Positions 1-36,927 of a stretch of 36,927 nucleotides of DNA are shown here, in pieces. Source of the DNA: Marinobacterium iners DSM 11526 (lineage in GTDB: Bacteria; Pseudomonadota; Gammaproteobacteria; Pseudomonadales; Balneatricaceae); assembly GCF_900107855.1 (NCBI RefSeq), contig NZ_FNRJ01000024.1, positions 1-36,927 on the forward strand, in the 5' to 3' direction. The translations under genes and the position numbers were made by a program. The notes below the pieces were generated by a model. That model was given only the letters and a program-made list of their open reading frames with translations. It was not told the DNA's origin and did no database searches. Each line of letters begins with the position of its first letter. The stretch's first letter is position 1.

Positions 1-15
1 CCGTACCGGTTCTGG

Positions 16-531
16 TTAGTGTTTATCCTGGAACAGGATGCGATACACGCCATAGGTGATCATGCCGAACGCGGTGGCCCAGCTCATCACGGCGATGTAC
101 ATCACCACGTAACCGCTGGGCATCCCTAGAAACTCGGTCACGACTCCACGCCCAATCGAACGCTCACCCAGTTCGAAAATGCGCCAGGCCAGAAAATACA
201 GTGAAGAGGACATCACCAACGCGGCAAACAGCGCCAGCACCTTTACAATCACCGATCCCAGAAAGCGATCCAGCAGATCGACCACAATGTGGCCCCCGCG
301 CCAGGTCACTACCGGCATTGCAGCGAACACCATCACCGCCAGACCGATCTCGGTCAGCTCGGTTCCGCCATGCAGCGGGCTGTTGAACAGGTAACGGCCT
401 ATGACATCGACACAGGTCAACGCCATTAGAATAAACAGAACGAGGGAAGCCACTGCTTCGAGGAAAAAGGCCAACCACAAGGCTGGCCCCTTCTCGTCGT
501 AGTGCTCCTTAATCCAGGCACTTACGGACAT
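16..531 (-). CDS. dctQ: TRAP transporter small permease (DctQ family)
   Basis: This 171-residue protein is the small membrane subunit of a tripartite ATP-independent periplasmic transporter. It shows about four hydrophobic segments, roughly at residues 20-42, 60-78, 90-112 and 140-163. The second is preceded by GRYLFNSPLHGGTELTEIG, the typical DctQ stretch around the conserved Asn and Glu. Size and topology are normal for the family. It starts 3 nt after the stop of dctP, so the two are co-transcribed leftwards. The large permease dctM would be expected just beyond the left edge and cannot be seen. Because the unit begins at hpaF, an aromatic acid such as 4-HPA is a plausible substrate, but this is inferred from context only. 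Confidence 0.9.
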   Translation of the reverse strand: MSVSAWIKEHYDEKGPALWLAFFLEAVASLVLFILMALTCVDVIGRYLFNSPLHGGTELTEIGLAVMVFAAMPVVTWRGGHIVVDLLDRFLGSVIVKVLALFAALVMSSSLYFLAWRIFELGERSIGRGVVTEFLGMPSGYVVMYIAVMSWATAFGMITYGVYRILFQDKH

Positions 532-534
532 GGA

Positions 535-1575
535 TCACTCCTGCTTCTGAGCTTCGTACTCGCGTGCGATACTGCGCAACTCTTCCAGAGCGGCACGGGC
601 ATCAACACCACGATCGGAAACACTCTCGATCCAGGCGTCGTCCATACCCTTGATCAACTCATTGAACTCTTGTACCAATGCAGAGTCGGCTGTCAGATCA
701 TTGATCGTTACACCGGCAGCACGGGCCGCTTCAAAGCCCTCTTTATCTGCCTCATCCCAGGCACGACCGGCCAAAGCAGACAGTTTTTCACCGGATACGC
801 TCATAATGGCTTCGGCATCTTTCGGGTCCAACTCTTCCAGGAAGTAAGGGTCGATGAACATGGAGAAGCTGCCCAAATACATGCCACCCGGCAGCACGGT
901 CAGGTTCGGTGCCACTTCAGTCAAACGCAGCGCTTTCTGCTCGGTTACCGGCATGAACACACCATCGATAACACCCTGCTGCATCATTTCATAGACCTTG
1001 GAGCCAGGGGCTGCAACAGGGGTGATGCCGATGCGCTCACCGATTTCGGTCTGCACACCGCCACCGATGCGGATTTTCTTGCCCTTCAGGTCAGCCAGGC
1101 TGTTGATCGGGTCGATGGAGTGAATCTGACCAGGGCCATGTGTCAGCATGGCCAACAGCGTCAGGCCTTCAAATTCGCCTGCATCGGCGAAATATTTTTC
1201 CTGCACACGCCACAGCGCAACAGATGCCGCCTCGGCGCTGACACCCAGACCCGGCTGTTCAACGGCGATCGGCAGTTTGAAGCGACCCGGCACATAGCCG
1301 TGATAACTCCAGCCCGCGTTGATGACGCCATCTTCAACCAGCTGGAAGTAGGTCTTGGGATGCCCGACATCCTGCTCGATCTTGACCTTGACTCGCCCTT
1401 CGGTCGCCTCCTCAACCCACTCGGCCCAAGTCGGCCACACAATGGTGTTCATCGGGTTGCCCGGCGGCTGCCAGGTACCGACAACCAGTGTCGTTTCTGC
1501 GGATGCGCTCGCTGATGCAGCCATCCCCAGTGTCAGGGCAGCAGCGCCCACCAGCGACTTGAAAAAGGTTTTCAT
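535..1575 (-). CDS. dctP: TRAP transporter periplasmic solute-binding protein (DctP family)
   Basis: This 346-residue protein has a clear Sec signal peptide (Lys near the N-terminus, hydrophobic core, cleavage probably after ASASA near residue 26). It then has the DctP fold. The segment LKGKKIRIGGGVQTEIG carries the arginine that normally salt-bridges a carboxylate ligand in this family. A good AGGAG ribosome site precedes the ATG. The gene lies 125 nt downstream of hpaF in the same direction, with dctQ 3 nt further on. Its place in an operon led by a 4-HPA pathway gene, behind a promoter with a candidate HpaR operator, suggests it captures 4-HPA or a related aromatic acid in the periplasm. 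The substrate is inferred. Confidence 0.9.
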   Translation of the reverse strand: MKTFFKSLVGAAALTLGMAASASASAETTLVVGTWQPPGNPMNTIVWPTWAEWVEEATEGRVKVKIEQDVGHPKTYFQLVEDGVINAGWSYHGYVPGRFKLPIAVEQPGLGVSAEAASVALWRVQEKYFADAGEFEGLTLLAMLTHGPGQIHSIDPINSLADLKGKKIRIGGGVQTEIGERIGITPVAAPGSKVYEMMQQGVIDGVFMPVTEQKALRLTEVAPNLTVLPGGMYLGSFSMFIDPYFLEELDPKDAEAIMSVSGEKLSALAGRAWDEADKEGFEAARAAGVTINDLTADSALVQEFNELIKGMDDAWIESVSDRGVDARAALEELRSIAREYEAQKQE

Positions 1576-1700
1576 GGTCTGTCTCCTGAATCTAAAGTCT
1601 GTTGCTCGGAAGTGGTTTAAAGGCCGTTTATCCAGCCAATATCGGGCCTGATACGGTGCTCCGCTCTGGCCACGCTTGTTATGTATTCGCCGGCTGCCGC

Positions 1701-2090
1701 TCAGGATTTGGCGGCAAACAGGGCGTGAATATTGTTCTTATTGAACTTGAGCACAGGGTCAAGCTCAGTCATTTCAAACGAAATCTGGCAGTAACTGTTG
1801 TCAGTGATTGGTTTCATCCAATCGCACAAAATACGAAAGACGTTTTCCGCAACCTCCTGCTTCAGTGCCATATCTCGGCCATGTCCGATCTTCAGGTTCA
1901 GGTTCAGGAACGCAAAGTCCTCACGACCGTCAGCCACCCGAAAATCGTTACAGCGAATGGCACGGCTGCGCACGCCCCCCAGCGGAAAGTGTCCGGTGGA
2001 CACCACATATTCATGCAACGCCTTGAACAGCTCCTGGAACTCCAGTCGATCGTGCAGGTTGCCAGAATACTCAACGATAAAATGGGGCAT
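1701..2090 (-). CDS. hpaF: 5-carboxymethyl-2-hydroxymuconate delta-isomerase
   Basis: This 129-residue cytoplasmic enzyme matches HpaF/CHMI, which isomerises 5-carboxymethyl-2-hydroxymuconate after the HpaE dehydrogenase step. The protein starts MPHFIVEYSGN. After removal of Met, Pro1 is the catalytic base of this tautomerase-superfamily enzyme. The conserved RSRAIRCNDFRVADG and FAFLNLNLKIGHGR stretches are present, and the length fits the family (about 125 residues). The ATG is preceded by GGAG. It is the first gene of a leftward unit with dctP and dctQ, and is divergent from hpaHIGE across a 377-nt control region. This transcriptional link between isomerase and transporter differs from the enterobacterial hpa order. 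Confidence 0.95.
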   Translation of the reverse strand: MPHFIVEYSGNLHDRLEFQELFKALHEYVVSTGHFPLGGVRSRAIRCNDFRVADGREDFAFLNLNLKIGHGRDMALKQEVAENVFRILCDWMKPITDNSYCQISFEMTELDPVLKFNKNNIHALFAAKS

Positions 2091-2169
2091 GGCTCCACTC
2101 CTCCAGATGATGGATGCGCCTGCAGAACCGGACTACATGGAAGTCCCGGCACTACGGCCAAACAGGCGG

Positions 2170-2198
2170 AATCTAATTAACATATTAACTTTTGTCAA
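2170..2198 (-). promoter_or_regulatory. hpaF-dctPQ promoter with candidate HpaR operator in the spacer
   Basis: On the minus strand TTGACA (2198-2193) and TAGATT (2175-2170) are separated by exactly 17 bp, a near-consensus sigma-70 promoter firing towards hpaF. The spacer contains the 12-bp palindrome TTAACATATTAA (2177-2188, plus-strand reading). Related palindromes recur at other hpa promoters in this window. A protein bound there would block RNA polymerase. HpaR is the obvious candidate but binding is inferred. Confidence 0.8.
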
Positions 2199-2362
2199 TA
2201 CGATGACAGTGACACCTGCACAGCTTTTGGGCGCGCCGTGCACAAGAATAGATCCGCCAAAAATCGGCCTGACATTGTCGCAGATAGCGTTATACCTGTG
2301 TGGACAAGTTGCCATGAGGTTCACTCTGTGCACCGCACAATGGCACGAATCAGCGCGAGGTA

Positions 2363-2390
2363 TTGACTTACTTAACATCTTAACTAAAAT
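2363..2390 (+). promoter_or_regulatory. hpaHIG1G2E promoter with candidate HpaR operator in the spacer
   Basis: TTGACT (2363-2368) and TAAAAT (2385-2390) are 16 bp apart and read towards hpaH. Between them lies TTAACATCTTAA (2372-2383), a variant of the palindrome found at the hpaF promoter. The predicted transcript would have a leader of about 70 nt. The 160 bp between the two divergent promoters hold no gene that I can see. Confidence 0.8.
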
Positions 2391-2467
2391 GAATTTCAGA
2401 TAACCTGTGCAGGAAAACATGGCACAGAGCGCGAACAAACCGGACAACAAGAAAGGTGCATCCGAGC

Positions 2468-3271
2468 ATGTTGAATAAAGAGCAGATCCAGGCCGCGGCC
2501 GATCGTCTGTATGAAGCCGAAGTCAACCGCAAGCAGATCCCGGCGCTCACACTGGACCACCCCGATATGAACATGGCTGACGCCTATGCCGTGCAGAAAG
2601 CCTGGGTTGATCGCAAGATCAGTGAAGGACGCAAGGTGATCGGTTACAAAATCGGCCTGACCTCTCGCGCCATGCAGATGTCCTCCAACATCGACGAGCC
2701 AGACTATGGCGTGTTGCTGGACGACATGTTGTTTGATGACGGCGCCACCATCAAGGCATCCGATTTCCTCGACCCGCGTATCGAAGTGGAACTCGCTTTT
2801 GTTCTGAACAAGCCGCTGTTCGGCGAGAACGTCACCATCTTTGATATTATCAACGCAACAGACTACGTCATCCCATCACTGGAACTGATTGCCGCTCGCT
2901 GCCTGCGTACCGACCCGGAAACCGGCTACACTCGAAAGGTGTATGACACCATTTCCGACAATGCAGCCAACGCCGGCATCGTCATGGGTGGACGCCCGAT
3001 CAAGCCGATGGACATCGATCTGCGCTGGGCCGGTTGCATGCTGTACCTGAATGGTCAGATCGAAGAAACCGGCCTTGCCGGCGGCGTACTGGGCAACCCG
3101 CTGAAAGGAATCACCTGGGTATGCAAGCGTTTTGCACCACACGGTATTGGCCTGGAGCCTGGTCAGGTGATTCTGTCCGGTTCCTTTACCCGTCCGGTAC
3201 CGGTCAAGGCCGGCGATACCGTTCACGCCGATTTCGGCTCTTTGGGCGGTGTGACACTGCACTTCGAATAA
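2468..3271 (+). CDS. hpaH: 2-oxo-hept-4-ene-1,7-dioate hydratase
   Basis: This 267-residue protein has the same length as Escherichia coli HpaH. It hydrates 2-oxo-hept-4-ene-1,7-dioate (OHED), giving the substrate of the HpaI aldolase. It belongs to the FAH-fold hydratase/decarboxylase family. The metal-binding Glu-x-Glu is seen in [13 protein letters not shown], and [12 protein letters not shown] and [13 protein letters not shown] are typical. The ATG at 2468 was chosen over an in-frame GTG at 2456 because AAGAAAGG at 2449-2456 is placed correctly for it and the N-terminus MLNKEQIQ then matches the family. It is first in the five-gene unit hpaH-I-G1-G2-E, with short gaps between all genes. 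Confidence 0.96.
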
Positions 3272-3296
3272 GCTTGTGCCGACAGGAGATCGCAGT

Positions 3297-4103
3297 ATGG
3301 AACTGCCGAAAAACCGCTTCAAGCAGGGTCTGGCCACCGGCGAAACCCAGTACGGCCTGTGGCTGGGTCTGCCGGACAACAGCGCGGCTGAAATCGCCGC
3401 CGTTGCCGGTTTCGACTGGCTGCTGATCGATGGTGAGCATGCACCTTTCGATCTGCGCACCATCATGAGCCACCTGCAGGCGATCGCACCTTATGACACC
3501 GCACCGATCGTGCGCTGCGTTGAAGGCGATACCGCTCTGATCAAGCAGCTGCTCGACATCGGCGTACAGACACTGCTGGTGCCGATGGTTGAAACCGCCG
3601 AGCAGGCGGCCCAGCTGGTACAAGCGGTACGATACCCGCCACAGGGCATTCGTGGCCTGGGCACTTCCCTGGCCCGCGCCGCACGCTGGAACCAGGTGCC
3701 GGGTTACCTGAAAAAGGCCAACGATGAAATCTGCCTGATCGTTCAGGTGGAGACCGCAAGCGCCATGCAGAACCTGGACGTCATTCTGGAAGTAGAAGGT
3801 GTCGACGGCGTATTCATCGGCCCGTCCGACCTGTCTGCCTCCATGGGCTATATCGGTGATGCCGGTAACCCGGTGGTGGTCGAGACCATCAACAAGGGCC
3901 TGAACAAGATTCGCGATGCCGGCAAGTACGCCGGTCTGCTCTGCCTGGACCCGTCCCTGGCAGAGACCTATGTCCAGCAGGGTGCCAACTTCGTGGGTGT
4001 CGGTGTCGACACCATGATTCTGGCCAACGAAACCCGCAAGCTGGCACAGCGCTTCAAACAGGGCGCTCCGGTTGAAGACGAAAAACCTCAGGCCGGCTAT
4101 TAA
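3297..4103 (+). CDS. hpaI: 4-hydroxy-2-oxo-heptane-1,7-dioate aldolase
   Basis: This 268-residue class II (metal-dependent) aldolase splits 4-hydroxy-2-oxo-heptanedioate into pyruvate and succinic semialdehyde, the last committed step of the pathway. LLIDGEHAPFDLRTI near the N-terminus, the metal Glu in VQVETASAMQNL, and the Asp in GVFIGPSDLSASMGY are the HpaI/GarL family signatures. The ATG at 3297 has AGGAG at 3284-3288. An in-frame GTG at 3276 is less likely. The gene follows hpaH by 25 nt and precedes hpaG1 by 29 nt, so it is part of one operon. The product succinic semialdehyde could be taken by the aldehyde dehydrogenase at 16159-17589. Confidence 0.96.
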   Translation: MELPKNRFKQGLATGETQYGLWLGLPDNSAAEIAAVAGFDWLLIDGEHAPFDLRTIMSHLQAIAPYDTAPIVRCVEGDTALIKQLLDIGVQTLLVPMVETAEQAAQLVQAVRYPPQGIRGLGTSLARAARWNQVPGYLKKANDEICLIVQVETASAMQNLDVILEVEGVDGVFIGPSDLSASMGYIGDAGNPVVVETINKGLNKIRDAGKYAGLLCLDPSLAETYVQQGANFVGVGVDTMILANETRKLAQRFKQGAPVEDEKPQAGY

Positions 4104-4132
4104 TTGCCGGTCATAACACGAGAAGGTTAATC

Positions 4133-4801
4133 ATGACTGCAAACACTCTGGTCAACAGCAAGCTGGTCTGTGTCGCCCTGAACGACAAGGCGCAGCTGGC
4201 TGCTCTGGACGCCACATTCAACGACGCTCCCTACAAAAAGCCGCCGACTCAACCGGTTCTGTATTACAAGCCGCGCAATACCTGGAGTGTTGACGGTGCT
4301 GAAGTCGAGTGGGCCAAGGACTTCGACGGCAACGACGTAGCCGAAATGGCCGTGGGCGCCAGCCTCGGCGTGGTGATCGGCAAGGAAACCTGCCGTGTCT
4401 CCGCTGAAGAAGCGCTGCAGTACGTTGGCGGCTATACCGTTGTGGCGGACTATTCACTGCCGGAACAGAGCTACTACCGCCCGGATATCAAGGGCAAGTG
4501 CCTGGACGCATCTGCACCTGTAGGTCCTGAAATCGTTGCCGCTGACAAGATCGCCAACCCGGACGCCCTGACGGTAACTGTCAGCGTTAACGGCGAGCAG
4601 AAAAGCAGCTTCGAGCTGGCCAACATGGAGCGCAGTGTTGCCGAGCTGATCAGCATCATTTCACGCATCATGACCCTGCAGGCAGGCGAAATCATCGCAG
4701 TCGGCTTCGCCGGTGATCGCGTTGCCGTTGCCAAGGGTGACAAGGTAGAAGCAAGCATCGAGGGTGTCGGCACCCTGAACAACACGCTGGGAGGTGCCTG
4801 A
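4133..4801 (+). CDS. hpaG1: HpaG N-terminal-half subunit (OPET decarboxylase/HHDD isomerase)
   Basis: This 222-residue protein aligns with the N-terminal half of bifunctional E. coli HpaG: VCVALNDKAQLAAL, PYKKPPTQPVLYYKPRNT and YRPDIKGKCLDASAPVGP all have close counterparts there. HpaG converts 5-oxo-pent-3-ene-1,2,5-tricarboxylate by decarboxylation and isomerisation. Here the two halves are separate genes, with hpaG2 starting 3 nt after this stop. Where the FAH fold normally has the metal-binding Glu-x-Glu, this subunit reads GASLGVVIGKE, so the site seems degenerate, as in the corresponding half of the fused enzyme. It may be a structural or partner subunit. Which half does which reaction is not settled by the sequence. 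Confidence 0.9.
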   Translation: MTANTLVNSKLVCVALNDKAQLAALDATFNDAPYKKPPTQPVLYYKPRNTWSVDGAEVEWAKDFDGNDVAEMAVGASLGVVIGKETCRVSAEEALQYVGGYTVVADYSLPEQSYYRPDIKGKCLDASAPVGPEIVAADKIANPDALTVTVSVNGEQKSSFELANMERSVAELISIISRIMTLQAGEIIAVGFAGDRVAVAKGDKVEASIEGVGTLNNTLGGA

Positions 4802-4804
4802 GCC

Positions 4805-5587
4805 ATGAGACACGCACGTATCGTATTTGACGGCCGCGAGCTGGACATCGACATTGACGCCAACGATCGCATCACCACATCAGAAGGTGAAGTGCTGAAC
4901 GTGGCGCTGGATTCTGACCAGATCACTTGGCTGCCGCCGGTAAAAGAACCGGGTACCATTTTCGCGCTGGGCATCAACTATGCCGATCACGCGACTGAAC
5001 TGGCGTTCGAGCCGCCGAAAGAGCCGCTGATTTTCATCAAGCATGCCAACACGCTGACCGGCCACAAGCAGGTGAGCTACCGTCCCGACGGCATCGAATA
5101 CCAGCACTACGAGTGCGAGCTGGTAGCGGTGATCGGCAAGAGCGGCAAGAATATCAAGCGTGAAGACGCACTGGACTACGTTGCCGGCTACACTGTCTGC
5201 AATGACTTCGCGATCCGCGACTATCTGGAAAACTACTACCGTCCGAACCTGCGCGTGAAGAGCCGCGATTCTCTGTTGCCGATGGGTCCCTGGATTGTAG
5301 ACACCGCTGATATCCCTGATGCCAACGCGCTGAAACTGACCACCACGGTCAACGGCAAGTTGACTCAGGACGGCTCCACCAAGGACATGATCTTTGATGT
5401 GCCCTTCGTGATCGAATACCTGAGCAAGGTCATGACCCTGAACCCGGGCGACATGATCTGCACCGGCACACCGCACGGTATCGTTGACTGCCAGCCGGGC
5501 GACACCATCGTCTGCAGCATCGAAAATGTCTGCTCCCTCGAGACCCGCATGGTCAGCGAGCAGAAATACTACGGCGACAAATACTAA
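4805..5587 (+). CDS. hpaG2: HpaG C-terminal-half subunit (OPET decarboxylase/HHDD isomerase)
   Basis: This 260-residue FAH-family protein matches the C-terminal half of E. coli HpaG almost continuously: FALGINYADHATEL, VAGYTVCNDFAIRDYL, ENYYRPNLRVKSRDSLLPMG and MTLNPGDMICTGTPHGI. The metal ligands are visible as Glu-x-Glu in HYECELVAVIGK and an Asp in CNDFAIRDY, so this is the metal-competent half. A short N-terminal domain of about 50 residues (starting MRHARIVFDGRELDID) is typical of separate FAH enzymes. It begins 3 nt after hpaG1, implying translational coupling and probably a complex of the two. hpaE follows 18 nt later. Confidence 0.93.
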   Translation: MRHARIVFDGRELDIDIDANDRITTSEGEVLNVALDSDQITWLPPVKEPGTIFALGINYADHATELAFEPPKEPLIFIKHANTLTGHKQVSYRPDGIEYQHYECELVAVIGKSGKNIKREDALDYVAGYTVCNDFAIRDYLENYYRPNLRVKSRDSLLPMGPWIVDTADIPDANALKLTTTVNGKLTQDGSTKDMIFDVPFVIEYLSKVMTLNPGDMICTGTPHGIVDCQPGDTIVCSIENVCSLETRMVSEQKYYGDKY

Positions 5588-5605
5588 GAGCTTCAGGAGA
5601 CTAGA

Positions 5606-7141
5606 ATGAGCGATACACTGGCAACCAATCTGGAACGCGCCCAAAAATACCTGGAGCGCTTCAAGAACAACACCACCGGCCACTACATCAACGGTGAATT
5701 CACCTTGGGTAACGGCGGCAAGGAATACGACAACTACACGCCGACCGACAACAGCTCCATCGGCAAGATCATGGCCGGCTCCGTCGCCGACATGGATGCC
5801 GCCTGTCAGGCCGCTGAAGACGCATTCGAAGCCTGGTCCAACACTCCTGGTGCCGAACGCAAGCGTTTGCTGAACAAGTTTGCCGACCGCCTGGTTGAGC
5901 GTGCTGACGAGATCGCTCTGGTTGAATCCATGGACTGCGGTCAGGCGATCCGCTTCATGAAGCAGGCTGCCATCCGTGGCGCGGCCAACTTCCGCTTCTT
6001 CGCTGACAAGGCTCCGGAAGCGCAGAACGGCCTGGCGCTGCATCAGGACGAGCACACCAACTACACCGTCCGTAAAGCGATCGGTCCGGTCGGTATCATC
6101 ACGCCGTGGAACACGCCGTTTATGCTGTCTACCTGGAAAATCGCACCTGCACTGGCTGCAGGCTGTACCGTGGTACACAAGCCGGCTGAACTGACCCCGC
6201 TGAGCGCCTACATCCTGGCTGAAATCGCCGATGAAGTTCTGCCCAAGGGCGTCTGGAACATGGTAAACGGCTTCGGTGAAGGCGTTGGCAAACGCATGAC
6301 CGAACACCCGGCCATCAAAGCCGTTGCCCTGGTTGGCGAATCTGCAACCGGTTCTCACATCATGCGCCAGGGTGCTGATACTCTGAAGCGTATGCACTTC
6401 GAACTGGGCGGCAAAAACCCGGTTATCGTATTTGACGATGCCGACTTCGAACGCGCCCTGGACGCTGTTGTGTTCATGATCTACAGCCTGAATGGCCAGC
6501 GTTGCACCTCCTCCAGCCGTCTGCTGATCCAGAGCGGTATCCGTGACAAGTTCATGGCAGCCTTGGAACAGCGTGTACGCAACTTGAAGGTTGGTCACTC
6601 TCTGGACCCGAGCACCGAAGTGGGTCCGCTGGTTGCGACCGAGCACTACAACAAGGTACTGAGCTACTTCGACATCGCCAAAGAAGACGGCGCCAATGTT
6701 GCAGTAGGCGGCAAGCGTATCGAAGAAGCCCGTGGCAACATCGACCCGGCCGGTAACTACCTGGAGCCGACTCTGTTCACCGGCGCCGACAACAAGATGC
6801 GCATCGCTCAGGAAGAGATCTTTGGTCCGGTTCTGACCGCTATCAGCTTCGATACCGAAGAGGAAGCAATCGCGATCGCCAACGACACCCAGTACGGTCT
6901 GTCCGGTTACATCTGGACCGAGAACACCGGCCGCGCCATGCGCATGGCCAAGCACGTTGAAGCCGGCATGCTGTGGGTGAACTCCGAAAACAACCGTAAC
7001 CTGCCGTCTCCGTTCGGTGGTATCAAGATGTCCGGCATCGGTCGCGACGGTGGCGACTGGAGCTTCGACTTCTACATGGAAACCAAGAACGTCTGCATCG
7101 CGCACGGTACTCATAAGGTACCGCAGCTCGGCAAAGGCTAA
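5606..7141 (+). CDS. hpaE: 5-carboxymethyl-2-hydroxymuconate semialdehyde dehydrogenase
   Basis: This 511-residue NAD-dependent aldehyde dehydrogenase oxidises the semialdehyde made by HpaD. The general-base Glu lies in FELGGKNP (about residue 266) and the catalytic Cys in [10 protein letters not shown] (about residue 300). [27 protein letters not shown] contains the NAD-binding segment. The C-terminal [20 protein letters not shown] and [11 protein letters not shown] are characteristic of HpaE. It is slightly longer than E. coli HpaE (488). A good AGGAG precedes the ATG. It is the last gene of the rightward unit and is followed by a hairpin candidate terminator at 7169. Confidence 0.96.
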
Positions 7142-7168
7142 TTTATCTGCTTACCCTGGCAGAACCTG

Positions 7169-7212
7169 CCGGAGGACGTGCACCAGCACGTCGCTCTGGC
7201 CCCGTCCTTTTT
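7169..7212 (+). terminator. Candidate terminator after hpaE
   Basis: A perfect 7-bp stem GACGTGC (7175-7181) / GCACGTC (7186-7192) with loop ACCA is extended by an outer CCGGAG/CTCTGG pairing. Five T residues follow at 7208-7212. The gap between stem and T run is about ten bases, so it is not ideal. It sits 30-70 nt after the hpaE stop, where the hpa unit meets the convergent soxR gene. Confidence 0.5.
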
Positions 7213-7255
7213 AACGCTTGTTAAGAATCCCCAGTTTCAGACCAGCCCCATACAC

Positions 7256-7732
7256 TCAGTCTGAAGGCCGCTCCAACAACACACCACCCGTACCATCTTC
7301 GCCCAGATTGTCATCCGGATTTTTCAACGGGCAATCATCCAGCGACAGACAGCCGCAACCAATGCAGCCTTGGAGCTCATCCCGCAGCCGACGCAAGGTC
7401 TCAATACGCTGATCCAGCGTTTCACGCCAACGCGCAGATGCCTGTTTCCACTGTTCAAGGCTGATCTTGTCACCATATTCATAGCTGCCAAGCGTCTCCC
7501 TGATTTCATCCAGAGGGATACCCGCCCGCTGCGCCACCTTGACGATGGCCAGATAACGCAGCACGGTCGGTGTATAGCGGCGCTGATTGGCATTATTACG
7601 CAGGGAGATAATCAGCCCCTTGGATTCGTAGAAGTGAATCGCCGATACTGCCACGCCGCTACGCCTGGCTACCTCGCCGACACTCAGCTCTCGCTGTGGA
7701 CCCGATTCTTTAGCCAAAGCCCTGCTCCTCAT
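7256..7732 (-). CDS. soxR: Redox-sensing MerR-family regulator SoxR
   Basis: This 158-residue protein has a MerR winged-helix domain ([26 protein letters not shown]), a dimerising helix, and the SoxR [2Fe-2S] ligand motif [12 protein letters not shown] with Cys123, 126, 128 and 134. The C-terminal [12 protein letters not shown] also matches E. coli SoxR. A TTG five codons downstream (7717) is preceded by AGGAG and may be the true start, because the ATG has no ribosome site. SoxR activates promoters with a long 19-bp spacer when its cluster is oxidised. Exactly such a promoter lies before the RND pump (12120-12150). Pump control by SoxR is known from Pseudomonas mexGHI-opmD. Its lodging inside the hpa cluster suggests it senses redox-cycling catechol or quinone products. 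Confidence 0.95.
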
Positions 7733-7833
7733 TTATTGTCATAAGCCGCCAGCCAAGAGAGACAGCTCCCTCTGTATATGTCTGAGGGGGTGCCGTTAGC
7801 CGCAAAACGACATCCCTCAACTCTCAAGATAGC

Positions 7834-10800
7834 TCAGGCAGAGCGCTCCTCTTCGATGGCAAGCCCTGCTTCAATGTCCCGTTGTGAAGGCTCTGAATGA
7901 TTACGTGCAATAAGACTGTAGATGGTCGGCAGCACAAACAACGTAAACAAGGTGCCAATCAACATTCCTGTCACGACAACAATACCAATGGCAAAACGGC
8001 TGGCGGAGCCCGCACCACCGGCAAACAGCAAGGGGATCAACCCCGAGACCATGGCCGCTGTTGTCATCAGCACCGGGCGCATTCGGATAACCGCCGACTT
8101 ATGCATCGCTGCCATGGGTCCCAGTTTCTCGTTTCGCTGTATATCGTTGGCGAAGGAGACCATCAGGATCCCGTGCTTGGAGATCAAGCCGATTAGCGTA
8201 ACCAACCCGATCTGGGTGTATATATTCATGGTGGTATAGCCGAGCCAGATCGGCAGCAATGCGCCGCAGATTGCCAAGGGCACCGTCACCAGAATTACCA
8301 ACGGATCACGGAAGCTTTCGTATTGGGCAGCCAGCACCAAGAAGATTACGATCAGCGCAAAGCCAAAGGATATCACCAGCTGATTACCCTCCTGAACGAA
8401 CTGGCGGCTATCGGATAGCCAGTCAATGCTCGCACCGGCCGGCAGCGGCTGGCTTTTCAGGAAACCCACCGCTTGGCCCATGGTGATACCGGGCATCAGA
8501 ACTGCCGATAGGGTTACCGCGTTCATCTGGTCAAACTGGGGCAGCAGGTTCGGTGCTGCCTGGACCTCCACCTTCACCAGGTTTGCCAGCGGCAGCAGCT
8601 CTCCGGACTGTGAACGCACATAGTAGCCGGTCAGGTCCTGAGGACCCCGTCGCTTGTCCTGGGGCACCTGGGCAATAACATCATAGGAACGGTTGAACCA
8701 ATTGAAACGGTTGACGTAGTTTTCACCGACCAGCATTGCCAACGTACCGGCAATCTCAGACATGGATACACCCAGTTCACCAGCCTTGGCTGCATCGACG
8801 GTCAGGTGGGCCAAGGGACTGTCGAACGCCAGATCACTCTCCACATAAGCGAAGAGGCCGCTGCCCCAGGCCGCGCTCTTAATGTTTTCCAGCGTGCTAT
8901 AAAGCTCCGAAAATTCAGCCGGTGCACGCAGGACCATCTGTACAGGAAGACCGCCACTGCCGGCAGGTAGAGGTGCAGGCTGAAATGCAGTCACATAGGC
9001 TTCGGTAACCGATGAGCCTCGGGCATTCAAAGCGCCCTCCACCTCGGCTGCAGTCATCTGGCGCTCATCCCAGGGCTTGAGTACAACACCACCGAAGGCA
9101 TTATTTTGACCATTGCTGCCGTTTATGAAAAAACTGTTCTGGTAATCCGGTAACTGACGGAACAGGCCTTCGACCCCGCGGGATGCGCGCTCGGTGTAAT
9201 CCACATTGGCATATTGAGGGGCTTTCACGGCGGTGAATACATAGCCCTGATCTTCACCCGGTGCCAGCTCACGCTTAACGCCCATGAACAGAAAAACTAT
9301 CCCCGCCAGCACGACGATGCTGACCAGCAGTACCGCCGCACGAGCATGCAAAACAGAATCCAGCAAGCGACCATAGGCATTGGCCAACCCGGTCATGGCC
9401 CGATCAATCGATTGTGCCAGGCGTCCTTCTGAAATCGAATTGTTCAATAGCGCACTGCTCATCATCGGCGACAGCGTCAACGCCACAACGCCCGATACAA
9501 TGACCGCACAAGCCAAGGTAAAGGCAAATTCCTTGAACAGAGCCCCCGTCAGCCCCCCCATCAGGCCAATTGGCGCGTACACCGCAGCCAGCGTGATAGT
9601 CATGCCGATGACCGGCCAGACAATCTCACGAGCCCCCAATATCGCGGCCTTAACCGGCGTCAGCCCTTCTTCAATGTGGCGGTGGATGTTTTCCACCACG
9701 ACGATGGCATCATCGACCACCAGTCCTATGGCCAGCACCATGGCCAGCAGCGTCAGCAGGTTCAGCGAGAAGCCGAACATCAACATCAACGCCGCAGTCC
9801 CGACCAGTGACAAGGGAATGGTGACAATCGGGATAATCACCGAGCGGAAGGAACCAAGGAACAGGAAGATCACGACGATAACGATTACCACCGCCTCAAG
9901 CAGGGTTTTGATCACTTCGTCAATTGAAGCATTAACAAAGCGCGCAATATCGAAGACGTTAACGATTTCCATCCCCGGCGGCGCAGCCTTGCGCAGCTCG
10001 GGCAAAAGCGTTTCGATACCGGCAACAATTTCCAACGGGTTGCCATCGGGGGTCGGCGTGATTGCCAGGGATACCATCCGGCTACCGCCACCGAAGAAGC
10101 TGGCGTTATAGCTCTGCCCTCCCAACTCGGCGGTGGCCACATCGCTAAGACGCACCAGGCTGTTATCAGCACGCTTGATCACCAGGTTGCGGAAGTCTTC
10201 GATACTGCGCACTTCCGTAGAGGCCTGAATAGGAATCAGGGTGTCCTTGCCCCGCAGGGCACCCGGCGCCGCCTGCACATTGTTGTTCCGCAAGGCGTTG
10301 TACAAGTCCCCGGCCGTCAACCGATATGCCGCCAGCTTGACCGGATCAACCCAGAGCCGCATGGCGTAGGTCTGGCCTCCATTCACATCAGCACCCGCCA
10401 CCCCCGGCACCGAGGTGATCAGCGGCTGCACCACTCGGGAGATGTAATCGGTGATCTCCGGAATGGTCTGTCTATCGTTGGCGAACGTCAGATATTGTAC
10501 CGCCGAAACACCATCCGTAATCTTCTGGATCTGGGGATCGAACACACCTTCCGGCAGGCGATATTTCACCTGTTGCACCTTGGCCAGCACCTCCGTCATG
10601 GCCCGGTCTGCGTCGGCATTCAGAACCAGTTTGGCGCGGATCTCACTGCGCCCCATCGTTGAAGTCGATGTCAGGTATTCAATACCGTTGGCGCTGGCGA
10701 TTGCCTGGGAAATAGGCGTAGTGACAAACCCCTGCATGACCTCTTGCGATGCCCCTGGATACTGGGTGGTCACCACAATGGTGGCGCTTTCCATCTGTGG

Positions 10801-10911
10801 GTACTGTCGTACCGGCAATGAAAACAGCGAGGACAATCCGACCAGCAGAATCAGCGTACTTAGTGTTATGGAAAGGATCGGCCGCCGAATAAAGAGATCG
10901 GTAAACGTCAT
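7834..10911 (-). CDS. RND multidrug efflux pump inner-membrane transporter
   Basis: This 1025-residue AcrB/MexI-type proton antiporter has the usual topology of one membrane segment, a large periplasmic loop, five segments, a second loop and the rest. The N-terminus MTFTDLFIRRPILS and the TM4 signature GLVVDDAIVVVENIHRHIEEG, with the proton-relay Asp pair, are clear. The adaptor gene overlaps its start by 4 nt (ATGA), so they are translated together. No outer-membrane factor is encoded nearby, so a TolC-like partner elsewhere is presumed. The SoxR-type promoter upstream suggests induction by redox-active compounds. MexI- and MdtB-like proteins are the nearest matches I can judge by eye; substrates are unknown. 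Confidence 0.94.
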   Translation of the reverse strand: MTFTDLFIRRPILSITLSTLILLVGLSSLFSLPVRQYPQMESATIVVTTQYPGASQEVMQGFVTTPISQAIASANGIEYLTSTSTMGRSEIRAKLVLNADADRAMTEVLAKVQQVKYRLPEGVFDPQIQKITDGVSAVQYLTFANDRQTIPEITDYISRVVQPLITSVPGVAGADVNGGQTYAMRLWVDPVKLAAYRLTAGDLYNALRNNNVQAAPGALRGKDTLIPIQASTEVRSIEDFRNLVIKRADNSLVRLSDVATAELGGQSYNASFFGGGSRMVSLAITPTPDGNPLEIVAGIETLLPELRKAAPPGMEIVNVFDIARFVNASIDEVIKTLLEAVVIVIVVIFLFLGSFRSVIIPIVTIPLSLVGTAALMLMFGFSLNLLTLLAMVLAIGLVVDDAIVVVENIHRHIEEGLTPVKAAILGAREIVWPVIGMTITLAAVYAPIGLMGGLTGALFKEFAFTLACAVIVSGVVALTLSPMMSSALLNNSISEGRLAQSIDRAMTGLANAYGRLLDSVLHARAAVLLVSIVVLAGIVFLFMGVKRELAPGEDQGYVFTAVKAPQYANVDYTERASRGVEGLFRQLPDYQNSFFINGSNGQNNAFGGVVLKPWDERQMTAAEVEGALNARGSSVTEAYVTAFQPAPLPAGSGGLPVQMVLRAPAEFSELYSTLENIKSAAWGSGLFAYVESDLAFDSPLAHLTVDAAKAGELGVSMSEIAGTLAMLVGENYVNRFNWFNRSYDVIAQVPQDKRRGPQDLTGYYVRSQSGELLPLANLVKVEVQAAPNLLPQFDQMNAVTLSAVLMPGITMGQAVGFLKSQPLPAGASIDWLSDSRQFVQEGNQLVISFGFALIVIFLVLAAQYESFRDPLVILVTVPLAICGALLPIWLGYTTMNIYTQIGLVTLIGLISKHGILMVSFANDIQRNEKLGPMAAMHKSAVIRMRPVLMTTAAMVSGLIPLLFAGGAGSASRFAIGIVVVTGMLIGTLFTLFVLPTIYSLIARNHSEPSQRDIEAGLAIEEERSA

Positions 10912-12083
10912 GACTGTCCACCTTCTGCTGTCATTACCTCCTCCATATTCTGATCATTCCCGCCGATTTGAGAGTCTGCGCCAACCACCTTAAGCTGGCT
11001 GTTCGGCTGTACACGCAGCTGACCTTCAGTCACCACCAAATCACCCACCTGCAGGCCGCTGCCGACCACCACCTGATCACCGATACGACGACTGATCGTG
11101 ACCGGAACAAACTTTGGCTTACCGATCTGCTCGGCGTTCAGATCTCGTACCACCAAAGCGGAATCTCCGTATGCCGAGGTCAGAATTGCGGAGGCTGGCA
11201 AGAGCAGCGCATCGGGCTCGGTGTGCAGATCCAGGCGCACACTGACGTACATCCCAGGACGCAGTTTTTGGCCCTCATTACCCATTCGAGCCTGCACCCT
11301 TAGGTTACGTGTATCCGGGTTTACCTGAGGTTCGAGTGCACTGACCTCGGCACTCAACGCTGTATCTACATCCAAATCGGAAACTAGCCGGATCGGCTGT
11401 CCCACATGAATATTCATAGCCTGCCGCTGAGAAACATCAAAGTTAACAAAGAGCTCAGACAGATTTGTGAGGGACGCGGCAGTGTCGCCCGGATTCAAGT
11501 ATTGACCGAGATCCACGTGCCGGATACCTATTTCCCCATCGAAGGGAGCCCTGATTTGTTTTTGCTGGATACGTGCTTCAAGTCGCGCCAGCTCGGCACT
11601 GGCCTGATCATAATCGGCAAGACGCTGCTGACGCATCTCCTCTGTCATCGCCCCAGATGGAGCAAGTCGACGTGCTCGCTCAAGCTGTTTGCGAGCAAAG
11701 GCTTCTCGTGCCCTGGCGGCAGCCAAGTCCGCTTCTTCCACAGAGGTGTCAAGCTTGACCAACACATCACCCGATGAAACTCTCTGGCCAGCCGTGAATT
11801 CAATGGCAACGACTTTGCCTGCTACCTCAGACGTCAGCATCACTTGCTGTTCTGCCTTCAACTCACCGGGAAGCTCCAGTGTCTCAGCACTTTCCTGCCC
11901 CTTTAGCCGAATCACTTTGACATCCACTGGAGCTCCACCGCTCCAGCCATCCTGTGATGTGTTTTGAGTTTTCCAGTACCAGAGACCACCTATAATCACA
12001 GTCAATAGTAAAATAACAACCATCAGGGCCTTCCACCCTGCTCCCCTGCCGAGAGAGGATTCACTGTGTACCTGCTGTGTCAT
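10908..12083 (-). CDS. RND efflux periplasmic adaptor (membrane fusion protein)
   Basis: This 391-residue adaptor links the RND transporter to an outer-membrane channel. One N-terminal membrane anchor (about residues 19-42) is followed by the biotinyl-lipoyl-like half-motifs (SEVAGKVVAIEFTAGQRVSSG and IRAPFDGEIGIRHVDLGQYL). These flank a coiled-coil hairpin rich in Ala, Glu and Arg (about 130-180). The beta-barrel region includes LRPGMYVSVRLDL. It resembles MexH/VexC-type adaptors. It is the first gene after the SoxR-type promoter, with a leader of only about 30 nt and AGGA before the ATG. The C-terminal tail is acidic and polar (NDQNMEEVMTAEGGQS). Confidence 0.93.
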   Translation of the reverse strand: MTQQVHSESSLGRGAGWKALMVVILLLTVIIGGLWYWKTQNTSQDGWSGGAPVDVKVIRLKGQESAETLELPGELKAEQQVMLTSEVAGKVVAIEFTAGQRVSSGDVLVKLDTSVEEADLAAARAREAFARKQLERARRLAPSGAMTEEMRQQRLADYDQASAELARLEARIQQKQIRAPFDGEIGIRHVDLGQYLNPGDTAASLTNLSELFVNFDVSQRQAMNIHVGQPIRLVSDLDVDTALSAEVSALEPQVNPDTRNLRVQARMGNEGQKLRPGMYVSVRLDLHTEPDALLLPASAILTSAYGDSALVVRDLNAEQIGKPKFVPVTISRRIGDQVVVGSGLQVGDLVVTEGQLRVQPNSQLKVVGADSQIGGNDQNMEEVMTAEGGQS

Positions 12084-12119
12084 CAGCTGTTTATCCTGAG
12101 CGTCCCATGAAAAAAACCA

Positions 12120-12150
12120 ACTTTAAAACCTCAAGTAAGCTTGAGGTCAA
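12120..12150 (-). promoter_or_regulatory. SoxR-activated promoter of the RND pump operon
   Basis: On the minus strand TTGACC (12150-12145) and TAAAGT (12125-12120) are separated by 19 bp instead of 17. The spacer region carries CCTCAAGTAAGCTTGAGG (12129-12146), which differs from the E. coli SoxR box CCTCAAGTTAACTTGAGG only in its centre. The overlong spacer and this palindrome are the hallmark of SoxR-regulated promoters. The soxR gene lies at the far end of the same unit. The site also lies 135 bp upstream of hpaA. Confidence 0.92.
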
Positions 12151-12264
12151 GAACGCTTTACACTTCTTTTTCGCTATAGAAAAAGGGAGACGATGTGGTC
12201 ACTCTAACCAACCCGAACAGATGACTCTGGAGCGACATCATCCCCCCAGTCGAAGACCGGCATC

Positions 12265-12273
12265 TGTTATAAT
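12265..12273 (+). promoter_or_regulatory. Extended -10 promoter of hpaA, possibly leaderless
   Basis: TG (12265-12266), one base, then TATAAT (12268-12273) forms a perfect extended -10 element with no clear -35 box. The ATG of hpaA is only 7 nt further on, where transcription would be expected to begin, and there is no Shine-Dalgarno sequence. The hpaA message may therefore be leaderless. The start codon is supported by alignment length with E. coli HpaA. Confidence 0.6.
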
Positions 12274-12280
12274 CGGGCGT

Positions 12281-13186
12281 ATGAGAGAACACTCCCACAG
12301 CGAATGGATTCCCAACATCATCCTGGGACAGGATTACGACCGTCGATACATCGACGCGCCGATCCATTATGACGTGCTGGAAAATCTGGCCGTGTTCTTC
12401 GGCCGCGACATGCCGGTACATCGTCACGCCCAATACCTGCAGATTCACTACATCGACCGAGGCGAAATCAGCTTCCATATCGATGACAAAATCTACCATG
12501 CACAGGGCCCCAGTCTGATTTTGACCCCCCCCTCCGTCCCCCATTCCTTTCTGACCGAACCCGAAGCCTGCGGCCACGTACTAACGATCCATCAGTCCAT
12601 TGTCTGGCAGCTGCTCAAGGATGGTTTGCAGCAGGAGATGGATACCGAGCTGAACCATGGTATCTGTATTGTGCGTGCCGAGCTGGAACCCAGGCAGCGT
12701 ACCCAGTGGCCATTGATTACCCAGACGTTCCGCAACCTCAAGGTGGAATGGTTCAGAGAGCACCCGGCCAAACGGCTGGCGTTGCATACTCTGGTAAGGC
12801 TTTTGCTGATTCAAATCAGTCGCCTGTCAGCCAAGGAGGCGGAAAGCACCACCGTCAACAACGATGATCTGCAGATCTTTCGACGCTTCTCAGACCTGAT
12901 CGAAGGACACTACCGTGAGCACTGGCACCTGCCGGAGTACACCGACCGGTTGGGTATTTCAGAAAGTCGGCTGCACCAGATCTGTCAACGTGTCTCCAAC
13001 CGCTCCCCCAAAAAGCTGATCCACGACCGCATAATTCAGGAAACCAAACGGCTGCTTACCTTCAGCAATCTATCCAGCAGTGACATCTGCTATCAACTGG
13101 GATTTTCTGATCCTGCCTATTTTTCCCGCTTTTTCAAGCGCCATACCGGCGTCACCGCTCAGCGTTATCGGAGCGAACAGCAGTAA
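12281..13186 (+). CDS. hpaA: AraC/XylS-family activator of 4-HPA catabolism
   Basis: This 301-residue regulator matches E. coli HpaA, the activator of hpaBC. The N-terminal cupin ligand domain shows FFGRDMPVHRHAQYLQIHY and LTPPSVPHSFLTE with HVLTIHQSIVW, all nearly identical to HpaA. The C-terminal double helix-turn-helix spans about 205-298 (LGISESRLHQICQRVSNRSPKKLI and QLGFSDPAYFSRFFKRHTG). The ATG at 12281 gives the same N-terminal length as HpaA; a longer in-frame start at 12077 would run back through the SoxR promoter and is rejected. It presumably activates the hpaB oxygenase promoter near 21200-21448, which lacks an HpaR-type palindrome. Ligand 4-HPA is inferred from the family. Confidence 0.93.
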   Translation: MREHSHSEWIPNIILGQDYDRRYIDAPIHYDVLENLAVFFGRDMPVHRHAQYLQIHYIDRGEISFHIDDKIYHAQGPSLILTPPSVPHSFLTEPEACGHVLTIHQSIVWQLLKDGLQQEMDTELNHGICIVRAELEPRQRTQWPLITQTFRNLKVEWFREHPAKRLALHTLVRLLLIQISRLSAKEAESTTVNNDDLQIFRRFSDLIEGHYREHWHLPEYTDRLGISESRLHQICQRVSNRSPKKLIHDRIIQETKRLLTFSNLSSSDICYQLGFSDPAYFSRFFKRHTGVTAQRYRSEQQ

Positions 13187-13193
13187 CACCCGC

Positions 13194-13222
13194 TGGACTG
13201 TTAGTTAATACATTAATAAAAT
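13194..13222 (+). promoter_or_regulatory. Promoter with candidate HpaR operator before the unknown permease
   Basis: TGGACT (13194-13199) and TAAAAT (13217-13222) are 17 bp apart. The spacer holds TTAATACATTAA (13205-13216), another member of the palindrome family. The ATG of the next gene is only 7 nt past the -10 box, and no ribosome site is seen, so a leaderless transcript is possible. The -35 box is weak. The permease and hpaR would be transcribed from here, making HpaR autoregulated. Confidence 0.65.
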
Positions 13223-13228
13223 GCTGCC

Positions 13229-14554
13229 ATGCAACAGAACCCAACAGCCGGTGAACGCTCCGGAGTCGCCATAGACACCCTTTCAGGCCTGCTGATCTTT
13301 GCCACTTTGGTCATGGCATTGATCGACACTTTCGACCTGGCCGTGCTAGCCCTGCCGGCAACACTCACGGCCTGGGCCTTTGTGCTGCTCGAATACCTGC
13401 GCCTGAACCGCAAGCAACGCATTCAGATCAGCGTACTCTGTGCCATTGGAGCGGCCTTTACCGGCTGGGCGTGGAGCCAGGGCTCTGATGCACAATTGAT
13501 TGACTTGCTGGGCGAGCACCTCAAACTTGCGATGCTGCTGGCGGCCGTGAACTTCATCCGCCTCAGTACACAACTGGCACCGGCCACCGACTCACCCGGT
13601 CCGCGAAGCTTTCTGCTCACGCTCGGCGGGATGCACCTGTTTTCGTCCGTGGCCAACTTTTCATCCATGCTGCTGGTGGGCGAGCAGATCAAGCGCAAAG
13701 GAACTCTTAGCCCGTTATCACAGATCATTCTGGCACGCGGCTTCAGCCTTGCGATCATGTGGTCACCCTTTTTGAGCATACTTCCGCTGGTGCTTGAGCA
13801 GGTGCCCGGTGCCGAACTCTACAGTATCTATCCGTTCTCGGCCGCACTGGCAGTGATCGGCCTGTTGCTCACTTTTCTGGACGTGCGCCATCGACATAAC
13901 GACGAATATCACCACTATTCAGGATTCCCCATGACACTGGGCACCCTGTTGCTCCCGCTGTGCCTGATCAGTACAATTCTGCTCGCTGCATGGATTTGGC
14001 CACAGTTGCCAACCGTGGGTGCTGTGTCATTGCTGGCGATACTGACACCACTGATGATGCTGACGCTACGCCGCGGCCCGTTACAGGCGACATCCCGGGT
14101 GATTAAGCATATCACCCAACGCCTGGCGGACACTCGCGCCGAAATATCACTCTTTCTAAGTGCAGGCTTTCTTGCGGCCGGGGTCAAGGCATGCATTGCT
14201 GTCGGGCTGATCGATCTGCCATTCACCCACACCGATGCGACGGTGGCATCGATAGTGATGATCTCGATCGTGGTGCTTGCCTACCTGGGCATTCACCAGT
14301 TCGCGCTGGTGGCGATCTGCGCCGGTCTGCTGGCTGATGTCACCACGGCCCCGACACTGATGGCGATCGCCTATATAGTGGCCACATCGGTTTCCATGTC
14401 CGGCAGCACCTTCAGCGGGGTAAACTTTATTCTTCAGGCGCGCTTTGCCTGCCCGGCGCGCAGCTTGCTGAGAAACAACCTGAACTATTCAGTGATGATG
14501 CTGGTCGCGGCCAGCCTGCTGATGTACTTAATGCAGTATATGGGGGTCAGGTGA
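13229..14554 (+). CDS. Polytopic membrane permease of unknown family
   Basis: This 441-residue protein is mostly hydrophobic, with about ten to twelve membrane segments. I do not recognise a named family. Two similar-looking stretches, SSVANFSSMLLVGEQIKRKG near residue 145 and SVSMSGSTFSGVNFILQARF near 395, are rich in Ser, Asn and Gly between helices. They recall the re-entrant loops of the ion-transporter superfamily (DASS, ArsB, TRAP large subunits), which would suggest a two-repeat permease. It lies between hpaA and hpaR, has its own palindrome-bearing promoter, and its stop overlaps a GTG before hpaR (GTGA). Uptake of 4-HPA or a related acid is a reasonable inference, but it could serve another role. 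Confidence 0.75.
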   Translation: MQQNPTAGERSGVAIDTLSGLLIFATLVMALIDTFDLAVLALPATLTAWAFVLLEYLRLNRKQRIQISVLCAIGAAFTGWAWSQGSDAQLIDLLGEHLKLAMLLAAVNFIRLSTQLAPATDSPGPRSFLLTLGGMHLFSSVANFSSMLLVGEQIKRKGTLSPLSQIILARGFSLAIMWSPFLSILPLVLEQVPGAELYSIYPFSAALAVIGLLLTFLDVRHRHNDEYHHYSGFPMTLGTLLLPLCLISTILLAAWIWPQLPTVGAVSLLAILTPLMMLTLRRGPLQATSRVIKHITQRLADTRAEISLFLSAGFLAAGVKACIAVGLIDLPFTHTDATVASIVMISIVVLAYLGIHQFALVAICAGLLADVTTAPTLMAIAYIVATSVSMSGSTFSGVNFILQARFACPARSLLRNNLNYSVMMLVAASLLMYLMQYMGVR

Positions 14555-14595
14555 CCATCCTGCAGCCGATACGAACAACAGGTAATGAGATACTG

Positions 14596-15018
14596 ATGCG
14601 CAAATACGAAGACTCCGTCCCCCTGAAACTGCTGAAGGCGCGTGAAGTGACCATGAGCTTCTTCCGCCCTGTGCTGCAGGAGATTCCGCTTACCGAACAG
14701 CAGTGGCGCGTGATTCGTGCCCTGGATGAACACGGTGAACTTGAGTCCAAACAACTGGCGGACCTGTGCTGCATACTCAGCCCCAGCCTTACCGGCATCA
14801 TCAGCCGGCTGGAGCAGCAGGATTACATTCAGCGCCGCCGCTCGCCGGAAGATCAGCGCCGCGTGCTGATCAGCCTGACCGACAAGGCCAAACAGATGTT
14901 CGACAGCATCAGTCCCTCACTGGAAGCTTGCTACAAGCAGATCACCGAGCAGTTCTCCAAAGAGAACATGGAGCAGCTGGACAAGCTGCTGAATCAGCTC
15001 TGCCAGATTAAACCCTGA
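14596..15018 (+). CDS. hpaR: MarR-family repressor of the hpa operon
   Basis: This 140-residue winged-helix protein matches E. coli HpaR: LKAREVTMSFFRPVLQEIPLTEQQWRVIRAL, CILSPSLTGIISRLEQQDYI and DQRRVLISLT all have close equivalents. HpaR represses the meta-cleavage genes and is released by pathway aromatics. The ATG at 14596 gives the family length. A GTG at 14551 overlapping the preceding stop is an alternative that adds 15 residues and would give tight coupling to the permease. As a MarR dimer it should bind short palindromes, and TTAAyATnTTAA sites lie at the promoters of hpaF, hpaH, the permease, hpaD1 and MFS2. Confidence 0.93.
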   Translation: MRKYEDSVPLKLLKAREVTMSFFRPVLQEIPLTEQQWRVIRALDEHGELESKQLADLCCILSPSLTGIISRLEQQDYIQRRRSPEDQRRVLISLTDKAKQMFDSISPSLEACYKQITEQFSKENMEQLDKLLNQLCQIKP

Positions 15019-15069
15019 CACCCGTCAATAATCTTCAAGGTTGAACGCGCCGCCCCTTTTGGACGGCCG

Positions 15070-15113
15070 TTGACTTTAGATAATATGTTAACTAGCATTA
15101 CTTAACATGTTAA
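15070..15113 (+). promoter_or_regulatory. hpaD1 promoter with two candidate HpaR operators
   Basis: TTGACT (15070-15075) and TAGCAT (15093-15098) are 17 bp apart. One operator, ATAATATGTTAA (15080-15091), fills the spacer. A second, TTAACATGTTAA (15102-15113, a perfect palindrome), covers the expected transcription start. The two centres are 22 bp apart, about two helical turns, so two dimers could bind the same face of the DNA. This is the only promoter in the window with a doubled site. Confidence 0.8.
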
Positions 15114-15122
15114 CGAAAGACA

Positions 15123-15186
15123 GCCCGGGTTTTCGCACCTGCAAAAACCTTGATCGCGGCGCAAAAAAACCTCGATCATGCCGGGC
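15123..15186 (+). other. Possible structured leader of hpaD1
   Basis: The roughly 110-nt leader between the promoter and hpaD1 can fold into an outer stem GCCCGG (15123-15128) / CCGGGC (15181-15186). This encloses an inner stem TGATCG (15151-15156) / CGATCA (15173-15178) with an A-rich loop. The ribosome site AGAAGG at 15201 lies outside the structure. It could be chance or a stabilising fold; no riboswitch class is recognised. Confidence 0.3.
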
Positions 15187-15214
15187 ATGTCCCACAATAA
15201 AGAAGGTGTTAACC

Positions 15215-16066
15215 ATGGGCGAAATCGTATTAGCTGCAAAAGTGACTCACGTACCGACCATGCTGCTGTCAGAGCAGCCGGGCAAACTTCAGGGCTGTCG
15301 CCAGCAGGCAATCGACGGTCACCGTGAGATCATGCGCCGTGCGCGTGAAATGGGTGCCGACACGGTTGTGGTGCTGGATACCCACTGGCTGATCAACGCC
15401 GGTTATCACATCAACAGCAACCCGGTATTCAAGGGCAAGTTCACCAGCCACGAGTTCCCGCACTTCATCCAGAACCTGGAGTATGAGTACAAGGGTAACC
15501 CGGCGCTGGGCGATGCGATTGCGGCCAAGGCCACCGAAAAAGGTGTTTTCACCCTCTCCCACCAGGTTGAAACGCTGGACCTTGAGTACGGCACACTGGT
15601 GCCCATGCACTTCATGGAGCCCGGTGATATGCCGATCGTATCTGTTGCGGCCTTCTGTACCGTTCACAACTTGCAGGACTCTCGCAAGCTGGGTGAGGCG
15701 ATCGCCGAAGCGGTCAAGGAAAGCGACTGCAAGGTCCTGCTGCTGGCTTCCGGCTCCCTGTCACACAAGATCTGGGAAAACGAGCTCTATGAAGCGAACA
15801 ATGGCACCTTCACCATTTCACGCGAATTCAACCGTCAGGTCGATCTGCGCGTGCTGGAGCTGTGGCAGAACGGGGAAATCGATACCTTCCTGAAAATGCT
15901 GCCCGAGTATGCCCAGCACTGCTCAGGTGAAGGCGGCATGCACGATACTGCCATGCTGTTCGGTGCCCTCGGCTGGGACAAGTACACCGGCAAGGGCGAG
16001 TTGATCGGCGAGTACTTCCCAAGCTCCGGTACCGGCCAGGCCAACGTTATTTTCCCGGTACAGTAA
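15215..16066 (+). CDS. hpaD: 3,4-dihydroxyphenylacetate 2,3-dioxygenase, copy 1
   Basis: This 283-residue protein is a LigB-type (type III) extradiol dioxygenase of exactly the length of E. coli HpaD. It opens the ring of homoprotocatechuate with O2 using Fe(II) or Mn(II). Metal ligands are expected at His12 (KVTHVP) and His57 (LDTHW), with a Glu in SGEGGMHDTAM. EYGTLVPMHFM, LLASGSLSHKIW and SSGTGQANVIFPV are family signatures. It is the more diverged of the two copies: the N-terminus reads MGEIVLAAKVTHVPTM against MGKLALAAKITHVPSM in copy 2 and E. coli. The ATG has AGAAGG upstream. Tight control is suggested by the doubled operator. The two copies may differ in substrate range or metal. Confidence 0.93.
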   Translation: MGEIVLAAKVTHVPTMLLSEQPGKLQGCRQQAIDGHREIMRRAREMGADTVVVLDTHWLINAGYHINSNPVFKGKFTSHEFPHFIQNLEYEYKGNPALGDAIAAKATEKGVFTLSHQVETLDLEYGTLVPMHFMEPGDMPIVSVAAFCTVHNLQDSRKLGEAIAEAVKESDCKVLLLASGSLSHKIWENELYEANNGTFTISREFNRQVDLRVLELWQNGEIDTFLKMLPEYAQHCSGEGGMHDTAMLFGALGWDKYTGKGELIGEYFPSSGTGQANVIFPVQ

Positions 16067-16075
16067 GTTACACAT

Positions 16076-16101
16076 CCGCCGGGGTTTCACCTCCCCGGCG
16101 G
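16076..16101. terminator. Strong intercistronic hairpin after hpaD1
   Basis: A perfect 9-bp GC stem CCGCCGGGG (16076-16084) / CCCCGGCGG (16093-16101) with an 8-nt loop begins 9 nt after the hpaD1 stop. No T run follows, so it is not a standard intrinsic terminator. It may stabilise the hpaD1 message or reduce read-through into the aldehyde dehydrogenase gene. Confidence 0.5.
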
Positions 16102-16158
16102 TCGATTCAGCCAGTTCTCACTCATAACCCAACACTATAAGCAGGCGGAGACACATCC

Positions 16159-17589
16159 ATGCTGCAGACATCCTACCCCTACTACCTGGCCAACGAAGCC
16201 CTTGCTCCGAACCAGGACCTGGTAGTTTATGACAAATTCTCCGGCGAAGCGGCCACCCGTGTCGCCATGGCTGATGCGGCTGCCATCGACAAGGCTATCG
16301 CAGCGGCTGACGCTGCCACCGAGCCGATGCGCAAGCTGCCGGCTTACAAGCGTCAGGCCATCCTGAACCACTGCGTGAAGCGTTTTGAAGAGCGTGCCGA
16401 AGAGCTGGCCGTAGCCCTCTGCATCGAAGCTGGCAAGCCGATCAAGGACGCCCGCGGTGAAGTCACCCGCCTGATCGATACCTTCCGCATTGCCGCTGAA
16501 GAAGCCGTTCGCATCGGCGGTGAAGTGGTACCGATGGATATCAGCCCCCGTGCTGAAGGTTACACCGGCATGTGGAAGCGCGTCCCTATCGGTGCCTGCT
16601 CTTTCATTTCACCGTTCAACTTCCCGCTGAACCTGGCGGCTCACAAGGTAGCTCCGGCGATCGCAGCGGGCTGTCCGTTCATCCTGAAGCCGGCCAGCCT
16701 GACGCCGATCGGCGCGATCATCATCGGTGAAGTACTGGCCGAAACCGATCTGCCCAAGGGCGCATTCTCCATTCTGCCCTGCCACCGCGACGGTGCCGAC
16801 CTATTCACCACCGACGACCGCCTGAAACTGCTCAGCTTTACCGGTTCTCCGGACGTGGGCTGGCAGCTGAAGGCCAAGGCCGGCAAAAAGCCGGTAGTAC
16901 TGGAGCTGGGCGGCAATGCGGCCTGCATCGTTGACGAAGGCACTGATCTTGACGATGCCGTTGCCCGTATCGTTTTCGGCGCCTACTACCAGTCTGGCCA
17001 GAGCTGCATCAGCGTTCAGCGCATCATGGTGCACGAAGCACACTACGATGAAGTCCGCGAGAAGCTGTCCAAGGCCGTTAATGCCTTGGTTCACGGCGAT
17101 CCGAAAGACGAGAACACCTTCATCGGACCGATGATCTCCGAGAAGGAAGCCACCCGTCTGCATAACTGGGTACTGGAAGCGAAGGAAGCCGGTGCCGCCA
17201 TTCTGGCTGGCGGTGAGCGCGAAGGTGCCATGCTGCAGGCAACCCTGCTTGAAAACGTGGATGCGGATCAGAACGTCAACACCCAAGAAGCCTTCGGCCC
17301 GGTGGCAATCCTGTCCAAATTCACCGACTTCGATGCCGCGCTGAAAGAGGTCAACAACTCTGACTTCGGTCTGCAGGCTGGCATTTTCACCCGCGACATC
17401 TACAAGATCCAGAAAGCCTGGGACGAGCTGGAAGTCGGCGGCGTGGTGATCGGTGACGTACCGTCCTGGCGTGTGGATCACATGCCGTACGGCGGCGTGA
17501 AGGACAGCGGCTTGGGTCGTGAAGGCGTTCGCTATGCGATCGAGGACATGACCGAGCTGCGCCTGCTGGTAATCCGCGATCCCAAGTAA
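16159..17589 (+). CDS. NAD(P)-dependent aldehyde dehydrogenase, candidate succinic semialdehyde dehydrogenase
   Basis: This 476-residue aldehyde dehydrogenase has the catalytic Cys at about residue 283 (SGQSCISVQR) and the general base Glu at about 249 (LELGGNAA). GACSFISPFNFPLNLAAHKVAP and PYGGVKDSGLGREGVRYAIEDMTE are also typical. It belongs to the lactaldehyde/glycolaldehyde/phosphonoacetaldehyde-type branch rather than HpaE. GGAG lies 9 nt before the ATG. It sits between the two hpaD copies. The HpaI aldolase releases succinic semialdehyde, for which no other dehydrogenase is present in the window, so oxidation to succinate is the natural inferred role. Phenylacetaldehyde-type substrates cannot be excluded. 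Confidence 0.88.
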   Translation: MLQTSYPYYLANEALAPNQDLVVYDKFSGEAATRVAMADAAAIDKAIAAADAATEPMRKLPAYKRQAILNHCVKRFEERAEELAVALCIEAGKPIKDARGEVTRLIDTFRIAAEEAVRIGGEVVPMDISPRAEGYTGMWKRVPIGACSFISPFNFPLNLAAHKVAPAIAAGCPFILKPASLTPIGAIIIGEVLAETDLPKGAFSILPCHRDGADLFTTDDRLKLLSFTGSPDVGWQLKAKAGKKPVVLELGGNAACIVDEGTDLDDAVARIVFGAYYQSGQSCISVQRIMVHEAHYDEVREKLSKAVNALVHGDPKDENTFIGPMISEKEATRLHNWVLEAKEAGAAILAGGEREGAMLQATLLENVDADQNVNTQEAFGPVAILSKFTDFDAALKEVNNSDFGLQAGIFTRDIYKIQKAWDELEVGGVVIGDVPSWRVDHMPYGGVKDSGLGREGVRYAIEDMTELRLLVIRDPK

Positions 17590-17596
17590 GTGCTGT

Positions 17597-17624
17597 CCGG
17601 TGCAGTCCTGCAAGACTGCACCGG
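17597..17624. terminator. Perfect 11-bp hairpin between aldehyde dehydrogenase and MFS1
   Basis: CCGGTGCAGTC (17597-17607), loop CTGCAA, and GACTGCACCGG (17614-17624) form an uninterrupted stem starting 8 nt after the stop. There is no T run. The MFS gene starts just beyond (17647), so this is likely an attenuating or mRNA-stabilising element rather than a full terminator. Confidence 0.5.
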
Positions 17625-17646
17625 CTGCCTGACCGGCCGAGATATC

Positions 17647-18834
17647 GTGAAACCGAATCCACCTGTTGCCCTGCTGACACTGATCGCCATGGCCAGCCCA
17701 CTGGCCCTGAATGCATTCGTGCCGGCAATGCCGGATGCAGCCGCTGCGCTGGATGCGGATATCGCCACCATTCAGCTGACCTTTACCTGTTACCTGTTGA
17801 CACTGGCCATTGGCCAGTTGATCACCGGACCGCTGGCGGACTATTTCGGCCGTCGTCCGGTACTGCTGGCAGGTCTGGGTCTACACACGCTGGGCAGCCT
17901 GTTGGCTGCTTCAGCAGATGGAGTCGAGATGCTGATAGCAGGGCGTGTCCTGCAGGCGTTGGGTGGCAGTACATGCATGGCGCTGGCACGCACCATCATT
18001 TTGGATGTGCATGGCCGTGAGGGGGCAGCCGGGCGCATGGGCTACGTGGTCATGGCCATTGCCATTGCGCAGGCCATTGCGCCCACCATCGGGGGCTTCC
18101 TGAACCTTTGGACGGGATGGAACTCAATATTCTATATGTCCGTGTTCATGGGCGCCCTGGTATGGCTGGTCGCACTGCGCATGTTGCCGGAAACCAGTCG
18201 CGCCCGCAGTGACAGCCTGCACCTCGGAGGCATCCTGAAACGGTATGGTGAGGTACTGGGATCAGGCCAGTATCTGGGCTACGTGTTATCCACCACGGCC
18301 ATCGCAGCGGCATTCTACCTCTTCGTTGGCAGCAGCCCCTATATCGTGACAGACCAGCTGGGCGGCAACTCGGCCGTGTTTGGCAGCTGGTTTTTGACGG
18401 TGTCGCTGGCCTTCATGGCGGGCAGTTTTCTGTCAACACGGCTGGCTAAGCTGTTCAGCGTTGACCAGATGGTCCTGTGCGGCAACTTGCTGTCGCTGTT
18501 GGGTGCGGCATTGCTGCTGGGCCTTTCACTGCTAAACGCGCTTAGCCTGGCAGGGCTGTTCCTGCCCATGGCCCTGGTTATTTTTGGCCGCGGCTTGAGC
18601 CAGCCGAATGCCCAGTCGGCCGCCATCAGCAGCAGTGACAGTTCGGCCGGAACCGCATCAGGACTGATGGGATTCATCCAGCTGTTGACAGGTGCCGTCA
18701 TCGCCCAGCTTGTCCCCATGCTGCTGGATTATGGCACTACACTGGTATTCTGCTGCATTCTGGCAGCACCCGTGGTTGCATTGCTGGCACATTACAATGC
18801 CTGGCGCAGGCGACACGACAACGCTGCCCAATAA
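17647..18834 (+). CDS. MFS transporter of the Bcr/CflA type, copy 1
   Basis: This 395-residue, 12-helix major facilitator matches the Bcr/CflA drug:proton antiporter group. The N-terminal helix leads into LNAFVPAMPDAAAALDAD, and the loop 2-3 motif GPLADYFGRRPVLL is present. I chose a GTG start at 17647. It gives a normal N-terminus, and the longer in-frame start at 17590 would translate the hairpin. A weak GAGA is the only ribosome-site candidate. Its place between hpaD copies, and the second Bcr/CflA gene after hpaD2, point to a role in exporting or importing pathway aromatics. Function is inferred. Confidence 0.85.
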   Translation: MKPNPPVALLTLIAMASPLALNAFVPAMPDAAAALDADIATIQLTFTCYLLTLAIGQLITGPLADYFGRRPVLLAGLGLHTLGSLLAASADGVEMLIAGRVLQALGGSTCMALARTIILDVHGREGAAGRMGYVVMAIAIAQAIAPTIGGFLNLWTGWNSIFYMSVFMGALVWLVALRMLPETSRARSDSLHLGGILKRYGEVLGSGQYLGYVLSTTAIAAAFYLFVGSSPYIVTDQLGGNSAVFGSWFLTVSLAFMAGSFLSTRLAKLFSVDQMVLCGNLLSLLGAALLLGLSLLNALSLAGLFLPMALVIFGRGLSQPNAQSAAISSSDSSAGTASGLMGFIQLLTGAVIAQLVPMLLDYGTTLVFCCILAAPVVALLAHYNAWRRRHDNAAQ

Positions 18835-18934
18835 TGCGCAGGGACGCCCACAAGACTATATCGGTCAATGACCCAAGACTATGCTGACCGGATTACGGCC
18901 CGCCGTTCCGGTGATAACAAAAGAGGAAAATTCG

Positions 18935-19861
18935 ATGGGTAAACTCGCATTAGCTGCAAAAATCACCCATGTACCGTCCATGTATCTGTCTGAACTGGAC
19001 GGTCCGCAGAAAGGCTTCCGTCAGGCGGCCATCGACGGACACCATGAAATCAGCCGCCGCTGCCGCGAGCTGGGCGTTGACACCATCATCGTGTTCGATA
19101 CCCACTGGCTGGTAAACGCAAACTACCACATCAACTGTGCTGCGCATTGGGCCGGCAACTACACCAGCAACGAGCTGCCGCATTTCATCTCCAACATGGA
19201 GTTTGAATACGATGGCAACCCGGAGCTGGGCCGCCTGCTGGCAGAGGAATGTAACGCTCAGGGTGTCGAAACCCTGGCCCATGATTCCACCAGCCTCGAC
19301 CCGGAGTACGGCACCCTGGTACCGATGCGCTACATGAACCAAGATCGCCATTTCAAGGTGATCTCGGTATCTGCCATGTGCACCGTGCACTACCTGAATG
19401 ACAGTGCGCGTCTGGGCTGGGCCATGCGCAAGGCAATTGAAGAAAAGTACGACGGTACCGTTGCCATTCTGGCGTCCGGCTCCCTGTCGCACCGTTTCGC
19501 TCAGAACGGTCAGGCACCGGATTTTGCCACCAAAACCTGGTCACCGTTCCTTGAGCGGCTGGATCATCAGGTGGTGGAAATGTGGCAGAACGGCGAATGG
19601 GAAGACTTCTGCGAAATGCTGCCCGAGTATGCCGTGAAAGGCCATGGTGAAGGTTTCATGCATGACACCGCCATGCTGCTTGGTGCCCTGGGCTGGTCTG
19701 AATACGACCAGAAAGTGGAAGTGCTGACCCCCTACTTCGGCAGCTCTGGTACCGGCCAGATCAACGCAGTTTTCCCGGTGTCTCCCGTTACTGGTGAGAA
19801 GGTTCCGGGGCCTCAGGCGTCCGTCACCAAATCCTTTGCGCCGGGTTCAAGCCGCATCTGA
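18935..19861 (+). CDS. hpaD: 3,4-dihydroxyphenylacetate 2,3-dioxygenase, copy 2
   Basis: This 308-residue LigB-type extradiol dioxygenase is the closer match to E. coli HpaD. It shares the N-terminus MGKLALAAKITHVPSMYLSEL, FDTHWLVNANYHINC, EYGTLVPMRYMN and LASGSLSHRF. Metal ligands are expected at His12 and His57, with a Glu in GHGEGFMHDTAM. It carries about 25 extra C-terminal residues after FPVSP (ending SFAPGSSRI) that the 283-residue enzymes lack. The ATG has AAGAGGAAAA upstream. No HpaR-type palindrome precedes it; it is probably read through from hpaD1 or MFS1. It is followed by an intrinsic terminator. Confidence 0.94.
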   Translation: MGKLALAAKITHVPSMYLSELDGPQKGFRQAAIDGHHEISRRCRELGVDTIIVFDTHWLVNANYHINCAAHWAGNYTSNELPHFISNMEFEYDGNPELGRLLAEECNAQGVETLAHDSTSLDPEYGTLVPMRYMNQDRHFKVISVSAMCTVHYLNDSARLGWAMRKAIEEKYDGTVAILASGSLSHRFAQNGQAPDFATKTWSPFLERLDHQVVEMWQNGEWEDFCEMLPEYAVKGHGEGFMHDTAMLLGALGWSEYDQKVEVLTPYFGSSGTGQINAVFPVSPVTGEKVPGPQASVTKSFAPGSSRI

Positions 19862-19881
19862 TACCCGATGACAACGACTCC

Positions 19882-19910
19882 AACGGCCTGCACCTGCAGG
19901 CCGTTTTCGT
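19882..19910 (+). terminator. Intrinsic terminator after hpaD2
   Basis: Stem AACGGCCTGC (19882-19891) / GCAGGCCGTT (19896-19905) with loop ACCT is followed by TTCGTTT. It begins 20 nt after the hpaD2 stop and is the best-formed terminator in the hpa region. It separates hpaD2 from the MFS2 unit. Confidence 0.75.
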
Positions 19911-19936
19911 TTGGGCACTGAGCGCACAACTCTTTG

Positions 19937-19948
19937 TTAATATATTAA
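19937..19948. promoter_or_regulatory. Candidate HpaR operator before MFS2
   Basis: TTAATATATTAA is a perfect 12-bp palindrome of the same family as the sites at the hpaF, hpaH, permease and hpaD1 promoters. It lies 64 bp before MFS2. I see no convincing -35/-10 pair around it; GATTAT at 19952-19957 is a weak -10 candidate. Confidence 0.65.
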
Positions 19949-20012
19949 ACAGATTATCCACAGTGGTAATATCTTCTCATAACAACCCAACATCTGACCG
20001 GGAGACTCACGG

Positions 20013-21197
20013 ATGTCATCGGTAGCCAACCCCCAACGCCTGATCGTACTGCTGGCCGCGCTGGTCGCTTTCGGCCCATTGTCGATCGACATGTACCTGC
20101 CCAGTTTGCCTTTGATCGCACAGGATCTGCAGGCCCCAGAATCCAGTATCCAGCTGACCATCAGTGCCTTTCTGATCGGTTTGTTCATCGGCATGCTGTT
20201 TTACGGCCCACTGTCGGACAAGTACGGCCGTCGTCGCCTGCTCCTTGGCGGCATCACACTGTATCTGGTCGCCAGTATCGGCTGTATGCTGGCGACCAGT
20301 GCCGAGTGGCTGATCGCTGCACGCTTCCTACAGGCACTGGGTGCAGCTGCCGCCTCGGTGTTGGCCCGCGCCATTGTGCGTGACCTGTTCCCGCTGAACG
20401 AGGCCGCCCGGGTGCTTTCGCTGATGCACCTGGTCACCATGATCGCAACCCTGGTTGCACCACTGGTCGGTGGCTATCTGATCATGATCTCTGACTGGCG
20501 CTCGCTGTTTGTCGTGCTGTTCATCTTCGCAGCAATTGTACTGCTGGCCAGTGCCTGGAAAATTCCTGAAACCCATCACGGCGATTCACGCCGCGCCAGT
20601 GTACTGGCGGTGTTTCAGGCTTATCTCAGGATTGGTCTGCAGCCGGTGGCAATCGGCTACATTCTCTGCATGTCGCTGACCTTTGCCGGCATGTTCGCCT
20701 ACATCACGGCATCGCCGTTTGTATACATCGAGTACTTTGGTGTCAGCCCGCAGAGCTATGCCTGGCTGTTCAGCCTGAACATCGGCGGCGTCATCGTATT
20801 GGTGAGCTTGAATGCCCGTTATGTGGGACGATTCGGCACCCAGAAACTGCTTCTCGCAGGCGCTTCTCTTGCAGCCTTTTCAGGGCTTCTGCTGACCTTC
20901 GCTGGTATTACCGAGATCGGCGGCCTGCCCCTGATTGTGGTGGCACTGCTGGGCTTTGTCAGCGTTACCGGTGTACTCGGTGCCAACTGCATGGCAAGCC
21001 TGCTGTCGCGCTATCCGGAACAGGCCGGTGCCGCAGCCGGACTGGCGGTTGCCTGCCAGTTCGGTCTTGGGGCTCTGGCAAGCTCCATCGCCAGTACTCT
21101 GCACGATGGTACAGCCTTGCCTATGGCGCTGATCATTGGTCTGACCGGCTGCGGCTCACTGGCAGCTCTTGCCCTGACCCGTCGTTCTGCAGCCTGA
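20013..21197 (+). CDS. MFS transporter of the Bcr/CflA type, copy 2
   Basis: This 394-residue major facilitator of 12 helices opens with the classical Bcr/CflA sequence FGPLSIDMYLPSLPLIAQDL, followed by YGPLSDKYGRRRLLLGG. GGGAG precedes the ATG. It is a more typical family member than copy 1. A candidate HpaR operator upstream ties it to 4-HPA metabolism. Bcr/CflA proteins are known as exporters of drugs and small metabolites, so release of a toxic catechol or quinone is one reading and substrate uptake another. It precedes the oxygenase gene hpaB by 251 nt. Confidence 0.88.
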   Translation: MSSVANPQRLIVLLAALVAFGPLSIDMYLPSLPLIAQDLQAPESSIQLTISAFLIGLFIGMLFYGPLSDKYGRRRLLLGGITLYLVASIGCMLATSAEWLIAARFLQALGAAAASVLARAIVRDLFPLNEAARVLSLMHLVTMIATLVAPLVGGYLIMISDWRSLFVVLFIFAAIVLLASAWKIPETHHGDSRRASVLAVFQAYLRIGLQPVAIGYILCMSLTFAGMFAYITASPFVYIEYFGVSPQSYAWLFSLNIGGVIVLVSLNARYVGRFGTQKLLLAGASLAAFSGLLLTFAGITEIGGLPLIVVALLGFVSVTGVLGANCMASLLSRYPEQAGAAAGLAVACQFGLGALASSIASTLHDGTALPMALIIGLTGCGSLAALALTRRSAA

Positions 21198-21448
21198 GCC
21201 TGGCTGAACTATACTTGGGCTGTCGGTTACTTTTTGATCGATAGCCCGGGTCCAGGCAGACAACAGCAATCCAACTTAAATACAGAAAAGTGCAATAATA
21301 AACCAGAATTTTACATTTCCTGCACAGGCCTGACTCCGCATAATCGTTGCAATCCTTCACGGATCATTATCAAGTTGTTGTTCGGGTAGCCACTCGAAAA
21401 CCCAATTGCGATGTAACCGATTCCATTATTAGAAGAGAGACGATCCAG

Positions 21449-22618
21449 ATGAACAAACAGAATCCGATGCTCGACAAACTCAAGGAGATCCTCCCTGCCA
21501 TTCGCGCCAACGCTCCCAAAGCGATTGAGCTGCGTCAGGTACCCCAGGAAAACATTGAGATGCTGCACGGTATCGGTCTGAACCGTGCGTTCCTGCCCAA
21601 GGCCTACGGTGGCCTGGAAATGTCTCTGCCTGAATTCACTGATTGCATCGCAGCACTGGCCGGCGCCTGCTGCTCTACTGCATGGGCATACAGCCTGCTG
21701 TGCACCCATAACCATCAGATGGCGATGTTCTCCAAAAAAGCACAGGATGAGTTCTGGGCCGAGAACCCCGACACTGTAGCGTCCAGCTCCATCGCACCGT
21801 TCGGTAAGCATGAAGAAACCGAAGGTGGCATCATCTTTACCGGTGACATGAAGTGGAGTTCAGGTGTTGACCACGCAGATTGGATTATCGTCGGCTTCAA
21901 CCGCTTCGACGAAGCCGGTGAAAAAGTGTACAGCTTTGCGGTCATCCCCAAGAGCGAGTTCACCATCATTGATGACTGGTATTCTGTTGGCATGCAGGGC
22001 AGCGGCACCAAAACCGCCAGCATCAAGGGTGTATTCGTTCCCGAACACCGCATCCAGGCCGCTCGTGACATGATGGAAGGCCGCCACGTTGGTCGTCCTC
22101 TGTACCCGGACAGCAAAATTTTCCATACCCCGTACCGCCCATACTTTGCCTGTGGTTTCGCGGCCATGAGCCTGGGTGTCGCCGAGCGCATGATCGATGT
22201 GTACAAGGAACTGACCCAGAACCGTGTCCGTGCCTACACCGGCGCTCAGGTGAAAGAGTCCATTCCGCCGATTCTGCGCATCGCCGAATCTTATCAGCAG
22301 GTATGTGCCGCACGCGCCTATCTGGAAAAGACCTGGAACGAGCACAAGGAATATGGCGAGCGTCACGAATACCCGGACCGTTACACGCTGGCGCACTGGC
22401 GTACCAACCAGGCTTATGCCATCAAGATGTGTGTTGAAGCCGTCAACCGTCTGTGGGCAGTGATGGGAGCGTCCAACTGGTATCAGGATCGCGAGAGCCA
22501 GCGTCTGTGGCACGAATCCAACATGACCGCGGCCCACGCCTACACCGACTACGATGTCTGCGCCCAGATCATCGGTCGTGAACTGCTGGGTCTTGAGCCG
22601 GATCCTTCACTGCTCTGA
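21449..22618 (+). CDS. 4-hydroxyphenylacetate 3-hydroxylase, oxygenase component (C2 type)
   Basis: This 389-residue group D flavin monooxygenase has an acyl-CoA dehydrogenase fold. It hydroxylates 4-HPA to homoprotocatechuate with reduced flavin from the partner reductase. It resembles Acinetobacter baumannii C2 (422 residues): LAGACCSTAWAYSLLCTH, SSSIAPFGK, DMMEGRHVGRPLYPDSKIF and MTAAHAYTDYDVCAQIIGREL. At a constant offset of 33, His87, Ser113, Ser138, His363 and Tyr365 fall where C2 has His120, Ser146, Ser171, His396 and Tyr398, as I recall those residues. ATG 21449 follows AGAGAGACG; an in-frame start 102 nt earlier gives a poor N-terminus. It is unrelated to the E. coli HpaB fold. Regulation is probably by HpaA. 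Confidence 0.92.
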   Translation: MNKQNPMLDKLKEILPAIRANAPKAIELRQVPQENIEMLHGIGLNRAFLPKAYGGLEMSLPEFTDCIAALAGACCSTAWAYSLLCTHNHQMAMFSKKAQDEFWAENPDTVASSSIAPFGKHEETEGGIIFTGDMKWSSGVDHADWIIVGFNRFDEAGEKVYSFAVIPKSEFTIIDDWYSVGMQGSGTKTASIKGVFVPEHRIQAARDMMEGRHVGRPLYPDSKIFHTPYRPYFACGFAAMSLGVAERMIDVYKELTQNRVRAYTGAQVKESIPPILRIAESYQQVCAARAYLEKTWNEHKEYGERHEYPDRYTLAHWRTNQAYAIKMCVEAVNRLWAVMGASNWYQDRESQRLWHESNMTAAHAYTDYDVCAQIIGRELLGLEPDPSLL

Positions 22619-22634
22619 TCTCTGCATTATCCAG

Positions 22635-22669
22635 AGGCGCCCTCCTGTTCATGCGGGCGGGCGCCTTTT
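22635..22669 (+). terminator. Terminator between the hydroxylase components
   Basis: AGGCGCCC (22635-22642) pairs with GGGCGCCT (22659-22666), followed by TTTTCCCTTTT. It starts 17 nt after the oxygenase stop and stands before the reductase gene. The two components are therefore probably not a simple single transcript, or the oxygenase is made in excess through partial termination. Confidence 0.7.
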
Positions 22670-22762
22670 CCCTTTTGACGGGGACACCTCACCTTTTCTC
22701 AGGTGGGCTGTCTGTTGCTCGTCTACTATAAGAATGTTGTTAACCCGACCCCAGGTGCTGTT

Positions 22763-23701
22763 ATGAGCAATCAAGTCACTGAATTCGATCCCAAAGCCTT
22801 TCGTCGTGCTCTGGGCAACTTCGCCACCGGTATTACCGTTGTTACCGCACAGACCCCGGACGGCGTCAAAACGGGTGTAACCGCCAACAGCTTCAACTCC
22901 GTTTCTCTGGACCCGGCCCTGATTCTGTGGAGCATCGACAAGCGCTCCGGCAGTTGCGAGATATTCGAGAAAGCGACGCACTTCGCTGTTAACATCCTCG
23001 CTGCAGATCAGATCGACCTGTCCAACCACTTTGCTCGTCCCGGCGAAGACAAATTTGCCGGCACTGATTTCAACGCCGGTCTCGGTGGTGCGCCATTGCT
23101 GCCGGATACTGCTGCCTGTTTCCAGTGCGAAGCCTACGAAACCGTTGATGGTGGTGATCACTGGATCTTGATCGGCAAAGTTGTAGCCTTTGAGGACAAC
23201 GGCCGGGCTCCGCTGGTTTACCATCAGGGCAGCTACTCTGTGGTCATGCCACACTCCCGCTTCCCTGCCAAGAAAGAGGATGAGCCGGCTGCCATCGAGC
23301 GTCTCAAGTCCCGTTTCAAGGACAATCTGTACTACTTGATGGTGCAGGCCATTCGTACCTATCAGGCCGACTATGCGCCACTACAGTTGTCCACGGGTCT
23401 GCGTACCAGTGAAGCACGCATGCTGATGGTACTTCAGGAAACACCAAAGCTCTGCCGCAAGGAACTGTTGCGTGAGGTCAACATGCCTGAAGTTGAGGTC
23501 GACAATGCGGCTGAAATCCTGCAGCGCAAGGGACTGGTGAGCTTCTCGGACGAGTGCTACAACATCACGGCCAGCGGTGAAGAGCAGGCCGAAGCCCTCT
23601 GGGCCCTGTCCAAGCAAGAGCAGGACAAAATGTTCGGTGAGTTCAGCGAAGACGAGATCGCAACCTTCAAGAAGATTCTGACCAGTCTCGCCTGCCGCTA
23701 A
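22763..23701 (+). CDS. 4-hydroxyphenylacetate 3-hydroxylase, flavin reductase component with MarR-like domain (C1 type)
   Basis: This 312-residue protein has an N-terminal flavin reductase domain (about 1-165). It shows RRALGNFATGITVVTAQ, GVTANSFNSVSLDPALILWS and the NADH-site GGDHWILIGKV. A C-terminal MarR-like winged-helix domain follows (about 180-312, RTSEARMLMVLQETP to RKGLVSFSDECYNITASG). This is the architecture of A. baumannii C1, where the C-terminal domain inhibits reduction until 4-HPA binds. It supplies reduced FMN to the oxygenase at 21449. ATG 22763 was chosen for AGGTG just upstream; an in-frame start at 22703 adds 20 unlikely residues. I find no convincing promoter in the 97 nt between it and the terminator. 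A stand-alone relative lies at 32557. Confidence 0.92.
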   Translation: MSNQVTEFDPKAFRRALGNFATGITVVTAQTPDGVKTGVTANSFNSVSLDPALILWSIDKRSGSCEIFEKATHFAVNILAADQIDLSNHFARPGEDKFAGTDFNAGLGGAPLLPDTAACFQCEAYETVDGGDHWILIGKVVAFEDNGRAPLVYHQGSYSVVMPHSRFPAKKEDEPAAIERLKSRFKDNLYYLMVQAIRTYQADYAPLQLSTGLRTSEARMLMVLQETPKLCRKELLREVNMPEVEVDNAAEILQRKGLVSFSDECYNITASGEEQAEALWALSKQEQDKMFGEFSEDEIATFKKILTSLACR

Positions 23702-23760
23702 GCACAACCCGCTGTTTCCACCCCGGCATGTTCCCCCGAGCTCGCCGGGTGCCGGAGGGC

Positions 23761-23795
23761 CGGCCACTGACTGATTAGACGGCAGTCAGTGGCCG
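23761..23795. terminator. Perfect 13-bp hairpin after the hydroxylase reductase
   Basis: CGGCCACTGACTG (23761-23773) and CAGTCAGTGGCCG (23783-23795) form a 13-bp uninterrupted stem with a 9-nt loop, 60 nt after the stop. No T run follows directly. It marks the end of the hpa region and may terminate transcription or protect the message from degradation. Confidence 0.55.
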
Positions 23796-23897
23796 AATCG
23801 TTCTCCGGCTTTTGATCATGTTCTCCCGCCTGTGCCCGTTCTGGGTTAAGCTTCAGCAAAGCATAAGAACTACTCGCACTTGCCACAGGAAAGCTGA

Positions 23898-24638
23898 ATG
23901 CCATCGCAGATGACACCTGACTGGAGCCCATCCTCCCAGGTATTACAGGTACTCGAACAGCTGGGGACTCACAGTTTTTACGATGTCTTTCTTGACTGGC
24001 TGCATGAAGAGTTCGGTACCGAACAATGTATGGTGTTCTACTGTGCAGACGGTCATCAGGTCTCGACTCTGCTGTTCAAGGATTATGCGCGAGAAGCGTC
24101 CGCCAGACAGCTGGCCGAAGCCTATGTGGAAGAACGTCACTACTTGCAGGATCCCAATTTCAGCATCTTGAAAACCATCGCGCCGGGCGAGGTACAGGTG
24201 GTTCGCTTTGACTCCGTCAGCAGTGATATGGGGTTACATTATCGCAAGGCCTTTTTTGAATCGCCGGGTTTTCTGGACAAGTTGGCGATCATCCGGGGAA
24301 CTGAAGCCGGCAACTATTATGTCAACCTTTACCGCCGCAGTTCTCGTTTCGACAGCCGTTTTGATGACCATGACTTTACTCGTCGAGTAGGCGCATTGAT
24401 CAGCGTACTGATCTACAAGCACTTTGCGCTGAATGAACGCTTGAGGCTTGAAGGACCACTGGCATTTCTGTCAGAACGTGAACAGCAGGTGTGTCGTGCG
24501 GTCCTGCGCGGAAAGAAAAACGAAGCAATTGCCGCCGAGCTGGATATTGCCGCCAGCAGCGTAATCACCTATCGCAAACGTGCCTACGAAAAGCTGGGTA
24601 TTACCAGCCGAGCCCAGCTGTTTGCGCTCTGCACCTGA
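23898..24638 (+). CDS. LuxR-family transcriptional regulator
   Basis: This 246-residue protein has a C-terminal LuxR/GerE helix-turn-helix (about 188-246). It shows LSEREQQVCRAVLRGKKNEAIA, then LDIAASSVITYRKRAYEKLGI. The N-terminal 180 residues form a PAS/GAF-like or autoinducer-domain-like region that I cannot place in a named family. No receiver domain or aspartate pocket is seen, so it is not a standard response regulator. AGGA precedes the ATG, with a second ATG four codons in. It stands directly after the hpa genes but has no palindrome of the HpaR kind. A role in aromatic sensing is possible but only from proximity. Confidence 0.82.
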   Translation: MPSQMTPDWSPSSQVLQVLEQLGTHSFYDVFLDWLHEEFGTEQCMVFYCADGHQVSTLLFKDYAREASARQLAEAYVEERHYLQDPNFSILKTIAPGEVQVVRFDSVSSDMGLHYRKAFFESPGFLDKLAIIRGTEAGNYYVNLYRRSSRFDSRFDDHDFTRRVGALISVLIYKHFALNERLRLEGPLAFLSEREQQVCRAVLRGKKNEAIAAELDIAASSVITYRKRAYEKLGITSRAQLFALCT

Positions 24639-24734
24639 GCCAGCCGGCGTCAGTTCTCTTCTTGTAAACGTGCCGTTTCAGACTTTCTGCTAACATACAC
24701 GCTTTGCCCACCGACTACGCAAGGGATGCATATT

Positions 24735-25613
24735 TTGTCCACCCATCAGAAAGCCGATCTGTTACTGCTGCTCACCACCATTCTTGCTGCGGCTGGCTGG
24801 ATTTTCTCGCGTGAGGCCGTACAGGGGCTTGCCCCGCTGCTGTTCATGGCATTGCGATTTATCAGCGCAGGTCTGATCCTGGCAGCTGTTGGCTGGTCGG
24901 CCATGCGCCTGTTTACCCGGCTGCAATGGAAAAGTGCCTGTCTGGTGGGAGTCTTTTTTGGTACGGCACTGAGCTTCTGGATAGTGGCTCTGGAGATGAC
25001 CAATCATGTGGGGGTCGGTGCCTTTTTGACCGGGCTTGGGGTCGTACTGGTGCCCTTGATCAGCCTGCTGTTCGGTGATCGTTCCGGGCCCTATGTTTTC
25101 CTGTCACTGCCTTTGGTCATCGCGGGCCTTGCCTGCCTGTCTCTGGACAGTGAGTTTCACCTTGGTCTGGCAGAAGTGCTGTTTCTGTTGTCTGCCCTGT
25201 TTTTTTCGTTCACGTTTATTCTCAACAGCCGCGCCGCCACACGCATGCCGGTACTTCCGCTGACCGCAGTACAACTGCTGGTCACCGGCCTGATCAGCGC
25301 GGTGGCATCACTGTTTCTGGAAGAATGGCACTTTGAACAGTCTGTCAGCATTTGGGGCTGGCTGATCGCAAGCACACTCATTGCAACCAGCCTGCGTTTT
25401 CTGGTGCAAACCCATGCTCAAAGCCTGGCACCTCCCAGTCATACGGCCATCATCATGACGCTGGAACCTGTCTGGACAGCTCTGCTGGCCATGCTTTGGC
25501 TCGGCGAATCCATGACCGCTCTTCAGCTCAGTGGCTGCGCCCTCATCTTTACTGCGATGCTGGTCAATCGCTGGCCGGCTCTGCGCAGCTGGGTCCGTTC
25601 ACTTCAGACATAG
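24735..25613 (+). CDS. EamA/DMT-superfamily membrane transporter
   Basis: This roughly 292-residue protein has ten predicted membrane helices in two EamA repeats. The first includes AAGWIFSREAVQGLAPLLFMALRFISAG, and the second ends with HTAIIMTLEPVWTALLAMLWLGE. Proteins of this kind export amino acids, nucleosides or other metabolites; no substrate can be inferred. The AAGGG ribosome site at 24721 sits directly against the ATG at 24726, too close to work. The TTG at 24735, 9 nt away and in frame, is the better start. It is co-directional with the luxR gene and the DHH gene, without obvious coupling. Confidence 0.85.
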   Translation: MSTHQKADLLLLLTTILAAAGWIFSREAVQGLAPLLFMALRFISAGLILAAVGWSAMRLFTRLQWKSACLVGVFFGTALSFWIVALEMTNHVGVGAFLTGLGVVLVPLISLLFGDRSGPYVFLSLPLVIAGLACLSLDSEFHLGLAEVLFLLSALFFSFTFILNSRAATRMPVLPLTAVQLLVTGLISAVASLFLEEWHFEQSVSIWGWLIASTLIATSLRFLVQTHAQSLAPPSHTAIIMTLEPVWTALLAMLWLGESMTALQLSGCALIFTAMLVNRWPALRSWVRSLQT

Positions 25614-25730
25614 TCGCTACAGGTCAACAAGCACGCTTTTTCCTGCCCTACAAAGCGGTTCAGGCTTCAGCCACCCGTACGGCTGTGTTACTTTCCAGAT
25701 ACGGTCAATTAATTCTGGGAGCTGTTGCTG

Positions 25731-26660
25731 ATGTCCGCTGAAAAATTTCGCCTCGTTACCCGCAGTGATTTCGACGGTCTTGTCTGTGCCGTGCTGCTTA
25801 AGCACCTGGACCTGATCGACGATATCAAGTTCGTTCACCCCAAGGATATGCAGGATGGCAAGGTGGATATCACAGATCGTGACATTACCACCAACCTGCC
25901 CTATGTGAAGGGCGTCAACCTGGCCTTTGACCACCATCTGTCGGAAACAATTCGCAACGAGAAGGTGGACAATCACATCATCGACCCTGACGCACCTTCA
26001 GCTGCGCGCGTGGTATGGAAATACTACGGTGGTCATGACGCCTTCCCCGTTGAGTGGGACGAAATGATGGACGCTGTGGACAAGGGCGACTCGGCCCAGT
26101 TCACTCAGGATGAGGTGCTTAACGCAGAAGGATGGGTGCTGCTCAACTTCCTGATGGACGCCCGTACCGGCCTTGGGCGCTTCCGCGAGTTCCGCATCTC
26201 CAACTATGCCCTGATGATGGATCTGATCGACTACTGCAAGAACCACAGTATTGAGGAGATCCTTGACCTGCCGGACGTGAAGGAACGGGTTGAGCTGTAC
26301 TTTGAGCAAGAAGCGAAATTCAAGGAGCAGATTCAGCGCTGCGCTACCGTACATGACAATCTTGTGGTACTTGATCTGCGACACGAAGAGCAGATCTGGG
26401 CGGGCAACCGTTTCATGATTTACGCCTTGTATCCGCAGTGCAATATTTCCATCCATGTGCTGTGGGGTCTCAAGCAGCAGAACACCGTGTTTGCCACCGG
26501 CAAGTCCATTTTTGATCGCAGTTCAAACACCAATGTGGGCGAGCTGATGCTGCAATATGGCGGTGGTGGTCATCATGCAGCCGGTACCTGTCAGGTCGAG
26601 AATGACCGCGCCGAATCGGTCCTGAATGAACTGGTCACTCGCATCAACGCTGACGGCTAA
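25731..26660 (+). CDS. DHH/DHHA1-family phosphoesterase-like protein
   Basis: This 309-residue cytoplasmic protein shows the DHH-family landmarks. TRSDFDGLVCAVLLK near the N-terminus is the first metal-binding motif. NLAFDHHLSET is the DHH motif. GGGGHHAAGTCQV near the C-terminus is the DHHA1 substrate-binding glycine loop. Members hydrolyse phosphodiesters or pyrophosphates (RecJ, NrnA, exopolyphosphatase); which of these applies is not evident. The ATG at 25731 has GGGAG 9 nt upstream, favoured over an in-frame TTG at 25725. The gene stands alone, with a 117-nt upstream gap. Confidence 0.85.
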   Translation: MSAEKFRLVTRSDFDGLVCAVLLKHLDLIDDIKFVHPKDMQDGKVDITDRDITTNLPYVKGVNLAFDHHLSETIRNEKVDNHIIDPDAPSAARVVWKYYGGHDAFPVEWDEMMDAVDKGDSAQFTQDEVLNAEGWVLLNFLMDARTGLGRFREFRISNYALMMDLIDYCKNHSIEEILDLPDVKERVELYFEQEAKFKEQIQRCATVHDNLVVLDLRHEEQIWAGNRFMIYALYPQCNISIHVLWGLKQQNTVFATGKSIFDRSSNTNVGELMLQYGGGGHHAAGTCQVENDRAESVLNELVTRINADG

Positions 26661-26746
26661 GCCTGATCAGACAGCGCCGTCAGATTCTCCCTCTGCCGGC
26701 GTTGTGCTAATCTGAGCCTGCGTCAAGCTATGAACGGAGGCCCTAA

Positions 26747-28879
26747 TTGACCCCAGCCCTGCGACTCCTGCTAATTCTTCTTAGCCTTGTATTTACCTCC
26801 CTGGCCTTGGCCGAACCCGTCGATAGAGACCCCGTATCAGACTCGGCGCAGATAAACGATCTCACAGCCGAAACCGATGCAGAAGCCTCCCTGTCCCTGC
26901 CACGTCGACTGGCCCAGCTGAGCAGCAGTATCGCGCACGATGTCGGAGAGCAGATCGTAAACCTGGCCTCAACAGCTCGGAACCTGCTGTCTGGAGATCT
27001 GACCGATCCCGGTTTCGACTCTACCGCCTTTACCGATGCAGCCCTTAACCTGGGCATGGTAGTACTCTCCACTCTGATAGTGTTCTTTTTACTCAAGCGG
27101 GTTTCGCGTCCTCTGTTCACAGTATTCAGCCGTTGGACTGAAGCGGGTGAAAGGCCCACACCCGTTCTGCGACTGGTATTTTGTGTCGCCCTTGCAACGG
27201 TACTGGATCTGCTGCTAGTGGTATTGGCCTATGTCAGCGGCAGCCTTATCGGTACATTCCTGATTGGTGAAAGCGGTGAGCTGACCACTCGAGCCTCCCT
27301 GTTTTTGAACGCGTTTCTGATCATCGAAGGCCTGAAAGCGGGTATTCGCATGCTGCTTCAATCCGAACATCAGGGACTGCGCTTGCTCGCCATTGACGCC
27401 AACGAAGCGCGCTTCTGGAACCGCTGGATCGGCAAGCTGATCAGCCTGGTGGGCTACGGCCTGATGACACTGGTACCGTTGATCAACCTGTACCTGTCCA
27501 AAACGCTGGGCGAAGCAGTCGGTACCCTGATCACGCTACTGGCATATGCCTATGCAACAACCGTGGTATTAAAGCACCGAAGTCGCCTGCGCATGGTAAT
27601 TGAGTTGCGAGCGAACAGTACGGAAGGTGGTATTGCCCAGGTATTGTTGAAAATGCTGTCGCGCAGTTGGCACTTGCTGGCAATTACCTACTTTTCACTG
27701 GTACTGATACTCACATTCACCCGACCGGAAGATGCACTACCCTTTGTACTGCTGGCAACCATTCAGAGTATTGCTGCCATCGTGGCGGGCCTGCTGCTTT
27801 CAACTCTTCTCGGCCAGACACTGGGCCGTCGACTCACCCTATCCGACGAACTGAAGCACAAACTGCCAATGCTTGAGTCACGCATCAACAGCTATCTGCC
27901 CAATGCACTCTACTTCCTGAGGGCAGTTCTGTTTGTTTTCGTCGCTATGCTGATCCTGGGGGCGTGGGGCGCATTCAATATCAGCGACTGGTTTGTATCG
28001 GATACCGGCCGCATGCTGGTTGGCAAAATCATCGCGATTGCCGTCATTCTCACCGTCGCCTTTGCAGCTTGGGTTATCCTTGCCAGCGTGATTGAGCACA
28101 AGCTGAACCCCGAAACCGGCACTGGTGAGCCCTCGCCCCGCATCAAGACACTGCTGGCCCTGTTCCGCAATGCGGCCGCAATTGCACTGATCACGATGAC
28201 AGGCATGGTGGTGCTGTCGGAGGTCGGTATCAATATTGGTCCGTTGATTGCCGGTGCCGGCGTACTGGGTCTTGCCATCGGTTTTGGCTCTCAAAAACTG
28301 GTTCAGGACATTATCACCGGCATTTTCATCCAGCTGGAAAATGCCATGAATACCGGTGATATCGTGACCGTAGGGGGCATTACCGGGGTGGCCGAACGCC
28401 TCAGCATTCGCTCGGTAGGCATCCGTGATCTTAACGGCACCTACCACCTGATACCCTTCTCCAGCGTTGATACCGTATCAAACTACATGCGCGACTTTGG
28501 TTACCACGTTGGCATCTATGGCATCGCGTACCGCGAGAGCATTGATGAAGCCATCATCCATCTGCAAAACGCGTTTGAAGAACTGGCGGCCGATGAAGAA
28601 AACAAAAACAAGATTCTGGAGCCGATCGAAATTTCCGGCGTGACCGCACTGGCCGACAGTTCAGTCAATATCCGTGTTCGGATCAAAACCACGCCGGGCG
28701 ACCAATTCTCCGTTGGCCGTGCCTATAATCGACTGGTCAAAATCCATTTCGACAACGCCGGCATTGAAATTCCCTTCCCGCATACCACAGTCTTTTTCGG
28801 ACATGAAAAGGATGGTTCAGCACCCGCTGCAAGCCTGCGACTTGAGGCTCCCGGCAATAACCGTGAGGTCAGTGGATGA
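26747..28879 (+). CDS. Large MscS-family mechanosensitive channel
   Basis: This 710-residue protein starts with a signal peptide (hydrophobic core, cleavage near ALA-EP at residue 23). A periplasmic segment of about 75 residues follows, then some ten membrane helices. The C-terminal MscS core begins near residue 495, with pore helix AGAGVLGLAIGFGSQKLVQDI followed by the beta domain (VTVGGITGVAERLSIRSVGIRD). Size and layout recall E. coli YbiO. Such channels release solutes on hypo-osmotic shock. The start is a TTG with GGAGG 6 nt upstream; no nearby ATG fits. Its stop overlaps the start of the SLC13 permease by 4 nt, so the two are translated together. Confidence 0.9.
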   Translation: MTPALRLLLILLSLVFTSLALAEPVDRDPVSDSAQINDLTAETDAEASLSLPRRLAQLSSSIAHDVGEQIVNLASTARNLLSGDLTDPGFDSTAFTDAALNLGMVVLSTLIVFFLLKRVSRPLFTVFSRWTEAGERPTPVLRLVFCVALATVLDLLLVVLAYVSGSLIGTFLIGESGELTTRASLFLNAFLIIEGLKAGIRMLLQSEHQGLRLLAIDANEARFWNRWIGKLISLVGYGLMTLVPLINLYLSKTLGEAVGTLITLLAYAYATTVVLKHRSRLRMVIELRANSTEGGIAQVLLKMLSRSWHLLAITYFSLVLILTFTRPEDALPFVLLATIQSIAAIVAGLLLSTLLGQTLGRRLTLSDELKHKLPMLESRINSYLPNALYFLRAVLFVFVAMLILGAWGAFNISDWFVSDTGRMLVGKIIAIAVILTVAFAAWVILASVIEHKLNPETGTGEPSPRIKTLLALFRNAAAIALITMTGMVVLSEVGINIGPLIAGAGVLGLAIGFGSQKLVQDIITGIFIQLENAMNTGDIVTVGGITGVAERLSIRSVGIRDLNGTYHLIPFSSVDTVSNYMRDFGYHVGIYGIAYRESIDEAIIHLQNAFEELAADEENKNKILEPIEISGVTALADSSVNIRVRIKTTPGDQFSVGRAYNRLVKIHFDNAGIEIPFPHTTVFFGHEKDGSAPAASLRLEAPGNNREVSG

Positions 28880-30732
28880 CACAGGACCAGCTGCTGATCG
28901 TCGGTATCCTGATTGCAACCATGGGAATGTTCATCTGGGGACGCTGGCGGCATGACATGGTGGCTGGCGCTGCACTTCTGGCCTGTGTCCTCACGGGCCT
29001 GATAGAAGCTCAGGATGCATTCACGGGCTTTGCTCACCCAGCCGTCGTGACCGTGGCCTGTGTGCTGGTGCTCAGCCGGGCCCTTCAGGTGTCCGGTGCG
29101 GTGGATATTCTGACCCGTCATGTCTTGCCCAAACAGGCTGGTACCACCCTCAGTCTGGCCGCCCTGACCGGGCTGGGTGCCTTTCTGTCCGGATTCATGA
29201 ACAATGTCGGAGCCATGGCGCTGTTGATGCCTGTAGCCATGCAGCTTTCGGTGCGACTGGACCTTACGCCCGGTCAGGTCCTCATGCCACTGGCGTTCGG
29301 CACCATTCTGGGCGGCATGACCACATTGATCGGCACACCGCCAAACCTGATCGTGTCCGGCTTTCGCAGCGAAAGCATCGGTAGCGGGTTTGGCATGTTT
29401 GACTTCACGGCCGTTGGATTATCCGTCGCCCTGTTCTGCGTTCTGTTTATTGCCGTGCCCGGCTGGCGCCTGGTACCCGCTCGCAAGCAGCCCGGTACTG
29501 AAGGCTTCGATACGGGGGCCTATATCACCGAGGCACGTGTGCCGGAAGACAGCAAACTGGCTGGCCTGCACCTGCGCGAGGCCGAAGCCAAACTGGACGA
29601 GGCGGATGCACAGATCATTGGACTGATCCGAAATGAGGTTCGTGTCAACGCTCCGTCCTCCGGTCGTCGCATTCGTGCGAATGACATTCTGGTGATTGAA
29701 GCGGATGTAGAATCCCTTGCGGGTGTCATCAGCGCGTTGGGACTACAGCTTGAAGAGGCCAAGGCCTCATCGGCCGATGATGACACATCCCTCCAGACAG
29801 AAAGCGCCTCAGAGCAGGAAGATAAGGAGACGGATAAAGACAAGGAAAAGGACAAGGAATCTGACAGCAATGGCGATGGCATGATCCTGATGGAACTGGT
29901 GGTCAGAACGGAATCACCGCTGCAAGGACGCTCCGCCCGCGACATTCTGCTGCGCACCCGGTACGGTCTAAACCTGCTGGCCGTATCCCGCGAAGGGTCC
30001 CGCTCCAAGGCTCGCCTGCGTACGCTCAAGCTGAAACCGGGCGACTTACTCTTGATGCAGGGCTCTGAAGAGGCACTGTCCGAATTCGCTGCCGATAACG
30101 GCTGTATTCCGCTGGCCGAGCGCGAGCTGCGCATACCCGATCGCAACAAGGCCCTGGCTGCAACGCTGATCATGCTGATTGCTGTCGCTTGCGCTGCCTT
30201 TTCACTGCTGCCAACAGCCGTTGCCTTTGCCGCTGGCGTACTGGCATCCATGGCGCTGCGCACCCTTCCCCTTCGGTCCGTGTATGACGCCATCGACTGG
30301 CCCGTCATTATTCTGCTCGGAGCGTTGATGCCGGTGGCTGCCGTAATGGAAAGTACCGGTACTGCCACGCTGATTGCCGACGTGCTGATTCAGCACGTAG
30401 CCCAAGGAAGCGGCCCTGCAGCCCTGGGGCTTATCCTGATCGTCACCATGCTCATTTCAAGTGTCGTCAACAACGCGGCCACTGCAGCGGCCATGTGTCC
30501 CATCGCACTGGGTACCGCCGCGTCGCTGGGTGTAAACGCGGATGCCCTGTTGATGGCAGTAGCCATTGGAGCGTCCTGTGCGTTCCTGACACCTATCGGC
30601 CACCAGAACAATACTCTGATCCTCGGGCCGGGTGGTTTTCGATTTGGCGACTACTGGCGCCTTGGGCTGCCTGTGTCGCTGCTGGTTTGTGCAATCAGCA
30701 TCCCGCTGCTTCTGCTGGTTTGGCCGTTGTAG
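28876..30732 (+). CDS. SLC13/DASS-family permease with two RCK_C (TrkA-C) domains
   Basis: This 618-residue protein has an N-terminal membrane half (about 1-195), two cytoplasmic RCK_C domains (about 215-290 and 335-415), and a C-terminal membrane half. The signature GTPPNLIVSGF in the first half and NNAATAAAMCPIALG in the second are the paired Na+/anion loops of DASS carriers. Between the RCK_C domains lies a highly charged, low-complexity insert (residues about 310-335, Glu/Asp/Lys repeats, for example ETDKDKEKDKESD). It begins within the MscS stop (ATGA). Substrate may be sulfate or a carboxylate; it is not determinable here. Coupling with an osmotic channel suggests a joint role in solute balance. 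Confidence 0.88.
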   Translation: MTQDQLLIVGILIATMGMFIWGRWRHDMVAGAALLACVLTGLIEAQDAFTGFAHPAVVTVACVLVLSRALQVSGAVDILTRHVLPKQAGTTLSLAALTGLGAFLSGFMNNVGAMALLMPVAMQLSVRLDLTPGQVLMPLAFGTILGGMTTLIGTPPNLIVSGFRSESIGSGFGMFDFTAVGLSVALFCVLFIAVPGWRLVPARKQPGTEGFDTGAYITEARVPEDSKLAGLHLREAEAKLDEADAQIIGLIRNEVRVNAPSSGRRIRANDILVIEADVESLAGVISALGLQLEEAKASSADDDTSLQTESASEQEDKETDKDKEKDKESDSNGDGMILMELVVRTESPLQGRSARDILLRTRYGLNLLAVSREGSRSKARLRTLKLKPGDLLLMQGSEEALSEFAADNGCIPLAERELRIPDRNKALAATLIMLIAVACAAFSLLPTAVAFAAGVLASMALRTLPLRSVYDAIDWPVIILLGALMPVAAVMESTGTATLIADVLIQHVAQGSGPAALGLILIVTMLISSVVNNAATAAAMCPIALGTAASLGVNADALLMAVAIGASCAFLTPIGHQNNTLILGPGGFRFGDYWRLGLPVSLLVCAISIPLLLLVWPL

Positions 30733-30806
30733 TGTTTATCCTTGCTAAGCCTGTTTCATAATCGGATACTTCGTTTTTTTACTCTATGCCGTACGAGGTG
30801 TTTGCG

Positions 30807-31304
30807 TTGACACAGATTGCCGACAATACAGTGGTTCAGTTTTTCTACACGCTGACCGACTCCGATGACACCCAGATCGAAACCAACCACGGGGCGGACC
30901 CCATTGCGTATCTCCACGGCCATGACGGCATGATTCCAGCCATCGAAGCGGCACTGGAAGGCAAGTCTGCCGGTGATACTCTGCACCTGACACTGGCGCC
31001 GGACCAGGCATACGGTGAACGCCAGGAAGGTCAGGAGCAACGTGTTCCCCTGAAGCACCTGCAAGGACTGCCCAAGGGCGTGCGCAGCTGGAAGGCTGGC
31101 ATGGTCGCCGTTGTGCAGACCGACCAAGGCATGCGCCAGGTAACTGTGATCAAGCCAGGGCTGAAAATGGTGCTGGTCGATACCAACCACCCATTGGCTG
31201 GAAAAACGCTGACTTACGATATAGAAGTGGTCGATGTTCGCGCCGCGACAGACGAAGAGATTGCCCATGGCCATGCCCATGGCATCGGTGGTCATCATCA
31301 CTGA
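30807..31304 (+). CDS. SlyD-like FKBP-type peptidyl-prolyl isomerase
   Basis: This roughly 165-residue protein combines an FKBP domain split by the insert-in-flap chaperone domain with a His-rich tail (HGHAHGIGGHHH) that should bind Ni2+. YLHGHDGMIPAIEAALEGKSAGD and DQAYGERQEGQEQRVPLKHL are SlyD-like. The start is most likely the TTG at 30807, which has GAGGTG 6 nt upstream and gives MTQIADNTVVQFFYTLTD. The ATG at 30786 lacks a ribosome site. It is the first of three prolyl isomerases in a row. Roles in folding and hydrogenase or urease nickel delivery are known for SlyD; the latter is not evident here. Confidence 0.9.
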   Translation: MTQIADNTVVQFFYTLTDSDDTQIETNHGADPIAYLHGHDGMIPAIEAALEGKSAGDTLHLTLAPDQAYGERQEGQEQRVPLKHLQGLPKGVRSWKAGMVAVVQTDQGMRQVTVIKPGLKMVLVDTNHPLAGKTLTYDIEVVDVRAATDEEIAHGHAHGIGGHHH

Positions 31305-31384
31305 TGGTCTGCTCGAACGCGTCCGCCTGAACAGAGGCCCAAACCGTGTTTGAATTCATTACTCAATTGTTACGGAGAAAACCC

Positions 31385-31666
31385 ATGGCACGTGCAAGCG
31401 CTCGTCACATCCTTGTCAGCTCTGAAGCTGAATGTCAGTCCCTGAAAGATCAGATCGCCAATGGCGCCGATTTTGCTGCTCTCGCCAAGGCACACTCGCA
31501 GTGCCCATCCGGCCAGCAGGGCGGAGAGCTTGGCAGCTTCGGCCCGGGCCAGATGGTCAAGGCCTTTGACGAAGTGGTCTTCAGCGCCCCGATCAATGAA
31601 GTACAGGGCCCCGTGAAAACCCAGTTTGGCTACCACCTGCTTGAAGTCACCAGTCGCGAAGACTGA
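31385..31666 (+). CDS. ppiC: Parvulin-type peptidyl-prolyl isomerase
   Basis: This 93-residue cytoplasmic parvulin has the same length as E. coli PpiC and consists of the rotamase domain alone. ARASARHILVSSEAECQSLKDQI, the GGELGSFGPGQMVKAFDEVVF stretch (lid and catalytic region) and KTQFGYHLLEV are all typical. The ATG at 31385 has GGAG upstream; a longer in-frame start at 31346 adds residues with no counterpart. It lies 80 nt after the SlyD-like gene and is followed by a clear terminator. Confidence 0.95.
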   Translation: MARASARHILVSSEAECQSLKDQIANGADFAALAKAHSQCPSGQQGGELGSFGPGQMVKAFDEVVFSAPINEVQGPVKTQFGYHLLEVTSRED

Positions 31667-31681
31667 AAATCGTGACATATG

Positions 31682-31716
31682 GGCTCTGGCCGGCTAACGC
31701 TGCGCCAGAGCCTTTT
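31682..31716 (+). terminator. Intrinsic terminator after ppiC
   Basis: GGCTCTGGC (31682-31690) and GCCAGAGCC (31704-31712) form a 9-bp stem followed by TTTT and an AT-rich tail. It begins 16 nt after the ppiC stop. Confidence 0.82.
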
Positions 31717-31761
31717 CATTTATCCACAACATGAACTCCATTGCTCACGACAGGAAGCGCC

Positions 31762-32109
31762 ATGACTGAATGTGAACACCTACAGATCGAGGATATTGTC
31801 GAAGGCAGCGGAACCGAGGTGAAGAAAGGCGGCGCATTGATCACGGCGCACTATCGCGGTTTTCTGGAAGACGGGACCGAATTTGACTCCTCGTATCACA
31901 GGAGGCAGCCCTTTCAAACCGTCCTGAGCCGAAAAAAGGTGATCGCCGCCTGGGTTGAAGGCCTAAAAGGCATGAAAGAAGGCGGTACACGCAAGCTGAC
32001 AGTACCGGCCGAACTCGGATACGGTGAGCGCGGCTTTGGCGACAAAATTCCACCCAATGCCAATCTGGTCTTTGAAATTGAACTGCTGGAGGTGCTGAAT
32101 CGAGAGTAG
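31762..32109 (+). CDS. FKBP-type peptidyl-prolyl isomerase
   Basis: This 115-residue single-domain FKBP is cytoplasmic, with no signal peptide. It contains GALITAHYRGFLEDGTEFDSSY, IAAWVEGLKGMKEGGTRKLTVP and GYGERGFGDKIPPNANLVFEIELLEV, the canonical FKBP12-like strands and active-site residues. AGGAAG precedes the ATG at 31762. It is the third prolyl isomerase in a row but has its own transcript, since a terminator precedes it. It is the last gene before the AT-rich region and is followed by a hairpin at 32282. Confidence 0.93.
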   Translation: MTECEHLQIEDIVEGSGTEVKKGGALITAHYRGFLEDGTEFDSSYHRRQPFQTVLSRKKVIAAWVEGLKGMKEGGTRKLTVPAELGYGERGFGDKIPPNANLVFEIELLEVLNRE

Positions 32110-32281
32110 ACCGGTTTGCTCAAATATTTTTGACAGATCACGCCACTACCCGTACCGGAAGACGCCCAAATCCTCTGCCAACAACTGTGAGAAGCTGCCC
32201 CATAAGTATTTTATTGATAGGGTTGATGACCATAAAGATATCATGGAATGGACTTCATTAGCATTTCTTCAGGAAAGATAA

Positions 32282-32323
32282 CCCACAGCATATAGCCGCA
32301 AATCGGTTTGCTGTGGGCGGTTT
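32282..32323 (+). terminator. Candidate terminator at the edge of the AT-rich region
   Basis: CCCACAGCA (32282-32290) pairs with TGCTGTGGG (32309-32317), with a small inner CCG/CGG stem and TTTT at 32320-32323. It lies 170 nt after the FKBP stop. Base composition drops sharply just beyond it, so it also marks the left border of the likely acquired segment. Confidence 0.6.
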
Positions 32324-32556
32324 TGGCTAAATTTTGTTTAAGTAGGCCATTCTCATAAAACCATAACGTTTTACATCGAAAATTTAACAGAGCATACAAA
32401 AAATAAAATATATTTTATATTATTTTTTTAATATCAGATTAATAATAGTCGATCTAACATCACCAGAATTCAATACCAAAAAGATAGTGCCTGATTAATT
32501 TTTAAAACTATATTTTTATCCGTGCGATACAAAAGTCACATGAATATATTATATTT
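32324..32556. other. AT-rich non-coding stretch
   Basis: No open frame, RNA gene or repeat is recognised here. It is extremely AT-rich around 32390-32440, unlike the DNA to its left. It forms the downstream region of the leftward reductase gene. AT-rich DNA of this kind is often bound by H-NS-type silencers, but this is inference. Confidence 0.5.
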
Positions 32557-33057
32557 TCATTGGCACTGTAAAGTAGGATGAATGTCTGCTATAGCATAGC
32601 GCCCATCATGGAATACTAATGAGCTAGAAACATCATCGAATCCATAATCTTTCACTTCACCAACTATGATGTAATGATCGCCTCCATCATAAACATTCCA
32701 TGACTGACACTCAAACCATGCAGCACTTTCATGCAACCTGGGGGCGCGATACGCTTCATCCAAGAGCTTCACATCACTGAATTTATCATATCCTTTACGT
32801 GAAAAACGGTTCGATAATTCAATTTGATCATCTCGCAAAACATGTACAGTAAAGTATTCACAGTTAGTGAAATCATTAGCACTATATGCAGACTTATCAA
32901 TGCTCCATAAAATAAGTGCAGGATCTATAGAAACAGAGTTGAAGCTACTGGCCGTAACTCCAACTTTTTCACCATTAGAATTTTTAGTTGTGATAACAGT
33001 TACACCAGTCGGAAATCGTCCCAGAGCTTTTCGAAATTTTTTATTATCGAATGACAT
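32557..33057 (-). CDS. Stand-alone flavin reductase of a two-component monooxygenase
   Basis: This 166-residue protein has a single flavin reductase domain. RKALGRFPTGVTVITTK, GVTASSFNSVSIDPALILWS and GGDHYIIVGEV are closely similar to the N-terminal domain of the hydroxylase reductase at 22763. It lacks that protein's MarR-like C-terminal domain, so it should not have its substrate-gated control. It should pass reduced FMN or FAD to the oxygenase encoded 14 nt upstream in the same leftward operon. Codon use is AT-rich like its island neighbours. The flavin reductase role is secure; the substrate of the whole system is unknown. Confidence 0.88.
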   Translation of the reverse strand: MSFDNKKFRKALGRFPTGVTVITTKNSNGEKVGVTASSFNSVSIDPALILWSIDKSAYSANDFTNCEYFTVHVLRDDQIELSNRFSRKGYDKFSDVKLLDEAYRAPRLHESAAWFECQSWNVYDGGDHYIIVGEVKDYGFDDVSSSLVFHDGRYAIADIHPTLQCQ

Positions 33058-33071
33058 AATATTATCCTTCT

Positions 33072-34238
33072 TTATAGATAGCCTTTAAATGGTTCAACGT
33101 TACTGATAACTGCTCCAGCACCATCAAATACTGACTCATTGATGTGGGCGTGTTGTACACCAACCATTGTGTCTCGAAGTATTTTCTGCAAACGACGGTT
33201 CATATATATTGAACTAATACCAGAAAGGTTATAACAACGCTTGACAACATCTCCACATACTTCAGCGGCATGAGCAGATGAAAGTTTCATTTCGTTCGTA
33301 AGTTCTTGGCTAATTTCATTACCTTCAACGACTTCCTCAAACACTCTTTCACATACTTCATAAAAATAAGCACGGCAACTGAGATATGAAGCTGTTGATC
33401 TTGCTAAACCCATTCTGAAATATGCTCGATCTGCTAACTTAGGTGCTCCTGTTGTAGTTTGGCCCTGACACATATCAACAAGTTCTTGGATTGCCCCTGC
33501 TGCCAATCCAAGAAGCACTGCTGTATGTACCTGACCAGCAAAAGGTACAGTAGGAATACGATACAGTGGTTCATCAACTTTGGCAGTTTCTCCACGTAGA
33601 AATGTCCAATCTTCAGTCACAAACTTATTATTTACTCTCAAATCATGACTGCCAGTACCTTCCATGCCTACAACGTCCCAGTTATCAACAACCTCAACCT
33701 GAGAGGCGGGCATTATCGCGGTACGCGGCATATCATTAAAACCATTAACAGTACTCCCGGAAATACCGACCCCAATCCAATCAGCTGTTTTACAACCACT
33801 TGAGAATTTCCATTGACCATTAATAATCCATCCATTACCTTCTCTAATCGCTGGCTGTACGGGAAACAAACCACCAGCAAACATTTGATCTGGGCCATTC
33901 TTATAGATCATCGCTTGCGTCTCAATTGGTAAGGCTGCAAGGTAATAGTTAGATGATCCAAAACTTGCAACCCATGCTGCAGATCCATCGACAGAAGCCA
34001 CTCGCTCAATTGCACGCAAGAATGGTATTGGATTGTCTGCTATGCCACCGAACATTTTTGGAACAGCTGCACGGAAAAAGCCGGATTTTTTCATCAAATC
34101 GACTATTTCATTTGGCACATAGCGTTGATTTGAGAACTGATCTCTTCCAGCTTTCACCGCTATCAACAGCTCTTCAATAGCAGCCTTGCCTGGTTCGTCA
34201 ATCCAAACATCTTTGTATAGGTCTACAATATTTTTCAT
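33072..34238 (-). CDS. Acyl-CoA-dehydrogenase-like (group D) flavin monooxygenase
   Basis: This 388-residue protein has the acyl-CoA dehydrogenase fold of two-component monooxygenases (HsaA, C2, IacA types). Landmarks are FRAAVPKMFGGI, VASVDGSAAWVASFGSSNYYLA, FSSGCKTADWIGVGI (flavin-contact Ser), VVGMEGTGSHDLRVNN, and the C-terminal VGVQHAHINESVFDGAGAV. The His pair near the end falls where C2 has its catalytic His. It is distant from the hydroxylase at 21449 and lacks its HAYTDYD motif. It is the first gene of a leftward operon with the reductase and is divergent from a LysR gene. Indole- or aromatic-oxidising enzymes such as IacA are the nearest functional analogy, at low confidence. Confidence 0.85.
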   Translation of the reverse strand: MKNIVDLYKDVWIDEPGKAAIEELLIAVKAGRDQFSNQRYVPNEIVDLMKKSGFFRAAVPKMFGGIADNPIPFLRAIERVASVDGSAAWVASFGSSNYYLAALPIETQAMIYKNGPDQMFAGGLFPVQPAIREGNGWIINGQWKFSSGCKTADWIGVGISGSTVNGFNDMPRTAIMPASQVEVVDNWDVVGMEGTGSHDLRVNNKFVTEDWTFLRGETAKVDEPLYRIPTVPFAGQVHTAVLLGLAAGAIQELVDMCQGQTTTGAPKLADRAYFRMGLARSTASYLSCRAYFYEVCERVFEEVVEGNEISQELTNEMKLSSAHAAEVCGDVVKRCYNLSGISSIYMNRRLQKILRDTMVGVQHAHINESVFDGAGAVISNVEPFKGYL

Positions 34239-34270
34239 AAATCATCCGCGTGTTAAAAATTACAGTAACA

Positions 34271-34311
34271 TGTATAATATCAATTGACCTTACTGACAAA
34301 TAACAGATACT
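34271..34311. promoter_or_regulatory. Overlapping divergent promoters and candidate LysR operator
   Basis: Minus strand: TTGTCA (34299-34294) and TATACA (34276-34271) with a 17-bp spacer fire towards the monooxygenase. Plus strand: TTGACC (34284-34289) and GATACT (34306-34311) with a 16-bp spacer fire towards lysR. The two -35 regions form an imperfect inverted repeat, TTGACCTTACTGACAA (34284-34299). LysR-type regulators commonly bind such sites, both to activate the target and to repress themselves. Confidence 0.6.
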
Positions 34312-34327
34312 AATAATGTGAATAATC

Positions 34328-35254
34328 ATGAATAATAAAGCGTTTGATTTGAATCTAGTCAGAATATTTTGCACTGTTTACGATACTGGTAGCTTAACCA
34401 TAGCAGGAGAAAGACTTAATATAACACAGCCAGCGATTAGCCACGCGTTAAAAAAAATGCGTGCATATTACGACGACCCATTATTCGTGCGTTCAGATGG
34501 AAAGATGATACCAACAAAACTTTCAACTAGTATCGCACCTAATCTTAAAAAATCACTAGAGCTAATTAATATATCTCTAAAGTCAAAAATGGTATTGAGT
34601 GCAGAGGGCTCATCAAAAAAAACCTTCAAAATATCAATGTCAGATATGTCACAAATATTCTTCATCCCATCGTTATGCATGGCATTAGAGAATATACTTG
34701 ACAAAATAAAGCTTGATATCGTGCAGATCACTCAAGATAAAATCGAACCAATTATGAGGGCTGGTGAGCTGGATTTTGCTCTTGGTAACCTACCTTATCT
34801 TTCTGGTAACAATATAAACGGAAGGGTATTAAAAGAAACTCTATTTTTCGACAAATTCATATGCATGGTACGAGACGGACACCCATCTATCAAAAGCTCT
34901 CTTGATAAAATAGATATCAGCAAAATCAAACTATTAAATATAAACAGCAGTATAACTGGCCACACAGGTCTACTAGAAGAAATAAATAGTAAATATGAGA
35001 AAAATATTGCATTAACCATTCCTAATTTCACAGTAGCTCCTGAAATAATCAGCAAGACAGACTTTGGTGTTATAATTCCTAAATCTGTAGCAAAAAGATA
35101 CAACATGGAAAAAACATTTATCTTACATGATATCGACTTGGATAATAATAGAATCGAAATTAACATATATTATCACATGCTTTATAAAGACGACCCTTCA
35201 ATTAATTGGATGAAAGAAATTTTCATTGAGCACTTTAGAGAAAATCAACCCTGA
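34328..35254 (+). CDS. LysR-family transcriptional regulator
   Basis: This 308-residue protein has an N-terminal winged helix (FDLNLVRIFCTVYDTGSLTIAGERLNITQPAISHALKKMR) followed by a periplasmic-binding-protein-like effector domain (about 95-300). The DNA-binding part resembles the NodD/NahR/LinR group that controls aromatic catabolism. It is divergent from the two-component monooxygenase with a 90-nt shared control region, so it very likely regulates it. Codon use is strongly AT-rich (many ATA, AAA, AGA), as in the rest of the island. The effector is unknown. Confidence 0.9.
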   Translation: MNNKAFDLNLVRIFCTVYDTGSLTIAGERLNITQPAISHALKKMRAYYDDPLFVRSDGKMIPTKLSTSIAPNLKKSLELINISLKSKMVLSAEGSSKKTFKISMSDMSQIFFIPSLCMALENILDKIKLDIVQITQDKIEPIMRAGELDFALGNLPYLSGNNINGRVLKETLFFDKFICMVRDGHPSIKSSLDKIDISKIKLLNINSSITGHTGLLEEINSKYEKNIALTIPNFTVAPEIISKTDFGVIIPKSVAKRYNMEKTFILHDIDLDNNRIEINIYYHMLYKDDPSINWMKEIFIEHFRENQP

Positions 35255-35340
35255 TAATTTCAACTATAAATAAAAATAATTTATATTACTTCACATAAAG
35301 CATTACCATAGCACATGAAAATCACGGGGGAAGGTATGCT

Positions 35341-36012
35341 ATGGCTTTTTGTTGTATTATAAAAAAAAATGGACTCGGAAAATTTAAAAAAAGAGAGCTA
35401 ATTAAAATTCTTAGAGAGGAAGTATTAAATATTTTAGACTGTCAAAAAGCATTCCTACATATCCCCTCAACAGTAGAAGACAAACACACCAATGATGGAG
35501 TTAGCGAACACCATATCATAGAGTTTTTTCTTGATGATTTGTCATCTCTTGAGAAAGGGATACATCACATAAGATCAAAACTTTATTCAATGGGATCATA
35601 TTCTGAACCCATAATACAAATACTACTGACAAGAGAATATGAATATAAAAACAACCCGATAGATGAAGAAAAAAAATTTAGTTACTTTGTTGAATATACA
35701 GGCATAACAAATAATGATACCGCATGGTGTAACCATTATATTAAAAATCATGTCGAGTTAATGAAGAAACTACCCAATATAAAACAAATTGTAGTTCATA
35801 CTCCTTTAGCATGGATTTATCCTGAAGGTACTCATATTTTCAGAAGTTTATTATGCAATAGAGTATCATTCCAAACGAAACGGGATTTTGACTCAGCATT
35901 AAAAAGTTCTGTAAGAGATGAAATGCGTGAAGACTATAAAAAATTTCCACGCTTTGATGGAATATGTACGCACTATGCAATGGAGACCTATTCAATCATG
36001 GCCGAATCTTGA
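35341..36012 (+). CDS. EthD-like tandem alpha-beta barrel protein, function unknown
   Basis: This 223-residue protein seems to hold two ferredoxin-like (dimeric alpha-beta barrel) domains, about 1-105 and 112-223. The second has the EthD-like pattern HYIKNHVELMKKLPNIKQIVVHTPL followed by a SFQTKRDFDSALKSSVRDEM helix and FDGICTHYAMETYSI. The first half repeats the fold weakly. No signal peptide or membrane segment is seen. GGGGGAAGG is 6 nt before the ATG. It follows lysR by 86 nt in the same direction. Such small proteins occur beside aromatic- or indole-oxidising monooxygenases and may be an isomerase, oxygenase without cofactor, or binding protein. No catalytic residue can be named. Confidence 0.7.
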   Translation: MAFCCIIKKNGLGKFKKRELIKILREEVLNILDCQKAFLHIPSTVEDKHTNDGVSEHHIIEFFLDDLSSLEKGIHHIRSKLYSMGSYSEPIIQILLTREYEYKNNPIDEEKKFSYFVEYTGITNNDTAWCNHYIKNHVELMKKLPNIKQIVVHTPLAWIYPEGTHIFRSLLCNRVSFQTKRDFDSALKSSVRDEMREDYKKFPRFDGICTHYAMETYSIMAES

Positions 36013-36033
36013 AAGGGGATAAATATAATTGAC

Positions 36034-36067
36034 GTAGTAGTTATCCAGCTGTAGTAGTTATCCAGCT
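36034..36067. repeat. 17-bp perfect tandem duplication
   Basis: GTAGTAGTTATCCAGCT occurs twice head to tail (36034-36050 and 36051-36067), 22 nt after the stop of the EthD-like gene. It may be a scar of insertion or excision, or a polymerase slip. No coding role is seen. Confidence 0.85.
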
Positions 36068-36618
36068 AAGGAGATGTGATCCAGTGTACCACATGAAGAT
36101 TATATTCCTTGCATACGATCAAAGCCGCATGGATGCAGCAGCAACTCACACTCGCTAGCACCGCCAATTCAGTTATTGTCCTATCCGTAATAAAAAGCTC
36201 TTGGGTTTAATTAGTGTGTTGATCCTATATCCTATGGGAACGCCTGGAAACATATCGAAAATCACTATCCAAAAATAACCAACAACTCTCATCCATATCT
36301 TTAACTACATATAAAAATTTAAACCAAATTTATCCGACCATAAGATCCTCTTGCTAGGTTGTTTCATAAGACTGTTAGTAAATTTTCGTTGTATAAAACC
36401 ATCCGATACCGCACCTTCACTCCGAACCTTGCACCGTCAGATCCGATGTTATTTTAAAATATACACGCGTGTCTCAATGAAGCCGACATCGTTCTGAACG
36501 AGGGCTCGTAGCCAAGACCATCTAATTCGACAAACATGCCCTGGGTGCAGAGAGCCAAAAAAGTAGATTATTCGTATTGCTGTATAAAGCTTATTTTGGT
36601 GAGAGCGGTCTCACTAGC
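36068..36618. other. Non-coding stretch between the island genes and the IS element
   Basis: I find no gene here. Composition is mixed, less AT-rich than the island genes. A small perfect hairpin, GTGAGA (36599-36604) / TCTCAC (36609-36614) with loop GCGG, stands 4 bp before the apparent end of the IS element. The stretch may contain decayed mobile-element or gene fragments, but none can be identified. Confidence 0.5.
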
Positions 36619-36927
36619 TGTGGGTGCTAAGGAGGTTGTTCACGCCGGTTAAGTTCGAGATGCTGGTTATCGCCAAACAAACAGCACAGAACAACCGACA
36701 TGAACAACCCCCATAAGAATGCACGAACCACGCCCCATATTCGAGCCCTGATCGTTGATCGCGCCATACGTCAGCAACAATCCATCAAAGATATCGCCCA
36801 CACGTTCGGCATCAGTAGGCGCACGGTGTATAAGTGGCTTGCTCGCTATCGAGAGGCTGGTGACGCTGGTCTTGAGTCAGCATCCAGCCGCCCCCACGCC
36901 TCACCGAGGCAGATGCCGAAACAGTGG
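36619..36927 (+). mobile_element. Left part of an IS481-family insertion sequence, cut by the window edge
   Basis: The sequence starting TGTGGGTGCTAAGGAGGTTG at 36619 resembles the terminal inverted repeat of Bordetella IS481, which as I recall also begins TGTG and has AGGTTGT at the same distance. The transposase reading frame starts 81 bp inside. Only the left end lies in the window, so target duplication and right end cannot be checked. Confidence 0.65.
36700..36927 (+). CDS. IS481-family transposase, N-terminal part
   Basis: The first 76 codons of a transposase run off the right edge. MNNPHKNARTTPHIRALIVD is followed by a helix-turn-helix (QSIKDIAHTFGISRRTVYKWLARYR), then GLESASSRPHASPRQMP. 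This is the standard N-terminus of IS481-type transposases, which then continue into a DDE integrase core of about 250 residues that is not visible here. Near the end, a run of five C at about 36886-36890 could mark a frameshift. Reading the next frame after it gives PRLTEADAETV, which looks at least as protein-like. Whether the gene is intact cannot be judged from this window. Confidence 0.75.
   Translation, partial: MNNPHKNARTTPHIRALIVDRAIRQQQSIKDIAHTFGISRRTVYKWLARYREAGDAGLESASSRPHASPRQMPKQW

Follow-up and report, generated by a model that had tools for sequence, protein, structure and literature searches.

Which protein reads the palindrome TTAAyATnTTAA that recurs in the hpa cluster of Marinobacterium iners DSM 11526, and which genes does it place under common control? 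The original prediction, made on the 36,927-nucleotide stretch analysed here (the window), listed six copies and proposed HpaR, encoded in the same cluster, as their binder. Our answer, to which we assign a probability of about 0.92, is that the palindrome is the HpaR operator, that HpaR bound in core promoters would block RNA polymerase until an aromatic compound releases it, that the hydroxylase genes stand apart, and that an unlinked monooxygenase gene is included.

Genes of the hpa cluster

The 155-aa product of hpaR (14551..15018, + strand), a MarR-family repressor as predicted, scores 174.1 bits against the TIGR02337 model (cut-off 121.2), and HpaH, HpaI, HpaG1, HpaG2, HpaE, HpaD1 and HpaD2 also lie above cut-off within the same 37 kb. 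On the - strand, hpaF (1701..2090; 5-carboxymethyl-2-hydroxymuconate isomerase, PF02962 151.6 bits) is accompanied by the TRAP transporter parts dctQ and dctP (16..1575, at 16-531 and 535-1575; PF04290, PF03480). The + strand carries the meta-pathway genes hpaH-hpaI-hpaG1-hpaG2-hpaE (2456..7141; all above NCBIfam cut-offs), hpaA for an AraC-family regulator (12077..13186; TIGR02297 335.9 bits, cut-off 274.65) and a gene for a 441-aa helical membrane protein (the 'permease', 13229..14554) that matched nothing in Pfam, NCBIfam or the PDB sequences and whose structure prediction from five sequences was unusable (mean pLDDT 41.7). Further along this strand, hpaD1, an aldehyde dehydrogenase gene, MFS1 and hpaD2 (15215..19861) likely form one operon, hpaD1 probably starting near 15215; the HpaD_Fe model TIGR02298 is matched twice above cut-off, MFS1 is above the cut-off of a Bcr/CflA MFS model, and the aldehyde dehydrogenase is above no cut-off among the 25 families listed. 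MFS2, a Bcr/CflA-family transporter gene (20013..21197, +; TIGR00710 and NF008314 above cut-off), and the oxygenase and reductase genes of p-hydroxyphenylacetate 3-hydroxylase (21467..23701, +; NF045920 and NF045919 above cut-off) follow.

Six palindromic sites at five promoters

All six predicted coordinates are right, four copies being exact (2177, TTAACATATTAA; 2372, TTAACATCTTAA; 15102, TTAACATGTTAA; 19937, TTAATATATTAA) and two having one mismatch to the consensus proposed with them (13205, TTAATACATTAA; 15080, ATAATATGTTAA). The number of exact matches expected by chance, from 100 dinucleotide shuffles of the window, is 0.00; when up to two mismatches are allowed, 20 strand-hits stand against 6.75 expected, the extra two-mismatch matches all lying from 32.4 kb onward, outside the hpa cluster. 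Exact copies occur at seven places in the whole genome (3.92 Mb), and this 36.9 kb contig holds four of these (binomial P ~3e-7); the motif is not spread over many unrelated promoters. The hydroxylase genes had been described as devoid of the site, and none occurs at 21467-23701 even with two mismatches; the same search of the window found none for hpaA.

The predicted position of a copy in the spacer between the -35 and -10 boxes holds on sequence at the hpaF, hpaH, permease and hpaD1 promoters. The hpaF(-dctP-dctQ) promoter (2170..2198, -; TTGACA-N17-TAGATT) contains the operator at 2177..2188 and the hpaH promoter (2363..2390, +; TTGACT-N16-TAAAAT) that at 2372..2383; the two lie opposite each other in a single intergenic region, at a distance of 195 bp. 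The operator of the permease-hpaR promoter (13194..13222, +; TGGACT-N17-TAAAAT), at 13205..13216, would serve autoregulation. At the hpaD1 promoter (15070..15098, +; TTGACT-N17-TAGCAT) the distal operator (15080..15091) occupies the spacer and the proximal one (15102..15113), at the predicted distance of 22 bp, covers the likely start site. At MFS2 the exact site (19937..19948) does not fall in a spacer; it overlaps what would be the -35 region if an extended -10 promoter lies here, as is possible (TGGTAATAT at 19964-19972), and it is absent in M. halophilum. Since a promoter scan returned 10 promoter-like sites where shuffles predict 10.4, hence no enrichment, our promoter calls rest on conservation, the boxes of the four spacer-type promoters being kept in four further Marinobacterium records.

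A palindrome of this composition might be mere AT-rich promoter sequence, its core holding -10-like TAAYAT hexamers on both strands, one of which is probably used by the monooxygenase promoter described below. We give this explanation practically no credence, given the zero copies expected in the shuffles and the seven places genome-wide, the 12 bp that stay palindromic while the centre bases vary among C/T and A/G, and the location of the site outside the boxes at four promoters.

HpaR as the probable binder

The closest solved structures to this HpaR are 2fbi and 7el2/7el3, of which the latter are named HpaR and, we assume, represent the Acinetobacter baumannii protein; 7el2 aligns to residues 19-154 (E = 1e-37). 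Overall identity to E. coli HpaR is 40%, and both proteins contain CILxPSLTGIxxRxE, which from the MarR fold we take to be the recognition helix (CILSPSLTGIISRLE here, CILRPSLTGILTRME in E. coli). At the hpaG promoter of E. coli BL21, TTAATATGTTAA, the same as the window operator, lies 32 bp from the hpaG start, and 100 bp further along there is a partner with one mismatch, ATAAAATATTAA. Operator identity, the curated model and the putative recognition helix thus support, at the level of sequence, the naming of HpaR as the binder. Judged by its letters, the palindrome is the already published operator of HpaR, itself a published repressor.

The best comparison is E. coli W, whose HpaR belongs to the same curated family, has the same recognition-helix segment and operator, and represses the hpaGEDFHI meta operon and hpaR (Galan et al. 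2003, via PMC7180172); according to the available part of that source the hydroxylase is left to HpaA, as we propose here. The two systems differ in layout, one divergent hpaG/hpaR region in E. coli corresponding here to six sites and five promoters, with TRAP and MFS transporters, two hpaD copies and the unlinked monooxygenase gene. For Yersinia pseudotuberculosis, the accessible text of PMC7180172 gives a TTAA-N4-TTAA footprint 'similar to E. coli W', with two footprinted sites at hpaG1, one of which covers the -10 box and has its centre at -8, and a repressed meta operon, all resembling the present case. Unlike here, hpaBC lies there within the HpaR-controlled operon, no hpaA homologue was identified, and HpaR additionally switches on a secretion system by way of an imperfect site of unlike sequence (PMC7180172). 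A. baumannii shares the two-component 4-HPA hydroxylase and has an HpaR released by pathway intermediates (excerpts of PMC12718150, citing FEBS J 2022), but the same excerpts place sites upstream of hpaA and the meta operon, whereas hpaA has none here. Our literature searches on HpaR with Marinobacterium or regulogs returned nothing useful among the entries listed.

Conservation of the sites

Among 293 genomes of the order, scored for both proteins by model cut-offs, HpaR is above cut-off in 34 and HpaH in 26, and 24 of these 26 also carry HpaR. The stretches from these 24 genomes (600,856 bp, a few overlapping, and from related genomes whose counts are not independent) contain 47 sites, compared with 0.65 on average over 20 shuffles and 2 for the reversed pattern. 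The site is present in 19 of the 24, and the stretches of G127, G099, G276, G279 and G280 have no exact copy. Four hpa stretches without HpaR (two genomes) or away from hpaR (two extra copies) all lack it, these controls being only four, 7.6-20 kb long, with ~0 sites also expected from shuffles.

What we observe directly is the sites themselves, where they lie, how they are conserved and how they are linked to HpaR. Among the eight Marinobacterium genomes, the five promoter positions have a site in 8, 8, 8, 8 and 7. Exact TTAAYATRTTAA precedes hpaF in all eight; the hpaH site, TTAAGATGTTAA in other species, is of a CATC/GATG variant in 8/8; the permease-hpaR operator is exact TTAAYATRTTAA in six, with one mismatch in both genomes of the source species; and the MFS2 operator is exact TTAAYATRTTAA in seven, M. 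halophilum being the exception.

Could another regulator, HpaA or another MarR-type protein of the genome, bind these sites, with HpaR recognizing a different operator? Seven further proteins of the genome match the HpaR model at E <= 0.001, other MarR-type proteins, and one off-cluster site, C28:22669, has a MarR gene in its vicinity. Moreover, no site occurs in the examined stretches of any of the nine genomes that have HpaR but no HpaH above cut-off; four of them, from one family (f8), carry an HpaR 61-63% identical to the one here, with EDHRR in the wing instead of EDQRR, and have no TTAANATNTTAA in the 20 kb examined. A site before hpaR is also not universal, since nine of 24 further family genomes have no exact TTAAYATRTTAA within ~1.5 kb of hpaR; seven of these nine were read over 20 kb, six having TTAAYATRTTAA further off and G310 none. 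In M. lacunae (L135, outside the eight) a single site precedes hpaR, and the 1.1 kb that follow the gene contain no copy; Marinospirillum (L136) has none before permease-hpaR. Against a different binder stand the same palindrome in published HpaR footprints (PMC7180172, in the part available), the site preceding hpaR or permease-hpaR in 8/8 Marinobacterium genomes, and the only site-less monooxygenase orthologue, which comes from the only one of those genomes without HpaR. We regard it as very unlikely and retain HpaR as the binder.

Paired operators

Pairs like the one that follows hpaR are present at other hpa promoters as well, in most cases with the two copies 20-24 bp apart. At the hpaD1 position, all eight Marinobacterium genomes have an exact TTAAYATRTTAA as proximal site and a one-mismatch partner 22 bp away. 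The next gene is hpaD1 in six and directly the aldehyde dehydrogenase gene in two, M. halophilum and M. marinum, and we dropped the notion that hpaD1 follows the pair in every species. In a first set (25 sequences, 56 exact sites) all 10 partners were 20-24 bp off (null mean 1.2, maximum 5); a second set (23 loci, 33 exact sites) gave partners at 21-24, 28, 30 and 32 bp (null 1.2, maximum 5), in nine rows that count one 24-bp pair twice. This second set includes two Marinobacterium loci and is thus not fully independent. Both nulls were made by permuting the flanks base by base, without preserving dinucleotides. A strict 22-bp spacing was softened in view of these distances.

Such recurrent pairs, together with the facing hpaF and hpaH sites 195 bp apart in one intergenic region and the activation of a Yersinia type VI secretion promoter by HpaR from -241 (available part of PMC7180172), would suit a scheme in which HpaR binds all sites and pairs or upstream placements serve activation or looping, not plain occlusion. 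We hold this to be unlikely, although less so than a different binder: each of the window's sites falls inside a putative core promoter, a position from which repression follows most simply, and the hpaF-hpaH spacing varies among species (195 here; 112, 123, 105 and 112 in L131-L134; 92 in L063 and L066). Plain occlusion is our preferred reading; promoter use and joint occupancy of the paired operators are inferred.

An unlinked monooxygenase gene and other off-cluster sites

Three of the seven exact places lie off the cluster, and one of these is conserved. It precedes a gene for a luciferase-like monooxygenase of the MsnO8 family (TIGR03558 308.8 bits, cut-off 166.95; best PDB match 4us5), located away from the hpa cluster among neighbours that differ between the genomes examined; a luciferase-like gene next to an off-cluster site recurs in 4/4 Marinobacterium genomes compared. 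The exact operator begins 30-36 bp before the start codon in 25 of 26 orthologues and in none of the 11 paralogues read. The remaining orthologue belongs to G394 (93% complete, 180 contigs), in which no HpaR was found, a single case. The promoter reads TTGANN-N17-TAAYAT and the operator contains its -10 hexamer. The majority base makes up 96% in the operator columns, compared with 39% at positions 60 to 31 upstream of the operator and ~60% at the positions immediately flanking it. The predicted regulon membership is supported, but its list was incomplete, as HpaR action would extend beyond the cluster to this gene. That HpaR controls the enzyme directly and that the enzyme has an unrecognised role in arylacetate catabolism in this family is, taken together, a tentative proposal that we place somewhat below even odds. 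An example of such a role is action on a 4-hydroxyphenylacetate-related substrate or by-product, using reduced flavin. The literature searched contained no tie between MsnO8-family enzymes and HpaR among the entries listed.

We make no claim for the other two exact places because C11:5031 lies within a LysR-type ORF, while C28:22669 occupies an AT-rich gap that separates GntR, MarR and dctP genes from the Rieske-type gene it precedes, and has no surrounding ORF matching those around sites in three relatives (E <= 1e-10). ORFs at off-cluster places with up to one mismatch in four Marinobacterium genomes (39 stretches) were compared at the same threshold. An aldehyde dehydrogenase gene adjoining topB recurred in three genomes with varying cores (TTAACAGATTAA, TTAACAGGTTAA, TGAATATATTAA) and is left as unproven. 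Weak likenesses also appeared between ORFs of L181 and L194 (49% over 194 residues), between short ORFs of L178 and L200 and of L185 and L186, and for an aldehyde dehydrogenase of L168 (~34%). In one related genus the operator precedes the gene for succinate-semialdehyde dehydrogenase, the last pathway step, whose coordination with 4-HPA genes in other bacteria is called ambiguous in the available part of PMC12718150.

Proposed mechanism and significance

HpaR binding, repression and ligand release in this species are carried over from published orthologues and would proceed as follows. An HpaR dimer would bind the palindrome within the core promoter, be it in the spacer (hpaF, hpaH, permease-hpaR, distal hpaD1), over the start site (proximal hpaD1), over the -35 region (MFS2) or across the -10 hexamer of the unlinked MsnO8-family gene, and block RNA polymerase, keeping uptake, ring cleavage, the lower meta pathway and HpaR itself off until an aromatic of the pathway releases it. 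The hydroxylase would presumably answer to HpaA, a split described for E. coli W.

The comparison confirms a single short operator for the HpaR proteins of organisms ranging from E. coli and Yersinia to Marinobacterium. Sequence alone therefore allows an HpaR regulon to be traced with few stray matches, three of the seven exact places lying off the cluster. For the MsnO8-type monooxygenase, the operator before 25 of its 26 orthologues offers a concrete lead to the physiology of this enzyme family.

An HpaR operator in the hpa cluster

The palindrome TTAAyATnTTAA was placed by the original prediction before hpaF (2177), hpaH (2372), the permease-hpaR pair (13205), hpaD1 (15080 and 15102) and the transporter gene MFS2 (19937). 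All six coordinates are correct, and four of the copies are exact; those at 13205 and 15080 each carry one mismatch. Shuffling the window yields no exact copy, and the genome-wide motif search suggested with the prediction returned seven exact places in the 3.92 Mb (50 contigs) of Marinobacterium iners, four of them within the window. The symmetric pattern TTAAYATRTTAA with up to one mismatch occurs at 17 places in the genome, six of them in the window (binomial P ~8e-9). Because the reversed pattern, our control, yields 14 places at equal looseness, the one-mismatch sites away from the cluster are for the most part background. Of the three exact off-cluster sites, one precedes a monooxygenase gene; the other two (L083:4430-5359 and L084:8670, in fetched stretches), the first within a LysR-type gene and the second in an AT-rich gap with a Rieske oxygenase gene, a MarR gene and dctP close by, are probably background.

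HpaR of Yersinia pseudotuberculosis is reported to protect two TTAA-N4-TTAA sites, one over a -10 box, called there ‘similar to E. coli W’ (PMC7180172), and Escherichia coli BL21(DE3) carries TTAATATGTTAA 32 bp upstream of the hpaG start and, 100 bp from that site, a partner with one mismatch. Although the HpaR proteins of the window (gene at 14551-15018) and of E. coli share 40% identity overall, their presumed DNA-reading segment is nearly identical; the closest named HpaR proteins (at least 80% identity) belong to five species of Marinobacterium and to one Marinospirillum. Together, the Yersinia footprints, the E. coli hpaG site and the near-identical DNA-reading segment identify the motif, at the level of sequence, as the known HpaR operator, so that both the repeated palindrome and its attribution to HpaR are upheld.

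As predicted, the hpaF, hpaH, permease and hpaD1 sites lie in the -35/-10 spacer of four promoters whose boxes are kept among relatives while the outer flanks drift (up to five genomes per promoter), and the second hpaD1 site covers the likely transcription start. MFS2 has a possible extended -10 promoter (TGGTAATAT in the window, conserved as TGGTAA(T/G)AT in the four genomes compared), with the operator overlapping its -35 region. HpaR bound at these sites would exclude RNA polymerase, and pathway intermediates are reported to release it (PMC12718150); we infer HpaR binding and repression in M. iners.

Conservation and extent of the regulon

HpaR was found in all eight Marinobacterium genomes compared, one of the same species. 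The hpaF site is an exact TTAAYATRTTAA in 8/8, and the hpaH site is a CATC/GATG variant in 8/8 (TTAACATCTTAA in M. iners, its reverse complement TTAAGATGTTAA in the others). Upstream of permease-hpaR, or of hpaR in genomes without the permease, the site is exact in six and has one mismatch in two. An operator pair lies 3' of hpaR in every genome, followed by hpaD1 in six; in M. halophilum and M. marinum, which lack hpaD1 there, it directly precedes an aldehyde dehydrogenase gene. The MFS2 site is present in seven and missing in M. halophilum. Beyond this set, the locus of M. lacunae (L135, including 1.1 kb 3' of hpaR) has one site, before hpaR; in that of Marinospirillum (L136), sites precede hpaH and lie near MFS2/hpaF, with none before permease-hpaR.

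Among 293 genomes drawn from the order, 34 had HpaR and 26 HpaH over cut-off, 24 having both. We fetched stretches of at most 20 kb surrounding hpaR or hpaH in these genomes (the window for M. iners), in nine HpaR-only genomes and in G257, whose HpaH falls just under cut-off. The 600,856 bp from the 24 genomes with both proteins (a few stretches overlap) contain 47 sites of the form TTAANATNTTAA, against a shuffle expectation of 0.65 (20 shuffles, maximum 2) and two for the reversed pattern. At least one site occurs in 19 of these genomes and none in the fetched stretches of G127, G099, G276, G279 and G280; G257 has one, the nine HpaR-only genomes none in theirs. Two HpaH genomes without HpaR and two extra hpa copies away from hpaR had no site, small controls for which shuffles also expect about none. 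In four genomes of another family (L051-L054), HpaR is 61–63% identical to that of the window and its wing motif reads EDHRR in place of EDQRR; no HpaH passed cut-off, and no TTAANATNTTAA occurs within the 20 kb fetched.

In 24 further genomes of the family, an exact TTAAYATRTTAA lies within ~1.5 kb around hpaR in 15 and is absent from that interval in nine; the operator at hpaR is therefore common, not universal. Of these nine, seven were examined across 20 kb; in six an exact site turns up at a greater distance from hpaR, beside an aldehyde dehydrogenase gene, and in G310 those 20 kb contain none. In the related genus g119, a succinate-semialdehyde dehydrogenase gene near hpaR (L275:10442-11953; TIGR01780, over cut-off) has TTAACATGTTAA just upstream (L275:11982-11993). 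A like site stands beside an aldehyde dehydrogenase match in loci L276-L280, and none in L281. The last pathway step may thus be under HpaR control in g119.

Second sites were sought 13–45 bp from an exact site, allowing up to two mismatches. Ten were found in 25 sequences holding 56 exact sites, each at a distance of 20–24 bp (1.2 expected in flank shuffles); examples are 22 bp for the Marinobacterium pair 3' of hpaR, 24 at the corresponding promoter of another genus, 23 at an hpaH promoter and 20 at hpaG promoters. Distances of 21, 22 and 24, and also of 28, 30 and 32, came from a second set of 23 loci; an arrangement of dimers spaced by about two helical turns is thus recurrent, not universal, and paired HpaR dimers may cooperate.

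Gene content of the cluster

Curated models identify HpaH, HpaI, HpaG1, HpaG2, HpaE, HpaA, HpaR, two HpaD, two Bcr/CflA transporters and a two-component 4-hydroxyphenylacetate hydroxylase; HpaF and the TRAP parts DctP and DctQ were assigned by Pfam. Both HpaD_Fe dioxygenases (15215-16066 and 18881-19861) exceed cut-off and probably form one operon together with the intervening aldehyde dehydrogenase and MFS transporter genes. M. halophilum, M. marinum and the g25 loci L063 and L066 lack the first copy. The longest hpaD1 frame begins at 15107, inside the proximal operator, and the family model matches only from residue 35, the start likely being near 15215; automatic annotation could place this operator inside the gene (15107-15215).

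Searches of Pfam, NCBIfam and PDB sequences gave no match for the 441-aa helical membrane protein labelled permease (13229-14554), and its structure prediction has a pLDDT of 42. Homologues occur in six of nine genomes searched (one at 29% only), and in G238 the gene is divergent from hpaH with an HpaR operator between them; the protein may represent an undescribed family of arylacetate permeases. Between hpaE and hpaA, soxR and an RND efflux pair (7256-12083), without a match in the fetched hpa loci of seven other Marinobacterium genomes (one of the same species), look like a strain-level insertion of ~5 kb. The stretch 33001-36000, spanning an acyl-CoA dehydrogenase-like gene and a LysR regulator, has a G+C of 0.36 against ~0.56 in the contig's first 30 kb and is perhaps foreign DNA.

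An unlinked monooxygenase gene with the same operator

The remaining exact site (C35:6666, on another contig) starts 31 bp upstream of the start codon of an MsnO8-family luciferase-like monooxygenase (TIGR03558, 308.8 bits, cut-off 166.95). In each of the eight Marinobacterium orthologues an exact operator starts at -31 or -32, and a paralogue of ~50% identity has it in 0/7. A search of 116 family genomes gave 50 with a match at E <= 1e-90; among the best 30 matches, whose loci were read, 25 of 26 orthologues (72–100% identity) carry an exact operator starting at -30 to -36, and four matches at 52–55% identity carry none. HpaR is over cut-off in all 25 operator-bearing genomes (8 + 17). In G394, whose orthologue lacks the operator, HpaR was not found, a weak negative from one case in a 93% complete draft.

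Over these 25 sequences, the majority base reaches 96% in the operator columns, 39% at 60–31 bases before it, 59% in the 30 before and 60% in the 16 after; ten of the 12 operator positions show no variation, and at the remaining two the only exchanges are C/T and A/G. The hexamer TTGANN lies 17 bases upstream of TAAYAT, so this operator holds the -10 hexamer. Neighbouring genes differ among six genomes (a LeuE-type exporter, a glutathione-dependent oxidoreductase, a TetR-type regulator, a two-component pair with a TonB receptor, an RhlE helicase and a trimethylamine monooxygenase), so that the operator stayed with the monooxygenase gene through changed surroundings. None of the papers searched mentions both HpaR and ‘luciferase-like monooxygenase’. 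The operator is already known and the system is of a known kind; the novelty lies in the wider predicted regulon, chiefly in the unlinked monooxygenase gene.
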